DNA from: Maribacter polysaccharolyticus
Lineage (GTDB): Bacteria; Bacteroidota; Bacteroidia; Flavobacteriales; Flavobacteriaceae
Length of the DNA: 64,000 nt
Direction: 5' to 3'
Assembly: GCF_028882255.1 (NCBI RefSeq)
Contig: NZ_JARBUY010000002.1
Coordinates: 446,342 to 510,341, forward strand
This document shows positions 1 to 64,000 of the stretch, one piece after another. Both the position numbers and the translations under genes were made by a program. The notes under the pieces are model-generated. The model searched no databases. It had not been told where the DNA came from and saw nothing but the letters and a program-made list of their open reading frames with translations. Position 1 is the first letter of the stretch; every line of letters begins with the position of its first letter.

Positions 1-165
1 TCTGATCGGTTTCCCCCCCCTCTTATAATACAACTTTGTTGGCAATTGCCCTTGGGGATTTCCCATATCATTTCGTAACAGATTTAGCGCACTAAAAGAT
101 TATATTGCATTAGTGGGGCCTTAAACCATTGATTATTTTTAGTCCGTAATCAATCCGATAGAACC

Positions 166-1785
166 ATGTCTACTTCTGATAAGCTCTCGATCAAGGAAAA
201 AATAGGGTATGCCCTTGGGGATGGTGCGGCGAATATCGCATGGAGGGGGGTAGCCACTTTTTTGTTCATATTCTATACCGATGTATTTGGGTTGAGCCCC
301 GTAACTGTTGGGGTACTTATGCTTGTTGCCCGTTTTAGCGATGGTATCAGCGATGTACTAATGGGCATTATCGGCGACCGCACCACTTCAAAATACGGGA
401 AATTCCGCCCATGGATCTTATGGACGGCCATACCTTTGGCGGTAATCCTGTCCTTATTGTTCACAAGTCCCGATTTGGGCGAGACCGGAAAAATCGTTTA
501 CGCCTATGTTACCTATATCTTTTTTACTTTGATCTATACCGCGAACAATGTGCCTTATGGGGCCTTAATGGCGGTCATGACCGGTGATGATAAAGAGCGT
601 ACCAGTTTAGGGTCTTACCGTATGGTCGGGGCCTTCGGTGGAGGTATGTTGGTACAAGGGGCACTGTTGTTCTTGGTGGCCTATTATGGCAACGTAGACC
701 CGACCATTGCCGTAGCTCCCTTGGATGACGATAAATTCAAGGTGGTGGTTTCGGCCCCCTCCGATGTAGAAAACGTGAATATCAAAACGGATGATGGGAT
801 CGCCAATTTCACTTGGGACGATACCCAAAATGTTATTGGGGATAATACACCCACTCCCGGCAAAAGTTTTTCCATGCAGGCGAATCAAGAGTATGCCTTT
901 ATTGTTGAAGGGGAACAAAACCTGACTGCGGATAAGCTCACCATAATCGATCAGAAGAAAGGATATGGCCGGGCCATGTACCTCATGTCGGTCTTTTTGG
1001 CCCTATTCATGTTCTTGACCTTCTATACCACCAAGGAAAGGATACAACCGCCAAAAGCACAGGAGAACAACCTCAAAAAGGATTTCAAGGACTTGGTTAC
1101 GAACAAGCCATGGTTGGTTTTGTTGGCCATAGGGTTATTGTTCAATGTCTATAACTCCATCAAACAGGGTATCGTTATCATTTATTTTACCCATTACCTT
1201 AACGATCAACTCTTGGGGGCCTCTTTCTTGATCGGACTCATGATAGTATCGGTATTGGGGGCCATGGCAACGGCACCTTTGGGTAAAAAATTCGGGAAAC
1301 GCAATCTTTTTATAGCGGCCTTGTTGTTTTCGGGAGGGGTAAATGCCTTGTTGTTCTTTTGCGGTCCAGAAGATATTACCGCAATATTCACCATTGGTAT
1401 CCTCTCGGAATTCGCTGCCGCTATTTTACCAACCTTGTTTTTTGCCATGTTGGGCGATGCCGCCGATTATTCCGAATTCAAGAATGGACGAAGGGCAACC
1501 GGACTTATCTATTCCGCGGGTTCGTTCGCCACCAAATTCGGTGGTGGAATTGCCGGGGCGATCATCGGAATGGTCCTAGGGGCATTTCAATATAACGGTC
1601 AAGATGTCGACGCCATACAAGGGGCCATCCCGGGCATAAAAATGTTGATGAGTTGGGTACCCACAGTGATCACCGTCATCGCGGCAGGGTTCATGTTCCT
1701 GTATCCTTTGACCCAAAAGAAATTGGATGCGATCACCTTGGAACTTCAGAAAAGAAGGCTGCAAGAACGTACCCATAAACAGTAA
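166..1785 (+). CDS. GPH-family (MFS_2) sugar:cation symporter with a large periplasmic insertion
   Basis: Inner-membrane transporter of the glycoside-pentoside-hexuronide:cation symporter type, predicted to import an oligosaccharide with Na+ or H+. The N-terminus (EKIGYALGDGAANIAWRG), the DRTTSKYGKFRPW loop after TM2 and the NNVPYGALMAVMTGD stretch after TM4 are family hallmarks. About 12 membrane segments are visible. At 539 residues it is longer than the usual 440-470. The excess is a hydrophilic, beta-rich stretch at residues 175-264 between TM5 and TM6, which should face the periplasm. The GH94 phosphorylase gene starts 90 bases downstream on the same strand, so cellobiose or a related disaccharide is the likely substrate (inference). 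The family is clear; the substrate is not proven. Confidence 0.9.
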   Translation: MSTSDKLSIKEKIGYALGDGAANIAWRGVATFLFIFYTDVFGLSPVTVGVLMLVARFSDGISDVLMGIIGDRTTSKYGKFRPWILWTAIPLAVILSLLFTSPDLGETGKIVYAYVTYIFFTLIYTANNVPYGALMAVMTGDDKERTSLGSYRMVGAFGGGMLVQGALLFLVAYYGNVDPTIAVAPLDDDKFKVVVSAPSDVENVNIKTDDGIANFTWDDTQNVIGDNTPTPGKSFSMQANQEYAFIVEGEQNLTADKLTIIDQKKGYGRAMYLMSVFLALFMFLTFYTTKERIQPPKAQENNLKKDFKDLVTNKPWLVLLAIGLLFNVYNSIKQGIVIIYFTHYLNDQLLGASFLIGLMIVSVLGAMATAPLGKKFGKRNLFIAALLFSGGVNALLFFCGPEDITAIFTIGILSEFAAAILPTLFFAMLGDAADYSEFKNGRRATGLIYSAGSFATKFGGGIAGAIIGMVLGAFQYNGQDVDAIQGAIPGIKMLMSWVPTVITVIAAGFMFLYPLTQKKLDAITLELQKRRLQERTHKQ

Positions 1786-1875
1786 TTTGGAAACTAAAGG
1801 GAAGGCACATTCGGGGTAAGGCCATGGCTGTTCCCATAAAATAACAAAGCGATTAAAAACCTTAAAATTAGCAAC

Positions 1876-4311
1876 ATGAGATTCGGATACTTTGATGATC
1901 AGCATAGGGAATATGTCATCACCAACCCCCAGACGCCATATCCATGGATCAATTATTTGGGCAATGAGGATTTCTTTTCCTTAACGTCCAATACCGGTGG
2001 GGGCTATACCTTTTATAAGGATGCCAAATTCAGACGATTGACCCGTTACCGATATAACAATGTCCCTATTGATGATGGGGGGAAATATTTATATATCAAG
2101 GATGGGGATACCACCTGGTCCCCGGGATGGAAACCCATGAAGACCCCTCTGGATAGTTATGAATGCCGCCATGGGATGAGCTATACCAAATTCAATAGTT
2201 CAAAGAACGGGGTGCAAGCCCAGATCCTTCAGTTCATACCCTTGGGATTTTGGGGCGAGCTTCAAAAAGTAACCTTAAAGAACACCGCTTCCGACACCAA
2301 AAAATTAAAACTGTTTTCTTTTATCGAGTGGTGCCTATGGAATGCCGAGGACGATATGACCAACTTTCAACGTAACTTTTCCACGGGGGAAGTAGAGATC
2401 CAGGATTCCACCATTTACCATAAAACGGAGTTCAAGGAAAGACGTAACCATTATGCCTTTTATAACGTAAATGCCCCGATAGCCGGGTATGATACCGATA
2501 GGGAATCGTTCTTGGGACTGTACAATGGTTTTGATAACCCCGATGTCGTCAATGAAGGTAGCCCGAAGAACAGCGTGGCCCATGGGTGGTCGCCCATCGC
2601 ATCGCACTATTTGGAAGTGGAATTGCTTCCGGGCGAATCGCGGGATTTTATCTTTATGTTGGGCTATGTTGAGGTCGACAAGCACGATAAATGGGAAAGT
2701 AAGTTGGTGATCAATAAAAAACCGGCCAAGGCCATGATGGCCAAATTCGATACGGTTGAAAAAATCGATGCGGCTTATGATGCCTTGCGGAACTACTGGG
2801 ACCAATTGTTGGGCAAGATCACCATTCAATCGGGGGATGACCGCTTGGACCGGATGGTGAATATCTGGAACCAATACCAATGTATGGTCACCTTTAATAT
2901 GTCGCGCTCCGCTTCCTTCTTTGAGTCGGGTATTGGGCGTGGAATGGGCTTTAGGGACTCCAATCAGGACCTGATCGGATTTGTGCACCAGATTCCGGAA
3001 CGGGCCCGGGAACGCATTTTCGATATCGCATCAACCCAGTTCGAGGACGGCTCCTGCTACCACCAATACCAACCATTGACCAAAAAAGGGAATTCGGCCA
3101 TTGGGGGCGATTTTAATGACGACCCCTTATGGTTGATACTTTCTACCACGGAATACATTAAGGAAACGGGCGATTTCGCACTCTTGGATGAAATGGTGCC
3201 CTTTGATAATGATCCCTCACGTGCCAAACCCCATTTCGACCATATAAAAGCCTCTTTCTACCATGTGGTGAATAATTTGGGTCCACACGGATTGCCCCTT
3301 ATCGGGCGTGCCGATTGGAACGATTGTTTAAACCTGAATTGTTTTTCCGAAGACCCCAACGAATCGTTCCAGACCACAGGGAATAAAAAAGGCAGTACGG
3401 CGGAATCGCTGATGATTGCCGGACTTTTCGTGGTCTATGGGAAGGAATATGTGAAACTGTGCAGAAGGGTAGGTAAGGATACCAAGGCCGAAGCGGCCGA
3501 AAAGCATGTGAATGCCATGATCGAAGCCGTAAAAACCTATGGGTGGGACGGGGATTGGTACCTTCGTGCCTACGATTATTACGGGAAGAGAGTAGGCTCC
3601 AATGAAAATGAGGAAGGCAAGATCTTTATAGAATCCCAAGGATGGTGTACGATGGCCGGGATCGGTCAGGAAGAAGGTATGGTGGAAAAATCATTGAATG
3701 CGGTTAAAGCGCATCTCGATTGTGAATACGGAATCGTTTTGAACAGTCCGGCCTTTACCAAATACCATATCGAATATGGGGAGATTTCCACTTATCCTGC
3801 AGGTTATAAGGAAAACGGGGGCATCTTTTGCCATAACAACCCTTGGATCATGATCGGGGAAACCGTTTTGGGTAGGGGCGACCGGGCTTACGAATATTAC
3901 ACCAAGATAGCCCCTAGTTTCTTGGAGGATATTTCGGAACTGCACCGGGTAGAACCGTATGTGTATTGCCAAATGATCGCCGGTAAGGAAGCGTTCAAAC
4001 CCGGGGAGGCCAAAAACTCTTGGTTGTCGGGTACCGCTTCCTGGAACTTTTTTGCGATTACCCAATACATCCTCGGCATAAAGACCGATTATGATGGCTT
4101 GGTCATCGATCCCTGTATTCCTTCAAAATGGGACGGATTCAAAATGACACGGTCATTTCGCGGGGCCATTTATCATATCGAGGTGCGGAATCCCGACCAT
4201 ATCAGTAAAGGCGTAAAGCGCATTTTGGTGAACGGGTCGGAAATCGCTTCCAAAACGGTTCCCATTCTGGAAGCCGGACAAGCGCATTCGGTACTGGTGA
4301 TCATGGGATGA
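1876..4311 (+). CDS. GH94 phosphorylase, cellobiose phosphorylase-like
   Basis: Cytosolic inverting phosphorylase of GH94, which splits a beta-linked disaccharide with phosphate into alpha-sugar-1-phosphate plus free sugar. The 811-residue length and the start ([20 protein letters not shown], then [10 protein letters not shown]) match characterised cellobiose phosphorylases. The blocks [34 protein letters not shown] and [14 protein letters not shown] are present. The last carries D480 and D483 in the DWND motif that holds the catalytic acid; I do not assign which Asp it is. [14 protein letters not shown] and the C-terminal sandwich domain complete the fold. No signal peptide is visible, consistent with acting after uptake by the upstream symporter. 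Cellobiose is the best guess from remembered similarity; chitobiose or another beta-glucoside is possible. Confidence 0.92.
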
Positions 4312-4312
4312 C

Positions 4313-4726
4313 CTAATGGGGTAGTTTATCCTTGATCATCCCATAAACGAAGGTGCCAAGGAGGGCCCCAAAGATCACGATGAGCATGCTGAAAACGCCT
4401 GCACCCACCAAAATATACATGGGTCCCGGACATGCCCCTGCCAGGGCCCATCCCAAACCGAAAATACTGCCCCCCACAAGGTAGCGGGTAAACCCCTTTT
4501 CTTTAGGGATAAGGGTTATCTTTTTGCCCTCGATACTTTTGAGTCCGCCCTTTTTGATCAAAGCTACCCCGATGACCCCAAGGAATACGGCAGAACCGAT
4601 GATCCCATACATGTGGAAGGACTGGAACTTGAACATTTCATAGATCCGGTACCAAGACACTGCTTCGGATTTTACCAATATGATCCCGAAGACCATACCT
4701 ACGAATAGATATTTCAATAATTTCAT
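4313..4726 (-). CDS. YeeE/YedE-type sulfur transporter, C-terminal half protein (DUF6691-like)
   Basis: A 137-residue integral membrane protein with four hydrophobic segments. It carries GGSIFGLGWALAGACPGP at about residues 89-106, the conserved Cys-containing motif of YeeE/YedE proteins, which move thiosulfate or another reduced sulfur species across the inner membrane. In this two-gene version each polypeptide provides half of the usual transporter. The start overlaps the end of the partner gene by four bases (ATGA), so the two are probably translationally coupled. The stop lies one base from the stop of the convergent GH94 gene, leaving no room for a separate terminator. The substrate is inferred from family knowledge only. 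Confidence 0.85.
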   Translation of the reverse strand: MKLLKYLFVGMVFGIILVKSEAVSWYRIYEMFKFQSFHMYGIIGSAVFLGVIGVALIKKGGLKSIEGKKITLIPKEKGFTRYLVGGSIFGLGWALAGACPGPMYILVGAGVFSMLIVIFGALLGTFVYGMIKDKLPH

Positions 4727-5289
4727 GATGCTGTAAATATTAGGGGGAGAATAAAATGGGTCATGATCAGTCCACCGATAAAAAAGCCGATGACGGCCAC
4801 CAAGGACGGTTTTTGCAGGTTACTCAGTCCGGAAATGGCATGGCCCGAGGTACAGCCCCCGGCATAGCGGGTACCGAAACCTACCAAAAATCCGGCAATG
4901 ATAAGTATGGACAATCCCTTCACGGTCAATACCGCATCCCAATCATATATTTCCGAGGGCAGTATTGTCGCCCCTGCATTTTGGAACCCCAAACCTTTTA
5001 AATCGGTAATGGTGTCGGGCGAAAGGGCAATGGTAGCACCGTCAGAAAGGAAGTTTACCGAAATATAGCCCCCTAAGATAGCCCCAAGGACGACCACCAG
5101 GTTCCAGCGTTTGGACCTCCAATCGAATTTAAAGAAGTCGGCATATTTACCGGCCCCCCCGATACTGCATAGGGTTCTTAGGTTCGATGACATTCCAAAG
5201 GTTTTGCCAAAGTAGAACAACAGTAGCATGACCATGGTGATCAATGGCCCCGAAACATACCACGGCCAAGGTTGAAGAAGAATTTCCAT
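4723..5289 (-). CDS. YeeE/YedE-type sulfur transporter, N-terminal half protein
   Basis: A 188-residue membrane protein pairing with the downstream half-transporter. It contains GFGTRYAGGCTSGHAISGLS, the second Cys-bearing pore motif of YeeE/YedE proteins, plus several transmembrane helices. An open frame continues upstream to 5361, but the start at 5289 (MEILLQPWPW) is preferred. The extra 24 residues are unlike the family, and a TATATTTG promoter element on the minus strand lies between the two candidate starts. Together the two genes probably form one thiosulfate or sulfur uptake unit (inference from the family). Confidence 0.85.
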   Translation of the reverse strand: MEILLQPWPWYVSGPLITMVMLLLFYFGKTFGMSSNLRTLCSIGGAGKYADFFKFDWRSKRWNLVVVLGAILGGYISVNFLSDGATIALSPDTITDLKGLGFQNAGATILPSEIYDWDAVLTVKGLSILIIAGFLVGFGTRYAGGCTSGHAISGLSNLQKPSLVAVIGFFIGGLIMTHFILPLIFTAS

Positions 5290-5304
5290 ATCAAAATTTT
5301 TGTG

Positions 5305-5312
5305 CAAATATA
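5305..5312 (-). promoter_or_regulatory. Bacteroidota -7 promoter element for the YeeE pair
   Basis: On the minus strand this reads TATATTTG, an exact match to the TAnnTTTG -7 consensus of Bacteroidota. It ends 15 bases before the ATG at 5289. No convincing TTTG -33 box is seen upstream. Its position argues for the shorter start of the YeeE gene. Confidence 0.5.
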
Positions 5313-5588
5313 GGGGAATGGTTTTATTATGGGATTTAGGATAAGGTCGAGGCTTTATCAATTGGGAAAGCCCTTAAGAATGGAGCGGTATTAAAAGGTA
5401 CGGCAATATATCCCGAATTTGGGGGTAATGGGTTTGTATTGAATTACTTGTAGGTTTTTGGGAGTACCCGGCCCTATGGGTTTCCCTTTTTTAAGGCAAA
5501 AGGACCCAAAAAGGAACCCAAAGTTAAAGATTAGTTAATAATGCCTTCATCTTAGCGCTGTAATATTGTCGGGTAACTCAACAAGACT

Positions 5589-6113
5589 ATGAAAACATCG
5601 GATGCCGATTTGCTAATGTTGGCCAAGAAGGACAATGAGATTGCTTTTAAACAATTATATGACAGACACTGGAAAAGACTGTATGTGTTTTCATTTAAGT
5701 TCCTTAAGAATGAAAGTGAGGCAAAAGATGTGGTCCAAGAGGTATTCTGTATGTTATGGTCCAAAAGACGGGATTTGGAAATAAGGGAAGTGAAGCCTTA
5801 TTTGTTCGCCTCTACAAAATTCAAATGTTTGGAATATTTGAAGAAAGAAAGATTGACCGTTTTCTTGAACCAGGTAAACCTCTTCATTCAAGATGACAGC
5901 CTTGAGAAAGAAATGAGTTTTAAAGACACACAGGTAAAGTTGCAAAGAGGTATAGATTCCTTACCCGAAAAATCCAAGAGGATTTTCACGATGAGCAGGT
6001 ATCAAGAGTTGTCGAATAAAGAGATCGCCCATGAATTGGATATCTCCATAAAAACCGTCGAGTATCATATTACGCAGTGTATTAAGCGGTTGCGTTTGGA
6101 TTTGGCCTCTTAG
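5589..6113 (+). CDS. ECF RNA polymerase sigma factor, FecI-like (Bacteroidota sigma-70 family)
   Basis: A 174-residue extracytoplasmic-function sigma factor. Region 2 (FKQLYDRHWKRLYVFSFKFLKNESEAKDVVQEVFCMLW, about residues 20-58) contacts core polymerase and the -10 element. Region 4 (LPEKSKRIFTMSRYQELSNKEIAHELDISIKTVEYHI, about residues 123-159) is a helix-turn-helix for the -35 element. It is followed by a FecR anti-sigma gene and an STN-domain SusC gene, the standard arrangement for trans-envelope signalling in which ligand loading at the outer membrane releases the sigma factor. It probably drives the SusCD-DUF218-GH92 genes downstream (inference from gene order). Confidence 0.95.
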   Translation: MKTSDADLLMLAKKDNEIAFKQLYDRHWKRLYVFSFKFLKNESEAKDVVQEVFCMLWSKRRDLEIREVKPYLFASTKFKCLEYLKKERLTVFLNQVNLFIQDDSLEKEMSFKDTQVKLQRGIDSLPEKSKRIFTMSRYQELSNKEIAHELDISIKTVEYHITQCIKRLRLDLAS

Positions 6114-6194
6114 TCGGGTTTGTCGAAAAAAAATCAATTTATTGTTTAGGGTTAAGGCCTTTTTTTGACTCTTACCATATAGAGTCACATTACG

Positions 6195-7187
6195 ATGAAT
6201 GAAAAAGAACTAAGGGTCCTTATGGATAAGTATCTGGAAGGAACCTGTACCGAAAAGGAGAAAGAACTGCTTGATACGGTCCTTGATTCTTACGATGATC
6301 AAGCACATTCCGATTTGCATTTGGACAGGGAGCTTGACATAAAAAATGAAATCTACGCAAACATCATATCCAAAACCGGGGCAGGTGCAAACAGGAGGAA
6401 TCCCCAAAAAGCAAATCCAAAAAAATGGATGAACATCGCGGCCTCTTTTTTAATAGTGATGGGAATAGGTGCAGCCTGGTATTTGAGTAAGGTGCCCAAT
6501 ACATCCATAGGACATAAAATGATAACCCAAACAACGGAATGGGGACAACGTACTACCGTGAACTTGAGCGATGGCACTATGATTTTGCTCAATTCGGGAA
6601 GTACGATAGAATTTCCCGATAGTTTTCAAACAGCTTCGGTAAGGGAGGTGAAATTGAATGGGGAGGCTTTTTTTGAAGTCGCCGAAAATCCTGAAAAACC
6701 ATTTGTCGTCAAGACCGAAAATGTACGCACGACCGTACTGGGGACCTCGTTCAACGTCAATTCCTATGCATTCAATACCGCGATTTCGGTTACGGTGCGA
6801 ACGGGGCGGGTACGGGTAAAGACTTCCCCGGAAAATGGGGTATGTATGGCAATGGCCCTCGGGCCGAACGAAAAAATGGAATATAACCGTAAAGACGGCA
6901 GTTTCTCCAAACACTTCGCGGAAAACGAGGATTATATGGATTGGAAGAATGGCATAATACGTTTTGACGACATCGATCTTTTGGAGGTTTCCAAAACGCT
7001 CTCCCGATGGTATGGTGTTCACATCGTTTTTGTCAATGAATCGCTTCAAAATTGTCATTTGACCGCCCGATATGAAAATGCCACATTACAAGTGGTTTTA
7101 GAAAGTATAAAATATGCCATCAAGGGAATGGATTATGAATATAAGGATGAAAATACCATTCTCTTTCTAGGGAATTGTACGAATTGA
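6195..7187 (+). CDS. FecR-family anti-sigma factor
   Basis: A 330-residue inner-membrane regulator. The cytosolic N-terminus (residues 1-75) should bind the sigma factor encoded just upstream. A single membrane segment spans about residues 79-97 (MNIAASFLIVMGIGAAWYL). The periplasmic FecR domain follows (TTEWGQRTTVNLSDGTMILLN, LNGEAFFEVAEN, TVLGTSFNVNSY), then a C-terminal DUF4974-like domain (IIRFDDIDLLEVSKTLSRWYGV). It should receive the signal from the STN domain of the SusC protein encoded next. The domain order is complete and nothing looks broken. Confidence 0.95.
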   Translation: MNEKELRVLMDKYLEGTCTEKEKELLDTVLDSYDDQAHSDLHLDRELDIKNEIYANIISKTGAGANRRNPQKANPKKWMNIAASFLIVMGIGAAWYLSKVPNTSIGHKMITQTTEWGQRTTVNLSDGTMILLNSGSTIEFPDSFQTASVREVKLNGEAFFEVAENPEKPFVVKTENVRTTVLGTSFNVNSYAFNTAISVTVRTGRVRVKTSPENGVCMAMALGPNEKMEYNRKDGSFSKHFAENEDYMDWKNGIIRFDDIDLLEVSKTLSRWYGVHIVFVNESLQNCHLTARYENATLQVVLESIKYAIKGMDYEYKDENTILFLGNCTN

Positions 7188-7244
7188 ACCAAGCTAAACC
7201 AATTAAATAAAAAGCCTATGACATAAAACCCCCCATAAAAAAAA

Positions 7245-7281
7245 GCAGCCCGTGACACTTTGGCGAGAATCTACAGGCTGC
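7245..7281 (+). promoter_or_regulatory. Possible structured leader before the STN-SusC gene
   Basis: The 140-base gap between fecR and susC contains a GCAGCC arm at 7245-7250 and a matching GGCTGC arm at 7276-7281 around a 25-base interior with further pairing potential. An A-rich tract (7236-7244) precedes it. It would lie in the untranslated leader of the susC message if the promoter is upstream. Folding only; function unknown. Confidence 0.3.
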
Positions 7282-7327
7282 AGCGATTAACGATTAATTA
7301 AATAACCATTAAATAGTATGTGAAGTT

Positions 7328-10300
7328 ATGAATTCACCTTCAGTTAAACAATTTATAGCGTTGACAATGAAAATCTCTTTTGTTCTTGTGATTGTTGCGC
7401 TTTTGAACCCCGTTTTTGCATCGACGGCAAGAGCACAGAAATTAGAACACGTTACCATTGATCTATCAGTGAAAAACGCCTCCATTGAAGAAGTTATTGG
7501 GGATATCGAGAAGCAAACCTCTTTTAACTTTGTATATGGTCGTAGCATTTCCAGATTAGCGAATAGATATAGTTTCGATTACAACAATGTTTCCCTAAAG
7601 TCCATATTGGAACTATTGGCGAAAGATGCCGGGTTGGCCTTTAGGCGTATCGATGGGAATATTTCCGTCGATCGGCGGCCCAAGGCTGTGGAAAAGGTCA
7701 CAGAAGTTATCTTTCAGCAGATAAAAGGGAGCGTTGTTGATGAAAACGGAAATCCCTTACCGGCTGCTTCGGTTACCGAAAAAGGGACTTCCAACGGTAC
7801 GGCTACCGATTTTGACGGTAATTTTACCATGGTGGTAGGGCCCGATGCGATTCTTGAAGTGTCTTTTATCGGGTATGAGACCAAATACGTTACCGTTGGG
7901 TCGCAAACCACCCTAAAGATACAGCTTCAACCATCTTCCTCCAATCTGGATGAGGTAGTCGTGGTAGGTTACGGTACCTTGGCCAAAAAGAACATAACCG
8001 GGGCTATTGCCACCGTGGCTCCCGAGGAAATAGTTTCCCAGCCCAAGGCCAATGTTGTTGAAATGCTTGATGGCCGTTTGCCGGGAGTGCAGGTCATGAG
8101 CGATAATTCTCCCGGTGGGGGCACCTCCATAAGGATAAGGGGGTTCAGTACCATAAATAGCAATGATCCATTGGTGATTATCGATGGGGTTCCTGCTTCC
8201 AATGGGCTAAATGGGGTGAATCCTGTGGATATTGAAACGATACAAGTATTGAAAGATGCCGCCTCTGCCTCTATTTATGGATCCCGGGCCGCCAATGGCG
8301 TGGTGATCATAACCACGAAAAAAGGTGCGAAAACAGGGGGTGATTACGTGGTTTCTTTCGATAGTTATGCGGGGTTACAGTCCAATTACAATGTCCCTAG
8401 GATGTTGTCGGCCCAGGAATACGGGGATCTGTTGTGGCAGGCCACGATCAATGACGGGGGAACGCCATCCAATGATATCTATGGGGATGACCCAACACAG
8501 GCGGTCATACCCGAATGGTTGAACGATGAACAGACCCTTCCCAGTGATGATGTGGATTGGGTTAAGGAAATTATGCAGACCGCTGCCATCCAGTCGTACA
8601 ACGTGTCTTTGGCCAAAGGTGACGAAAAAGGCCAGCAGCTATTTTCTTTGGGATATTTCAATCAGGAAGGACTTTTGAAATATACGGGATTTGAGCGTTA
8701 TTCGGCCCGTTTCAATTCCAGTTTTAATATTGGGGATTTCCTAGTGATCGGTGAAAATTTCACTGCGAATTACAAGGAGCAGGTAGCCGCTAGTACCAAC
8801 AGTGCCTTAGGGGGTATAGTTTTGAATGCCATGCAATTCCCGTCTATCGTACCGGTAAAGGATATCAACGGGGAATTTGGCGGTAACCCATTGAACGATA
8901 TTTCAAACCCCTTAGGGGATCTTTATAGGAACAAAGACAATAAGCAGAAAAGGATACAGGCCTTGGGGAATATATATGCCAGTCTGTTTATAAAGGATTT
9001 TACCTTTAAGACGTCTTTCGGTTTGGATTATCAAAATTATAACCTAAGGGATTTTTCACCGACCTATGATGAGATCATCCCATCGAACAACACAAGTTCG
9101 TTGACCACGTACAATAGCTTTAACTACCAATTTTCATTTACGAATACCCTGAATTACAAAAAGGATTTCGGGTTGCATAATTTGGATGTACTTCTTGGTC
9201 AGGAGGCCATAGAATACAACTATGAAGGGTTCGATGCCTCCATCGACGACTTTTTGTATGAAGACACCAATTATAGGTATTTGAGCTACGGTACCGAAAA
9301 TATGCTTAACTCGGGCAGTGCATCGGGTTGGGCACTCAATTCATACTTCGGAAGGCTTAATTATAATTATGATGAAAAATACCTTTTTACGGCATCGGTT
9401 AGGCGTGATGGAAGTTCGAGGTTCAGTGGGGACAATAAATGGGGTACGTTTCCGGCCTTTTCCATGGGTTGGCGCCTGGATCGGGAAGGTTTTTTCAATA
9501 ATGACGGACTTTTGACTTCTGCCATGATTCGCGGTAGCTGGGGACAGACCGGGAACCAGGAAATTTCGAGTTATGCCACGGTGGACAGTTATAGGAACAA
9601 CAATGCCAACTCCAATTATGCCATAGATGGCGCACAGGAGTCCGTTTCTGTCGGACTTACACAGTCCCGTATTCCGAATGCCGACCTAAAATGGGAAACC
9701 ACCACCCAGACTTCCATTGGGGTAGACTTGGGCTTTTTGGAAAATAAGTTGGGGGTAACGGCCGACTATTATATTAAAAAGACCAAGGATATTTTGGTGT
9801 ACAGTACGGTGCCTTTGACTTATGGGGGTACCAACGACGGGCAATGGGTCAATGACGGAAGGATGAAAAACTCAGGTTTTGAATTGAATGTCAATTATGC
9901 CGACCGTGCCGGGGATTTTGGGTATGATGTCGGACTGAACCTTACGGGTTCAAGGAATGAACTGACCGAATTGAGCACCTCGGATTATTTGGGCATTCCC
10001 AGTTCTTCATTGCATTCGGTGAATTTTGATCAAGAGATATCGAGGAGTGCGGTTGGGCAACCTTTGGCTTCTTTTTTCGGTTATGTTGCGGAAGGCCTGT
10101 TCCAAAACCAGGCCGAAATAGACAATTATGGCCTACAGCCCAATGCCCAACCCGGTGATATCAGGTTCAAGGATGTCGATGGTGACGGGGATGTGGATGC
10201 CGACGACCGTACCTTTATAGGTTCGCCCCACCCGGATCTACTACTGGGACTTAATGTGAAATTGAATTACAAAAAATTTGACTTGAGCCTGTTTTTTAGT

Positions 10301-10738
10301 GGTAGTTTCGGAAACGACATCTACAATTTCACCAAATTCAAAAACCATTTTTTCAACCAAGCGGCCTACAATAAGCAAAATATATTGGTAGATGCTTGGA
10401 CTGAGAGCAATACCGATTCGAGTATTCCACGTCTTTCCTTGGATGATGCCAATAACAACATCCGTCAATCGACCTATTATGTAGAGAACGGATCCTACGT
10501 ACGATTGAACAATTTACAATTGGGCTATAATTTCGATAAAGACCAATTGTCGGGCGTACAGCTTAGGATATACCTTCAGGGCAGCAATTTGTTCACCATA
10601 ACCGATTATAGTGGAATGAATCCGCAAGTAGGGTTACAGAACTATAGTGGCTCGAACCGTAACCTGGATATTGGCATTGATCGTGGCCTATACCCACCGA
10701 GTAGAACGTTTGTTATTGGATGCAACTTAAAATTATAA
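7328..10738 (+). CDS. SusC-family TonB-dependent outer membrane transporter with N-terminal STN signalling domain
   Basis: A 1136-residue outer membrane importer of oligosaccharides working with the SusD lipoprotein encoded six bases downstream. In order: a signal peptide (residues about 1-36), an STN domain (about 40-110, [27 protein letters not shown]) that talks to FecR, a carboxypeptidase-D-like repeat (about 132-205), a plug domain (about 210-335, with DGVPA and [29 protein letters not shown]), then a C-terminal barrel ending in a hydrophobic strand ([10 protein letters not shown]). The STN domain and upstream sigma/FecR pair indicate substrate-induced autoregulation. An alternative start is M14 (MKISFVL). 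The substrate is probably an alpha-mannoside, judged only from the GH92 gene downstream. Confidence 0.96.
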   Translation: [1136 protein letters not shown]

Positions 10739-10744
10739 TACACC

Positions 10745-12421
10745 ATGAAAAATATATTAAGCAAATACAGCAGTTTATTTAAGATAAGTACGGCGCTATT
10801 GATATTGGTCTTGGGGGCTTGTTCCGATGACTTTTTGGAGGAAACGACTTATGGCGAAGTATCCCCTTCGGAAATGACCAAGGCCGAAAATGTGGAAAGG
10901 GCCATCATTTCGGCCTATAGTGTCCTAAACGGTCAAATAGATGATGCCAGTAACGCCTATAATTCCCCGGCCTCGAACTGGAGTTTTGGAGATGTGCTTT
11001 CCGATGATAGTTATAAAGGGGGAGGGGGTACCGGTGACCAAAGCCAGATCCATCAAATGGAATTGTACAATACCGACCCCACGACCTATGATGTGGAACG
11101 TAAATGGGTTGCCTTGTATGAAGGGGTAAAACGCGTCAATGAGGCCATGATCCTTTTAGCGACCTCGGAAGATTTCGACAGCAGTTTAAAAATACAGCGC
11201 AATGCCGAGTTGCGGTTTTTAAGGGGGCATTATTATTTTGAACTCAAAAAAATCTATGGCCAGATTCCCTATATCGATGAGACGGCGACCACGGTGGCCG
11301 ACTACGAACGTTCCAATACCGAGTTTACCTCCGAGGAACTTTGGGGTAAGATAGCGGATGATTTCACTGCGGCCTATGAAGCGTTGCCCGATGCCCAGAC
11401 AGCAGTGGGCAGGCCTACCAAACTTGCCGCTATGGCCTATTTGGCAAAGACCTACCTATTTCAGGAAAAATGGCAGGAAGCCTATGATGCGACGACCTTG
11501 GTCATGGGCGGGGGTTATGCACTTTTGGATGATTTCCAGGATGTGTTCCTTCCTGATAACGACAATAGCGAGGAAATTATCTTTGCCGTACAATTCTCGG
11601 TCAACGACGGTCAGGCCAACAATTATAACGGCAGTATCGGAGATCGTTTAATGGCCCCAGGGGGTCCTTATTATCCCCAGTATGGGTTCCACCGTCCTTC
11701 CCAAAACTTGGTAAATGCCTTTAAGACCGGGGATGACGGGCTTCCAGTGGCTGACAATGTAGATGTTACCGATACCGATTATGTAGATACCCGTATTGAT
11801 ATTACCCTTGCCAGGCCCGGAATTCCTTATAAGGATTTAGGGGTTGAATATGAGGATAGTTGGGCAAGGGATTTGGCCACTTACGGGCCTTATTCTCCCA
11901 AAAAGCGGATGTTATCGGCCAACTCATCGTATTATATTACGGTATGGCCCTATGTAAGTGCCCTTAATTACTACATTATCCGCTATGCGGAAGTGTTGCT
12001 ATGGCGCGCTGAAGCCGCCGTGGAGTTGGGTAATTTGGAGGAAGCCCGATCCCTGGTCAACCAAATACGTGAACGTGCCGCCAATACTGCCCATATAACG
12101 ACCTTGGAGGGTACTGCCGATGCTGCCAATTATCATGTGGGTACCTATGATACCACGTGGGCGGATGCCGATGATGCGCGGGACAAAGTGCGCCTCGAAA
12201 GTAGGTTGGAACTGGCCATGGAGGGCCACCGCTTCTTTAATCTGGTACGCTGGGGCATCGCCTCCGAAGTATTGAACGACTACATTTCGGTGGAAAAGAC
12301 ACAAAGAAGCCATTTGACCAATGCCTACTTTACGGCCGGAAAAAATGAATATATGCCCATTCCGCAGGAATATGTAGATGGCATGGATGAAGGCATGGTA
12401 ACCCAAAACAGCGGCTATTGA
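10745..12421 (+). CDS. SusD/RagB-family outer membrane glycan-binding lipoprotein
   Basis: A 558-residue surface lipoprotein that caps the SusC channel and captures glycan. The signal peptide ends at a lipobox (LVLGACSDD), with Cys as the predicted lipidated residue. The body has the SusD TPR-like pattern (AELRFLRGHYYFELKKIYGQIPYIDE, YLAKTYLFQEKWQEAYDATTLVM). The C-terminal region (RYAEVLLWRAEAAVELGNLEEARSLVNQIRERA, ESRLELAMEGHRFFNLVRWG, YMPIPQEYVD) is diagnostic of the RagB/SusD fold. It follows susC by six bases and is followed by a terminator-like hairpin, so SusC and SusD may be made in excess of the downstream enzymes. Confidence 0.96.
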   Translation: MKNILSKYSSLFKISTALLILVLGACSDDFLEETTYGEVSPSEMTKAENVERAIISAYSVLNGQIDDASNAYNSPASNWSFGDVLSDDSYKGGGGTGDQSQIHQMELYNTDPTTYDVERKWVALYEGVKRVNEAMILLATSEDFDSSLKIQRNAELRFLRGHYYFELKKIYGQIPYIDETATTVADYERSNTEFTSEELWGKIADDFTAAYEALPDAQTAVGRPTKLAAMAYLAKTYLFQEKWQEAYDATTLVMGGGYALLDDFQDVFLPDNDNSEEIIFAVQFSVNDGQANNYNGSIGDRLMAPGGPYYPQYGFHRPSQNLVNAFKTGDDGLPVADNVDVTDTDYVDTRIDITLARPGIPYKDLGVEYEDSWARDLATYGPYSPKKRMLSANSSYYITVWPYVSALNYYIIRYAEVLLWRAEAAVELGNLEEARSLVNQIRERAANTAHITTLEGTADAANYHVGTYDTTWADADDARDKVRLESRLELAMEGHRFFNLVRWGIASEVLNDYISVEKTQRSHLTNAYFTAGKNEYMPIPQEYVDGMDEGMVTQNSGY

Positions 12422-12441
12422 TCACTGACATTGACATTTTA

Positions 12442-12470
12442 GGGCCTCGTATCCTCGGGGCCCTTTTTTT
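12442..12470 (+). terminator. Intrinsic terminator or attenuator between susD and the DUF218 gene
   Basis: A seven-pair stem (GGGCCTC at 12442-12448 with CGGGGCCC-side bases 12457-12463, including one G-T pair) with an eight-base loop is followed directly by seven T residues. It sits 20 bases after the susD stop and 14 bases before the preferred start of the next gene, so partial readthrough would set enzyme levels below SusCD. Confidence 0.7.
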
Positions 12471-12483
12471 ATTGAACAAGAAA

Positions 12484-13728
12484 ATGAAAAAATTATTCTT
12501 TTTATTGGTGTTGGGCGCTTCCATCGGATTGGTGGCCCAGAATAAGGGATCGGCACGAACATTCCCAAACGAAAGCCTGCAAAGGTTGCAGGACAAGAAT
12601 TTTTACCTGTTCACAGCCATAACGGGCGACCAGGAAGTAAGCGCGATCCTGAGAAACGATACGACCCTACAAGCATTTCTAAAGCCCCTCTATTCGGAAA
12701 AAAAAGGGAACCCCGAACTCAAAAATGGGGAAGAAGTGATCCGCCCTTTTCTATGGAATGACCAAGATATAGCAACGATCGGAAAGCGATTGGTACAACT
12801 GTCCAAGAAGTACAAGGCCATGGCCAATGTAACCCGAAAACTTAAGGAATCGCATAGTTATGCCAATTTTGAAGGGTATTCCGATGATGATTTATGGTAT
12901 AAGTCCTGGGAACTTTGCGCCAAAGGCATCGATACCATCCTGGAGGTATATGGTTTGGGGAAAGCGCCGTTGTACGATCAAATAGATTCGGTTTCCTTTG
13001 ATGTGCATTCCAAAATGTATACCTATGGGTTGAACATCCAAAAGGATATGGTTTTGGAGCGCCCCATGGAAGAAACGCTGTTTTTTCAGCCCGGTTTAGA
13101 GCTTTCGCTTTCCCTTCTATATACCAACCATCGCGATGAGGCCGTTCGTTACGAACCCTTGGAGGAAAAGGAAAATTCCAAGGCGGTCAAGGCCATCGGA
13201 GCCCTTGATTTCTCGGACTACGAATATGCCACTATCGTCGTATTGGGGGGAGGACCCGAGAATTATCGCGATCGACTTTCGATAATGGGGAAAATAAACC
13301 TGCTCCTGGCCATTAGGGAATATCGGGAAGGGAAGGCCCCTTTTATCATTGTTTCTGGCGGGCATGTGCATCCGAATAGGACACCGTATTGTGAAGCCGT
13401 GGAGATGAAAAAAGAACTGGTACAAATCTATGGGGTACCCGAAGAACGGGTCATCATTGAGCCCCATGCCAGGCATACCACGACCAATATGCGAAATGTG
13501 ACCCGCTTGATGTTGAGGTACGATATTCCCATCGACAAAAAGAGTCTGGTGGTTACGAATCCCCGACATAGCTCCTATTTGGGAAGTGATGCCTTTAAGG
13601 AGCGCTGTGCCATCGAATTGGGATATCAACCCGTAAACCTTCAGGGTCGCCTGTCTCCCTCCACGATGGAGTTTACGGGGAATAGGCAATCGCTCCATCA
13701 AAACCCATATCAACCCTTAGACCCATAA
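12484..13728 (+). CDS. Secreted DUF218 (YdcF/SanA/ElyC-like) protein
   Basis: A 414-residue protein with an N-terminal signal peptide (MKKLFFLLVLGASIGLVAQN). Its C-terminal half has the DUF218 fold: ATIVVLGGGPENYRDRLSIMGKINLLLA, then IIVSGGHVHPNRTPYCEAVEMKKEL, ERVIIEPHARHTTTNMRNVTRL and VVTNPRHSSYLG. These conserved Gly, Glu, His, Thr and Asn positions form the presumed active cleft. The N-terminal half (residues about 25-220) is not recognised. The frame opens at 12418, but the start at 12484 gives a clean signal peptide and lies after the terminator. It is sandwiched between susD and a GH92 gene (stop followed directly by the GH92 ATG), so it probably acts on the same glycan in the periplasm. 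The reaction is unknown; DUF218 proteins elsewhere affect envelope polysaccharides. Confidence 0.85.
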   Translation: MKKLFFLLVLGASIGLVAQNKGSARTFPNESLQRLQDKNFYLFTAITGDQEVSAILRNDTTLQAFLKPLYSEKKGNPELKNGEEVIRPFLWNDQDIATIGKRLVQLSKKYKAMANVTRKLKESHSYANFEGYSDDDLWYKSWELCAKGIDTILEVYGLGKAPLYDQIDSVSFDVHSKMYTYGLNIQKDMVLERPMEETLFFQPGLELSLSLLYTNHRDEAVRYEPLEEKENSKAVKAIGALDFSDYEYATIVVLGGGPENYRDRLSIMGKINLLLAIREYREGKAPFIIVSGGHVHPNRTPYCEAVEMKKELVQIYGVPEERVIIEPHARHTTTNMRNVTRLMLRYDIPIDKKSLVVTNPRHSSYLGSDAFKERCAIELGYQPVNLQGRLSPSTMEFTGNRQSLHQNPYQPLDP

Positions 13729-15861
13729 ATGAGTATGAAAGTGATTTTTAAATGGGTTGTGTTTGGCCTTGTCGGCAGTATCCTAAGTTGCCAGGGGGAA
13801 AGGGCCCTGCCCGATGGGAGTGAAACGCCGAGTGACAAGGTAAATGTATTTTTGGGAACTTCGGGTGATCATGGACAGCTGTCCCCTTCGGCGGCATCAC
13901 CTTTCAATATGATTTCGATAGGGCCGGTGACCCACCCACAAACCCATACGGGTTATGAACACTATGCCAAAGAATTTTTGGGTTTTGTACATACCCATAT
14001 GGAAGGGGTAGGCTGTCTCGGGGGCGGAGGAAATATCCTCGTTAAACCTTTGGGTGAAGCGGGATTGGAAACCAAACTCCATAAAAAAAATGAAAAAGGC
14101 CGTCCCGGATATTATGGGGTGTCCTTTGAAAACGGCATTAAGGCCGAAATGGCGGTCGCCCATAATTATGGCGTTCATAAATACGCTTTTCCCCATAAAG
14201 ACAAAAGCCTGTTCGTCGCTATATCCCATGCCTTTGTAAACCGCTTTGTGGCCGAAGAACATGTTGTAAGGGGCAATACCGTTCAAGGGTGGGTAGATAC
14301 CAAGACCGTATGTGACAGGGGGCAGTACCGGCTCTATTTTTATATGGCATTCTCCAATGCGGACACGATTGAGCGTATTGGGGAACATACCCTTAGGGTA
14401 CACGGTGCCGATGCCGGGGAAATGACCCTGCGTATTGGGTTTTCATCCATCAGCGAAGCCTTCGCTAAAAAAAGGGTGATGGATAATGAAGGATTCGAAA
14501 CTACACGGGAAAATACTGGGGCACAATGGGATGCTGCTTTGGGAAGGGTCGTCGTTTCCGGCGAAAAAGACCGGGAATCCCTATTTTATTCGTTGTTGTA
14601 CCGGGGGCTTCAGGCTCCCTTCTTGGTATCCGAACCCGATGGGAGTTTTAAGGCGGTCGATGGTTCGGTACAATACTCCGAAACCGCTATCTACAATGGT
14701 TGGGCCATTTGGGATAATTACAGGGAGCAACTGCCTTTGTTGTCTTTGATCTATCCCGATACCTATGGCGACATCTCCCGGTCCATTGCCCAAATGTATC
14801 GTTTTGGGAAGAAGGATTGGGCTACCATGAACGAACCTTCGAATACGGTCAGGACCGAGCATGCCTTGATCGTACTCTTGGATGCGTATAAGAAGGGCCA
14901 TCGACTTCCGTTGGCCACCTTAAAGGATGCTTTGGCCAAGGAAGCCGAGCGATTGGATTTTGCCGCCCCCGATAAGGCGCTCGAATCTTCCTATGACCTA
15001 TGGGCCCTTTCAGAACTGATGCTTGCCATGGGGGATACGACCAAAGCCAACGAATTCCTAATGAAAGCAATGGATTATAAGACCTTTTGGAAAAAGGATT
15101 TTAAGGAGTTGGATTTGCCCGATGTGGACCAAATGGGGGCCAGGGGATTGTATCAGGGGACCCTTTGGCAGTATCGCTGGTTTGTACCCTTCGATATCGA
15201 GGGACTTAAGGAATTGGTCGGAGGGGAAGAAACTTTCGTGGCACAATTGGATGAATTTTTTGCCGAGTTCAACTACAATCACGCCAATCAGCCCGATCTT
15301 CAGGTTCCCGGACTTTACAATGCCACACAAGAACCTTGGAAATCCCAGAAATTGTTCAGGAATATCATGCTCGATACGGTGGTGCAGTTTTATTTCAACA
15401 ATAACAGTAAAGGGGTAGACCCTTATATCGGACGCATCTACCAGAATCGGCCCAAGGCCTATCTGCGTACCATGGATGACGATATGGGTACCCTCTCGTC
15501 TTGGTTCGTTTTACGGGCCATGGGGCTTTCCCCGGTCAATGTGGGCGAGCCGGTATATTATGTGACGGCGCCGATATTTCAAAATGTGGGTTTGCATTGG
15601 CCTTCAGGGCGGTCCTTTAACATAACAGTGTCCAATTACCATAAGGATAATTACTATATCAAATCGGTTCGTTTGAACGGAAAGACTTTGGAACGGAATT
15701 GGCTTACCCATGAAGAGATCATGGCCGGGGGCGAGCTCCTTCTGGAAACCGATAGTGTCCCCCATAAAAAATGGGGAACCAGCGACCCCTATATTTCCAA
15801 AATCGATTCCGTTGGCCCAGGCCTTCGGGAAAACCCGGTGAATACCGTAAAAACAAAGTAA
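13729..15861 (+). CDS. GH92-family glycosidase lipoprotein with Gln at the general-acid position
   Basis: A 710-residue predicted exo-alpha-mannosidase-family lipoprotein with lipobox ILSC. GH92 enzymes are Ca2+-dependent inverting glycosidases. Family blocks include VNVFLGTSGDHGQLSPSAASPF near the N-terminus, HTHMEGVGCLGGG, NGWAIWDNYREQLPLLSLIYP, and DDDMGTLSSWFVLRAMGL, which corresponds to the conserved GN[DE]DxGxxSAW base motif. Where most members have NEP with Glu as the acid, this protein has HANQPD with Gln at residue 521. A GH92 mannose-1-phospho-6-mannose hydrolase is known to carry the same change, so a substrate with a good leaving group such as phosphate is possible (inference). 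It starts at the codon after the DUF218 stop and is followed by a strong terminator. Confidence 0.92.
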   Translation: MSMKVIFKWVVFGLVGSILSCQGERALPDGSETPSDKVNVFLGTSGDHGQLSPSAASPFNMISIGPVTHPQTHTGYEHYAKEFLGFVHTHMEGVGCLGGGGNILVKPLGEAGLETKLHKKNEKGRPGYYGVSFENGIKAEMAVAHNYGVHKYAFPHKDKSLFVAISHAFVNRFVAEEHVVRGNTVQGWVDTKTVCDRGQYRLYFYMAFSNADTIERIGEHTLRVHGADAGEMTLRIGFSSISEAFAKKRVMDNEGFETTRENTGAQWDAALGRVVVSGEKDRESLFYSLLYRGLQAPFLVSEPDGSFKAVDGSVQYSETAIYNGWAIWDNYREQLPLLSLIYPDTYGDISRSIAQMYRFGKKDWATMNEPSNTVRTEHALIVLLDAYKKGHRLPLATLKDALAKEAERLDFAAPDKALESSYDLWALSELMLAMGDTTKANEFLMKAMDYKTFWKKDFKELDLPDVDQMGARGLYQGTLWQYRWFVPFDIEGLKELVGGEETFVAQLDEFFAEFNYNHANQPDLQVPGLYNATQEPWKSQKLFRNIMLDTVVQFYFNNNSKGVDPYIGRIYQNRPKAYLRTMDDDMGTLSSWFVLRAMGLSPVNVGEPVYYVTAPIFQNVGLHWPSGRSFNITVSNYHKDNYYIKSVRLNGKTLERNWLTHEEIMAGGELLLETDSVPHKKWGTSDPYISKIDSVGPGLRENPVNTVKTK

Positions 15862-15899
15862 AAAGACGAGTGTTCGATAATTTGGTTTAGCTTGTAAAG

Positions 15900-15927
15900 G
15901 GCGCGGCTTTTTAGCTGCGCCTTTTTT
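15900..15927 (+). terminator. Rho-independent terminator closing the first PUL
   Basis: A nine-pair stem with one G-T pair (GGCGCGGCT at 15900-15908, AGCTGCGCC at 15913-15921), a four-T loop and a run of six Ts. It lies 38 bases after the GH92 stop and ends the FecIR-SusCD-DUF218-GH92 block. Confidence 0.85.
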
Positions 15928-16065
15928 ATTTCTCCGGGTTGGACAAAGCTGCAGGGGGAATTACTTTCTTTTGGCGGGGCTTCCCAATTTTGGCACGTTA
16001 TCCTCCAGGGCAGCCCTAGGTATTACTTGTTATAAATAGTATATTGCCCTTTTAAAGCCAAACCA

Positions 16066-17871
16066 ATGAAGTTCCTCTTTCCCCTCTTTCTGTTGAGTAA
16101 TGTATTATGCGCACAGACCAACCGTTACGAAATCTCCTTTGACAATGCCGTACACCACGAAGCGGTGGTACGCGGTACATTTCCCGACCTTAAAAACGAT
16201 ACCGTTGCCTTTCGGATGAGTCGCTCTTCCCCGGGTAGGTATGCCTTGCACGAATTCGCCAAGAACGTATATGGGTTTACCGCGACCGATAGTAAGGGCA
16301 AGGATTTGAAGGTCTTGCGTCCAGATCCGTACCAATGGCAGGTGGTAGGACACGATGGCACTATTGCTATTCGTTATACCCTTTTTGCCAATAGGGGTGG
16401 GGGTACGTATTCCCAGGTGGATGAATCCCATGCCCATTTGAACATCCCCGCGACCTTTATGTATGCCTCTTCCTTGAAAGACCGGAAAATAGAGGTCGAT
16501 TTTAAGGTGCGAAAGGATTTGAATTGGAAGGTGGCTACCCAATTGCCTTTGGTTTCCGGGACCACCTATTGGGCCCCAGATCTGTATTATTTTATGGATA
16601 GCCCTACCGAAATCAGTAACTTTTCGGTTCGGGAATTCGAGGTGGAAGACCACGGGAAAAAACAAAACGTACGCTTTGTACTCCACCACAACGGTACCGA
16701 GGAGGAATTGGATGCCTATTTCGAAAAGGTGAAGAAGGTCGTACTTGCCGAGCGGGAAGTCTATGGAGAATTGCCCGCTTTCGATTATGGCACCTACACG
16801 TTTTTGGCCTGTTATATCCCCAATGCCTCGGGCGATGGCATGGAACACAGGAACTCCACCATCGTAACGAGTACCCGTAGCTTGGCCAACGGTGGGGCAG
16901 AACGGAATATCGGGACGGTGTCCCATGAGTTTTTCCATGCGTGGAACGTAGAGCGCATACGCCCGAAAGGGTTGGAGCCTTTTGATTTTGAAAAAGCCAA
17001 TATGAGCGGTGCCCTGTGGTTTGCCGAAGGGTTCACCAGTTATTATACCAGTCTCAACCTGTGTAGGGCAGGCCTTATTTCACCTGAGGCCTATGTCGAA
17101 GGCATTACGGGCACGTTTAACTATGTTTGGAACTCCCCGGCACGCCGATTCTTCAATCCGATCGAGATGAGTTATCAGGCGCCCTTCGTAGATGCGGCTA
17201 CATCGGTAGATCCGGTGAACCGGGAAAATACGTTTATCTCCTATTATTCCTACGGAAGTGTGTTGGGCCTTGCGCTGGACCTATCGCTACGGGAGGAAAA
17301 ATTGAACCTCGACGATTTTATGAAATTCGTTTGGAACCGATTTGGGACATCGGAGACCCCCTATACGTTAAACAACCTTCAACAAGCGTTGGCCGACTAT
17401 GCGGGTAGCGATTTTGCCGATACGTTCTTTGGCCAATACATCCATAAGAGTGGCATGCCCGATTACCATACGCTTTTGAACGCGGTGGGGGTTACCCTTA
17501 AACAAGATCCCACAGTGCCTTATTTCGGGGCCTCGGTGGCATTGAACGGGGACGGCCATGGGGAGGTCAGCTCCAACCCCAAAATGGGTACGCCCGCCTA
17601 TGAGGCCGGACTGGACAAAGGGAATGAGATCACCGCTATCAACGGACAGGGCTTTCCCGACGGACAACGATTCAGTGCCTATATTCAAGGACTGAAAGTG
17701 GGCGATACCCTAAAAATCGTTTTTAACCGGTACGGCGTGCAAAAGGAGACCAGTGTCGTATTGAAGTCCGACCCCAGCTACAGCCTTTTCCTTTCGGAAA
17801 AAGAAGGGGCAAAGGTTTCTAAAAAGCAGTTGCAGCGAAGAAACGAATGGCTTAAAACCGAAGGGGAGTAA
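16066..17871 (+). CDS. M61-family metallopeptidase with C-terminal PDZ domain
   Basis: A 601-residue exported zinc aminopeptidase-like protein of the M61 (glycyl aminopeptidase) family. A signal peptide is at residues 1-17 (MKFLFPLFLLSNVLCAQ). An N-terminal beta domain is followed by the catalytic domain, with HEFFH at residues 287-291 and the third zinc ligand in ALWFAEGFTSYY about 30 residues later. A PDZ-like domain is at about 500-575 (MGTPAYEAGLDKGNEITAINGQ). It probably trims peptides in the periplasm or at the surface. It stands alone after the PUL terminator, with no functional link to neighbours visible. Confidence 0.93.
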   Translation: MKFLFPLFLLSNVLCAQTNRYEISFDNAVHHEAVVRGTFPDLKNDTVAFRMSRSSPGRYALHEFAKNVYGFTATDSKGKDLKVLRPDPYQWQVVGHDGTIAIRYTLFANRGGGTYSQVDESHAHLNIPATFMYASSLKDRKIEVDFKVRKDLNWKVATQLPLVSGTTYWAPDLYYFMDSPTEISNFSVREFEVEDHGKKQNVRFVLHHNGTEEELDAYFEKVKKVVLAEREVYGELPAFDYGTYTFLACYIPNASGDGMEHRNSTIVTSTRSLANGGAERNIGTVSHEFFHAWNVERIRPKGLEPFDFEKANMSGALWFAEGFTSYYTSLNLCRAGLISPEAYVEGITGTFNYVWNSPARRFFNPIEMSYQAPFVDAATSVDPVNRENTFISYYSYGSVLGLALDLSLREEKLNLDDFMKFVWNRFGTSETPYTLNNLQQALADYAGSDFADTFFGQYIHKSGMPDYHTLLNAVGVTLKQDPTVPYFGASVALNGDGHGEVSSNPKMGTPAYEAGLDKGNEITAINGQGFPDGQRFSAYIQGLKVGDTLKIVFNRYGVQKETSVVLKSDPSYSLFLSEKEGAKVSKKQLQRRNEWLKTEGE

Positions 17872-17954
17872 CTTTATTCAAAACCATTACTCCCCAAACG
17901 TAAAGCTTGGGTCGTATTCAACACGGTTGCCCCTGCTAATGCAGACACCAAGAA

Positions 17955-18725
17955 CTACATATTGTAGACACCCCCATTGATGTCCAATGTAGCACCGGTA
18001 ATAAAACCATCGTATTCGGAGGCCAGATATACCACCGCCCGGGCTACGTCAGCGGCGTTACCTGCCCGTTGTATTGGAATGCCCGCGGTTGTTTCGGCAG
18101 CGGATTCTTTTGTGGTATGGGTATTATGAAATGAAGTCCCAAGGATAAGTCCAGGAGCGACGGCATTTACCCGTATGCCTTGAGGACCCAATTCTGAGGA
18201 CAGCGCTCTTGTAAATGTTAAAATGGCCCCTTTGCTTGTCGAATAGGCCAACGACCCTGGGTGTCCCCCTTTACGCCCCGCCAATGATGCGAGATTAACG
18301 ATACTGCTGTTATCGTTTTTTGCTAGGTAAGGAGATGCTGCCCGAGTCACGAACATCATGGAGGTAAGGTTAATGTCCATTACTTTCTGCCAAAATGTGG
18401 CCTCCATTTCGCTCAGCATTCTACGGGCAACAAGGGAACCCGCATTGTTGATCAATATGTCCAAGCCCCCAAACGCTTCCACGGTCTTTTCGACCAATGC
18501 ATTGGCATCGGCCTCTTTGGTTAAATCCCCACTTATGGTAACCGCTTTTTGTCCTTTGCTTGTCGCGTATTCCTTTAATTGGTTGGCGGTATCGGCGCTG
18601 GAAAAATAGTGTATGGCCACATTGGCACCGCTATCAATGAAGTGCCTGGTGATCGATTCACCAATTCCTTGGGCGCCAGCGGTGATCAGAACGTTCTTTC
18701 CGGTTAATTTATTCTGGTTTTTCAT
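17955..18725 (-). CDS. Short-chain dehydrogenase/reductase (SDR)
   Basis: A 256-residue classical SDR. The cofactor motif is VLITAGAQGIGESITRHF (a TGxxxGIG variant with Ala in place of the second residue). NNAG is present at about residue 91, the catalytic Tyr-Lys in YSTSKGA, and VAPGLILG after the active site. The C-terminal YDGFITGATLDINGGVYNM is typical. Substrate unknown; NAD(P)-dependent alcohol or sugar oxidoreduction is expected from the family. A GGAAGG Shine-Dalgarno-like sequence lies just before the ATG, unusual for this genome. No operon partner is evident. Confidence 0.9.
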   Translation of the reverse strand: MKNQNKLTGKNVLITAGAQGIGESITRHFIDSGANVAIHYFSSADTANQLKEYATSKGQKAVTISGDLTKEADANALVEKTVEAFGGLDILINNAGSLVARRMLSEMEATFWQKVMDINLTSMMFVTRAASPYLAKNDNSSIVNLASLAGRKGGHPGSLAYSTSKGAILTFTRALSSELGPQGIRVNAVAPGLILGTSFHNTHTTKESAAETTAGIPIQRAGNAADVARAVVYLASEYDGFITGATLDINGGVYNM

Positions 18726-18914
18726 ATCCTTCCTGTTTTAATCGTTTTGATGATCGTGTAAATTACAAAATATTAATTCGCGCTACGTTATTTTAAAAGT
18801 ATTCGATACGAACCTTGGCAATATAAGGGATAAAAATGCAACGGTGAATTATTATATTGCTGTTTGTGGCACCACCCACCTTTTTGATATGGGAATTAAA
18901 GACTTGTACTGCGG

Positions 18915-19409
18915 TTATTTTGGTTCGAGATCGGTTTTTCTTTCATAAGTGGTGATCACAAAAATGATCAAGGGGGCATCCCCGATATTTTTGATACCGT
19001 GAAACCCACTGCCTTTAATGCTGGTAATGTTCCCTCGTTCTACGTTATAGGTTTTTTCGGGGCTTTCCCAATTGTCCTTTTCCAAGTATTGGCCTTTCCC
19101 GGAGATGATCACATACAGCTCTTGCTCTTTTCGGGAACCGTGGGTATGGAAACCAACGGAATCCTTGGAGGTCGGTAAGATCATATAGGCGCCGATCCGG
19201 TTATTGACCAGCTCCCCTTTTTCCTCGAACATTTGCAAAAGGTACACGGTGCCATCGCCCCCGTACATCTTGGGTCTTTTGTCGTACCGTACCACCCCTC
19301 TGGGCTTTTTGCCAAAGTGGATGGTGTTGAGGTGTACATGTTCGTCGATAAGGGTGTTGAGATAGGTTTTCTCACTTTCGGATACGTCTTCTCTTTTTGA
19401 TGGGGTCAT
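18915..19409 (-). CDS. Cupin-domain protein
   Basis: A 164-residue cytosolic single-domain cupin. The metal-binding motif FHTHGSRKEQELYVIISGKGQY (about residues 84-105) and the second His motif GSGFHGIKNIGDAPL (about 134-148) are visible. The frame is open to 19454, but the start at 19409 (MTPSKREDVSES) is preferred because the upstream residues are hydrophobic and lie against the end of the neighbouring gene. It ends well before the SDR gene and follows the M23 peptidase gene within three bases, suggesting co-transcription. Enzyme or sensor; the ligand cannot be told. Confidence 0.8.
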   Translation of the reverse strand: MTPSKREDVSESEKTYLNTLIDEHVHLNTIHFGKKPRGVVRYDKRPKMYGGDGTVYLLQMFEEKGELVNNRIGAYMILPTSKDSVGFHTHGSRKEQELYVIISGKGQYLEKDNWESPEKTYNVERGNITSIKGSGFHGIKNIGDAPLIIFVITTYERKTDLEPK

Positions 19410-19411
19410 GA

Positions 19412-19918
19412 TTATAAATATGCTATGGGGTTTAAATAAAACATTTTTTTCCAACCTTGTTTGTCCGAATCCATTCTCCAGACATACGGAACCATGGTTA
19501 CAATGGAATAGTGTAAATGGGGCGATTTACCGGCAGCATTGCCACTGGAACCGACGGTTCCAAGGGTTGATTTTTTATTCACGAAAGTAAATGACGAGGT
19601 TTTTAGGGCATTCATATGTGCGTAATAATGCAGTCTCCATTTGGGTCCCAGGACCAAAACGATATTTCCGCCCACGGGTATTTCCCCGGCATACAAAACC
19701 ATACCGATGGTTGAAGCATGGATGTCGGTTCCTGTTGCGGCAAAGATATCCACGCCTTTGTGGGTAACGGATTTCCCCCAAGGATAAAACCAAAAGGATT
19801 TTGGGTTATAGTCCGATGTGGTGGCACCTTGAACGGGCATTTTCAATTGCTGAGGAATCAAAAAACCGAGGATCAGGAGTGTCAGTAGCATGAGCAGAAC
19901 CTTTTTTCTTTTTCTCAA
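19412..19918 (-). CDS. M23-family (LytM/NlpD-type) peptidase
   Basis: A 168-residue exported or membrane-anchored zinc endopeptidase acting on peptidoglycan crosslinks. An N-terminal hydrophobic segment (residues 6-22) is followed by the LytM core: SVTHKGVDIFAATGTDIHA supplies the first His and Asp ligands, GNIVLVLGPKWRLHYYAHM the middle strand, and GKSPHLHYSIV the second HxH. All four zinc-ligand positions appear intact. It lacks coiled-coil or LysM domains, so it is a minimal M23 protein. The downstream cupin gene begins three bases after its stop. Confidence 0.9.
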   Translation of the reverse strand: MRKRKKVLLMLLTLLILGFLIPQQLKMPVQGATTSDYNPKSFWFYPWGKSVTHKGVDIFAATGTDIHASTIGMVLYAGEIPVGGNIVLVLGPKWRLHYYAHMNALKTSSFTFVNKKSTLGTVGSSGNAAGKSPHLHYSIVTMVPYVWRMDSDKQGWKKMFYLNPIAYL

Positions 19919-20211
19919 TGGCGTCTCTGTTTTTGATTAGTGCGAACTATTTAAATAGATGGTGTATGGCATTGTAGAACATGCTGTGATTAAGCCGTTA
20001 CATCGTAGTATAAAGATACTCATTTTCGGCTGTAGCACCATGCCCTTGGTGCATACAAATGGGGTGTTTTTACGATACTGTAGTGGATGAAAGAGCGAAG
20101 GATATGGGTGGTTAATAAGGGCGTTTGTTTTGAAAACCGCTATGTAATCTATTTAGAACCATGATGGCACAAGCGGGACGCTTGCGCCAGCGGGGGTGTT
20201 TTTTTATTTCC
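19919..20211. other. Intergenic stretch with REP-like copy and small hairpin
   Basis: No gene was found. It holds a six-pair hairpin (GCACCA 20035-20040 with TGGTGC 20047-20052) and the left REP-like palindrome at 20166-20196. Base composition drops toward AT here, marking the edge of the islet. Confidence 0.6.
20166..20196 (+). repeat. REP-like palindromic repeat, copy 1
   Basis: A 31-base unit beginning GGCACAAGCG and ending GCCAGCGGGGG, with an internal imperfect palindrome (AAGCG and CGCTT around three bases). It matches copy 3 at 21324-21354 in 30 of 31 positions and in the same orientation. It sits just downstream of the HNH stop codon. Confidence 0.85.
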
Positions 20212-20982
20212 CTAACCTAAAAATCTATTTTCATTATGGAATTTTAAAAATTCACTGTCAGGTAAAAATTTTGAGGGCAAAAAAATATCTTTATTGTCAT
20301 ATTGGAAAAAGTATTTCTCGAGAGCATCCGATTTTTTTTGTTTCAATAAAGTATTTGATACTTTGATTTTATAATTGGGTGTTATTGTAATTAAACCACG
20401 TTCAAATGCTTTATCGTGTAGGGCATTGATTGCAATTCCGTTTCTGGGATTTAATCTGTTTTTCTCGTCAGTACTCCAAGGTTTTATATGTCCGGCGATT
20501 AATAGTTCGCTTTGGTTTAAACCAGTAATGCAGCAGGTGTTGTTATAGGACGCTAAAATAGAATTACGAAAAAATGCTTGATTAACTCTTACTTTAACTA
20601 TTTGTTCCCTTGTTTTTCCATCGGGAAGATCATCTAAATCAATATTGTTGAGTTCTTCAATTGATGTATTTTCAAATTTTGATAAAAGTTTCTCGCTTTC
20701 AAAAGGCAATTCCTCCCAGTTATTGTAAAATTCATTCCAAATAACCTTATCCAATTTACTTGTATTGGAGGCACCTTTAATGCCCCTTGCTTGTAAACTT
20801 GGGTCAAGGCTAGCGAAATTACCTAATTTAAAAGCTACAGAGCTTGGAGTTCTTCCTATTAACCCTGCTAAATGTATAACTTGCGGATTTAACCTATGTA
20901 ATTTTCCAAATGGTAGTTTGCAATAAAGGTTTATTGCTAAAATCAATTCATCTCTAGTCCAAAGTTTTTGACCTTTTTTCAT
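20212..20982 (-). CDS. HNH endonuclease (predicted restriction-type nuclease)
   Basis: A 256-residue protein with a C-terminal HNH nuclease domain: CCITGLNQSELLIAGHIKPW (about residues 170-189) then NPRNGIAINALHDKAFERG (about 198-216), which supply the His-Asn-His metal site. The N-terminal 100 residues (WTRDELILAINLYCKLPFGKLHRLNPQVIHLAGLIGRTPSSVAFKLGNF) look like a DNA-recognition module seen in many solitary predicted restriction HNH enzymes. It is AT-rich relative to the flanking genes and lies between two direct REP-like copies. A methylase and a ParB-like protein are encoded upstream on the same strand, so a defence role is plausible but unproven. Confidence 0.88.
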   Translation of the reverse strand: MKKGQKLWTRDELILAINLYCKLPFGKLHRLNPQVIHLAGLIGRTPSSVAFKLGNFASLDPSLQARGIKGASNTSKLDKVIWNEFYNNWEELPFESEKLLSKFENTSIEELNNIDLDDLPDGKTREQIVKVRVNQAFFRNSILASYNNTCCITGLNQSELLIAGHIKPWSTDEKNRLNPRNGIAINALHDKAFERGLITITPNYKIKVSNTLLKQKKSDALEKYFFQYDNKDIFLPSKFLPDSEFLKFHNENRFLG

Positions 20983-21064
20983 TCAATAGCTTTTGTAATT
21001 TCTATTGTTTGTCGTTTGCAGATTTTTTAAAGCTAGTTCATAACGGTTAATATAACAATCATAG

Positions 21065-21094
21065 CTCCGCTAGTGTGAGCGTCAAGCTCGTACC
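21065..21094 (-). repeat. REP-like palindromic repeat, diverged copy 2 (inverted)
   Basis: Compared with the reverse complement of copies 1 and 3, 22 of 30 positions agree, including the core GAGCGTCAAGCTC. Most differences are transitions, as expected for an old, decaying copy. It forms a head-to-head pair with copy 3 about 230 bases away. Confidence 0.65.
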
Positions 21095-21323
21095 TTTCCT
21101 GTTCTTATTATGGCTGCCACTTCCTTCAAAATTACAATAGGCCGAAGCATACAATCGTTGACTATTCTTAAAATTATATTTTCTTGTACTACTGTACTTT
21201 CAATCAATTGGCGCTGCTACAAAACCTTTTTTCTACCGAGTTATTGAAATTGTATTTTATGCTCATTTCTAATTTTTACTTTTCAATTATTTAGGCCATA
21301 TTAAAATCCTTTTTACGCTTACA

Positions 21324-21354
21324 GGCACAAGCGTGACGCTTGCGCCAGCGGGGG
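21324..21354 (+). repeat. REP-like palindromic repeat, copy 3
   Basis: Identical to copy 1 except T for G at the 11th base. The palindromic core AAGCGTGACGCTT is perfect apart from the central three bases. It lies between the methylase and HNH genes. Confidence 0.85.
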
Positions 21355-21409
21355 GATGCTTCAATATAGCCGATTAAGGGTGGCGTGAGTTAGTAGGACC
21401 TTCATGTTT

Positions 21410-22291
21410 TTATTCTATAATTTGAACATTCTTTAGCTTCAATTTGGATTGATCAAATTTTAATTGGTCGGCAAAGACTAAAATTTCATTACCTACACGG
21501 TTTGAGGCTGATTGGGAAAGTCTGTAGCGTAATTTCTTTTGTTTCCCATAAAGATTTATAATGAAGTCATTATCATCGTATGATACTAACCATTTATGGT
21601 TTATTTTCTCCACCTGCTGAGCAAGCTTTTTATGGTCTTTCTTCTTGAAATAGTTCATGTACAAATCAGCACCCTTATGAACGTAAGGTGGGTCTAAGTA
21701 GATAAATGTATTTAGTTTTTTTTGATTTAATTGACGAATAAAATTTAAGCCATCATGATTTGTAAGGGAAATGCGGTGTTTAAACTTAGAAATTCTTTCA
21801 ATCCGTTTTATCAAATCCGTTTTATTAAATCTTGCTGTAATTTTATACTTTCCTTTTTGCTCTAAACCACCAATTGCTCCACCTTTAATTACACCTGAAA
21901 TATTTGTTCTATTAAGAAAAAAGACTGCCTGACCTAATTCAAATTGGCTAAACTCCTTTGGTTTTTTTTGTACTGATTTGTAATAGTTCCAATTGTCTAT
22001 ATCTACTTGAACATCTTCTACCCAATCACAAAATCGTTGATTGGATTCTAAAATAGATTTCCAAAAAGAATAAATCGAATAATCAAAGTCATTAATGTGG
22101 ATATGATTTACATATTCGTTGAATAATAGTTTTAAGGCAAGTCCTGAGCCACCGGCATATGGTTCAGCATAATCAACACCAAGTAGTCCATTTTCATAAA
22201 AAAGATTTGAAATAAAAGGGAAAATACAGGCTTTGCCACCTGGATATCTAAGAGGTGATTCGAATTGGCTATGTCTTTCGCTATCTTCCAT
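21410..22291 (-). CDS. D12-class N6-adenine DNA methyltransferase (Dam-like)
   Basis: A 293-residue methylase transferring a methyl group from S-adenosylmethionine to adenine in DNA. LRYPGGKA (residues 14-21) and EPYAGGSG (43-50, motif I) form the cofactor site. FLNRTNISGVIKGG is at about 125-138, and the catalytic motif IV DPPY is at 200-203. The length is close to the usual 270-300. The start overlaps the end of the ParB-like gene by 11 bases, so the two are coupled. It is AT-rich compared with flanking metabolic genes, consistent with transfer. The recognition site cannot be told; no dedicated restriction gene is fused or overlapping. Confidence 0.9.
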   Translation of the reverse strand: MEDSERHSQFESPLRYPGGKACIFPFISNLFYENGLLGVDYAEPYAGGSGLALKLLFNEYVNHIHINDFDYSIYSFWKSILESNQRFCDWVEDVQVDIDNWNYYKSVQKKPKEFSQFELGQAVFFLNRTNISGVIKGGAIGGLEQKGKYKITARFNKTDLIKRIERISKFKHRISLTNHDGLNFIRQLNQKKLNTFIYLDPPYVHKGADLYMNYFKKKDHKKLAQQVEKINHKWLVSYDDNDFIINLYGKQKKLRYRLSQSASNRVGNEILVFADQLKFDQSKLKLKNVQIIE

Positions 22292-23510
22292 GTGTAATTG
22301 TCAAAATTTCACCAAGTATAATTGATATTGCTATTGTTTGGTCAAGGTTATTACTAGCTTGATAATTGTGCGCACCAATATGAAGAAGCTGTGTTAATGA
22401 GCCTTCGGTGACATTCTGTGTGGAAAGAGTGGTTTTGGCATCTTTATCTAAATTTTTCTTCGCATTCTTATAATTCTTTTTTAGATATTTGTCCAAAGGC
22501 AATTGATTATCAGTAGCTGCAGTTTCACCTAGTAAACGCAAAGACATTCTAACAAGACTTGGGAAATATTGGCTAAAAGTATCTTTTTTTTGCTGATAAA
22601 AGCCATATAAATCTACAATGTCACGGTAAAGATCACTTACTTGTCCCGGTTTGAGGTATAACTTACCATTAAATATTTCTGGTTCCCTTTTCTTAGTTCT
22701 AGGTGCTTGTTTTTTCTTAAGAGGTGTTATTACTCCTGTGGCATTAATATGAATCTTAGTAAGTGGTTTTTTCTTATTAGTTTCAATCAAACTTCTCGAT
22801 GATTTATCAAGAACTTCAATAACCTTTCCACGATTTTTTCGAGTATGAATTACTTTAGCAGCAACTTTACTAGAAATGTCATCGAATATGGTTTTAGCTT
22901 CGGATTTCGAGTGTTTACTTTCAAGGTCGTCTTGATTAAACTCGAACCCCATTTCTTTAAGTTTTTGATTTGTAAATATTTCTTCTTTGACGAATCTTTG
23001 ATTTAGGTGTGGGTTGTTGGATATTATACCGGTTGCATCTTCAATTTTTAAAAATGTGCTTTTCGGTTCATTCATATGTTTATGTAAAAAAATATCTCTA
23101 TCTAAAGGAGACCAAGTACCTGAGTTGCCATGTTTTCTAAAAACATTTTTTATGGCAATCTCCTTGTCACATACATTACATGGAATTATTTTAGGGATAT
23201 GAGGTAATTTTGTTTTGTCAAACTCTGGAAGCTTTACAAGGTCATGTTTTAGTTTAGCTAATATCATTCTTCTATTACCATCATAAACGACAGGTTTATT
23301 GCCATAATAAACTACCGTTGGAAGTTCACTGAAATCATAAAATTCTCTCATTTCTTTGGCTAATTTTAAAAGATTCCATTTGTCGTGGTCATCTTTCCAT
23401 GCTTTGTCAGTAATATCTTGGTCGTTGCTATTAGGGTCAATTGGGTCTCTTGGATTTTCGGTCCATAAAACCAAGTCTTCAATTTTTATTTTTTCTATTT
23501 TTTGACTCAT
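22281..23510 (-). CDS. ParB/Srx-fold N-terminal domain protein of unknown function
   Basis: A 409-residue protein starting with a ParB-like domain: KIKIEDLVLWTENPRDP, then LPTVVYYGNKPVVYDGNRRMILAKL (about residues 63-87). DGNRR corresponds to the ParB arginine-rich nucleotide-binding box. A CNVC pair (about 111-114) is followed by a ParB HTH-like stretch (LDRDIFLHKHMNEPKSTFLKIEDATG). The C-terminal half (from about residue 230) is Lys-rich and unrecognised. It is the first gene of a two-gene unit with the adenine methylase. ParB-fold proteins next to methylases occur in mobile elements and restriction or defence loci. Function is not assigned here. Confidence 0.75.
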   Translation of the reverse strand: MSQKIEKIKIEDLVLWTENPRDPIDPNSNDQDITDKAWKDDHDKWNLLKLAKEMREFYDFSELPTVVYYGNKPVVYDGNRRMILAKLKHDLVKLPEFDKTKLPHIPKIIPCNVCDKEIAIKNVFRKHGNSGTWSPLDRDIFLHKHMNEPKSTFLKIEDATGIISNNPHLNQRFVKEEIFTNQKLKEMGFEFNQDDLESKHSKSEAKTIFDDISSKVAAKVIHTRKNRGKVIEVLDKSSRSLIETNKKKPLTKIHINATGVITPLKKKQAPRTKKREPEIFNGKLYLKPGQVSDLYRDIVDLYGFYQQKKDTFSQYFPSLVRMSLRLLGETAATDNQLPLDKYLKKNYKNAKKNLDKDAKTTLSTQNVTEGSLTQLLHIGAHNYQASNNLDQTIAISIILGEILTITHGR

Positions 23511-23786
23511 TTCTCTTTATTCTACTTATTCTGGCATGAAGTATAATGGTTGCTTGAATAATTAATAAAAACAATTTTATAATTCAAGGTTACCTTAAAA
23601 TTCTTTCAAAAGTTGCAGGTAAGCAACCCTAAATAGATAAACCCAAAAAATACCCGATAAAAGGTTAAGGTTGTTAATATTAGGTTTATTCGTTCTATTT
23701 TATCTCATAAATATCCAAACAATATTTCACAAAACCTTACAGATATCTGTAATGGCCCTTCCATTTTTATGCTTACATTGATCGGT

Positions 23787-24725
23787 TTACTTTGTAGGTA
23801 TTACGTGCCGAATACTGCCGTCTTCATTGTAGTACAGTTTGTCAAAACAGATCGATCGGCGATAGGGGTGTGGGCTCCCTTCATGCCCCCAACCAAATTT
23901 TTCCGCTACCTCGGGGTGGTTGCGGTAATAGAGATCCGAATTGTGGTAGAACATATACCATTGCCCTTTGTATTCCACGATCGAATGGTGGTTGGTGCCG
24001 CTGTTCATCTTAGGGAGTATCACTCCTTTGTATTCAAAGGGTCCCAAAGGGTCATCACTCATGCAGTACTTGATTTCCCCACTCTCCCCTACATAGGAGA
24101 GGTAATATTTGCCGTTGTGCTTATGCATCCAAATGGCTTCGAAAAAGTCATCGGTACCTTCCAACAAATGCACTTCCCCGTCATAAGAGATCATATCCTC
24201 GTTGAGTTTTATCGCATTTACGACCAATTGGCCCATATAGAGATAGGCCTGGCCATCGGTATCGATAAAAACGGCCGGGTCTATAAAATCGCGGTTACAG
24301 ACCACCCCTTCCGAGTTGATGTGTATCAAGGGGGCATTTAAGGGGTCTTTAAACGGTCCGGTAGGGGAATCACCTACCGCGACTCCGATCTTACTCTGTT
24401 CCACCGGGTAATAAAAATAATACTTGCCGTTTCTTTGGATCGCATCCGGGGCCCAGGCCATTTTGTCGGCCCAGCTGAGGTCATCCAAGGAAAAAGCAAC
24501 CCCATGATCGGTCCAGTTTTCCATATCGGTGGTCGAAAACACATGCCAGTCCTTCATGAAAAACCAGTTGGCATCGTCCTCATCATGGGAGGGATACACG
24601 TATAAGGTGTCGTTGAATACCCTTGCCGAAGGGTCGGCGGTATACATATGGGTGATAAACGGGTTTTGGGCAAAACATCCCGTTGCGCATATCAGGAGCA
24701 ACAAGGTAGAAAAGGCATATTTCAT
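23787..24725 (-). CDS. GH43-family glycoside hydrolase
   Basis: A 312-residue secreted five-bladed beta-propeller glycosidase, probably an alpha-L-arabinofuranosidase or beta-xylosidase. The signal peptide is MKYAFSTLLLLICATGCFAQ; Cys at residue 17 might also be a lipobox. The three expected acidic residues are visible: Asp in TADPSARVFND (base), Asp in NRDFIDPAVFID (pKa modulator) and Glu in FFEAIWMHKHNGKYYLSYV (acid). No carbohydrate-binding module is attached. It stands alone between the AT-rich islet and the NAD synthetase gene, without SusCD neighbours. Substrate assignment beyond the family is a guess. Confidence 0.9.
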   Translation of the reverse strand: MKYAFSTLLLLICATGCFAQNPFITHMYTADPSARVFNDTLYVYPSHDEDDANWFFMKDWHVFSTTDMENWTDHGVAFSLDDLSWADKMAWAPDAIQRNGKYYFYYPVEQSKIGVAVGDSPTGPFKDPLNAPLIHINSEGVVCNRDFIDPAVFIDTDGQAYLYMGQLVVNAIKLNEDMISYDGEVHLLEGTDDFFEAIWMHKHNGKYYLSYVGESGEIKYCMSDDPLGPFEYKGVILPKMNSGTNHHSIVEYKGQWYMFYHNSDLYYRNHPEVAEKFGWGHEGSPHPYRRSICFDKLYYNEDGSIRHVIPTK

Positions 24726-24884
24726 TTGGTCTAGGTTTTAGTGGGCAGTTCGGGGCTAGGGGCAACTGGGTTCCCTAGCCTTTAGGCCTCTTAAATTTCC
24801 TACAAATAAATGAGGTGACCCAATCGATGGCGATTAACTTTTAAAATAACCGATAAAGGGTAGGGGACGAAATGGGTCTTTGGC

Positions 24885-24914
24885 TTTGGGATCCCTTCCG
24901 ATTCCTTACTTTTG
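24885..24914 (+). promoter_or_regulatory. Bacteroidota-type promoter for NAD synthetase
   Basis: A TTTG -33 box (24885-24888) and a TACTTTTG -7 box (24907-24914) are separated by 18 bases, matching the TTTG-N17-23-TAnnTTTG consensus. The start codon follows 34 bases later. Confidence 0.6.
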
Positions 24915-24948
24915 TGTACCGAAAGAGGTTTCTTAAAGCAATACACGA

Positions 24949-26898
24949 ATGACCGATAAACTTACCATAGCCTTGGCCCAAATGAACGTGGTGCCCGGGC
25001 GGCCCCGATTGAACGTAGACAACATGCTCAATATGATCGAGCAGGCAAAGGCACAATCCGTTGATCTGATCTGCTTCCCCGAAATGTGCGTGGGCGGCTA
25101 TCTATTGGGCGATAAATTCCTTGAAGATGCCTATTGCGAGGAGTTGATGGGCTATAACGAGGAACTGTTGGCGGCCAGTGATAACATCGCGATCGCCTAT
25201 GGCAATATTCATGTACATAAGCCCGCCGAGGGCTATCACCCCAATAAAGATGGGCGAAGCAGAAAATACAATGCCGTATATGTGGTGCAAAACGGTGCCT
25301 ATGTAGAGCGCGTTCGGGAAAACGGCATACTGCCCGTAGGGGTGCAACCCAAGACCCTGTTGCCCAACTATCGGTTTTTTGACGATGAACGTTATTTTTT
25401 CTCCTTATTCGATGTCGCCATCGATTATGGGAAGGAACTGGGCGACCTATTGTCGCCATTTTCGATTTCGAAGGGGGACCAAAAGATCCCCGTGGGCATG
25501 GAGCTGTGCGAAGACCTTTGGTGCCATGACTATAGGGCCAAAGGCGAACCCATAAACATTACCAAGATCCTTATAGAAGCCGGAGCGGAGAGCATCGTGA
25601 ACCTATCGGCATCGCCATGGACCTTTATGAAGAACAATGCGAGGGACAGGCGGGTGAAATACCTAAAAGAACAATCGGAAACCTTTGTAAAGTACTTTTA
25701 TGTAAACTGTGTCGGGGTACAGAACAACGGGAAGAACATGATCACCTTCGACGGGGGGTCTACGGTCTATAATGAGGCGGGGGATCCCTGCATCCTTTCC
25801 ACCAAGGGCTGGCAAGAGGAGTTGATGGTCATTGATGAAACCGCTTCATTCTCATCAAAAAAGCGGGCCATAGGGAATACGATCAGGGAAAAATACCTGG
25901 CCATTTATAACGGATTGAAAAATTCAAGGAACATGTTGGGCGATGATCCCCATTTTGTCATTGGGTTGAGTGGGGGGATCGACAGCTCTTTGGTAGCGAC
26001 CCTATTGGTGTTGGCCTTTGGGAAAGACAAGGTCGTTGGGGTGAATATGCCCTCCCAATACAATACCGCCAAGACCAAAGGGGCCGCCAAAACATTGGCC
26101 CAAAATTTGGGGATCGAATATCTGGTGCTTCCCATCGAGGATATGGTAAAAGCCAACAAAAGTGTTCTGGAATTGGATGGGAAACCGCTGAGCGAATTCA
26201 ATTTGGAGAACGTACAGGCGAAAATACGTGGGGCTTCGATCCTTTCGAACCTGTCTGCCAAATACAGGTACTTCTTTACCAACAACGGGAACAAGGTGGA
26301 AATTGCCTTGGGGTATGCCACCCTCTATGGCGATTGGGGAGGGGCGATCGCCCCCATCGGGGATCTTACCAAAACGGAGGTCGCCGAGATGTGTCGTTAC
26401 ATCAACGAAGTGGTCTACGGGGAGGAGATCATTCCCGATCTGTTATTGCCCGATGCCTTATGGCGTTTTGGGGAGGAGCAGATACAACCCACCGCGGAAT
26501 TGAAAAGCAATCAGGTAGATCCCATGAAATTCGGCTACCATTGTGCCTTACTGCAAGCAGCGACGAACTTTCAAAAAAAGGGCATCGAGGACATCATGGC
26601 CTGGTATGTCGAGGGGAACCTGCATGAAAAACTGGGAATCGGTTTGGAAATGATGCTGCGTTGGCATATTGATGACCCCACGGAGTTTTTAAGGGATCTA
26701 GAATGGTTTTACGATACCATACAACGAAACGTTTTTAAAAGGGTACAGAGTCCACCGATCATCCTGACCAGTAAATCGAGCTACGGTTATGACATCAGGG
26801 AATCGATCTTACCGGTATTGAAGACGAAAAGGTTCAAGGCACTTAAGGAAATAATCCAGAAGATGGACAAATACAGTCCGGCAAACCAAAACGCTTAG
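24949..26898 (+). CDS. nadE: Glutamine-dependent NAD+ synthetase
   Basis: A 649-residue cytosolic enzyme converting nicotinic acid adenine dinucleotide to NAD+ with ATP and glutamine-derived ammonia. The N-terminal nitrilase-type glutaminase domain (about residues 5-290) shows the Glu (FPEMCVGGYLLGD), Lys (GRSRKYNAVYV) and Cys (GMELCEDLWCHDY) catalytic positions. The C-terminal synthetase domain has the ATP-binding P-loop SGGIDSS at 341-347, followed by KSELIQPTAELKSNQ-like and CALLQAATNF segments. The length is normal for the two-domain form. A consensus promoter precedes it, and it is monocistronic. Confidence 0.95.
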   Translation: MTDKLTIALAQMNVVPGRPRLNVDNMLNMIEQAKAQSVDLICFPEMCVGGYLLGDKFLEDAYCEELMGYNEELLAASDNIAIAYGNIHVHKPAEGYHPNKDGRSRKYNAVYVVQNGAYVERVRENGILPVGVQPKTLLPNYRFFDDERYFFSLFDVAIDYGKELGDLLSPFSISKGDQKIPVGMELCEDLWCHDYRAKGEPINITKILIEAGAESIVNLSASPWTFMKNNARDRRVKYLKEQSETFVKYFYVNCVGVQNNGKNMITFDGGSTVYNEAGDPCILSTKGWQEELMVIDETASFSSKKRAIGNTIREKYLAIYNGLKNSRNMLGDDPHFVIGLSGGIDSSLVATLLVLAFGKDKVVGVNMPSQYNTAKTKGAAKTLAQNLGIEYLVLPIEDMVKANKSVLELDGKPLSEFNLENVQAKIRGASILSNLSAKYRYFFTNNGNKVEIALGYATLYGDWGGAIAPIGDLTKTEVAEMCRYINEVVYGEEIIPDLLLPDALWRFGEEQIQPTAELKSNQVDPMKFGYHCALLQAATNFQKKGIEDIMAWYVEGNLHEKLGIGLEMMLRWHIDDPTEFLRDLEWFYDTIQRNVFKRVQSPPIILTSKSSYGYDIRESILPVLKTKRFKALKEIIQKMDKYSPANQNA

Positions 26899-27000
26899 GG
26901 ATCGTTAGGTATGGTTTGTGGCAGGGCTTACCCAAAAACGCAACGTGCCATAGGGGATGCATCCTGGCCTTCTCCTTAAACCTTCGGGAAGGCAATGTCA

Positions 27001-27038
27001 TACGATGATTGCCAAAAGGGGTTTTGGCAATCATCGTA
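27001..27038. terminator. Perfect 17-bp inverted repeat between convergent genes
   Basis: TACGATGATTGCCAAAA (27001-27017) and its exact reverse complement (27022-27038) surround a GGGG loop. It lies between the convergent nadE and TonB-receptor genes. The strong symmetric hairpin could stop transcription from both sides, although no T-run follows, so an operator or nucleoid site is also possible. Confidence 0.5.
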
Positions 27039-27106
27039 AACAGGCCCTTGAGGGTGTACTTTAAAGCGGTTCTGTGGCAGGTGGTTTTATCTGTCGGCCT
27101 CTTCCT

Positions 27107-29278
27107 TTACAGTTTTATCTTTACACCGCCATTGATGACAAAACCGTCGACGGGGGCGTAAATGTCCCTAAAGGTGGGGTCGGTGATCGTTCCGGTGTAA
27201 ATGGTGTCGAATTTTGTTTGTCGTGTGTCGGTAAGGTTTTCAAAATTGATGAAGATCGAGAAATTATCCCATAGTTTTTCTACCATAAAGCCCATGAGCC
27301 AATATTGTTTTCCCGTAGCACCGTCATTGAGTTGCTGTGGACTGAAATAGTAAGCCTCCAAGCCCATTTTCAATTTCTCCTCAACTTCGTACATCAGCAC
27401 ATTGTTCAGGCGGTGTTTTGCCACCAACGGATAGGTCGTTGAGGTACCGTTGTAATGTTCATTGACATCGGCATAGGTGTAGCCCACGAACAGTTTAAGG
27501 TCCCCATAGGTGATTTTAGTGTTCGTTTCAACGCCTTTGGTGTCTATATAGCCATTGGGTTGTTGAAATTCATAATAATCATTTGTGGTGGTGGTTAGCA
27601 CCAAGGGGTCATCGACACGGGTGTAAAAGAACAAGGCATTAATGGTGAAAATGGATTTGTCCGAGAGGGCCGTTTTATAATTGAGGTCCAGATTCCCGCC
27701 GATCGATTCTTCGGCATGGGTATTGGCCACGTCTAAAGGCAATACATTTCCGAACTGGATTTTTTCGGCATCTTCCGTAAAAACCGTGGGGGATTTATAA
27801 CCAAGTCCTCCACCGATCCGCATACTCAATTTCTTGTTCAATTTGTACAAGGCGGAAATACGTGGCAAGACAAAAAAGCCGTATTCGTTTTGGTAGTCCC
27901 CCCTGAGTCCCGATTCAAGAATGAATTTTTCCGAAATGTTATAGGTGTTTTGGACAAAAGCACCTACCGTGGTATAGTTGTAATCCACGGCGTCTTCTTC
28001 GGCCACATTGCTTTGGGTGAATTTGTCCGTCCATAAGTTCAATCCACCGATCCATTCGGTCTTTTCGGTCTTGTGGTTGTAATTGGCTTCACTGAATGAG
28101 GCCAATTGGGTTCCGGAAAATTCGAAATCGGGAATTTCAATGTTCCTGTCATAGTAGCTCACACTGTTTTTGAATGCGAATTTGGATTTTTCATCCAAAA
28201 TGCGGTCAAAACCCAATTGGGTACTTAGACGGTCGGTATTGTTTTTTTCGTAGTAGGAATGTATGCTGTCCCCATTACCTTCTATGTATTCGATATCGCC
28301 GCCAATACGTTCTTCCACGGTATTGTTCAACCCAAGATACAGGGTGGTTTTTTCATTGGGATAATAGTAGAATTTCGGGTTGATGGTGTATCGGTTGAAT
28401 TTCGGAATGGCCGTTAGGCCAATGTCGGCGGGATCATAAGGAGTGCCTAAGTTGTAGGAGGCAAATACGGTGGTGCCCACTTTTTCGAATTTTTGTGAAT
28501 AATACCCACTAAGATCCAAGCCCAATGCGGAGGTGCCGTTGATTACGAAACTTATTTCGCGTTCTTCTTCGGGCATTTTTGAGATAAGGTTTACGAGGCC
28601 CGAAATGGCTCCGCCCCCATAAAGTGTCGAAGAAGCCCCTTTGATGACTTCCACCTGTTGTAGATCCAAGGGCGCAATCTGCATTAAACTCAATCCGCCT
28701 GAAAAGCCTGAATACAAGGGGAATCCGTCCCTTAAAATCTGGGTGTATTTTCCGTCAAGGCCTTGAATGCGGATAGAGGAATTGTAACTGGTGGCCGATG
28801 TCTGCTGGGTTTGAATCCCGGTACTTTCATTCAGTAGCATCCTAATATCGCCGGGCTTCATATTTCCTTTTTCCTCCAATTCTTCGCCGGCAATCGATTC
28901 TACCCTAGTGGCAATATTGTCGATGGTACGGCTACTACGGGTCGAAGAAATAACGACTTCCTCCAAATGTTCCCCTTTACTTTCAAGCAGTATGACCAAG
29001 GGTGTCGTGGCCACAAGGGGAAAATTATAGGTTTCTTTCCGGGTTTCATAACCGATATAACTGAAAACGATGATCTGTTCGCCGTCGGGAATGTCCTTTA
29101 ATTCAATGTTGCCATTGATGTCCGCAATGACGCCATTGGTGGTGCCTTGCACAACTGCCGTGGCACCCATTAAGGGTTCTTGTGTTTCGCTGTCTTTTAC
29201 GACCGTTCGTAAAGTGTTCTGACCGAATACCGCTGTTAGGTTGATAAGGGCGATACACAGCATGATGGTTTTTTTCAT
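27107..29278 (-). CDS. TonB-dependent outer membrane receptor
   Basis: A 723-residue receptor with signal peptide MKKTIMLCIALINLTAVFGQ. A carboxypeptidase-D-like domain (about 20-95, TVVKDSETQEPLMGATAVVQGT) precedes the plug (about 110-225, DGFPLYSGFSGGLSLMQIAPLDLQQVEVIKGASSTLYGGGAISGLVNLISK) and a 22-strand-type barrel. It is not SusC-like: it is shorter, and the plug pattern resembles siderophore, cobalamin or metal-complex receptors. The frame is open to 29326, but the start at 29278 gives the proper signal peptide. The small Cys/His-rich protein gene lies 85 bases upstream on the same strand and is likely co-transcribed. The ligand may be a metal or metal chelate (inference). Confidence 0.9.
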   Translation of the reverse strand: MKKTIMLCIALINLTAVFGQNTLRTVVKDSETQEPLMGATAVVQGTTNGVIADINGNIELKDIPDGEQIIVFSYIGYETRKETYNFPLVATTPLVILLESKGEHLEEVVISSTRSSRTIDNIATRVESIAGEELEEKGNMKPGDIRMLLNESTGIQTQQTSATSYNSSIRIQGLDGKYTQILRDGFPLYSGFSGGLSLMQIAPLDLQQVEVIKGASSTLYGGGAISGLVNLISKMPEEEREISFVINGTSALGLDLSGYYSQKFEKVGTTVFASYNLGTPYDPADIGLTAIPKFNRYTINPKFYYYPNEKTTLYLGLNNTVEERIGGDIEYIEGNGDSIHSYYEKNNTDRLSTQLGFDRILDEKSKFAFKNSVSYYDRNIEIPDFEFSGTQLASFSEANYNHKTEKTEWIGGLNLWTDKFTQSNVAEEDAVDYNYTTVGAFVQNTYNISEKFILESGLRGDYQNEYGFFVLPRISALYKLNKKLSMRIGGGLGYKSPTVFTEDAEKIQFGNVLPLDVANTHAEESIGGNLDLNYKTALSDKSIFTINALFFYTRVDDPLVLTTTTNDYYEFQQPNGYIDTKGVETNTKITYGDLKLFVGYTYADVNEHYNGTSTTYPLVAKHRLNNVLMYEVEEKLKMGLEAYYFSPQQLNDGATGKQYWLMGFMVEKLWDNFSIFINFENLTDTRQTKFDTIYTGTITDPTFRDIYAPVDGFVINGGVKIKL

Positions 29279-29363
29279 TACTGATGATTTCGTTAATGTT
29301 GTTGAAAATGAAGCGGTGCGTGGCACCGAAAAGCAAATGGTCTGCGCCGTTAGGCAGTGGTCA

Positions 29364-29690
29364 TCAACGAATTTGTGGGGGCTGCCAAATGGGCATCTCG
29401 AAGCCTGAAAGGAAATTACAATGATACATCGTTACCAAATCCGGTGTTATATCGGTTTGTGGGGGCAACGAAAAATGAACGGTTGTAAGGGTGAACCCCA
29501 CACAGTTTCCGCAGGTAAAAAATGGGGAACAAGAACCTTTGTGTCCGTTGTTTTGATGGTTGTCCTTGTCGTGGTTGTCCACGAGTTCCGTTTGGCAGTT
29601 GTCGCTGTCGGTGCAATTATCGTCCCCACAACATGGTCTTAGGGTAAGCACCAAAGTATAAACGGCTAGTATGAAAGATACCCATTTCAT
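29364..29690 (-). CDS. Small secreted Cys/His/Asp-rich protein (DUF6660-like)
   Basis: A 108-residue protein with a hydrophobic N-terminus (residues 1-16) leading to PCCGDDNCTDSDNCQ, then an Asp/Asn/His-rich stretch (DNHDKDNHQNNGHKGSCSPFFTCGNC). The rest is a short beta-like tail. The eight Cys and several His/Asp residues suggest metal or disulfide chemistry. Proteins of this shape occur beside TonB receptors in Bacteroidota and are called DUF6660 from memory. It precedes the TonB receptor gene. A TATCTTTG element at 29696-29703 (minus strand) lies immediately before the start, so the message may have almost no leader. Confidence 0.75.
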   Translation of the reverse strand: MKWVSFILAVYTLVLTLRPCCGDDNCTDSDNCQTELVDNHDKDNHQNNGHKGSCSPFFTCGNCVGFTLTTVHFSLPPQTDITPDLVTMYHCNFLSGFEMPIWQPPQIR

Positions 29691-29695
29691 GGTTT

Positions 29696-29703
29696 CAAAG
29701 ATA
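29696..29703 (-). promoter_or_regulatory. TAnnTTTG -7 element at the start of the small Cys-rich gene
   Basis: The minus strand reads TATCTTTG, ending five bases before the ATG. If used, transcription would begin at or next to the start codon. No clear -33 box accompanies it. Confidence 0.35.
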
Positions 29704-30122
29704 CGATCTTATTTGAAATTTCATGGGTCTTTGCAAAATTGTTGCCTTGGAGCGAGGTGTAATCAAAGCAGGGGATGGGGATATAAAGTGGGGTATGCAT
29801 TAAAAACCGGGCCCGGGTATGCAAATGTTGGTGCCCTGCCGTATTGATGCCCCTATAAGGTGGGAAGTGGTTAGGGGTTTGAAACGCCGTTCAAGAAAGG
29901 GCTATCAGGGAAACGTTCTTGCCGGTATTTAGAAAAAAGACATGTGTTCAAGTGTAGGAAATAGGTGGGGTATCCCCCCATTACGAACAACGTGGAAGGG
30001 TAGGGTGCAATTGAATTTCGATGTTTTTGGGGTGGAAATAAAATATGATAATTGTTGCCCCAAACACTTGAATAGGAGTATTTTCTATGTTACTTTTATA
30101 GTATGAACAAAATACTAAGAAC
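29704..30122. other. Intergenic stretch without recognised genes
   Basis: It separates the divergent Cys-rich protein and CBM48-HhH genes. Open frames here lack coding character. TTACTTTT at 30090-30097 resembles a -7 element for the rightward gene but is not an exact match. Confidence 0.5.
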
Positions 30123-30764
30123 ATGGCATTAACAAAAACAATTAAAGGTTCACAAACCGAAGTTACATTTACGATTGCAGCGGATGAGGCCCCAAGTGCA
30201 GCACCTATTTTGCTATTGGGCGATTTTAACGATTGGCAGACCAATGACAAAACTTGCCAAATGGATAAAAATGGGAATACGTACCAAAAACGTATAAAAT
30301 TAAAAAACGGGAAAAGGTACGAATATCGATATTTAAGTGAGGATAAAGGATGGTTCAATGACCACGCGGCGGATGCTTATGTGCCTTCCCCTTATGAAGG
30401 TATAGACAATGGGGTGGTTGATTTGACCACGGTACCCGAAAAAAAGAAAGTCGCCAAGAAACCGGTGAAGAAAGCCGTAAAGAAACCGGTTGCGAAAACG
30501 GCAAAGAAAGCCACAAAGGACGATCTTAAAAAAATTGAGGGTATAGGCCCTAAAATTGCGGGCATTTTAACCGAAAAGGGGATAGGGACCTTTAAGAAGT
30601 TAAGCGAATCGCCCGTAAAAGTCCTTGAGGGGATCTTAAAGGAAGCCGGTCCCCGTTATTCCATGCACAAACCCGGTTCTTGGCCCAAGCAGGCGAAATT
30701 GGCGGATCAAGGGAAATGGGACGAATTGAAAAAATTACAGGATAAATTGGATGGGGGGAAATAG
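30123..30764 (+). CDS. CBM48/isoamylase-N-like domain fused to a helix-hairpin-helix DNA-binding-type domain
   Basis: A 213-residue cytosolic protein. Residues about 10-95 form an early-set beta-sandwich (VTFTIAADEAPSAAPILLLGDFNDWQ, then RIKLKNGKRYEYRYLSEDKGWFNDHAADAY), the glycogen-binding-like module seen in branching enzymes and AMPK. A Lys/Ala/Pro/Val-rich linker follows at about 103-135, resembling histone-H1-like tails. Residues about 135-210 carry a helix-hairpin-helix (DDLKKIEGIGPKIAGILTEKGIGTFKKLSES) and a C-terminal helical pair. No catalytic residues are evident. The combination suggests a nucleic-acid-binding protein rather than a glycosidase. A terminator follows directly, so it is monocistronic. 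Function unknown. Confidence 0.85.
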   Translation: MALTKTIKGSQTEVTFTIAADEAPSAAPILLLGDFNDWQTNDKTCQMDKNGNTYQKRIKLKNGKRYEYRYLSEDKGWFNDHAADAYVPSPYEGIDNGVVDLTTVPEKKKVAKKPVKKAVKKPVAKTAKKATKDDLKKIEGIGPKIAGILTEKGIGTFKKLSESPVKVLEGILKEAGPRYSMHKPGSWPKQAKLADQGKWDELKKLQDKLDGGK

Positions 30765-30783
30765 TTTCCCTATCACAGAATCT

Positions 30784-30812
30784 AAAGCCCCAAGAAACAT
30801 CTTGGGGCTTTT
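30784..30812 (+). terminator. Rho-independent terminator after the CBM48-HhH gene
   Basis: The stem AAAGCCCCAAG (30784-30794) pairs with CTTGGGGCTTT (30801-30811) around a six-base loop, and the AAA/TTT flanks make it usable from either side. It begins 19 bases after the stop codon. Confidence 0.8.
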
Positions 30813-31028
30813 GGTTTGTACCCCTTTCTTGATCTGGCACGAAAATGAAAATAGGCCGGGAAACCCTTCCATAGGTTTTAGGAACCCCATGGGGCATTCG
30901 ATTGCAACGGACTTTCCATGGCATGATAGTGTATGTTTCGGGGTGGATCTTCTGCCGTAGTAATGCAAGCAAGGGAAGGGAGAACCATATCAAGGCGGAG
31001 GGCGGATTTTATTTCCGTATAAAAAACA

Positions 31029-31208
31029 TCAATGCTTATGATGGTTTTTCCTATAGGTGAAAACATGGAGGATCAAGGCCACACTGGCCAATAACATCAA
31101 TACGATAACCGCCCAATCGGGAATACTAAAGACAAAACGTTCAATTAAAAGGGTCGCGGAACAGATACCAAGTCCGATCGCCAGGAAAAGTAGATTCTTG
31201 TTTTCCAT
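31029..31208 (-). CDS. Small two-helix membrane protein (59 residues)
   Basis: The frame reads MENKNLLFLAIGLGICSATL, then LIERFVFSIPDWAVI and VLMLLASVALILHVFTYRKN, ending HHKH. It has two hydrophobic segments (about residues 5-21 and 32-50) joined by a short amphipathic loop, and a positively charged His-rich tail, so the C-terminus is probably cytosolic. Similar small hypothetical membrane proteins are common in Flavobacteriaceae. It stands alone on the minus strand. The hydrophobic pattern and codon use support this frame over the overlapping 84-codon frame on the plus strand. No function can be given. Confidence 0.65.
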   Translation of the reverse strand: MENKNLLFLAIGLGICSATLLIERFVFSIPDWAVIVLMLLASVALILHVFTYRKNHHKH

Positions 31209-31517
31209 TTGCGTGCATACGATTTATGATCAGTTTCTAAAAGAATTCGGTAATGTGAACCTCTTCGTGGATAGTAGACCGTTTTGTGCAATACACCTAA
31301 TTTGGGGATAAGGGATTGCACCCCATGACATTACCTCCCATAAATTTGCAATAATATTCGGAGGTAGGCAAATTTGAGGGACTTTTATTCGGAAATTATA
31401 CAACGACCAAAATTCCGGGAGTTTCGGTCGTTGCGATCAGCTTAACTTTTGGATGTCTTCCCGATACCGAAATCACTGCCAATGCCAAAAAGGCAATTGG
31501 GGATGCGTATTGGCTTT
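31209..31517. other. 309-base intergenic stretch with hairpins downstream of the isomerase gene
   Basis: No gene was found. An eight-pair inverted repeat (CAACGACC 31401-31408, GGTCGTTG 31426-31433) lies about 85 bases beyond the isomerase stop and may help end transcription of the minus-strand operon. No classical T-run was seen. Confidence 0.45.
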
Positions 31518-32612
31518 TTAGCTCGGTGGATAACACAGCAATAATTTGGAGCTGCTATCCGATTTTAAGGTGACACTTTCTATGGCGGCCGAGACAAAGA
31601 TCTCATCCCCTTGGGTATAGGTATATTCCTTGCCGTTGCAAAGCAATACCCCTTCCCCTTGGTATACCACGATCACATAGAAGCTTCCGTTGGCCTTTAC
31701 CGTATAGGTACCATCCAAGTACAGTTCGCTCAGGCCGAAACAGTCGGTATGGGTTTTGTTGAAAATGGTGTTGAAGGTAAACTCCTCGGAAGACTCCACG
31801 AGTTGTGGCGCGACCTTCCATTTGGCCAAAGCCTCTTCGAGGGTATAGTCGTCGTAGTGAAAGCAATCGAGCATTGTTTTTTCACCTACTCCTTGATGGA
31901 TCAGTTCATCGGTAATCCGGAGTCCGGCTGGCGTGGTTTTCTCTACCCGCATGGTATAATCGGTGGGTTCCTGGACTTCCATCAAAAAACATCCGCTTCC
32001 GATCGCATGGGGTACCCCTCCATAGATCATAAAGGCATCGCCCGGTTTTACCTCTATTTTATGCAGGCTGTTCAACATGCCTTCTATATCTTGATCGTAG
32101 AAATAGCCTTCCCACTGTTCCCGGGTAACCCCTTTCTTGAATCCCATATAAATGACACTTTTCTCACCATCGATTTCGCGGGTGTTCAATACGTACCAAG
32201 ATTCGGTTTTTCCGAAGGATGAATTTAAAATTTCCTTGGCATAGCGTTTATCGGGATGCACTTGGATCGTTAAGCGTTCTTGGGAATCGAGCATCTTGAT
32301 CAACACTCCGGTAGTACCGAATTTTTCGGCCAGCTTTTCCCCTAGGAACAATTTTTTGTTCGAATCGATCAGTTCTTTTAGCGGTAATAGGCCATTAGGG
32401 GTTTCAACCTTGGTGAGTCCTTCGTCCACGGGTCGGTTCTTGCCTCTGGCGGTAACGGTCGACATGATCCATTCTTCAGGAAAACTGTTATCGACCTCCG
32501 GAGTGTCCTTTTTCCAGTGATCGATCAAGGCACCACCTGAATAGGTGCGCCAAACCCTATTGGAAACTTGTTTTAGGGGTATATGTGCAAATTGCTGTAA
32601 ATCCTTCTCCAT
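31518..32612 (-). CDS. manA: Mannose-6-phosphate isomerase, class I
   Basis: A 364-residue cytosolic zinc enzyme interconverting mannose 6-phosphate and fructose 6-phosphate. Type I hallmarks are LTIQVHPDKRYAKEIL (zinc ligands Gln and His), SFGKTESWYVLNTREI (Glu ligand region) and PGDAFMIYGGVPHAIGSGCFLMEVQEPTDYTMRV (His ligand and cupin core). The C-terminal cupin half ends in a TYTQGDEIFVSAAIESVTLK pattern. It starts two bases after the stop of the NRAMP-like transporter gene, so both are one operon. It could feed mannose released by the GH92 enzymes in this window into glycolysis. Confidence 0.92.
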   Translation of the reverse strand: MEKDLQQFAHIPLKQVSNRVWRTYSGGALIDHWKKDTPEVDNSFPEEWIMSTVTARGKNRPVDEGLTKVETPNGLLPLKELIDSNKKLFLGEKLAEKFGTTGVLIKMLDSQERLTIQVHPDKRYAKEILNSSFGKTESWYVLNTREIDGEKSVIYMGFKKGVTREQWEGYFYDQDIEGMLNSLHKIEVKPGDAFMIYGGVPHAIGSGCFLMEVQEPTDYTMRVEKTTPAGLRITDELIHQGVGEKTMLDCFHYDDYTLEEALAKWKVAPQLVESSEEFTFNTIFNKTHTDCFGLSELYLDGTYTVKANGSFYVIVVYQGEGVLLCNGKEYTYTQGDEIFVSAAIESVTLKSDSSSKLLLCYPPS

Positions 32613-32614
32613 TT

Positions 32615-33877
32615 TTATTGTATTAATTCCATTACTCCTTTAATTCCCGATACCGAGGTGAAAATAGCGAACAATAGGATCAGTGCCAAAATAATATTGG
32701 ATCCCAAGCCTGCTTTGTGTTCCCCCATAAGATCCTTACGGTTGACCAGATAGAAGATACTTATCACGGTAAGGGGCAATATAATCGCATTCAAGGCCTG
32801 TGAGATGATCATGACGAATACGGGCTGTGCATTGAATATGGGAACGACCAAGCCCAATAAGGAGATCAAAAAGACGATAAGCCTGTATTTCGGCAAGCTC
32901 ATATCGCGTTCAGATTCGTTATAGTCGCAAATGAGCCAAGGAAGCATCAAGATATTCGGAAATTGGGAGGACACTCCAGCCGAAACGATCCCTACGGCAA
33001 ATATGGAGGTGGCAAAACTACCGGCCAAGGGCTGCAAAAGCTCGATCATTTGTGAGGCTTTGGATAGCTGTATCCCCTCCACGTGCAACGTTCCCGCGGC
33101 AGCGGCCATTATGGAGCCACTGATGATGAACATCAGGGTTACCGAAAAAAGGGCGTCGTTCCGTTGTTTTTTTAAATCGGCCAATTCCCAACCCGCTTCT
33201 TTTACCAAGGTGGTCCTGATAATGAAAAGACCCGAAAAAACCGTTGTTCCGATCATAGAGGCAATAATCAAAAATGGACTTTCATTACCTCTTAGCGTTT
33301 CGGGTACATTGGGGATAAGTCCTTTTAAGATTTCCAAAGGAGGGGGCATCATGATGAAAAAATTGAGAATAAAGCTGGCGGACATGATGGCCACGATGAC
33401 CGCCAAGGCCCTTTCGAAAAATTCGGTTTTCCCGTTCCAGAAGATGAAATAGACCATGGTTATAAAGAACAGGGCAAAGTAGAGCGGTGAAATACCACCA
33501 TCCACTATGGTTGTTGACCATTCGTAGCAGATATCCGCCACGATACCCATAACCCCCATGACACTACCACAAACCCCTACGGTAAGGGCGATGATAAAGA
33601 AAATACCCACGGCAGGGTGTATATGTTTTTTAAAGGCCTGAAGTGCTGTTTCCCCGGTCACCAAGGTAAATCGACCGTATAGGTTGATCATGAAAAATGT
33701 GGTAAGGCAAGAGGCAAGGATCGTCCAGAGCAATGTCATGCCATAGTCGGCACCTGCCTTTGCCATTGAGGTAACGCTTCCGGTCCCAATGTTTAATCCA
33801 AGTAAGAAAATTCCGGGTAAAAATAGTGCGATGTAGGCGGAGAGTTTAGATCGCCAGGTTTTTTTTTCAGATTGCAT
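32615..33877 (-). CDS. NRAMP-related membrane transporter lacking the canonical metal motifs
   Basis: A 420-residue protein with about 11 membrane helices and NRAMP-like order (FLPGIFLLGLNIGTGSVTSMAKAGADYGMTLLW as TM1, LYGRFTLVTGETALQAFKK, and TTVFSGLFIIRTTLVKEAGWE as TM6). True NRAMP Mn/Fe carriers have DPGN in TM1 and a Met-Pro-His type motif in TM6. Here TM1 reads LNIGTGS and the TM6 methionine motif is absent, so the substrate may not be a transition metal. It is translationally close to the mannose-6-phosphate isomerase. A TATTTTTG -7 element (33893-33900, minus strand) lies 15 bases before the start. The NRAMP fold is likely; the substrate is open. Confidence 0.8.
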   Translation of the reverse strand: MQSEKKTWRSKLSAYIALFLPGIFLLGLNIGTGSVTSMAKAGADYGMTLLWTILASCLTTFFMINLYGRFTLVTGETALQAFKKHIHPAVGIFFIIALTVGVCGSVMGVMGIVADICYEWSTTIVDGGISPLYFALFFITMVYFIFWNGKTEFFERALAVIVAIMSASFILNFFIMMPPPLEILKGLIPNVPETLRGNESPFLIIASMIGTTVFSGLFIIRTTLVKEAGWELADLKKQRNDALFSVTLMFIISGSIMAAAAGTLHVEGIQLSKASQMIELLQPLAGSFATSIFAVGIVSAGVSSQFPNILMLPWLICDYNESERDMSLPKYRLIVFLISLLGLVVPIFNAQPVFVMIISQALNAIILPLTVISIFYLVNRKDLMGEHKAGLGSNIILALILLFAIFTSVSGIKGVMELIQ

Positions 33878-34234
33878 TTACGATGATGGTTTCAAAAATA
33901 TTAAGCATGAGGGTTATCTAGCCAGAAGACCTGGACTACAGCTATTTTATGATTAAAGTAACCGATGTTCGAAGATAATCCTCTATGCGGAATAAAAATA
34001 ATAAATCCGCTTTCTTGTACCTTTGATATCCGGCCCCATTGGGCTGCCCCTATACGGTCCGATTTAGGCTAGGGCCCAAGTTTGGGCAATTTCCCACGCC
34101 TTTTGGGAGCAAAGGACCTTGATGTTCTTTCGGGATCCTCCTATTTATTTATAATGAATATGGATTCATTGGGAGCGGATTTTTTCCCTTTCGGTTTTCG
34201 TTTTTTTTTTGGGCTTGGGGAAGGGTTTCCCTTT
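33878..34234. other. 357-base intergenic stretch with promoter element for the NRAMP-isomerase operon
   Basis: No gene was found. On the minus strand TATTTTTG (33893-33900) matches the Bacteroidota -7 consensus. A run of about ten Ts occurs near 34200-34210, close to the end of the AraC gene. Confidence 0.45.
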
Positions 34235-35143
34235 TCAGTTACAACCGGTTCTGAATTCCAAAGGCGATAGGTTTACCTTGCTTTTGAACAACTTGCTAAA
34301 GGATTGTGGGTGTCCGAAACCCAGTCCATAGGCGATTTCACTGACCGAAAGTTCGGTGTTCGCCAATTTTTCCTTGGCTTTGGCAATCAACTTTTCGTGA
34401 ATGTGTTGTTGGGCATTCAGTCCGGTAAGCGATTTGAGCAAACTGCTCAGGTAGGAAGGTGAAAAATGCAATTTGTCTGCCAGGTACTGTACGGTAGGCA
34501 GTCCGGTATCGATCGTTTGCTCTTCATTGAAATAGGCGTCCAGCAATGCTTCGACCTTGGTCAGGACCGTATGGTTTTCTTTCTTACGGGTAATGAATTG
34601 GCGTTGGTAGTACCGGTTCGCGTATTGGAGCAAAAGTTCGATGTGCGCTATAATGATATCCTGGCTAAAGGCATCCATGTTGGTCGCGATCTCTCGTTGT
34701 ATCTGCAATAAAATCCCTTCAAGGGTCGCCTCCTCCTTTTCCGACATAAAAAGGGCCTCGTTTATGGCATAACCGAAGAAATCATGCTCCCTAATGGATT
34801 TGGCCAAGGAGGTCTTCCAAAAAAAATCGGGATGGAGTAACAACAGCCATCCCGAGGGTTTCATCCGGGCCCTATGGTTCGGTACGATGCTTAAGCGTTG
34901 CCCAGGCGCGATAAAAGACAAAATTCCCCCATCAAAATCATATTCTTGTTGCCCGTAACGAAGGGTGCCCACATTTCTTTTGATGCCTACGGAATAAAAA
35001 TCAAAGATCCAATGTTCCCCGATGTACTCGGGAAGGATTTTTGCTTCCCCATAATCGACCAGACTTACCAGGGGGTGCAACGGGGGTGTCAATCCCCTTA
35101 CGCGGTGAAACTCACTTATGGTTTTTATCCTTCGGACCTTCAT
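34235..35143 (-). CDS. AraC-family transcriptional regulator
   Basis: A 302-residue regulator. An N-terminal cupin-like sensing domain (about residues 1-185, HWIFDFYSVGIKRNVGTLRYGQQEYDFDGGILSFIAPGQ) is followed by two helix-turn-helix motifs (VQYLADKLHFSPSYLSSLLKSLTG at about 220-243, and ELSVSEIAYGLGFGHPQSFSKLFKSKVNLSP at about 264-294). The adjacent SDR gene on the same strand and the divergent MFS gene are the natural targets, a common cassette in which AraC controls a detoxifying reductase and an efflux pump. The effector is unknown. Confidence 0.93.
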   Translation of the reverse strand: MKVRRIKTISEFHRVRGLTPPLHPLVSLVDYGEAKILPEYIGEHWIFDFYSVGIKRNVGTLRYGQQEYDFDGGILSFIAPGQRLSIVPNHRARMKPSGWLLLLHPDFFWKTSLAKSIREHDFFGYAINEALFMSEKEEATLEGILLQIQREIATNMDAFSQDIIIAHIELLLQYANRYYQRQFITRKKENHTVLTKVEALLDAYFNEEQTIDTGLPTVQYLADKLHFSPSYLSSLLKSLTGLNAQQHIHEKLIAKAKEKLANTELSVSEIAYGLGFGHPQSFSKLFKSKVNLSPLEFRTGCN

Positions 35144-35168
35144 GGTTTAAAGATATTAAAGATATTGT

Positions 35169-35930
35169 TTATAGGAACATGCCACCCGAAACCTCGATAC
35201 GTTGACCATTGATCCACCCGGCCTCTGGGGTGCAAAGGAAAGCAACCACCCCACCGATATCCCAAGCTTCCCCAATGCGGCCCAAAGCCGTTAGGTTTGC
35301 GGTTGCATTTCTTTTTTGTTCGTTCTTCTTGTTCTCGCCCCCTCCAAAGTCGGTACCGATGGCCCCGGGAGCAACGGTGTTCGCGGTTATTTTTCGGGAA
35401 CCCAGTTCTTTTGCCAGATATCGGGTGAAAACCTCGACGGCTCCTTTTGCAGTCCCATAGGCCGATGAACCGGGGAAGGAAAACCGTGTAAGTCCCGATG
35501 AGATATTAATGATCCTTCCGCCATTGTTCATCAGCTTAAGGGCTTTTTGGGTCAGGAAGAACACCCCTTTTAGATGAATGCCGATCATTTCATCAAAATC
35601 ATCTTCTGTTGTTTCCATAAAGGGTTTATAGATACCTGTTCCGGCATTGTTCACCAAAAAATCAAAATGTGGCGTTCCGTACTCCTTGTTCAGGTAATCC
35701 GAAACGTTGCTGAAGAACGCTTCGAATCCATCGCAGTTGGCGGTGTTCAATGGAAAAGCCTTTACTTTCCGATCGAGTGCCCCGATTTCGGCCATAACTT
35801 CATTTGCAGCGGAAAGGTTGCGGTGATAGGTGAATAGGATGTCGATCCCTTTTTGGGCAAGATTGAGGGCCATATCCCGACCGAGACCACGACTACCTCC
35901 GGTAACCAAAGCAATTTTTGTGTTTGACAT
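35169..35930 (-). CDS. Short-chain dehydrogenase/reductase (SDR)
   Basis: A 253-residue NAD(P)-dependent oxidoreductase. It has LVTGGSRGLGRDMALNL as the cofactor motif, NNAGTGIYKPF, the catalytic IINISSG serine region, YGTAKGAVEV with Tyr and Lys, and VAPGAIGTDFGG. The frame opens at 35954, but the start at 35930 (MSNTKIALVTGG) fits the family. It lies just upstream of the AraC gene on the same strand (25-base gap) and divergent from the MFS gene. Probably an aldehyde, ketone or quinone reductase; substrate unknown. Confidence 0.9.
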   Translation of the reverse strand: MSNTKIALVTGGSRGLGRDMALNLAQKGIDILFTYHRNLSAANEVMAEIGALDRKVKAFPLNTANCDGFEAFFSNVSDYLNKEYGTPHFDFLVNNAGTGIYKPFMETTEDDFDEMIGIHLKGVFFLTQKALKLMNNGGRIINISSGLTRFSFPGSSAYGTAKGAVEVFTRYLAKELGSRKITANTVAPGAIGTDFGGGENKKNEQKRNATANLTALGRIGEAWDIGGVVAFLCTPEAGWINGQRIEVSGGMFL

Positions 35931-36126
35931 GTGATTGGAATTTATTTTTGACAAAGGACCCCATAATCCGCAACGTTCGTGTAGTCAAATCCAAGGTTGT
36001 TGTAGGCAGAACCATGATTGGGTGTTGGAGTGGTATGAAGGGTGCCATGTATAACATTTCCATTTTTGACAACTTATTTGGAAATCAGGTAAACTACTTC
36101 TGCAAGAATAGTTTGATTTTTGCCGC

Positions 36127-37269
36127 ATGGATAAAATATCGAAATTCGGAATTTTCACTTTGTTGCTCATCAGTAGTTTGACCATTATGGTGGGTACGGT
36201 AATAGCTCCTTCGCTTTCCGCGATTGCAGCAAACCAGCAATTGGGTTTTTCGCCCAGTTGGTTGATAACCCTACCTTCATTGGGGGTGGTGCTCTCGGCT
36301 ACGATGATCGGTAGGTTGCTCAATACGTTGGGCTCGCTTCGGTTGTTGGTCTTCGGTCTGGTGCCCTATGCGCTTTTGGGGGTATTGGGGGCCTATATCA
36401 CCAACGATTATGTGTTGATCCTAGACCGGATTTTATTGGGAACGGCAACCGTTGCAGTGCAAGTATCCGTTACCGCCTTTATGGCGGATTTATTTACGGG
36501 GGAAGATCGGTTGAAAATGATTGCCTGGCAAGGCATGTCGATCGAACTGGGGGGTGTTGTTTTTTTGGCGCTCGGCGGTGTCTTGGGCGAATGGCATTGG
36601 CAATTTCCCTTTTATATTTACCTTATCGCTTTAGTGTGTTTGGTTTTGGTGGCGGTGGCCTTACCAAAGTCCGGGCATTCAACAAAGGAAACCAAGGAAA
36701 TTTCACCGGCCGGGGATACTGGTAAATCAGAGGTCAGGTTGCTGTTTTTAGCTTCCTTATTGGCCATGATGTTGTTCTTTGTGGGTTTTGTTTCCTTGCC
36801 CTTATACCTCCCGAATTCTTTTGGTTTCAGTGAGTCCCAAACAGGGTATCTTATGGCTTCCATTTCAGTGGTCGCCATTATCACCGCCAGCCAAATGCCG
36901 AAAATGGTCAAAGCCTTGGGCGGGGGTAAAACCGTGGCCCTGGGGTTCTTGTTCTTTATGATGGGCTATATGGTTTTGGCGACGACCTTAAGTGTGCCCT
37001 TTTTAGTGTTAACGGTGGTTTTCATAGGTACGGGTTTCGGATTTACCATTCCCTTATTGAACCATTTGATGATCGAGGTGAGTTCTACCCAAAATCTCGG
37101 AAAAAATTTAGGGTTGTTTTCCATGGGGGTTTTTGGGGGACAGTTCCTTTCTACATTCATTGAGTCCCTTTCCAATAATTATAAGGCCATTTATGGGGTT
37201 TCATCGGTTTTGGCTTTGTTGATAGCCTGTAGTATTTATTTTTTGTTCCAGAGAATCGTCAAAAAATAG
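36127..37269 (+). CDS. MFS transporter (drug:H+ antiporter-1-like)
   Basis: A 380-residue inner-membrane protein with 12 predicted helices. TM1-TM3 resemble DHA1 efflux pumps (TIMVGTVIAPSLSAIAAN, then LPSLGVVLSATMIGRLLNTLGSLRLLVFGL, a motif A variant), followed by LDRILLGTATVAVQVSVTAFMADLF. A hydrophilic loop at about 180-200 separates the two halves. It is divergent from the SDR-AraC pair and probably co-regulated with them. Export of a toxic small molecule is likely but not shown. Confidence 0.88.
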   Translation: MDKISKFGIFTLLLISSLTIMVGTVIAPSLSAIAANQQLGFSPSWLITLPSLGVVLSATMIGRLLNTLGSLRLLVFGLVPYALLGVLGAYITNDYVLILDRILLGTATVAVQVSVTAFMADLFTGEDRLKMIAWQGMSIELGGVVFLALGGVLGEWHWQFPFYIYLIALVCLVLVAVALPKSGHSTKETKEISPAGDTGKSEVRLLFLASLLAMMLFFVGFVSLPLYLPNSFGFSESQTGYLMASISVVAIITASQMPKMVKALGGGKTVALGFLFFMMGYMVLATTLSVPFLVLTVVFIGTGFGFTIPLLNHLMIEVSSTQNLGKNLGLFSMGVFGGQFLSTFIESLSNNYKAIYGVSSVLALLIACSIYFLFQRIVKK

Positions 37270-37299
37270 ATCTTGTTTACATTTTTTTATAAGCCATTC

Positions 37300-37311
37300 A
37301 TAAGCGCTTAT
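37300..37311. promoter_or_regulatory. 12-bp perfect palindrome ATAAGCGCTTAT
   Basis: A symmetrical site with a central GCGC resembling operators of LacI-type repressors (AAGCGCTT core). It lies 31 bases after the MFS stop and about 200 bases before the next gene. No LacI gene is in the window. Could be chance. Confidence 0.3.
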
Positions 37312-37331
37312 ATGTATAAGTCCTCAACTAT

Positions 37332-37361
37332 AAAAAAAAAGGCCCTTTGATAGAAAGGGTC
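37332..37361 (-). terminator. Minus-strand terminator-like hairpin
   Basis: Read on the minus strand, CCCTTT and AAAGGG pair around a five-base loop and are followed by nine Ts. No minus-strand gene ends here, so it might limit antisense transcription into the MFS gene, or it may be incidental. Confidence 0.35.
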
Positions 37362-37507
37362 ATATGTTTTATATCCATTCCAGTATGTAGAAATTGAAGA
37401 ATTGCAACTTCGGTGTTCAATATTTTACTGAGTACTTAAAATAAGATCTAAAATTTGATGATAATTCAATTATCACACCCTTTAACAGTATTTTAGTATA
37501 ATGTCTC

Positions 37508-37882
37508 TTGTATAAAGTTAATTTTACTAAGAATTTTCCATCAAAAACCAATATTTATTGTAAAAAATTGATTATCAAGACAAAACATAGTAAATCAAGC
37601 TTTTTGGCCCTTATTTTTATGTTGGGTTTGGTACATGGTATCATGATAAAATACAGTGTTGATACGGCTATGGTTTTTGAGTTGGAACATCAGGATAATC
37701 AAGATGATCCCGAATCCGATATTGACGAGGATGTATTCGATTTCGGTCTTCCCGTTAATCACACCCTTTTGTCCAGGGATTATTCCAACGAAAACAAGTT
37801 GGGCATTGCTACGCACTTGACTCTGGGTGTACCACTACTAGGGATTTCCCAGCCCACCCCTCCCCCTGAATATTTAGGTTGA
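37508..37882 (+). CDS. Small acidic protein of unknown function
   Basis: A 124-residue protein not recognised. A basic N-terminus (residues 1-29) precedes a hydrophobic segment (about 30-47, SSFLALIFMLGLVHGIMI). This is followed by a strongly acidic region (about 59-80, HQDNQDDPESDIDEDVFDFG) and a tail ending QPTPPPEYLG. The order suggests a signal anchor with an acidic periplasmic part. The start may be a few codons later. It lies 134 bases before the SulP transporter gene on the same strand, with an imperfect hairpin in between. Whether it belongs to that operon is not clear. Confidence 0.55.
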   Translation: MYKVNFTKNFPSKTNIYCKKLIIKTKHSKSSFLALIFMLGLVHGIMIKYSVDTAMVFELEHQDNQDDPESDIDEDVFDFGLPVNHTLLSRDYSNENKLGIATHLTLGVPLLGISQPTPPPEYLG

Positions 37883-37896
37883 TCATGTAATTGAAC

Positions 37897-37926
37897 ATTA
37901 CCTTGGAACAAACGTGTCCAAGTAAT
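37897..37926 (+). terminator. Imperfect hairpin after the small acidic gene
   Basis: ATTAC, TTGG and ACA on the left pair with TGT, CCAA and GTAAT on the right, with single-base bulges. It begins 14 bases after the stop. No T-run follows, so it may be a processing or attenuation structure ahead of the SulP gene. Confidence 0.35.
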
Positions 37927-38016
37927 CTACCATCACGAATTTCAATTATTCAGGAGCTTCCGTATGTACATATCCCGGAAGGTCTATAAACCCTTTTATT
38001 CTAAATTTTTAATTCC

Positions 38017-39576
38017 ATGAAATTATTTAACTATTGGAAAAAGGACTTGCCTGCAAGTCTCGTTGTTTTCTTTGTCGCATTGCCATTATGCTTGGGGATT
38101 GCCCTAGCAAGTGGGGCGCCACCGTTTGCCGGACTTATCGCCGGACTGGTAGGAGGGGTGCTGGTCGGGTATCTTTCCGGATCTTCGATTGGGGTAAGTG
38201 GTCCCGCTGCCGGATTGGTGGTAATCGTTTTCAATGCCATAACCGAATTGGGGAGCTATGAACTTTTCCTTACTTCTGTAATTTTGGCAGGGATCATCCA
38301 GATTTTATTGGGGGTATTTCGGGCCGGGGTAATCGGGTATTATTTTCCTTCAGCGGTCATCAAGGGAATGCTCAGCGCCATAGGAATCATGATCTTTGTA
38401 CAACAGATACCCTTGGCATTTGGGTTTAGTGGGGATGTGAACACGGATCGGATAAATCTCAGTGGCCTTCACGACCAGATTACGCCCGGTGCCATATTGA
38501 TTTCGGTCATTTCATTGGGCATCCTATTGTTTTGGGATGGTGTACTGGCCAAAAAGAACAAAATATTCAAACTCGTTCCCGCCCCTTTGATCGCCGTAAT
38601 CGCGGGAATCGTCATTTATGTCACTTTGGGGGCATCGGGTTACTTCGCACTTCATGAAAGTCAATTGGTGAGCGTTCCCGTGCCACAGGATGTGTCGTCT
38701 TTTTTAGGACAGTTTACGTTACCGGATTTTTCAGCTTTGTCGAATAGTGCGGTATATATCACGGCCTTCACCATTGCCATAGTTGCGAGTCTCGAGACCT
38801 TGTTGAGTGTAGAGGCCTCTGACAAACTGGATCCCTATAAGCGACAGACACCTACCAATAGGGAGCTGATTGCCCAAGGGGTCGGTACCACGGTTTCGGG
38901 ATTGATCGGAGGAATACCCATAACCCAAGTAGTGGTTCGTAGTTCGGCCAACGTCATGAGTGGGGCAATGAGCAAGCTATCTTCCATTTTGCACGGTCTA
39001 TTGATCTTGTTGAGCGTCATCGCCATACCAACCTTGCTCAACTTGATACCCCAAGCCGTATTGGCCAGTGTGCTGTTGGTAATCGGTTATAAACTTGCCA
39101 ATCCCAAATCCTTTGTACAGATGTACAAATTGGGCAAGACGCAATTCGTTCCCTTTATCTTCACGGTAATCGGTATTGTTACTACCGATCTGTTAAAAGG
39201 TATAATGATAGGTTTGACCTTAGGGCTGATCACGGTCCTTTTAAAGTCGTACTATAATTCCCATCATCTGCTTTTAAAGGAGTACCAAGGGAAAAAGAAC
39301 CTCTTCCATATCAACTTTGCCGAAGAGGTTACCTTCATCAATAAAGGACGCATCATGAAAGAGTTGGACGCCTTGGAAAAGGGTTCTTACCTGGAATTGG
39401 ATTTTAGGAAAACCAAAGTGCTCGATTATGATATTTTGGAGTATCTGGATGAATTTTCCATCAAGGCCAAAAATAATGACATCCGAATCAAGATGATCGC
39501 GGAAAAGGAAACCTTGGACAATCCGGAAAGTTTCAGGAAATATTTCGGGCATCAAGTTTTTCAAGTAGGACATTGA
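38017..39576 (+). CDS. SulP-family anion transporter (probable bicarbonate transporter)
   Basis: A 519-residue inner-membrane transporter. The SulP core (about residues 10-410) has about 12-14 helices, with the family signature LPLCLGIALASGAPPFAGLIAGLVGG and the later GVGTTVSGLIGGIPITQVVVRSSANVMSGA. A C-terminal STAS-like domain (about 435-515, NLFHINFAEEVTFINKGRIMKELDAL) is in the cytosol. The carbonic anhydrase gene starts 18 bases after its stop, so bicarbonate or carbonate uptake is more likely than sulfate. The pair resembles minimal carbon-concentrating or pH-homeostasis units. Confidence 0.93.
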   Translation: MKLFNYWKKDLPASLVVFFVALPLCLGIALASGAPPFAGLIAGLVGGVLVGYLSGSSIGVSGPAAGLVVIVFNAITELGSYELFLTSVILAGIIQILLGVFRAGVIGYYFPSAVIKGMLSAIGIMIFVQQIPLAFGFSGDVNTDRINLSGLHDQITPGAILISVISLGILLFWDGVLAKKNKIFKLVPAPLIAVIAGIVIYVTLGASGYFALHESQLVSVPVPQDVSSFLGQFTLPDFSALSNSAVYITAFTIAIVASLETLLSVEASDKLDPYKRQTPTNRELIAQGVGTTVSGLIGGIPITQVVVRSSANVMSGAMSKLSSILHGLLILLSVIAIPTLLNLIPQAVLASVLLVIGYKLANPKSFVQMYKLGKTQFVPFIFTVIGIVTTDLLKGIMIGLTLGLITVLLKSYYNSHHLLLKEYQGKKNLFHINFAEEVTFINKGRIMKELDALEKGSYLELDFRKTKVLDYDILEYLDEFSIKAKNNDIRIKMIAEKETLDNPESFRKYFGHQVFQVGH

Positions 39577-39594
39577 ACTTAAAACGAAAACATC

Positions 39595-40236
39595 ATGAAA
39601 TTGGATTTTTATAAAAGCTTGCTCGAAAATAATAAGGAATGGGTGCGATCTAAATTGGAGGGTGACCCGGAATTCTTCAAAAAATTGGAAAAGGGTCAAC
39701 AACCGCCGTTATTGTGGATTGGCTGCTCCGACAGTCGTGTGCCTGCCAATGAGATAATCGGGGGAAAACCGGGGGAGGTTTTTGTGCATCGGAACATTGC
39801 GAATATGGTGGTACACTCCGATATGAACATGCTTAGTGTCTTGGACTATGCCGTAAACGTTCTTAAGATCAAGCATATTATCGTTTGCGGCCATTACGGG
39901 TGTGGTGGTGTCCAGGCGGCCATGGGTAACAAATCGTATGGTCTGGCCGATAATTGGATCCGCCATATAAGGGATGTTTATAGACAGCATCAGGATTCGC
40001 TGGGGGCAATAAAGGATGAATCCGAGCTTCTAGACCGTTTTGTGGAATACAACACCATGGAACAGGTGTACAATTTAGCCAAAACCTCGATTGTCCAGAA
40101 TGCATGGGAAAGGGGGCAAGACCTTTATCTGCATGGTTGGGTCTATGGAGTGGGAACGGGAGTCGTCAAGGACCTGAACGTCAATTTCGAATGCAATTCC
40201 CAATTGGAGGAATTTTATAAGCTCGGGGTAGTTTAA
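39595..40236 (+). CDS. can: Beta-carbonic anhydrase
   Basis: A 213-residue cytosolic zinc enzyme interconverting CO2 and bicarbonate. Zinc ligands are visible as C44 in WIGCSDSRVP, H100 and C103 in CGHYGCGGVQAAM. The D46-R48 dyad that orders the active site is present. Length and the start (MKLDFYKSLLENNKEW) are typical for the bacterial Can type. It follows the SulP gene by 18 bases and forms an operon with it. An inverted-repeat element begins nine bases after its stop. Confidence 0.96.
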   Translation: MKLDFYKSLLENNKEWVRSKLEGDPEFFKKLEKGQQPPLLWIGCSDSRVPANEIIGGKPGEVFVHRNIANMVVHSDMNMLSVLDYAVNVLKIKHIIVCGHYGCGGVQAAMGNKSYGLADNWIRHIRDVYRQHQDSLGAIKDESELLDRFVEYNTMEQVYNLAKTSIVQNAWERGQDLYLHGWVYGVGTGVVKDLNVNFECNSQLEEFYKLGVV

Positions 40237-40244
40237 ATATAGAT

Positions 40245-40314
40245 CCGTAGTGCATTTATGGTTGCGAGACAACCGCAAAGGGTCTATCGACTGGATGAAT
40301 TAAATGCACTACGG
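40245..40314 (+). ncRNA. 70-nt structured element closed by a perfect 14-bp stem
   Basis: CCGTAGTGCATTTA (40245-40258) and its exact complement TAAATGCACTACGG (40301-40314) enclose at least one internal hairpin (GGTTG 40260-40264 with CAACC 40270-40274) and a second possible short one (GTC and GAC near 40282-40290). This gives a junction-like fold. It lies between the carbonic anhydrase and AraC genes, about 38 bases before the AraC start. It lacks tRNA consensus loops and has no strong T-run, so it is not simply a terminator or tRNA. Could be a cis-regulator, small RNA or a DNA operator pair. Confidence 0.4.
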
Positions 40315-40351
40315 TTAATTTCTGCTTATTTTTGTAGCCTTTGATCATACA

Positions 40352-41119
40352 TTGAGGATGGATATCGGTAGTTGGAAAAATAAGATCCAGGTCGTTCAAA
40401 ATTTTGAACGCAATAGCCCGTTGCTCTCGGGCAACTCCATGGGGATTTATTTTGAGTCCCGATCGGAGAACTCCCTAACGATCCATTTTAAGCCTTTAAA
40501 TGAAGTTTTTAAAGAAGAGGTGTTCCATGCCGAGAATGGGATTTTGATCAATTTTGAACGGGATCTTATCGATGAGGACGACATAGAATATGCATTGGAT
40601 GTCATGTCACTTTTCAATAAATATCCCCGATACAATTTAAATGACCCCAATGAAGTACGGCAGCTAAGGAAATCAATCGATTTGATAAAGGCGGAGTATT
40701 ATGGTGATCGGGCGTCTTACATCATGCTAAAGACCTTGTTAAAGGTATTGTTGCTTCATTTGATCCGCTATCGGAATGACGGTTTTTTGGTGCAGGACTT
40801 GAATCAAAAAAGGGTTTTTCAGTTTTTGGAATTAATGGAGACCCATTTTTTGAATGAAACGAATCCCGAATTTTATGCCCATGAAATAGGGATCAGCTTA
40901 AAACGATTGAACCAGATTTTAAAAGAAAAATTGAACCTAACGGCAAAGCAGGTCATTCAACAACGACAAATTACAGAGGCAAAGCGCAGGCTGGTCAGAA
41001 GCGAGGTTTCCACTAAGGAATTGGCCTTTGAATTGGGTTTTGGTTCCTTAAGTAGTTTCTCAAGATTTTTTAAGAAAAACGTTGGGGTCAATCCTTCGGT
41101 TTACAAGAGGCAAAACTAA
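40352..41119 (+). CDS. AraC-family helix-turn-helix regulator
   Basis: A 255-residue regulator. The C-terminal AraC domain (about 160-253) has two HTH motifs: FYAHEIGISLKRLNQILKEKLNLTAKQVIQQRQI and EVSTKELAFELGFGSLSSFSRFFKKNVGVNPSVYKRQN. The N-terminal half (residues 1-155) is a ligand-binding-like domain not recognised in detail, with FEVEEVFHAENGILINFER-like beta strands. The start at 40352 is the first available codon, but MDIGSWK two codons later is equally possible. It is downstream of the SulP-carbonic anhydrase pair on the same strand and may control it. The structured element lies in its leader. Confidence 0.88.
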   Translation: MRMDIGSWKNKIQVVQNFERNSPLLSGNSMGIYFESRSENSLTIHFKPLNEVFKEEVFHAENGILINFERDLIDEDDIEYALDVMSLFNKYPRYNLNDPNEVRQLRKSIDLIKAEYYGDRASYIMLKTLLKVLLLHLIRYRNDGFLVQDLNQKRVFQFLELMETHFLNETNPEFYAHEIGISLKRLNQILKEKLNLTAKQVIQQRQITEAKRRLVRSEVSTKELAFELGFGSLSSFSRFFKKNVGVNPSVYKRQN

Positions 41120-41291
41120 CACGACAAGGGTACGATGCTCCCGTGGAATTTTTCGATATGGGTCGTACCACAAGGAATGCTTTCATCCGTATCGCTTTCG
41201 CCGACTTCCGGAATATCTGTTCTGCGATATTCGCCCGATCCGATGTTTTCAGGTGGACTGGTGCGTTAAAAGTACATTCGCTGCAATAGGG

Positions 41292-42002
41292 TCATCTGTT
41301 CAGGATTTTCTCCTTTACATCATTTATGTAACTCCGTCCTATCGTATAGCGCGTTTTGCCGATTTCTAGACTGTTGCCTTCCACGACCTGTACTTTATCG
41401 ATATTGATGGTATAAGAGCGGTGAATTCGAATAAATTGGTCTATCGGCAACTCTTCGGTAAAACTGCTCAAGGTTTTGTGTACGATAAACTTGTCTGAAG
41501 TGGTTTTAATACGGATGTAGTCTTTCAAACTTTCGACCACCATTATTTCATCCAGGTAGATTTTCTGTAATTTCTTCTTATCGACCTTGACAAAAATATT
41601 GGCTTTTTCCTTATGGCCATTGTGTCCGTTCGTACTGCTCCCCTTTTTTAATTTTAAGATGCGGTTTACCGATTTCAGGAACCTGGGAAAAGGAATGGGT
41701 TTTACGAGGTAATCGATGACCTCCAATTCAAAACTCTCCAAGGCATATTCCTCGTGGGCGGTGGTAATAAGGATCATGGGGGCTTCGTTCAAGGTTTTCA
41801 AGAACTCCAAACCATCCAAAATGGGCATGTTTATATCCAAAAAAATGATATCGACTTCGTGGGACTGCAAATAGGCAGAAGCATCTACGGCATTGGGGAA
41901 TGTTTTGATGAGTTGTAATTCCTTGACCTGACTTATATAATTCCTAAGTACATTGATCGCCAACGGTTCATCATCAATAATAATAGCTTTTAACTCCATC
42001 AT
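41292..42002 (-). CDS. LytTR-family response regulator
   Basis: A 236-residue two-component regulator. The receiver domain (about 5-120) has acidic residues IIDDEP and the phospho-acceptor D56 in DIIFLDINMP. Thr and Lys are found in LITTAHEEYALESFE and VKPIPF. A LytTR DNA-binding domain (about 135-233, IFVKVDKKKLQKIYLDEIMVVESLKDYIRIKTTSDKFIVHKTLSSFTEEL) follows, which contacts DNA through beta-strand loops. Its start overlaps the stop of the kinase gene by four bases (ATGA), so they are translationally coupled. Confidence 0.94.
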   Translation of the reverse strand: MMELKAIIIDDEPLAINVLRNYISQVKELQLIKTFPNAVDASAYLQSHEVDIIFLDINMPILDGLEFLKTLNEAPMILITTAHEEYALESFELEVIDYLVKPIPFPRFLKSVNRILKLKKGSSTNGHNGHKEKANIFVKVDKKKLQKIYLDEIMVVESLKDYIRIKTTSDKFIVHKTLSSFTEELPIDQFIRIHRSYTINIDKVQVVEGNSLEIGKTRYTIGRSYINDVKEKILNR

Positions 42003-43129
42003 ACCTTTAACTTTAGTTCAACATGAAACATTTTTTCTTTTTCATAGATCTTGAGGTCATAGTCGTTTTGGCCATAGCCAAGTTCGAGCCGTTTTTTTAC
42101 ATTCGATAGCCCAATACCACTGTTTTTGGTAGAAGATTTCTTTTTCTTCCTTTTTTTGGGCATGGTGTTCGAGACCTTAAAATACAGCATGTCTTTTTCG
42201 ACCTTGATCTTGATATCGATAAATATGTTCCCGATATTTTGATTGGCCCCGTGTTTAAAACAGTTTTCTATGAGTGGGACAAGCAACATGGGGGATATTT
42301 TTTTATTCTCTAAGATTCCGGATAGTTCCAGGTTCACTTCCAAAGAATCGTCAAAACGTATACGCTCCAGATCGATATAGTTCTGAATGCAATCTATTTC
42401 TTTTTTCAGGCTTTGTTTTGGCTTATTGGCAGCATATAAGAGGTAACGCATTAATTCGGATAGTTTCAAGACCACTTCAGGGGCATTATCCGATTTTTCC
42501 AAGGTCAAGGAATATATATTGTTCAACGTATTGAAAAAGAAATGGGGGGAGACCTGTGACCTTAAGAATTTCAATTCGGTCATTAATTGCCTTTTTTCCA
42601 AGTCGTGTAGCTTATTGGTTTCCCGCAGCCAATCGACCGTTATTTTTATGGCCGTAACGAATGATATTACATACAACTCGCCCAACATGGTGGTGATCGC
42701 ATAATTCAACGTCATGGTATCCACCACCTCGGGAGCCTCGGGCATCACATTCGTACTGACAAAATAATAGGTGACATTGAATTTGACCAAAAGCATGATC
42801 AATAGTGATGCTAAGATCAATAGTGCATAGGAGACATATTTTCTAGTGTAAATGTATTTGGGCATTAGATAATACACATTGAAATAGGAAAGGGCAATGT
42901 GTATCGGAAACCCAACGAGGTTGGTCTTTAAGGAATATAGTAGATCATTATGCACGTGCCCCCAGCGTAACGTATTGAACATGAAATAGATAGACCAGAA
43001 TATGATGTGGTGTACGTAGGAGATGTCATAGTCTTTGGACATCTTCTTTCTAAAAAATCCACTTACTCTTTCATTTAAAGGAGGCCGTTCTTGTATAGGG
43101 TTTAATTCATTTTTGATGACGTTGGGCAT
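41999..43129 (-). CDS. LytS/YehU-type sensor histidine kinase
   Basis: A 376-residue membrane kinase. Four hydrophobic segments lie between about residues 40 and 165. The His_kinase domain has the phospho-acceptor H196 in SQVSPHFFFNTLNNIYSLTL. The ATPase domain shows the N box PLIENCFKHGANQN and a glycine box NSGIGLSNVKKRLELGYG. There is no separate periplasmic sensor domain, so the signal is probably read in the membrane. It is the first gene of the pair with the LytTR regulator and is divergent from the GH92 PUL, with 160 bases between starts. A regulatory link to that PUL is plausible. Confidence 0.93.
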   Translation of the reverse strand: MPNVIKNELNPIQERPPLNERVSGFFRKKMSKDYDISYVHHIIFWSIYFMFNTLRWGHVHNDLLYSLKTNLVGFPIHIALSYFNVYYLMPKYIYTRKYVSYALLILASLLIMLLVKFNVTYYFVSTNVMPEAPEVVDTMTLNYAITTMLGELYVISFVTAIKITVDWLRETNKLHDLEKRQLMTELKFLRSQVSPHFFFNTLNNIYSLTLEKSDNAPEVVLKLSELMRYLLYAANKPKQSLKKEIDCIQNYIDLERIRFDDSLEVNLELSGILENKKISPMLLVPLIENCFKHGANQNIGNIFIDIKIKVEKDMLYFKVSNTMPKKRKKKKSSTKNSGIGLSNVKKRLELGYGQNDYDLKIYEKEKMFHVELKLKV

Positions 43130-43289
43130 TGGTAGGTCGTTGTTGGTCTAAAAATGTTCGGTTTATAAGAAAAAGTGGAAATATTTATGATGTCGTAATT
43201 GCGGGGTAAGTTACTTAAATTTTAGAAATATCCTGTTAAATAAGGGTTAATAGGTAAGTGGATTCCAGATTGCAGAACCAACCATAAAT

Positions 43290-45539
43290 ATGAATAAATA
43301 CGTATTATATGCTTTTACTGCAGTAGCAGTTGTTATGTCTTGTACGGATCATAAAACCGATCGGTCACAGGCAAGGAACATAGTCGATTATGTAGATCCT
43401 TTTATTGGGACCGGTGGCCATGGGCATACGTATCCCGGAGCATCCTCGCCTTTTGGCCGTATGCAGCCAAGCCCGGATAATGGGACCACTGGGTGGGATT
43501 GGTGTTCGGGTTACCATATTACGGATTCCATAATATCCGGTTTTGCCCAATTGCATTTAAGCGGTACCGGGATCGGTGATTTGGCCGATGTGCTTTTGAT
43601 GCCGACCAATTCGGATATGGATCTCGGGCTTTTCGGGAAAAAAAGGGATTCCCTGCCCTATACCTCACACTTTTCCCATGAGGGAGAAGAAGCTTCACCG
43701 GGGTATTACAAAGTACATTTGAATGATCCCGATATTACCGTGGAGCTTACGGCGAATGATTATGTCGCGTATCATAGATATACCTATCAAAATGCGGTGA
43801 AACCTTCTTTTGTCGTCGATTTGGGATATGCGGTTAATTGGGACAAGCCCTTGGAAAGTAGTTTAAAGATGGAGGACAGCCGGCATATCGTCGGGTACCG
43901 TTTTAGTACAGGATGGGCCAAAAACCAAAAGGTGTTTTTTGCCATGGAAACCTCCCGCCCTATCGTTCAACAAAGGTTTATCGGTGATGCACCTACGGGC
44001 ATTGCCTCAACGGAAGTTCATGGGGTAAAAGCAGGGGGTCAGTTTTTCTTTAAAGGGGATACGGACAGTGTTGAAGTGAAAATTGCCGTGTCGTCGGTGA
44101 GTATTGAAAATGCCAAAGCGAACTTAAGCTCACAGGGTAACCCCGGTTTTGGGGAAATACGGGAAAAAACCCGAGGGGATTGGGGCGATCTCTTGTCCAA
44201 TATCACGGTAGAAACCCCAACGGATAGCTTAAAGACGATTTTTTATACGGCACTCTACCATGCCCAAGTGGCCCCGACCATGTTCAATGATCTCAACGGG
44301 GAATTTAGAATGCAGAACGATAGTATTGCCAAAACCGATTTTAAGATGTATTCGTCTTTATCGTTATGGGACATCTATCGTGCTGAAACCCCTTTGCTGA
44401 GTATCATCGATCCCAACCGATTGGACGATATGGTCAGATCTATGTTGGTCTATTATGACGAGAGCGGGGTTTTGCCGGTGTGGGTACTATCGGGTAATGA
44501 AACCGGAACAATGCCCGGATACCACTCGGTTTCCATAATTGCGGAAGCCATTATGAAAGGACATACTTCCTTTGATGTACAAAAGGCCTATACCGCCATG
44601 AAAGAGACCATGATGGGCGATGAACGGGGGTTGAAGGCCTATAAGGAATACGGGTATATTCCGTATGAAGTCATGGATCAGTCCGTCTCCATAAGTCTTG
44701 AGTATGCTTACAATGATTGGTGTGTGGCGCAGGTGGCCAAGAAATTGGGTTACGATGGGGACTACGCCTATTTTGATGACCGTTCAAAAGCATACCGGAA
44801 TTTTTTCGATGGCGGTTCGGGATTTTTAAGGGGTAAATCGAAGGACGGAAAGAATTTCCATGAACCTTTTGATCCAAAATCCTCTAACCATATCGAAGAT
44901 ACCGATTATACCGAAGGCAATGCATGGCAACATAGTTGGTATGTGTTGCATGATGTCGCCGGTTTGATGGAGCTACATGGGAAGATGGATTCTTTTGCCC
45001 TAATGGTGGAGCGACTTTTTACGGAAGATTCCGATCTGAGCGGCCACAATGTATCTCCCGATATATCCGGACTTATTGGTCAATATGCCCATGGGAACGA
45101 ACCGAGTCACCATATCGCCTATATGCTGAATAAGGCCGATGCCCCATGGCGTACCCAATATTGGGTTCGTAAAATAATGGATACCCAATACAGTACAAAA
45201 CCAGACGGATTGAGTGGTAATGAGGATTGTGGACAAATGTCCGCATGGTATATCATGAGTGCAATGGGTATTTATCCCATGAACCCTGCTTCAGGGGAAT
45301 ATGAAATCGGAAGTCCGATATTCGAAAAAACCACGATAAAGTTACCCGGCGGTAAAACCTTTGTGATTTCCGCACCCGACACCTCCCAAAAGAATATTTA
45401 TGTGCAATCGGTAAAACTGAACGGTGAACTTCTAGATAGAACCTACATCATGCATGGGGATATTGTTTCCGGAGGCACCTTGGAATTTGAAATGGGACCC
45501 ACCCCGAATAAAGAATGGGGAGTAAAAAAACACAACTAA
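43290..45539 (+). CDS. GH92-family alpha-mannosidase lipoprotein (canonical acid)
   Basis: A 749-residue outer-membrane or periplasmic lipoprotein (lipobox VVMSC). It carries typical GH92 blocks: VDYVDPFIGTGGHGHTYPGASSPFGRMQPSPD, LHLSGTGIGDLADVLLMP, SSLSLWDIYRAETPLLSIIDP, and SGNEDCGQMSAWYIMSAMGIYPM (D646 in the base motif). The general acid is present as E604 in HGNEPSHHIAYM. It should release terminal alpha-mannose from glycans in a Ca2+-dependent inverting reaction. It begins the second PUL, and the sodium:solute symporter gene starts 10 bases after its stop. Confidence 0.95.
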   Translation: MNKYVLYAFTAVAVVMSCTDHKTDRSQARNIVDYVDPFIGTGGHGHTYPGASSPFGRMQPSPDNGTTGWDWCSGYHITDSIISGFAQLHLSGTGIGDLADVLLMPTNSDMDLGLFGKKRDSLPYTSHFSHEGEEASPGYYKVHLNDPDITVELTANDYVAYHRYTYQNAVKPSFVVDLGYAVNWDKPLESSLKMEDSRHIVGYRFSTGWAKNQKVFFAMETSRPIVQQRFIGDAPTGIASTEVHGVKAGGQFFFKGDTDSVEVKIAVSSVSIENAKANLSSQGNPGFGEIREKTRGDWGDLLSNITVETPTDSLKTIFYTALYHAQVAPTMFNDLNGEFRMQNDSIAKTDFKMYSSLSLWDIYRAETPLLSIIDPNRLDDMVRSMLVYYDESGVLPVWVLSGNETGTMPGYHSVSIIAEAIMKGHTSFDVQKAYTAMKETMMGDERGLKAYKEYGYIPYEVMDQSVSISLEYAYNDWCVAQVAKKLGYDGDYAYFDDRSKAYRNFFDGGSGFLRGKSKDGKNFHEPFDPKSSNHIEDTDYTEGNAWQHSWYVLHDVAGLMELHGKMDSFALMVERLFTEDSDLSGHNVSPDISGLIGQYAHGNEPSHHIAYMLNKADAPWRTQYWVRKIMDTQYSTKPDGLSGNEDCGQMSAWYIMSAMGIYPMNPASGEYEIGSPIFEKTTIKLPGGKTFVISAPDTSQKNIYVQSVKLNGELLDRTYIMHGDIVSGGTLEFEMGPTPNKEWGVKKHN

Positions 45540-45549
45540 ATAACCCTAT

Positions 45550-47427
45550 ATGGATCTAATAGATATTTCGATAATTCTTCTCTATGTTTTTCTTACCCTA
45601 GCCGTGGGCATCTGGGTATCCAAAAGGGCCTCAAAGGGGTTGAACTCTTATTTTTTAGGGGGTAACGGTATAAAATGGTACTATTTGGGACTTAGTAACG
45701 GTTCGGGCATGTTCGATGTTTCGGGTACGGCTTGGATGGTAGGGATCCTATTCCTATACGGTGTAAAGAGTTTTATGTTCATGTGGTTGTGGCCGGTATG
45801 GAACCAAATATTCATTATGATGTTCCTGGCCGTTTGGATCCGAAGGTCCAATATCATGACCGGCTCCGAATGGATGTTGACCCGTTTTGGGGATGACCGG
45901 GCGGGTAGGGCCGCCCATAGTATCGTTGCGGTATTTGCCGTAATCGCAGCCGTAGGGTTCATAGCCTATTTTTTTGAAGGTGTCGGCAAGTTCATGACCA
46001 TAATACTGCCATGGGATTTTACATGGCAAGTCGGGGAATCGGTCTTACTTCTTTCCGAACAATCTTATGCTATGATCATCATAATCCTAACGACCCTATA
46101 TACGGTAAAAGGAGGGATGTTCTCCGTAGTGGCGACCGAGGTGCTCCAATACTTGATCATGGTCTTGGCCGGTATTTTAGTGGCCGGATATGCCTTTTAT
46201 GAATTTTCGGATCTACAGATCAATGCGATTATTACGGAAGAATGGAAGAATGTCTTTTTTGGCTGGGAATTGGGGGATCATTGGAGTGGCAAATTCGATG
46301 CTTTCAATGATCTGATCGATTCCGAAGGGTACAAAATGTTCGGGGCGTTCATTGGAATGTCGCTGTTTAAAGGATTTTTTGCCAGTATTGCCGGGCCTAC
46401 CCCTGGTTTTGATATGCAGCGGATACTATCGACAAGAACCGTAAAAGAAGCTGCTTATATGAGTGGTTTTACAGCTTTGGTACTCTATATTCCCAGGTAC
46501 TTGTTGATTGCCGGTATCGTGGTCATCGCTTTGGTGGTATTGGGTCCTGGAATGGCTTCCGATCCGGGATTGACAGGGGCCGAGTTGGAAATTTTATTGC
46601 CGAAAGTCATTAATTTCCATGTTCCTGTCGGAATCAAAGGGCTTTTGTTGGCAGGGTTATTGGCTGCTTTCATGAGTACTTTTTCGGCCTTTGTGAATGC
46701 AGGGCCGGCTTATATCGTAAACGATATTTATAAAAAATATTTTAAGCCTGTGGCCACCGATCGGCATTACATAAAGGTCAGCCATATTGCTTCGGTAGTT
46801 GTGGTCTTTCTAGGGGTTTTTATGGGGTTCTTTGCGGAATCCATTAATTCATTGACCCTGTGGATCACCAGTGCTTTGTTCGGGGGATATGTGGCCGCGA
46901 ACTTTTTAAAATGGGTGTGGTGGCGATTTAATGGTTGGGGCTATTTCTGGGGAATGGCCTCCGGGTTGTTGATTGCTACGTTACAGTTCGTCCTGGATCA
47001 AAATAAAATCCATTTGGAAGTAGGTACATGGCTGTACGAATTGGCCCGGATACCTGCCATTTATATATTTCCCATTATTTTCTTGGTGTCATTACTGGGG
47101 TCTTTCCTAGGTACTTGGCTAACCCCGCCTACCCAAATGGAAACCTTGGGGAAATTTTATCGGAACGTGCGACCTTGGGGTTTTTGGAAACCGGTGATCA
47201 CAGCCTTGGACAAGGGGGGTATCGTAGTCAATAAAAACAACGGATTCTGGAAAGATATGGCGAATTGTACCGTAGGTATTATTTGGCAATCAAGTATGAT
47301 CGTATTGCCCATCTATTTTATGGTTAGGGATTACCCGAAAACCTGGGCGGCCTTGGGTATATTTATAATAACCTCGGTTATTTTGAAATACACCTGGTTG
47401 GATAAGGTCAGGAAAATCCCAAATTAG
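45550..47427 (+). CDS. Sodium:solute symporter (SSS family)
   Basis: A 625-residue inner-membrane carrier with about 13-15 helices, using the Na+ gradient to import a small solute. Family features are LAVGIWVSKRASKGLNSYFLGGNGIKWYYLGLSNGSGMFDVSGTAWMVG in TM1-TM2 and ASIAGPTPGFDMQRILSTRTVKEA before TM8. LLAGLLAAFMSTFSAFVNAGPAYIVNDIYKKYF is the classical SSS signature region. It sits between two GH92 genes, so a monosaccharide such as mannose is a reasonable substrate (inference). The C-terminal extension of about 100 residues makes it longer than the usual 500-550. Confidence 0.93.
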   Translation: MDLIDISIILLYVFLTLAVGIWVSKRASKGLNSYFLGGNGIKWYYLGLSNGSGMFDVSGTAWMVGILFLYGVKSFMFMWLWPVWNQIFIMMFLAVWIRRSNIMTGSEWMLTRFGDDRAGRAAHSIVAVFAVIAAVGFIAYFFEGVGKFMTIILPWDFTWQVGESVLLLSEQSYAMIIIILTTLYTVKGGMFSVVATEVLQYLIMVLAGILVAGYAFYEFSDLQINAIITEEWKNVFFGWELGDHWSGKFDAFNDLIDSEGYKMFGAFIGMSLFKGFFASIAGPTPGFDMQRILSTRTVKEAAYMSGFTALVLYIPRYLLIAGIVVIALVVLGPGMASDPGLTGAELEILLPKVINFHVPVGIKGLLLAGLLAAFMSTFSAFVNAGPAYIVNDIYKKYFKPVATDRHYIKVSHIASVVVVFLGVFMGFFAESINSLTLWITSALFGGYVAANFLKWVWWRFNGWGYFWGMASGLLIATLQFVLDQNKIHLEVGTWLYELARIPAIYIFPIIFLVSLLGSFLGTWLTPPTQMETLGKFYRNVRPWGFWKPVITALDKGGIVVNKNNGFWKDMANCTVGIIWQSSMIVLPIYFMVRDYPKTWAALGIFIITSVILKYTWLDKVRKIPN

Positions 47428-47683
47428 CGGAGTCAAATGAAATCGTGGAGATTGGATATATATGAGGATTCCATATACTGCGTTACATGCCATCGAAGGG
47501 GAAAAGAAGGCCTTTAAAGCTGTGACGGTAGATAGCGTTGCCACAAAATTATTTATACGTAGTTGGAAACCATTGAATTCAAGAAGAAACAGGGTTTATA
47601 AAAATGGTGTTGTTATGAATCGGTATTTTTGGTCCAAGAAAATGAAACTTCAAGAAAGAAATAAGTTAGCGCACATTATGGTA

Positions 47684-50026
47684 ATGAATAGACAATTGAA
47701 AATCAGTATTTCCTATATGGTGGCCCTATTTTTTTTAGTGGCCTGTAGTGAGCATAAATCCCAGGAAGGTGTACATGCCGATAAAGTGGAGCAAGATCTC
47801 TTGGGGTACGTTAATCCGTTAATGGGTACCGATTCTGACTTTAGTCTATCGAACGGAAACACCTATCCGGCAATCGCCACACCTTGGGGAATGAATTTTT
47901 GGACCCCCATGACCTCAAAAATGGGCGACGGGTGGACGTACAAATACCACGACAAAAAAATACGAGGGATTAAGCAAACCCATCAACCCAGTCCGTGGAT
48001 CAATGATTATGCGGCATTTTCCTTGATGGCGGTTACGGGCGATCTAAAATATCAGGAAGATGAACGGGAGTCATATTTTTCGCATAAGGCCGAGACCGTT
48101 AGACCCGATTATTACAGTGTGTATTTGGCAGATTATGACGTAGTCGCTGAGGTTTCCCCGACAGAAAGGGCGGCACACTTTAAATTTACCTTTCCCGAGG
48201 ATCGATCGTATATATTGTTGGACGGTTTTTTTAAAGGTTCAATGGTCCGGATAATTCCGGAAGAACGAAAGATAATCGGGTATTGCAGAAATAACAGCGG
48301 GGGTGTTCCCGAGAATTTCCATAATTACTTCGTGGCTGAATTCGATACGGATTTCGAATTGACGCATACCTGGGGCGATAATTGGGAATTGAAAGGGAAT
48401 TCAAAAGAAAATAAAGGCGACCATGTTGGGGCCATCGTTGGTTTTAATACTAAAAAAGGTCAGGAAATACATGTAAAAGTCGCCTCTTCCTTTATTAGTC
48501 CGGAGCAGGCGCAATTGAATTTGGACAGGGAAATCGGCGATGATACGTTCGAGGCCACCAGGGAAAAAGCCACCGCAGCTTGGGAAAGGGAATTAGTGAA
48601 AATCCAGATCGAAGATGATAATATAGATCATATAAGGACTTTTTATTCCTGTCTTTATCGCGTGTTGCTGTTTCCAAGAAAAATGTATGAGTTGGATGAG
48701 TCCGATGAAATAGTGCATTATAGTCCGTATAATGGCAAGGTCTTACCCGGATATATGTTCACTGATAACGGATTTTGGGACACCTTTAGAGCGGTTTTCC
48801 CGTTTTTCAATTTAATGTATCCTGAGCTTAATGGCCATATCATGGAAGGTTTGGCAAATACGTATAAAGAGTCGGGTTGGCTGCCTGAATGGGCCAGTCC
48901 GGGGCATCGGGATTGTATGATCGGCTCTAACTCATCACCCATTATTGCCGATGCCTTTTTAAAGGGGATTGCTATGGGAGATACCGAAGTTTTGCTTGAG
49001 GCCATGGTCAAGAACGCAACCACCTCGGAGAACAGGCCATTGTCCAATGGGAATGTGATCCACTCCGTAGGTAGGGAGGGATTGGAATATTATAATGAAT
49101 TGGGCTATGTGCCTTACGATGTGGGCATCAACGAAAATGCCGCCCGGACATTGGAATATGCCTATGCGGATTTCACTATTGGGCAAATGGCCGAAAAAAT
49201 GGGGAAAACCGAATTGGCCGATACGTTCTACAAACGTTCCATGAATTATAAAAACCTGTTTGATCCCACTACAAAATGGATGCGCGGTAAAAATAAGGAC
49301 GGAACTTTTCAAAGTCCATTCAATCCCTTGAAATGGGGGGATGCCTTTACCGAAGGAAACAGTATCCATTATACCTGGTCCGTTTTCCATGATGTAAATG
49401 GATTGATCGGATTGATGGGAGGAAAAAAAGAATTTGAAAATAAATTGGATGCCGTTTTTGATATGCCCCCTGATTTCGATGATTCCTATTACGGGTTTAC
49501 CATTCATGAAATACGGGAAATGCAGATCATGAACATGGGTAATTATGCGCATGGGAACCAACCCATCCAACACATGATTTATTTGTATAATTACGCCAAT
49601 GTCCCATATAAGGCTCAGGAAAAGATCAGGACCGTCTTGACCAAGTTGTATGCGCCCACGCCGGATGGTTATTGTGGCGATGAGGATAACGGGCAAACGT
49701 CTGCCTGGTATGTGTTCAGTTCCCTTGGTTTTTATCCGGTTACGCCCGGCGTGGATCAGTATGTCATAGGTAGTCCGTTATTTAAAAAAGCGAGTATTTC
49801 CTTGGAAAACGGCAATCGTTTTGAAATTACGGCCCCAGGGAACGGTAAGGAAAATTTTTATATACAATCGGCAAGATTGAACGGTGTGGATTACGATAAG
49901 TCTTTTTTAAAGTATGATGACATCGTCAAAGGGGGCACATTGCAGTTTACCATGGATAAAAAACCGAATACGGAATGGGCAAGTGGCGAAGATTCGGTAC
50001 CATACTCCTTAAGTAATCGAAAATAG
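47684..50026 (+). CDS. GH92-family glycosidase lipoprotein with Gln at the general-acid position
   Basis: A 780-residue lipoprotein (signal peptide MNRQLKISISYMVALFFLVAC). Family blocks include VNPLMGTDSDFSLSNGNTYPAIATPWGMNFWTPMT, KQTHQPSPWINDY, GFWDTFRAVFPFFNLMYPEL and CGDEDNGQTSAWYVFSSLGFYPV (base motif). At the acid position it has HGNQPIQHM, with Gln at residue 626, instead of Glu. It differs from the first Gln variant in surrounding sequence, so the change probably arose in a separate clade. The frame opens at 47462, but the upstream 74 residues do not look like coding sequence and the lipobox signal starts at 47684 (47678 is also possible). It follows the symporter gene. Confidence 0.9.
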   Translation: MNRQLKISISYMVALFFLVACSEHKSQEGVHADKVEQDLLGYVNPLMGTDSDFSLSNGNTYPAIATPWGMNFWTPMTSKMGDGWTYKYHDKKIRGIKQTHQPSPWINDYAAFSLMAVTGDLKYQEDERESYFSHKAETVRPDYYSVYLADYDVVAEVSPTERAAHFKFTFPEDRSYILLDGFFKGSMVRIIPEERKIIGYCRNNSGGVPENFHNYFVAEFDTDFELTHTWGDNWELKGNSKENKGDHVGAIVGFNTKKGQEIHVKVASSFISPEQAQLNLDREIGDDTFEATREKATAAWERELVKIQIEDDNIDHIRTFYSCLYRVLLFPRKMYELDESDEIVHYSPYNGKVLPGYMFTDNGFWDTFRAVFPFFNLMYPELNGHIMEGLANTYKESGWLPEWASPGHRDCMIGSNSSPIIADAFLKGIAMGDTEVLLEAMVKNATTSENRPLSNGNVIHSVGREGLEYYNELGYVPYDVGINENAARTLEYAYADFTIGQMAEKMGKTELADTFYKRSMNYKNLFDPTTKWMRGKNKDGTFQSPFNPLKWGDAFTEGNSIHYTWSVFHDVNGLIGLMGGKKEFENKLDAVFDMPPDFDDSYYGFTIHEIREMQIMNMGNYAHGNQPIQHMIYLYNYANVPYKAQEKIRTVLTKLYAPTPDGYCGDEDNGQTSAWYVFSSLGFYPVTPGVDQYVIGSPLFKKASISLENGNRFEITAPGNGKENFYIQSARLNGVDYDKSFLKYDDIVKGGTLQFTMDKKPNTEWASGEDSVPYSLSNRK

Positions 50027-50118
50027 GACATTAAAATTTTCTTTGCCAAGGAAAGCGATAGAGCAACACACTTGGTATTATGGATATTGAACAGTTTGAA
50101 ACAATGAATCGGTACATC

Positions 50119-52359
50119 ATGAAAAATAGGGCATTACGAATAATTTGGATAGTTGTTTTTGGGTTTCTTTATGCTATGGGCATGGCCCAGAAATCCCCAG
50201 TTGACTATGTGAACCCTTTTATTGGCACCTCCAATTTCGGAACCACCAATCCGGGGCCAATTGCCGTTCGTGGCATGGCGAATGTTTCCCCTTTTAACGT
50301 GGCGGGGCCTCAAAATTTACCTTTGGAGAAAGACAGTCGATGGCTTTCGACCCCTTATGTGCGCGAAAACACCTTTTTAACGGGATTTAGCCATATTAAC
50401 TTAAGTGGAGTAGGTTGTCCTGAATTAGGGGTCATTTTGGCCATGCCCACCACAGGGGCCCTTGTGACCGATCATTTGGCGTATGGCAGCACGTATTCGA
50501 ATGAAAAAAGCCAAGTCGGGTACTATTCCAATGTTCTGGATAAATACGATATAAAAGTCGAAGCCACGGCGACGACCAGGGTCGGGGTCAGTAAGTATAC
50601 ATTTCCTGCCGGGGAGTCGAATATTCTACTCAATTTGGGATTGGGGCTGACCAATGAGGAAGGTGCCAGTGTTAAAGTTGTATCGGACACGGAAATCGAA
50701 GGGGTGCGTTCCGTAGGTTCGTTCTGTTACTATAAGCCCGAAGAAGCCTATCCGGTGTATTTCGTTGCACGATTTTCCAGGGCCGCCGATGAGTTCGGGG
50801 TCTGGAAAAAACCGGGAAAATATAAAGGGGTCGAATCCGAATGGATGGGATATAATGGCAAGACGCGGTTGATGAAGGGCTTTACCAAGGAAGTGGTCGG
50901 TGATAGTATCGGTGCTTATATGCGGTATGATTTTGAACGTCCGACCGAGGTGGAAATGAAAATCGGTATATCATATGTTAGCTTGGAAAATGCCAGGGAG
51001 AATTTGGAGATGGAAACCAAGGGCAAGACGTTTGATGGGATTTTGAAGGATGCGCGAAAAGAATGGAACGATTACCTGTCCAAAATTGAGGTTGAAGGAG
51101 GTAGTGAAGATGATAAGACCATATTTTATACGGCCCTCTACCATACTTTGATCCATCCCAATACCTTGAACGACCATAACGGGGAGTATCCAAAAATGAG
51201 GACCCGGGAAACCTTAAGGACCGAAGGGACCCGTTATACGGTATTTTCCCTTTGGGATACCTATCGCAATCTGCACCAGTTGATGAGCTTGGTATATCCG
51301 AAACAGCAATCCGATATGGTAAAAAGTATGCTTCAAATCTATGATGAAAGCGGGTGGCTTCCTAAGTGGGAATTGAATGCCACGGAGACCACGACCATGG
51401 TGGGTGATCCTGCCGGAATCATCATTGCCGATACGTATTTGAAAGGCATCCGTGATTTTGATGTGGACAAAGCGTACGAGGCCATGCTGAAAAGTGCGGA
51501 CCAGATAGCGGACAATCCATTGCGGCCAGGTCTTCGGGATTATATCGAGAAAGGATATCTTACCACAAGAACAACCAATAGTGGTTCGGTTTCCACGACC
51601 CAGGAGTATAACATTACGGACTATGCCATTGCCCAATTGGCAAAGGAATTAGGGAAGAAAGACGATTATAAACGTTTTGCAAAACGGTCTATATCCTATA
51701 GAAAACTGTTCGATAAGGAATTCAATCTTCTAAGGCCCAGAAACGATGATGGCACTTGGTTAACGCCTTACAATCCCGAATCCGGGGCGAATTTTGAGAA
51801 GAACCTTGGTTTTATTGAAGGCAATGCCTGGCAATATACCTTTATGGTTCCCCATGATATCAAGGGATTAATGAGATTGATGGGGGGATCTGGGCCTTTT
51901 GTGCATAGACTTCAGGATGTATTTGATAAGAATCAGTTCGATATGGCCAATGAACCTGACATTGCCTATCCGTACCTTTTCAATTACGTGAAGGGACAGG
52001 AATATAGGACCCAGGAAATGGTTTCGGATTTATTGAAGGAGCATTTTAAGAATAGTCCGGACGGTATTCCCGGCAATGACGATACGGGTACCATGTCGGC
52101 TTGGGCGGTTTTTTCCATGATGGGAATGTACCCTGTGAATCCGGCCGAACCCATATATGCCGTGACCAAGCCTAAATTCGATAAGGTCACCATACATTTG
52201 GATGGGGAATATTATAAGGGGCAGTCTTTGGTGATCAAATCCACTACATCCTCGAAGGGTGAAGCGATCAAAAACATCAGTTTGGATGGCAAGCCCTTAA
52301 AAGGGGTTTTTATAAGGCATCAAGATCTGGTCAAGGCTTCCGAAATTTCGATAGACTAA
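50119..52359 (+). CDS. GH92-family alpha-mannosidase, secreted (canonical acid)
   Basis: A 746-residue protein with signal peptide MKNRALRIIWIVVFGFLYAMGMAQ and no lipobox, unlike its GH92 neighbours, so it may be soluble in the periplasm. It carries VDYVNPFIGTSNFGTTNPG, SHINLSGVGCPELGVILAMP, FSLWDTYRNLHQLMSLVYP and GNDDTGTMSAWAVFSMMGMYPV. The acid Glu is present in MANEPDIAYPYL (residue 612 from this start). The frame opens at 50080, with alternative starts at 50104 and 50119; the last gives the best signal peptide. The C-terminus is slightly short (LVKASEISID) but ends inside the last strand. It is probably an exo-alpha-mannosidase with linkage specificity different from the first gene of this PUL. 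Confidence 0.92.
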   Translation: MKNRALRIIWIVVFGFLYAMGMAQKSPVDYVNPFIGTSNFGTTNPGPIAVRGMANVSPFNVAGPQNLPLEKDSRWLSTPYVRENTFLTGFSHINLSGVGCPELGVILAMPTTGALVTDHLAYGSTYSNEKSQVGYYSNVLDKYDIKVEATATTRVGVSKYTFPAGESNILLNLGLGLTNEEGASVKVVSDTEIEGVRSVGSFCYYKPEEAYPVYFVARFSRAADEFGVWKKPGKYKGVESEWMGYNGKTRLMKGFTKEVVGDSIGAYMRYDFERPTEVEMKIGISYVSLENARENLEMETKGKTFDGILKDARKEWNDYLSKIEVEGGSEDDKTIFYTALYHTLIHPNTLNDHNGEYPKMRTRETLRTEGTRYTVFSLWDTYRNLHQLMSLVYPKQQSDMVKSMLQIYDESGWLPKWELNATETTTMVGDPAGIIIADTYLKGIRDFDVDKAYEAMLKSADQIADNPLRPGLRDYIEKGYLTTRTTNSGSVSTTQEYNITDYAIAQLAKELGKKDDYKRFAKRSISYRKLFDKEFNLLRPRNDDGTWLTPYNPESGANFEKNLGFIEGNAWQYTFMVPHDIKGLMRLMGGSGPFVHRLQDVFDKNQFDMANEPDIAYPYLFNYVKGQEYRTQEMVSDLLKEHFKNSPDGIPGNDDTGTMSAWAVFSMMGMYPVNPAEPIYAVTKPKFDKVTIHLDGEYYKGQSLVIKSTTSSKGEAIKNISLDGKPLKGVFIRHQDLVKASEISID

Positions 52360-52817
52360 AGGTTCGGGATACAAGAGGGGGCCATTCTTTTCGGAACAAG
52401 GTCGGATACGCAAATCATCCAAATCCAAAAGGTGATGGTTGCCTGCGCGGGAAGGGGCACAGCTGGGATTCCATATAGGACCCATATCCCGAAAATATAA
52501 GTTATTTCATTTAAAGTGTATTGGGATTTGGTAAAACATACCCATTGAACAGACTTCCCATAAATAGCGCTATTTTAACATATAATCGTGGTGTGTAGGA
52601 TTTTATGCACACTTAAATTTAACGTTTTGGGGTTGTGGAGTTCCTGAAATGAATAAACTTGAAGATTTATTTCGGTCTTTGGTTATTGTAGAAGTGTTCT
52701 CTGGCTTTTCAACCTTGTTATTGGTCGAAAACATTCTAAAGATTTAGGGCGAAATTTCAACTTTATTGTGTTAACATAAACTTAAAGATATTTTATGATG
52801 ATGTTAATATTTGAAGT
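52360..52817. other. 458-base intergenic stretch before the second susC
   Basis: No gene was found. It holds a 14-bp palindrome (52562-52575) and AT-rich DNA near the susC start. TAATATTTG at 52805-52813 resembles, but has one base too many for, a -7 element. SusCD may therefore have its own promoter separate from the GH92 genes. Confidence 0.5.
52562..52575. promoter_or_regulatory. 14-bp perfect palindrome AAATAGCGCTATTT
   Basis: Symmetrical with a central AGCGCT, similar in kind to the palindrome at 37300-37311. It lies about 240 bases before the susC start. A possible repressor operator; chance occurrence is not excluded. Confidence 0.3.
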
Positions 52818-55800
52818 ATGAAATTATTTAATCAACAAAACATTTCTAACATGAACCAAAAATTTAATTATGTGTTGCTGTTTGTTGCCTTGCTCTTTAT
52901 TCAAGGGGCCATGGCTCAAACAATTTCAGGTACGGTTACTGATAATTATGGTACGCCGGTTCCCAGTGTCAATGTCATTGAAAAAGGGACGACCAATGGT
53001 AGTACAACCGATTTTGATGGTAATTATTCCATTACCGTTTCCAGTACTTCGGGAACTTTGATCTTTTCTTCCTTGGGTTTTGTGGCCCAGGAAATTCCGG
53101 TAGGGGGTAAGTCCTCCATTAACGTCGTACTTCAAGAGGATGTAGAGCAGCTCGGGGAAGTTGTTGTAACGGCTTTGGGTATTAAAAGGGAAAAAAAGGC
53201 CTTGGGTTATTCGGTACAGGAGGTCTCAGGAGAGGATATCTCTGCTGGCGCTGACGGTAATGTGACAACGGCTTTGCAAGGTAAAGTCGCTGGTGTCAAT
53301 ATAACCACTACAGGGGGTATCGGAGGTAATTCGAGGATAGAGTTAAGGGGTAATAGCTCCTTGGCAGATAACAATGACGTGTTATGGGTTGTTGATGGAA
53401 TTCCTTTCTCATCAGGTGATACCAGTGATGGTGGCATTTGGGGAGGTACTTCAAACGGTGGTGGCCTTTTGGACATCAATCCAGAGGATATCGCGTCCAT
53501 GTCCGTACTAAAAGGAGGTAGTGCCGCAGCCCTATATGGGTCACGTGGTGCAAATGGTGTTGTTGTCATAACAACAAAAACAGGTAGTAAGGCACAAGGG
53601 CTGGGCATTTCCTATTCAGGTAGTGTTTTCGCATCAACCTCTGCTTATTTCTTGGATTTGCAAGAAGAATTCGGTCAAGGATCCGAAGGGGTATATGATG
53701 AATTCGGAACTTCCAGTTGGGGTCCAGAATTCGATGGTGTTGAAAGAGTGGCCTGGACCGGTGAACTATTGCCTTATGCTGCTGAAAAAAACCGACTTAC
53801 AAATTTCACAAAAACAGGGGTAACCAGTAGACATTCCGTTTCCTTGACCAATGGAGGGGAAAAAGGGTCTTATCGAGCCACTATTTCCAAAGATTATACA
53901 GAAGGGGTTTATGAAAACCATGAGATCAAGAAAACGAATTTCGATTTAAAGGCCACGTACGAAATCAATCCTTGGCTTAATGTCGATGCCAAAGTTTCAT
54001 ATATAAAGACAAAAGGACAACAACGACCCGAAATAGGTTATTATAGTCTTGTTTCTTATTTTAATGCAATGCCCATGAACATCAGGCTTGAGGATTTGAG
54101 CCCAGGTTACGAGATTATTGGGGGAGAACATGTTGAGACCTTGTATACCACGGCAAACGCGAATTATCGAAATCCTTATTTCTTACAGGAACAAATCGTG
54201 AATAATGATGAGCGTAATCGGTTCTTTGGTAATCTTACCACTAATATTTCCTTTAGTGAGAACCTGAAATTACGATTGCGATACGGACTCGACAATTATA
54301 GGTATGAAACTGAAAGTGGTTATCGTTATGCGGATAACGTAAATGATCAGAAACCTAGTTATAGTACTGCAGAGAAGTTCTACTCAGAAGAGAATATGGA
54401 AATGTTGTTGACCTACAACAAGGATCTGAATGAAGATTTTAATTTAGGGGTCAGTGCAGGGGCCAATAAGATGTACCGTAATACGGATAAATTATCGGCT
54501 AGTTCAGGAAAGTTGATTTCTGAGGAGACTTACTTCTTATCAGGAGCGGAGGATTCTTCAACCATAAGTGCTTCTGAGGAATTTACGGAAAGGGAAATAC
54601 AATCGGTTTATGGTTTTGTCGATTTGTCGTATAAGGATTATTTGTTCTTGAATGCAACAGCTAGAAATGACTGGTCTTCAACCTTGCCGGAAAACAACAA
54701 CTCTTACTTTTACCCATCGGTAAACCTTAGTGGCTTGGTTTCTGAAATGTTCATGATGCCCGATTGGATCCAGTATTTCAAGTTGAGGGGTTCTTGGGCC
54801 CAGGTGGGTAAGGATACCGATCCCTATAACACCACCCAGGTTTATACCTTAGGTTCTGGAAGGTTTAATTTAACCACTTCCAGCGAGCCAGATCTGTTGG
54901 TGAACAGTGATCTGAAACCGGAAATTTCCACATCTTCGGAAATCGGTGCAGAGCTTCGGTTGTTCAAAGGGATTTTAGGATTCGATTTTACATACTATTC
55001 AGAAGACACGAAAAACCAAATCGTAATTGTCGATCTTGATCAAAGTACGGGATATACCGGTAAATATGATAACCTGGGTCTAGTGGTGAACCGGGGGATT
55101 GAACTTATGACCACGATCACCCCTATTAGAAGGGATGACTTCAGGTTTGATATTACCTTGAATTATGCCAAGAACAAGGGGGAAGTAAAAGAATTGGTTA
55201 CCGCTGAAGATGATGATGAGTTTTATACGTTTATTACGGATAATGGAGGCGTTCAGGTAAGGGGTACCGAAGGGGAACTGATGGGTGACATTTATGGGTA
55301 TGCCTATGAGCGGAGTGACGATGGTCAGATCATCATCGATGATGATGGTTTACCGGTACGGGCAGCCGAAAGACAGGTGCTTGGTAATATACAACCCGAC
55401 TTTACAGGGTCTATAGGCCTTAATGTCAATTACAAAAACTTTACCGTAAATGCCTTGTTGGGTATGCAAGAAGGTGGTGATATTTACTCATTGACGGAAG
55501 CGAGTGCTGCAAGTTCAGGAAATGCCTTAAGGACGGCAGCGAACGGTAGGGTCGATTTTATCGCTGATGGTGTTCTGGCAGATGGATCTGCGTCTTCACA
55601 GTCGGTTTCCGCCCAAGAATACTGGAGTCGTGTGTCGGGTATAACCGAAGAATTCATTTACGATGCTTCCTATATGAAATTAAGGGAGATTTCCATTGGA
55701 TACAATGTACCCCTTTCCATTTTCGGGGATAAAGTGTCTAGCGTTATTAAGGAGGCAAGAATTTCCTTGATAGGTCGTGATCTGTTCTATCTGTATAAGA

Positions 55801-55922
55801 ATACGCCAGGTACGGTTCCCGATGCCAGTGCATTCAGTACTTCATATGGTGCAAGGGCTTTTGACTTTTCTCCAGTACCGGTAACAAGATCGGTAGGATG
55901 TTCAGTAAACTTTAAATTTTAA
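52818..55922 (+). CDS. SusC-family TonB-dependent outer membrane transporter (no STN domain)
   Basis: A 1034-residue importer. The signal peptide ends at GAMAQ (a start at M12, position 52851, would give a more usual peptide). A carboxypeptidase-D-like domain (about 35-105, ISGTVTDNYGTPVPSVNVIEKGTTNGSTTDFDGNYSI) and a plug (about 112-255, with VVDGIPFSSGD and SMSVLKGGSAAALYGSRGANGVVVITTKTG) precede the barrel. The last residues (RSVGCSVNFKF) fit a C-terminal strand. It lacks the STN domain and has no sigma/FecR pair, so it is controlled differently from the first PUL. Its SusD partner starts 11 bases downstream. Probable alpha-mannoside uptake, inferred from the GH92 genes. Confidence 0.96.
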   Translation: MKLFNQQNISNMNQKFNYVLLFVALLFIQGAMAQTISGTVTDNYGTPVPSVNVIEKGTTNGSTTDFDGNYSITVSSTSGTLIFSSLGFVAQEIPVGGKSSINVVLQEDVEQLGEVVVTALGIKREKKALGYSVQEVSGEDISAGADGNVTTALQGKVAGVNITTTGGIGGNSRIELRGNSSLADNNDVLWVVDGIPFSSGDTSDGGIWGGTSNGGGLLDINPEDIASMSVLKGGSAAALYGSRGANGVVVITTKTGSKAQGLGISYSGSVFASTSAYFLDLQEEFGQGSEGVYDEFGTSSWGPEFDGVERVAWTGELLPYAAEKNRLTNFTKTGVTSRHSVSLTNGGEKGSYRATISKDYTEGVYENHEIKKTNFDLKATYEINPWLNVDAKVSYIKTKGQQRPEIGYYSLVSYFNAMPMNIRLEDLSPGYEIIGGEHVETLYTTANANYRNPYFLQEQIVNNDERNRFFGNLTTNISFSENLKLRLRYGLDNYRYETESGYRYADNVNDQKPSYSTAEKFYSEENMEMLLTYNKDLNEDFNLGVSAGANKMYRNTDKLSASSGKLISEETYFLSGAEDSSTISASEEFTEREIQSVYGFVDLSYKDYLFLNATARNDWSSTLPENNNSYFYPSVNLSGLVSEMFMMPDWIQYFKLRGSWAQVGKDTDPYNTTQVYTLGSGRFNLTTSSEPDLLVNSDLKPEISTSSEIGAELRLFKGILGFDFTYYSEDTKNQIVIVDLDQSTGYTGKYDNLGLVVNRGIELMTTITPIRRDDFRFDITLNYAKNKGEVKELVTAEDDDEFYTFITDNGGVQVRGTEGELMGDIYGYAYERSDDGQIIIDDDGLPVRAAERQVLGNIQPDFTGSIGLNVNYKNFTVNALLGMQEGGDIYSLTEASAASSGNALRTAANGRVDFIADGVLADGSASSQSVSAQEYWSRVSGITEEFIYDASYMKLREISIGYNVPLSIFGDKVSSVIKEARISLIGRDLFYLYKNTPGTVPDASAFSTSYGARAFDFSPVPVTRSVGCSVNFKF

Positions 55923-55933
55923 TAGTTAAAGAC

Positions 55934-57472
55934 ATGAAAAAAAGAGTAATATATTTAGGAATGGTACTATTGACCTTTGCGGTTGGTTGTACCGAGGATT
56001 TTGAAGAGATGAATACGCCGAGTAATGTAATTACCAAGGTTGAGCCATCTTATGTGATCAATCGAATGTTTCAGAATCCGCTTACGAATTATCAAAGGAA
56101 CATTAATCTGTACCCTGATTTTTATGCCCAATATTGGTCGAATATCGTATCGAGTTTTGAATCCCCAAGATATGAGTATGTAGATGGGTGGATCGGAAAC
56201 CAATGGAATGAGTTTTATACCGGTCCATTGGCGGATTACAATGCGCAACTCGGTTTTTATGGTGATGATCCCACCTATACCAATGTACTGGCCCAAATGG
56301 AAATTTGGATGTGTGCTGAATGGCAAAGAATGACCGATACCTATGGAGATATTCCTTATTTTGGTGCAGGTACCGGGGAGTCCGTTCCTTACAATACCCA
56401 GGAAGAAATTTACAATGACCTGATCAGTAGGTTGACGGAAGCAGTGAATGCGATTGATACCGATGATGCTACCCAATATGCCTTTCCGACCAATTATGAC
56501 CTTCTTTATTATGGGGATTTGGATAAATGGAAGCGCTTTGGGAATTCATTGCGATTGAGATTGGCGATGAGAATGTCAAATGTGGATCCCGATGCGGCTC
56601 AGGAAGCAGCTGCAGCTGCCGTAGCTGACGGAGTAATGGAGAGTAATGCCGATGGGGCCCATATTCCGTTGTGGAGTTCAGGTTGGTATGATTATCATCA
56701 TCAAATGGCTTGGAATTGGGACAATACGAGGGCTTCAAGAACCTTTACCGATTATTTATATGGCCAATCCAGTGTAGGCGAAGATCCCAGGGCTTGGAAA
56801 TGGTTTACTTATAAGGATGATTCCTATAGCCTGGATGACGAGAGTGTTATTACGGGTATTGAAAACGGTTATAATACCTTGCCCGCAGATGCAAGGGCCT
56901 ATGCCACCATTAATTTGGATGGAGGTTATGTTGGTTTTGTCGGTGATGGGGCAGATATTCTAATGTACATGCCTTATATGTTTTATTCTGAAACCGTGTT
57001 TTTAAAGGCGGAAGCGGCCCTAAGGGGGTGGATAGCCGGTGATGCGAATGGCTTGTATATCGAAGGTGTCCAGGCCTCAATGGATTATGTAGGTGTAGAG
57101 GCTACAGCGGCCAGTGATTATATCAACGGATTGTCAGGCTTGACGGGATCCAATGAGGAACAACTAAAACAGTTGATCACGCAAAAGTATATTGCCAACT
57201 TCCCTAATGGATCCGAATCATGGGCAGATTTTAGAAGAACGGATTATCCCGATATTTCTTTGCCGTTAGATGGTGTAAGTGGTAGTGCCAGTGTTGCTGC
57301 CGATACGTGGGTGAAACGAATCAGGTATCCGGATAACCAACACAATCTGAACAGTGCTAGTATGCCTACATCACAAAATACCATTGATACGGATCGAATG
57401 GATATAAGACTTTGGTGGGATACGGCCGACACAAAAGATAAATCCAGCGGCTTGATGAATAGTAACTTTTAA
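55934..57472 (+). CDS. SusD-like outer membrane lipoprotein (SusD-like_2 type)
   Basis: A 512-residue glycan-binding lipoprotein (lipobox TFAVGC). The N-terminal CTEDFEEMNTPSNVITKVEPSYVINRMF and AQMEIWMCAEWQRMTDTYGDIPYFGAG are typical of the SusD-like_2 branch, which differs from the RagB branch of the first PUL. Further support is DLDKWKRFGNSLRLRLAMRMSNVDPDAAQ and ETVFLKAEAALRGWI, then QKYIANFPNGSESWADFRRTDYP. It pairs with the SusC encoded just upstream, and a strong terminator follows about 95 bases downstream. Confidence 0.95.
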   Translation: MKKRVIYLGMVLLTFAVGCTEDFEEMNTPSNVITKVEPSYVINRMFQNPLTNYQRNINLYPDFYAQYWSNIVSSFESPRYEYVDGWIGNQWNEFYTGPLADYNAQLGFYGDDPTYTNVLAQMEIWMCAEWQRMTDTYGDIPYFGAGTGESVPYNTQEEIYNDLISRLTEAVNAIDTDDATQYAFPTNYDLLYYGDLDKWKRFGNSLRLRLAMRMSNVDPDAAQEAAAAAVADGVMESNADGAHIPLWSSGWYDYHHQMAWNWDNTRASRTFTDYLYGQSSVGEDPRAWKWFTYKDDSYSLDDESVITGIENGYNTLPADARAYATINLDGGYVGFVGDGADILMYMPYMFYSETVFLKAEAALRGWIAGDANGLYIEGVQASMDYVGVEATAASDYINGLSGLTGSNEEQLKQLITQKYIANFPNGSESWADFRRTDYPDISLPLDGVSGSASVAADTWVKRIRYPDNQHNLNSASMPTSQNTIDTDRMDIRLWWDTADTKDKSSGLMNSNF

Positions 57473-57566
57473 CCATTCATAAAGTTAAGGATCGCTTATA
57501 GCGGATAAACCACAAGTTGTTGTATCCACTATGATAAGCTTGGAGTAATGTAGTTGGAGTTAGTGT

Positions 57567-57595
57567 AAAGGAGGGCGAAAGCCCTCCTTTTTTTT
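57567..57595 (+). terminator. Rho-independent terminator of the second PUL
   Basis: AAAGGAGGGC (57567-57576) pairs perfectly with GCCCTCCTTT (57581-57590) around a GAAA tetraloop, followed by more Ts. This is the strongest terminator in the window. Confidence 0.92.
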
Positions 57596-57689
57596 GTCTA
57601 CCATGGGATGTTCGGGTGTGGTGGATACACATCGAACGGGCAAGGTCCAGGATCTCGCAAGAACGCGATACACATATCGAATAGGCTTC

Positions 57690-57935
57690 TTAGAGGTTTG
57701 GTACGGTGCTTCTTGTCGGGAGGTCAGGACACTTTTTTTTCAGGACATCCTGTAAAAACTGCTTGTCAAGGTTTAGGCCGGCCTTTAGCTTCTTGAGTTG
57801 GGAATTCCCATCCTCCGGATTCTTGAGCCTATACAGTTCCAATACCCCAACCATTGTAAACGTCTCCCTCTGTTTAAAGGCAACGACAAGCTCTGATTCC
57901 GAATACTTGGATCCTTTCGTAATCATATGATCCAT
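57690..57935 (-). pseudogene. Degenerate IS3-family OrfA (transposase) remnant
   Basis: An 81-codon minus-strand frame. The N-terminus (MITKGSKYSESELVVAFKQRE) resembles the IS3 OrfA helix-turn-helix start. The C-terminus (DGNSQLKKLKAGLNLDKQFLQDVLKKKCPD) resembles the leucine-zipper end that normally reads LEEENxxLKxxYAELSLDxxxLKDVxxKK. The middle that should hold the rest of the HTH and linker is missing, so it is probably an internally deleted, dead copy. No OrfB, terminal inverted repeats or target duplication were recognised around it. Confidence 0.6.
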
Positions 57936-58060
57936 TTAAAGTAAAACATTTATTCGATCGGAATTCCCTACTTTTAAACTGTCCGGTGTAAAGGGAGGGG
58001 GGCAAAAGTAGTTGCCTTTTTTATTAATTAAATTTCTATGGAGATTATATACTCGATTAA

Positions 58061-60538
58061 ATGAATTTATATACCATCAAACTAATAATAATTCTTGTAC
58101 TATTTCCATGCATTCAATCTTGTGTAAAATCCAATGAACGCATTACGGAGTCGTTCAATCAAAATTGGAAATTTCAGAAAGGGGAAATAGGTTCTGAAAA
58201 AACAATGGATTTTGAGGATACTTCATGGCGTATTCTTGATTTACCCCATGATTGGGCAATTGAAGGTCCATTTAGCGAAGCACATAATACCAGAACAGGG
58301 GGACTTCCTATTTACGGTACGGCATGGTATCGTAAAAATTTCATAGTAGATAAAAAACATGAAGGTAAAACGGTTGCCATTGATTTTGATGGGATAATGA
58401 ACTACGCTGAAATATATATAAATGGAGAAAAAGCAGGTGCCCGTCCTTATGGTTATATCGGTTTTGAAGTTGATTTAACTCCCTATATAAGATTTGGTGA
58501 AGAAAATATAATTGCGGTGCGTGTCGATCCCAAAGAGTTATCCGCAAGATGGTACCCTGGTGCAGGTATATACAGGAATGTATATTTAACTATTAAAAAT
58601 CCCGTTTCCATAGCATATAACGGCACGTATATAACTACACCGAAAATTTCGGATAAAGAAGCTGAAGTTGTTATCAAAACAATTTTGGAAAACAAGACTG
58701 ATATAACGGGTGAATATACATTAAGCACAACCATTAAAAGCAGTAAGGGTGAAACTGTTGCTACCAGCACGAACACACTTGATTTATCCGGTACTTCCGT
58801 GGAATTGGAAGACAAACTAGTGGTGCAAAACCCCATACTTTGGCAGTTGGATGATCCACACTTGTATACCGCAATATCCGTGCTGCTAAAAAAGGGTACG
58901 CCCATAGACAATTACAACACTACCTTCGGTATAAGGGCTATAAAATATTCACAGGAAAAAGGTTTTGAGTTGAACGGAGAACAGGTGAAATTCAAAGGTG
59001 TTTGCCTTCATCACGATTTAGGCCCCTTGGGATCGGCAGTCAATTATAGGGCAACAGAGCGTCAGTTGGAAATCATGAAGGGTATGGGGGTCAATGCGAT
59101 ACGTACAAGTCATAACCCTCCATCACCTGAACAATTAATATTATGTGATAAAATGGGGATACTCGTTCAGGTGGAAGCTTTTGATGAATGGAAAAAAGCA
59201 AAAGTGGAAAACGGATACCACAAGGTATGGGATGAATGGCACGAAACTGATTTGCGGGATATGATAAAACGCGATCGCAACCACCCCTCGGTGGTCATGT
59301 GGAGTATTGGTAATGAGGTGAGAGAGCAGGGGAGTAAAGAGGGAGGTCAACTTGCCCAACAGCTAACCGACATATGTCATGATGAAGACCCTACACGTCC
59401 TGTGTCTGCAGGGTTCAATCAATACCCGGCATGTATAAATAACGGTCTAGCCGATGCCATAGACCTTGTAGGGTTTAATTATAAGCCAACGTTATACGAT
59501 ACTATCCTAAAAAACAATCCCAATTATATTGTATATGGAGCTGAAACGGCATCAACGGTAAGCTCAAGAGGAGTTTATCATTTACCACTTCAAAATTATG
59601 ATAGACACGAATCTTTACAAGTAACGGGTTATGATATCATAAGTCCATTTTGGGCGTATCCTCCAGATTTTGAAACCTATGCACAAGAAACAATGCCACA
59701 TTCTTTAGGCGAATTTGTATGGACTGGGTTTGACTATTTAGGCGAACCGACACCCTATAATGGTAGAGACTTGGATACCCACGGAAAATGGGGTGGCGAT
59801 TGGCCATCGCGTAGTTCGTACTTTGGTATCGTGGATTTATGTGGTTTTCCAAAAGACAGGTATTATTACTATCAAAGTAGATGGACGGATAAACCTATGG
59901 TACACATCTTACCACATTGGAATTGGGAAAATACACCGCATAAGGAAATACCGGTTTATTGTTATACCAATTGTGATGAAGCGGAATTATTTCTTAATGG
60001 AAAATCTTTAGGCAAGAAAGTAATGGGGGTGGATAAAACAACCATTCCTGCGGAATTTAACTGGTGGAGAAAACCTGAAAAGACTTGGGATTCTCCGTAT
60101 AGATTACATTGGAATGTAGCCTTTGAGCCAGGCGAATTAAAAATAGTAGCTTATAAAGATGGAAAACAAGTAGCTGAAAAGACAATTGTTACTGCATCAC
60201 AAGCAGCGAAAATAAAATTAACGGCAGATAGAACGGAAATCGATGCAGATGGTAACGACCTTTCCTTTATAACCGTAAGAATTGAAGATAAAGATGGGAA
60301 TTTCTGCCCATTAGCAGCTGATCTTATAAACTTTGAAGTTTCTGGCCCAGGAACCATTGCGGCTGTAGGAAATGGCAATGCTGCGACAACCGAGTCATTT
60401 CAAGTCAATTATAGAAAAGCATTTAATGGCTTATGTATGGTGATCATTAAAAGCAAGAGAAATACGACAGGGGAAATTAAAATTACGGCTTCTTCGGAAA
60501 ATCTAAAAAGCGCTACGATAATGATTAATTCAAAATAA
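58061..60538 (+). CDS. GH2-family glycosidase, beta-galactosidase-like
   Basis: An 825-residue secreted glycosidase with a signal peptide or lipobox (IIILVLFPCIQSC). Domains in order are a sugar-binding sandwich (about 25-195, FNQNWKFQKGEIGSEKTMDFEDTSWRILDLPHDWAIEGPF), an immunoglobulin-like domain (about 200-305), and a TIM barrel (about 310-600). The barrel carries acid/base E419 in MWSIGNEVRE and nucleophile E495 in YGAETAS. DUF4982-like and bacterial Ig-like C-terminal domains follow (AELFLNGKSLGKKVMG; KLTADRTEIDADGNDLSFITVRIED). A galactoside from algal polysaccharide is the likely substrate, given the two sulfatase genes next door. Confidence 0.93.
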   Translation: MNLYTIKLIIILVLFPCIQSCVKSNERITESFNQNWKFQKGEIGSEKTMDFEDTSWRILDLPHDWAIEGPFSEAHNTRTGGLPIYGTAWYRKNFIVDKKHEGKTVAIDFDGIMNYAEIYINGEKAGARPYGYIGFEVDLTPYIRFGEENIIAVRVDPKELSARWYPGAGIYRNVYLTIKNPVSIAYNGTYITTPKISDKEAEVVIKTILENKTDITGEYTLSTTIKSSKGETVATSTNTLDLSGTSVELEDKLVVQNPILWQLDDPHLYTAISVLLKKGTPIDNYNTTFGIRAIKYSQEKGFELNGEQVKFKGVCLHHDLGPLGSAVNYRATERQLEIMKGMGVNAIRTSHNPPSPEQLILCDKMGILVQVEAFDEWKKAKVENGYHKVWDEWHETDLRDMIKRDRNHPSVVMWSIGNEVREQGSKEGGQLAQQLTDICHDEDPTRPVSAGFNQYPACINNGLADAIDLVGFNYKPTLYDTILKNNPNYIVYGAETASTVSSRGVYHLPLQNYDRHESLQVTGYDIISPFWAYPPDFETYAQETMPHSLGEFVWTGFDYLGEPTPYNGRDLDTHGKWGGDWPSRSSYFGIVDLCGFPKDRYYYYQSRWTDKPMVHILPHWNWENTPHKEIPVYCYTNCDEAELFLNGKSLGKKVMGVDKTTIPAEFNWWRKPEKTWDSPYRLHWNVAFEPGELKIVAYKDGKQVAEKTIVTASQAAKIKLTADRTEIDADGNDLSFITVRIEDKDGNFCPLAADLINFEVSGPGTIAAVGNGNAATTESFQVNYRKAFNGLCMVIIKSKRNTTGEIKITASSENLKSATIMINSK

Positions 60539-61053
60539 TGACAATATGAAATAAATTGGTTTGTCAATGCTGCTTTTTTGGATGTTTTTCCAGCATTTTG
60601 TACCATAAAGGAAGCGGATATTCCTAAAAATATTGGAGGGGTATCTGTCTATCTAACACTTCATGGCAATGCGAGTTTTATATCAGGTCATTATTCATAA
60701 AAAAGATAGGGCAGAACCGTTTCGTCATCCGAATTATGCGCATGTTTTTTTTAATCGGGATTTATCCAATGTCTTTGATGCATGTCAACAGTAAGGCCTA
60801 TAAATTTGTTGCAGCTATTCGAGGAGTTTAAACATTAAATGGATAAATCATTTGAAAAATAGACTTTTTGACATATTACCCCCGTATTTGGTTGAAACGT
60901 ACCCTGTATCGATCTCTTGTTTTGAATATTTTTGGTTTGTAGGTAGTGCTGGAAACTAAACGGTCTGATGACAGCTGTCTTTGCTGCTTTCAAATGAAGA
61001 ACGCACATCTAAATTTACCGGCAACAAAGGTTAAATGGAATTTAATTATTGTG
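60539..61053. other. 515-base intergenic stretch between GH2 and sulfatase genes
   Basis: No gene is called. A weak hairpin (AATGCTG 60566-60572 with CAGCATT 60591-60597, then four Ts after one base) may terminate GH2 transcription. Short frames near 60560-60800 look like protein fragments, for example IPKNIGGVSVYLTLHGNA, but lack starts, so a decayed gene is possible. Confidence 0.45.
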
Positions 61054-62538
61054 ATGTTAAAAAAACTATATATAGTAATTGCCATTTTAGTAAGTGCCAG
61101 CAGTGCCTATGCTCAAACCAAACCAAATATTATTTGGCTAATGGCTGAAGATATAAGTCTGGATCTGGAATGTTATGGCACAAAAGCCGTTAAAACCCCT
61201 CATCTGAATAAAATGGCGGCTAATGGGGTCAGGTTTGATAATTGTTTTGTCACAAACCCTATCTGTTCCCCCAGTAGATCTGCGATGATGGTAGGTACGC
61301 ATCAGTTAAAAATAAATGCAGATAATCATAGAAGCAATAGGGATGTGCCATTAAATGAAAAGTACAAACCTTTTACCTATTGGCTTCGCCGATCTGGTTA
61401 CACTTGCATTCTAGGTCACCACGGTGTTATGGGGAAGGGAAGAAAAACCGATGTGAATTTTAAATCTGAAAAGATCGGTAAATGGGACGGAAAAGAAAAT
61501 TTTGGCTTATTTGATAAAGTAGATCACTTTGAAAAAGAAGATCAGCCCTTTTTTATGCAAATTCAATTGGACGCAACCCATAGGGGAGATTGGTGGAATG
61601 CCGTTAGGGCAGCATCAAAACATCCCGTGAATCCAGATGAGGTAGAATTGCCGGAATATATAGCAGATCATCCGGTAACACGGTTGGATTGGGCTAAGTA
61701 TTTAGATCAGGTGGAGTATATTGATGATGAAGTTGGAATGATTTTTCAAGAATTGGAAGATAAAGGAATGGCTGATAATACCATCGTTATCTTTATTGGG
61801 GACAATGGTCGTTGCAATATTCGAGGCAAAGGGTATTTACATGATTCAGGGTTGCATATTCCATTGATTATTTATAATCCTAAGAATTCAGAAGTAAATA
61901 AGGTTAGGAAAGATGTTGTTGGCGCTACGGATATTACAGCAACTATTTTGGATTTTGCAGGTGTGGAAATCCCTGAATACATGACGGGTAAGCCTATTTT
62001 TGATGAGGATTTCTCTAGGGAATTCGTTTACGCCTCACGTAGTTTATGGGATGAAGTTGAGGAGAAATCAAGAGCAATTACTTCAGGCACATGGAAATAT
62101 ATTAGAAATGATAAGCCAGAAATACCTTTTGATGCACATCAAGCTTATTTGGAATTCTATCGCCCGGCAGTACATATCATGCGAACCCTAAAAAATGAAA
62201 ATAAGCTTTCGGAAAATCAAGGATTCTTTTTTGAAAATTCAAAGCCTAAAGAAGAATTGTATGATTTGAAAGCCGATCCAATGGAGCTGAATAATCTTGC
62301 CGATAACTTGAAATATAGCAAGGTTTTGGAAAGAATGAAAAAAAACACCCAAGATTTTGATGCCCAAATGAAGCCAAAAGACAGTATTTATTTTCCGACA
62401 CATGCAATAAGTGTGGAGGTGTTGAAATGGGTAAAAAAAGAAAGACCGGTGTTGTATCAAAAAATGCTACTGGGTGAGGAGATAGGTTTTAGTGGATTGA
62501 ATAAAGAATTTAAGATTTATAAATCCCAAAAAAAGTAA
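61054..62538 (+). CDS. S1-family (formylglycine-type) sulfatase
   Basis: A 494-residue exported sulfatase (signal peptide MLKKLYIVIAILVSASSAYAQ). It hydrolyses sulfate esters with a formylglycine made from C71 in NPICSPSRSAMMVGTH, the classical CxPxR site. Metal-ligand regions are NIIWLMAEDIS (Glu-Asp where Asp-Asp is usual) and IVIFIGDNGRCN. The C-terminal EELYDLKADPMELNNLADN is common in this family. The frame is open to 60946, but the signal peptide start at 61054 is preferred. It requires an anaerobic or FGE-type maturase, which is not in the window. The second sulfatase gene overlaps its stop by one base. Confidence 0.93.
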   Translation: MLKKLYIVIAILVSASSAYAQTKPNIIWLMAEDISLDLECYGTKAVKTPHLNKMAANGVRFDNCFVTNPICSPSRSAMMVGTHQLKINADNHRSNRDVPLNEKYKPFTYWLRRSGYTCILGHHGVMGKGRKTDVNFKSEKIGKWDGKENFGLFDKVDHFEKEDQPFFMQIQLDATHRGDWWNAVRAASKHPVNPDEVELPEYIADHPVTRLDWAKYLDQVEYIDDEVGMIFQELEDKGMADNTIVIFIGDNGRCNIRGKGYLHDSGLHIPLIIYNPKNSEVNKVRKDVVGATDITATILDFAGVEIPEYMTGKPIFDEDFSREFVYASRSLWDEVEEKSRAITSGTWKYIRNDKPEIPFDAHQAYLEFYRPAVHIMRTLKNENKLSENQGFFFENSKPKEELYDLKADPMELNNLADNLKYSKVLERMKKNTQDFDAQMKPKDSIYFPTHAISVEVLKWVKKERPVLYQKMLLGEEIGFSGLNKEFKIYKSQKK

Positions 62539-63995
62539 TGGAACCTAGGGGAATGACATATGGTTTATTGGTTGTGATGGCGCTAATGTTTTTAGGATGT
62601 GAATCCCAAGAAGAAGTTTTGAGCACCCCTAATGTAATTTATATTAATGTCGATGATTTAGGTTGGAAAGATGTTGGTTTCATGGGGAGTGATTTTTATG
62701 AAACCCCAAACATCGATCAATTGGCTGCAAACGGAATGACATTTACCCAGGGCTATGCTGCAGCTGCAAATTGTGCCCCAAGTAGGGCTTGTTTGATGAG
62801 CGGGCAAAATACACCAAGACATGGGGTATACACGGTTGGGTCATCAGAAAGGGGCGATGGAAAAACAAGAAAATTGATTCCCATAGAAAATACAGATCAT
62901 TTGGCTGATAGTGTTTTTACCATGGCAGACCTGTTTAAAAAAGCAGGATATACAACAGGTACTTTCGGTAAATGGCATGTGACGAAGAATCCTTTGCAGA
63001 ATGGATTTGATGTCAATATAGGAGGGGATGAAAGAGGTAATCCGGGTAAAGGTGGCTATACGGCCCCGTATAATGAATTACCTAATTTGAAGGTCGCCGC
63101 CGATGGTGAAAACCTTACGGATAGGCTTACCGATGAATGCATTGCATTTATTACGGACAATAAGTCAAAACCCTTCTTCGTATACCTTCCTTATTACGCA
63201 GTACACACGCCTTTGATGGGTAAAGAAAATTTGATTGCCAAATACAAGGAAAAGCAGGGTAAAAAAGAAAAACAAAATAGCGGTTATTATGATAAAGCTG
63301 TTTATGCGGCTATGATAGAAAATGTAGACACCAATATTGGGCGTTTATTAAAAACGCTAGATCGTTTACAACTAACAAAAAATACAATGATTGTATTCAC
63401 TTCCGACAATGGAGGTATCCGCGCAATTTCCCGACAAGACCCCTTACGCGCGGGAAAAGGGTCGTATTATGAAGGGGGAACAAGAGTGCCCTACATCATA
63501 AAATGGACACATAAGATAAAAGCCGGAACCAAGAATACCACCCCAATAACGAACTTGGATTTTTTGCCGACCTTCGCGGAATTAGTGAACATAGATGTTT
63601 CATCCAAGGTTTTAGATGGGGTGAATATACTGCCATTGCTAAAGGGTGAACGTATTGCTGAGCGCAATTTGTATTGGCATTTCCCGGTTTACCTTCAAGC
63701 CTATAGCAAAGGTAAAGACGGCGGTAGGGACCCATTATTCAGAACGCGACCCGGTTCCACGATTTTAGCGGATAACTGGAAATTACATCATTATTTTGAG
63801 GACAATAGTCTTGAACTTTACAATTTAAGCACTGATTTGGGAGAGCAGGATAATCTGATAACAACACATCCAAAAAAAGCGAAGGAACTTTTCCGAATGC
63901 TGGATATTTGGAGAACTAAAATGAATGCACCCATACCAAACCGAATAAATCCCAATTATGATTCAGAATTTGAATTCAGGGAAATTGAAAATTAG
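62538..63995 (+). CDS. S1-family (formylglycine-type) sulfatase lipoprotein
   Basis: A 485-residue sulfatase with a lipobox (MALMFLGC). Formylglycine forms at C79 in AANCAPSRACLMSGQN. Metal sites are IYINVDDLGWKDVGFMG (Asp-Asp) and MIVFTSDNGGIRA. GKWHVTKNPLQNGFDVNIGG is the Lys/His substrate-facing region. The start codon shares its A with the stop of the first sulfatase (TAATG), so the pair is coupled. M6 (MTYGLLVVMAL) is an alternative start. The gene is complete and ends five bases before the window edge. Its substrate should be a sulfated saccharide also attacked by the upstream GH2 enzyme. Confidence 0.93.
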   Translation: MEPRGMTYGLLVVMALMFLGCESQEEVLSTPNVIYINVDDLGWKDVGFMGSDFYETPNIDQLAANGMTFTQGYAAAANCAPSRACLMSGQNTPRHGVYTVGSSERGDGKTRKLIPIENTDHLADSVFTMADLFKKAGYTTGTFGKWHVTKNPLQNGFDVNIGGDERGNPGKGGYTAPYNELPNLKVAADGENLTDRLTDECIAFITDNKSKPFFVYLPYYAVHTPLMGKENLIAKYKEKQGKKEKQNSGYYDKAVYAAMIENVDTNIGRLLKTLDRLQLTKNTMIVFTSDNGGIRAISRQDPLRAGKGSYYEGGTRVPYIIKWTHKIKAGTKNTTPITNLDFLPTFAELVNIDVSSKVLDGVNILPLLKGERIAERNLYWHFPVYLQAYSKGKDGGRDPLFRTRPGSTILADNWKLHHYFEDNSLELYNLSTDLGEQDNLITTHPKKAKELFRMLDIWRTKMNAPIPNRINPNYDSEFEFREIEN

Positions 63996-64000
63996 TATGA

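Follow-up and report, generated by a model that had tools for sequence, protein, structure and literature searches.

Among the four GH92 proteins encoded in the window (the whole stretch of Maribacter polysaccharolyticus DNA analyzed here, 64,000 nucleotides), the one at 13729-15861 carries Gln at the position of the catalytic general acid. On the basis of its sequence, it is fairly likely that this protein, hereafter GH92-Gln, is an acid-independent hydrolase of mannosyl-phosphodiesters of the CcMan5 type, encoded in a PUL with a DUF218 gene. Together with its relatives, it probably belongs to a wider bacterial enzyme group that removes mannose attached through phosphate. The GH92 proteins and the residues on which the argument turns are as follows.

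13729..15861, + strand: GH92-Gln, 710 amino acids, CcMan5-like and without a general acid (Pfam GH92 domains, PDB match, alignment)
14845..14859, + strand: T373-V-R-T-E377, with Arg375 and Glu377 close to where the -1 and +1 subsites meet, also in CcMan5
15154..15156, + strand: codon CAG of Gln476, at the true acid column (Glu533 in Bt3990, Gln536 in CcMan5)
15289..15291, + strand: codon of Gln521, the residue previously taken as the acid (57 relatives with Q and 30 with E, out of 87)
15472..15483, + strand: M582-D-D-D585, the general-base motif, intact (D583-D585 in 87/87 rows)
43290..45539, + strand: GH92 protein with acid Glu542 (codon 44913-44915), distinct from its NEP Glu604
47684..50026, + strand: GH92 protein of the Bt3990 type with acid Glu557 (codon 49352-49354); NQP Gln at 626
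50119..52359, + strand: GH92 protein with acid Glu580 counted from 50080 (codon 51817-51819); its NEP Glu612 (from 50119) is not the acid

Pfam models PF17678 and PF07971 matched all four proteins above cut-off. They lie where the sequence-only reading of this DNA had placed them, the fourth starting at 50119, in frame within the open reading frame 50080-52359. That reading had taken the middle residue of the NEP/NQP motif as the general acid. The motifs are as it described them, with ANQPD in the 13729 protein, GNQPI in the 47684 protein, and NEP in the proteins at 43290 (E604) and 50119 (E612, which is E625 counted from 50080). Where, then, does the general acid lie? According to two papers (PMC5930347, PMC10167667), it is Glu533 in Bt3990, Glu535 in BT3130, and Glu944 in NnGH92, and these published acids map to the Glu of EGN. 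Mapping onto PDB chains placed Glu533 of Bt3990 in FTEGN (the xxEGN motif) and the NQP Gln of the same enzyme at residue 602 in the same numbering. Since Bt3990 is a characterized mannosidase and itself reads NQP, this motif is no sign of a lost acid. In an alignment of 138 GH92 rows, the true acid column holds Glu557 in the 47684 protein, Glu542 in the 43290 protein, and Glu580 (50080 numbering) in the fourth, and Gln476 in the 13729 protein only. The two acid-less variants proposed to occur in separate PULs are thus reduced to one, at a residue that had not been named. By the standard of the sequence-only reading, its claim would be refuted by an alignment with another Glu at the acid position; ours found such a Glu in the 47684 protein and none in the 13729 protein. 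That the NEP/NQP residue is the acid and both proteins lack it has next to no probability: the motif difference is real, but the column is Q in 57/87 and E in 30/87 relatives that are alike in other respects. The base motif was rightly described as intact, with Asp at the column of Bt3990 Asp644 in 4/4 proteins. GH92-Gln therefore departs from the canonical enzymes at the acid (Gln476) and agrees with them at the base, its Asp585 falling at the Asp644 column.

The protein at 47684-50026 looks like an ordinary Bt3990-type alpha-1,2-mannosidase, judging by sequence. Its closest solved protein is Bt3990 (the Bacteroides thetaiotaomicron alpha-1,2-mannosidase, PDB 2wvx; 1048 bits in a PDB sequence search), and the alignment shows E, D, H, and E at the acid, base, and +1 His584/Glu585 columns of Bt3990. 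The latter two form the +1 subsite pair of alpha-1,2 enzymes, according to PMC5930347. Its NQP, acid, base, and His584/Glu585 pair are all common to Bt3990. Glu557 in place, and the presence of NQP in Bt3990, rule it out as an acid-less variant.

Comparison with solved structures revealed CcMan5 as the best PDB match of GH92-Gln, both by sequence and by predicted structure (2xsg, TM 0.84), in a model that has low confidence in the active-site loops (block pLDDT 57-69). In CcMan5 (Cellulosimicrobium cellulans; PDB 2xsg, 4aq0), too, the acid column is occupied by Gln, in the sequence LYQGTLWQY. This Gln is reportedly the reason that CcMan5 takes phosphodiesters. The two proteins also have in common the VR-x-E motif, Tyr475, Met582, and base Asp585 (GH92-Gln numbering), whereas in Bt3990 the acid column holds Glu and the Arg375 column lacks Arg. 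CcMan5 differs in that it is 26% identical over the fold alignment, sits with a Streptomyces row on a deep branch separate from the GH92-Gln clade, and reads NEI where GH92-Gln reads NQP. PMC5930347 states that CcMan5 cleaves Man-phospho-Man linkages. The sequence-only reading had suggested phosphodiester-linked mannose as the substrate of both NQP proteins. That conclusion fails for the 47684 protein, which keeps Glu557. For the 13729 protein it stands on a different argument: Gln476 in place of the true acid, the CcMan5 match, the Arg/Glu/Tyr/Met signature, and phosphoesterases beside 21/85 relatives.

How widespread is this type of enzyme? A genome scan yielded 262 relatives, and among the best 80, which are those nearest to GH92-Gln of the window and come from several families of Bacteroidota, Gln occupied the acid column in 80/80 scanned loci. 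With the query rows added, the count was 85/87, the two exceptions being Glu-type sisters placed in the query. Arg375 occurred in 89/89 Gln rows (CcMan5 among them) versus 3/46 Glu rows. These three (L044, L045, and L155) show that the Arg is not strictly tied to Gln. Glu377 was present in 92/92 rows with Arg375 and in 0/43 rows without it. Kinship inflates the counts among relatives, and two loci (L042 and L072) encode an identical protein. In a quick, unrooted tree, one branch (SH-aLRT 99) separated every one of the 43 rows that lack Arg375 from CcMan5 and the clade of the window protein, the three Glu rows falling on the CcMan5 side. Gln-type enzymes were found in Flavobacteriaceae, Sphingobacteriaceae, Hymenobacteraceae, Chitinophagaceae, and Prolixibacteraceae and also in Novosphingobium. 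If our explanation is true, acid-free GH92 enzymes are a wider group rather than an oddity of one actinobacterium, and they mark loci that feed on phosphate-linked mannose. For annotation, NQP would mislead, and LYQGT together with VR-x-E is the sign of a missing acid.

GH92-Gln is often the last gene of a small PUL, and its surroundings in the window have the same composition (5589-15861).

5589..6113, + strand: ECF-type sigma factor (Pfam sigma-70 regions 2 and 4)
6195..7187, + strand: FecR-like anti-sigma factor (Pfam)
7328..10738, + strand: SusC-like TonB-dependent transporter (TIGR04056; 61% and 62% identity in two relatives)
10745..12421, + strand: SusD-like lipoprotein (Pfam; 72% and 71% identity in two relatives)
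12484..13728, + strand: DUF218 protein (PF02698, E 1.6e-15), directly upstream of GH92-Gln
16066..17871, + strand: M61 peptidase (Pfam), downstream of GH92-Gln

The order SusC-SusD-DUF218-GH92 recurs in 29/85 loci. The M61 peptidase is probably not a member of the PUL, as phmmer over 87 loci found no relative of it in the other 86. No phosphatase adjoins GH92-Gln in the window, and the one Pur_ac_phosph_N protein of the genome is on another contig. Some GH92-Gln loci resemble the Bacteroidota alpha-mannan PULs (GH76/GH92/GH125; for example in Salegentibacter Hel_I_6, PMC9213526) in that they combine GH76 or GH125 and additional GH92 genes. The window PUL differs from these, with neither GH76 nor GH125 within three genes; GH76 occurs once in the Maribacter genome, on another contig, and GH125 was not found in it. 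No word beginning with "phosph" occurs in the main text of PMC9213526. Our literature searches found no paper on a GH92 enzyme with glutamine at the catalytic acid and none on phosphomannan together with glycoside hydrolase family 92, and among the matches listed, none described a PUL for phosphate-linked mannose. The DUF218-PUL of the window is apparently undescribed so far.

Profile searches of the relatives' loci revealed phosphatases or phosphodiesterases adjoining GH92-Gln in 21/85 loci versus 0/40 control loci, a contrast biased by profiles that were seeded from the Gln loci. The profiles found no adjacent phosphoesterase in the remaining 64/85. The neighbors were of the purple acid phosphatase, alkaline phosphatase, GDPD, and PLC types, and Pfam confirmed these families on examples. 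A Pfam scan of 49 control neighbors listed 25 of 32 families, with no phosphoesterase among them. Kinship enters here as well, since 6 Allomuricauda/Flagellimonas loci and 11 GDPD loci may represent two events. GH76 or GH125 lay within three genes in 3/85 Gln loci and 1/40 controls, so that an alpha-mannan context does not discriminate between them. One further neighbor family (cluster 7, 292 amino acids, 13 loci) had no Pfam or NCBIfam match.

We propose the following mechanism. GH92-Gln would be a secreted, Ca-dependent, inverting enzyme, as its family suggests, that has given up the general acid (Glu to Gln476) and kept the base (Asp585, with Asp583). The leaving group would depart unprotonated from alpha-mannose and would most likely be a phosphodiester (Man-alpha-1-P-X), as in CcMan5, with the phosphate probably held by Arg375 near the subsite boundary. 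The ECF sigma/FecR pair would control the PUL, and SusC/SusD would take up a glycan or glycolipid head group that bears mannosyl-phosphate. GH92-Gln would remove the mannose cap, and the remaining phosphate would be handled by a phosphoesterase, of various kinds in the relatives and perhaps the DUF218 protein here. For lysosomal enzymes, there is also applied interest in uncapping mannosyl-phosphate glycans.

Could the substrate be a membrane lipid rather than mannan phosphate? An inositol-phosphate or glycerophosphate head group might be the leaving group, as in mannosyl-phosphoinositol or mannose-phosphoglycerol, with a phosphate beside the scissile bond, or the leaving phosphate itself, replacing the acid of the enzyme. 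GDPD proteins in 13/87 loci (Pfam on examples) are consistent with this, as is a PI-PLC-C1 protein that directly follows GH92-Gln in L213; such a protein is also present in L099, in L104, and in L044, a locus of a Glu-type sister. Moreover, DUF218 is absent nearby wherever GH76 or GH125 lies within three genes of GH92-Gln (three loci). However, a PLC relative also occurs in 1/40 control stretches (L206), four loci place GH92-Gln among additional GH92 genes together with GH76 (L107, L117, L209) or GH125 (L109), and CcMan5, the sole characterized relative, acts on Man-phospho-Man. We regard a lipid head group as unlikely.

There are two other explanations. In one, the acid has moved, and Glu377 (or His378) of VRxE protonates an ordinary alpha-mannoside, making GH92-Gln a normal mannosidase. 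The strict pairing of Glu377 with Arg375 fits this, and Glu377 lies four places past the column that in Bt3990 holds Cys393, which belongs to the subsite boundary (PMC5930347). Nevertheless, Glu377 is also found in CcMan5 and in the three Glu-keeping rows, which argues against a simple replacement and makes a moved acid improbable. The missing acid would also suit a non-catalytic mannose-binding protein, to which we give still less weight: nothing would oblige a pseudoenzyme that binds sugar to retain the base motif, which is kept in 87/87 rows, and Glu is one base change from Gln, yet every one of the 80 scanned loci has Gln.

Under the preferred reading, hydrolysis of mannosyl-phosphodiesters, the DUF218 partner may be what deals with the phosphate. 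Its open reading frame opens at 12418, with Met at 12484 the likelier start and an N terminus that appears signal-like by eye, and RHTTTNxRN-type motifs are invariant over 32 rows. No PDB sequence matched it at E 1, no NCBIfam model matched it, and in a fold search no hit reached E 0.001, YdcF (3ca8) coming closest with a weak match at E 1.3e-3. It has a Pfam domain in common with SanA, ElyC, and YdcF of E. coli but differs from them in an N-terminal extension of about 250 residues that is mostly helical in the model, in its signal-like start, and in lying in a sugar-uptake operon. In SanA and ElyC, the DUF218 domain acts in the periplasm, according to PMC12176290 and PMC8609368. A literature search found no paper linking DUF218 with polysaccharide utilization. 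One tentative possibility is an undescribed system for using sugar-1-phosphate diesters, with a core of a sigma/FecR-controlled SusC/SusD importer and a secreted DUF218 enzyme that acts on glycan-phosphate linkages, to which acid-free GH92, purple acid or alkaline phosphatase, GDPD, or PI-PLC would be added per substrate. Such an activity would also fit the control of phosphoglyceride-linked ECA by E. coli ElyC and, if true, would give the DUF218 domain its first substrate class. In GH92-Gln, this uncharacterized domain gains a genetic partner and with it a testable substrate. The two genes occurred in the same 5/149 genomes of the family, unlinked in two of the five. Overlap was partial beyond the family draw (GH92-Gln in 5 and DUF218 in 8 of 395 genomes, 3 shared) and within one genus (8 and 6 of 199 genomes, 5 shared). 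Of the DUF218 loci in genomes with no GH92-Gln match, five were inspected; one (L152) had no SusC/SusD pair in view, and such a pair adjoined DUF218 in the other four.

All four GH92 proteins of the window carry both GH92 Pfam domains, and the sequence-only reading correctly noted that those at 13729-15861 (P0001) and 47684-50026 (P0002) have NQP where the other two (P0003, from 43290; P0004, start 50119) have NEP. It took this residue for the catalytic acid, a candidate ruled out by the published acids, which map to the Glu of an FTEGN motif, and by the characterised Bacteroides thetaiotaomicron mannosidase Bt3990, which itself reads GNQPIQH. PMC5930347 gives the acid as Glu535 in BT3130, Glu531 in BT3965 and Glu533 in Bt3990, the base of BT3130 as Asp637 and, for the alpha-1,2 enzyme Bt3990, His584/Glu585 as the +1 subsite; PMC10167667 gives Glu944 and Asp1058 for NnGH92, with Glu533, Asp642 and Asp644 as the Bt3990 equivalents. 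The D-x-D base motif lies at residues 623 and 625 of the Bt3990 PDB chain, an offset of 19 from the published numbers, which places Glu533 at chain position 514, within FTEGN; the Gln of NQP is residue 602 in published numbering. An offset of 16 fits both the acid and the base of BT3130.

Alignment of 138 GH92 rows revealed the residues in the true acid column to be Gln476 in P0001, Glu557 in P0002, Glu542 in P0003 and, numbered from the ORF start at 50080, Glu580 in P0004. The claim of two acid-less proteins thus holds for P0001, at another residue than the one named, and fails for P0002: it was half wrong (residue and second protein) and half right for a reason its reader had not seen. Because its true acid column holds Glu557, P0002 is, as judged from sequence, an ordinary GH92 protein. 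It has the acid, the base and the His/Glu pair; among solved structures Bt3990 is closest to it (1048 bits), and the tree pairs the two. A further GH92 protein of the window's genome (L007; G000:C16:73348-74862), the longest branch in the GH92 tree, combines NQP with Glu at the acid column, another case in which NQP is no sign of acid loss.

P0001 does lack the acid. By sequence and by predicted structure alike, its best PDB match is CcMan5 of Cellulosimicrobium cellulans (2xsg), with which it shares the motif LYQGTLWQY, Gln476 aligning on Gln536. Tiels et al. (2012) reportedly explained Man-PO4-Man cleavage by CcMan5 through Gln536. The P0001 model matches 2xsg with a TM score of 0.84 (E 1.4e-50), ahead of BT3130; its mean pLDDT is 83.8, with values of 57-69 in the ten-residue blocks of 361-380 and 461-480, which hold the Arg and acid motifs. 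CcMan5 cuts Man-PO4-Man linkages according to PMC5930347.

P0001 is part of a broad Bacteroidota clade of GH92 proteins that lack the acid, a clade coupled to a DUF218 protein. The query for a scan of genome contigs aligned P0001 with four Gln relatives and two Glu-type sisters; of the 262 relatives found, the best 80, those nearest P0001, were kept, and every one of them has Gln in the acid column. With the seven query rows added the count is 85 of 87 (L042 and L072 being the same protein, retrieved under two handles); the exceptions, L044 and L045, are the Glu-type sisters included in the query. At the NEP/NQP position 57 of the same rows read Gln and 30 read Glu, and base residues D583-D585 are kept in all 87. 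Seven further rows, one of them (L211) identical to an earlier row, all have Gln and Arg375 (P0001 numbering). Beyond Bacteroidota, Gln occurs in two Novosphingobium rows and one CcMan5-type Streptomyces row, and a Catenovulum row has Glu. Our literature search, with limited coverage of subscription journals, returned no paper on this clade or its DUF218 coupling.

After removal of three duplicates of window proteins, 135 rows comprised 89 with Gln and Arg375, 3 with Glu and Arg375 (L044, L045 and L155), 43 with Glu and no Arg375, and none with Gln and no Arg375. Glu377, Tyr475 and Met582 were each present in 92/92 rows with Arg375, compared to 0/43, 1/43 and 0/43, respectively, of those without; CcMan5 carries equivalents of all four residues. 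A quick unrooted tree of 80 rows, with Gln rows thinned to a third and some joins via long branches, has a branch (SH-aLRT 99) that separates the 43 Arg-less rows from CcMan5 and the P0001 clade. Three changes of the Gln/Glu label are required on this tree, and, given the missing root and the long-branch joins, one acid loss and several fit it alike. L044, L045 and L155, which have the Arg375/Glu377 signature yet Glu at the acid column, may distinguish loss of the acid from its regain.

P0001 closes a polysaccharide utilisation locus (PUL) with the following genes:

5589, ECF sigma factor
6195, FecR
7328, SusC
10745, SusD
12484/12418, DUF218 protein
13729-15861, P0001, a GH92 with Gln at the acid column (GH92-Gln), last gene of the run

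Two relatives have the same run, with identities of 61 and 62% for SusC, 72 and 71% for SusD, 42.7 and 44.5% for DUF218 and 58% for GH92. DUF218 lies within six genes of GH92-Gln in 47/85 Gln loci, some shortened by contig ends; the exact order SusC-SusD-DUF218-GH92-Gln occurs in 29, preceded by sigma and FecR in 24 of these. The M61 peptidase downstream of P0001 is without relatives in the remaining 86 loci. Upstream of the PUL, 1876-4311 encodes a GH94-type phosphorylase and an MFS sugar symporter, with no NCBIfam match. In L042, L062, L072, L073, L075 and L095, GH92-Gln adjoins DUF1080 (3-keto-disaccharide hydrolase) and Gfo/Idh/MocA genes without DUF218 (Pfam on examples), and GH92-Gln is thus used in other locus types too.

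Among 149 family genomes, GH92-Gln (identities of 59-100%, with the acid motif confirmed by reading in each) and the DUF218 protein occur in the same five and no other (chance if independent, ∼1.7e-9, kinship uncorrected). In G143 and G144, two of these five, the genes are widely separated: DUF218 ends a SusC-SusD operon (which in G143 also includes FecR and sigma) that lacks GH92, and GH92-Gln lies elsewhere. The link weakens beyond the family draw: 395 phylum genomes gave 5 with GH92-Gln, 8 with DUF218 and 3 with both (P = 5.4e-5), and 199 genomes of one genus gave 8, 6 and 5 (P = 1.3e-7), both uncorrected for kinship; the window's genome was counted in the family and phylum draws. The genus-draw GH92-Gln genes without DUF218 lie in a GH76/GH92 locus (L209), a similar one with no GH76 in view (L210) and a short contig (L211).

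A phosphoesterase lies directly beside GH92-Gln on the same strand in 21/85 loci (Pfam on examples of each kind): purple acid phosphatase in six Allomuricauda/Flagellimonas loci and one Salegentibacter, alkaline phosphatase in Flavivirga and Maribacter, GDPD in 11 loci and Exo_endo_phos in one. The same profiles found none within three genes of other GH92 genes in 40 control loci from the same family draw (Fisher P = 1.8e-4, kinship uncorrected). Because these profiles derive mostly from Gln loci, we scanned the 49 same-strand direct non-GH92 neighbours of the controls with all of Pfam; the 25 families listed of 32 included no phosphatase or phosphodiesterase. A PI-PLC-C1 protein immediately follows GH92-Gln in L213, with relatives in L099, L104, the Glu-type sister L044 and a single control stretch (L206). 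Alpha-mannan enzymes occur in some Gln loci (GH76 in L107, L117 and L209; GH125 in L109), together with further GH92 genes, but are no distinguishing mark, since control L199 holds GH76 and GH125 as well.

Inverting GH92 enzymes use a Ca-bound mannose, a base and an acid (PMC5930347, PMC10167667). In the proposed mechanism phosphate would depart unprotonated, making the acid dispensable; Gln in its place would avoid charge repulsion, and Arg375, positioned close to the subsite boundary, would bind the phosphate. Mannose removal would leave a phosphomonoester, which would fit the phosphatases next door.

We take the PUL-type DUF218 protein to have a putative role on the same phosphate-linked glycan. 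Its RHTTTN-x-RN motif is invariant in 32/32 aligned rows. The DUF218 domains of Escherichia coli SanA and ElyC act in the periplasm (PMC12176290, PMC8609368); SanA requires a Thr/His/Glu set (PMC12176290), and ElyC affects phosphoglyceride-linked ECA, which has a glycan-phosphodiester-lipid bond (PMC8609368). In genomes without a GH92-Gln match, 4/5 DUF218 loci have a SusC/SusD pair, three of them with cluster 7 and one of these three with GDPD also. Cluster 7 (L127:3887-4765 and 12 relatives) is a 292-aa family with no Pfam or NCBIfam match, possibly a beta-propeller by eye, that adjoins SusC, after DUF218, in Mucilaginibacter-type loci.

Elsewhere in the window, 20212-23510 (minus strand) encodes an HNH_2 endonuclease-like protein, a D12-class adenine methyltransferase and a 409-aa protein with no match in Pfam or NCBIfam, and looks like a small restriction-modification module. 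At 31518-33877 (minus strand), a divergent class I mannose-6-phosphate isomerase-like protein, under the NCBIfam cut-off, adjoins an Nramp-type transporter; it is noteworthy, as mannose or mannose phosphate may be a product of the locus.
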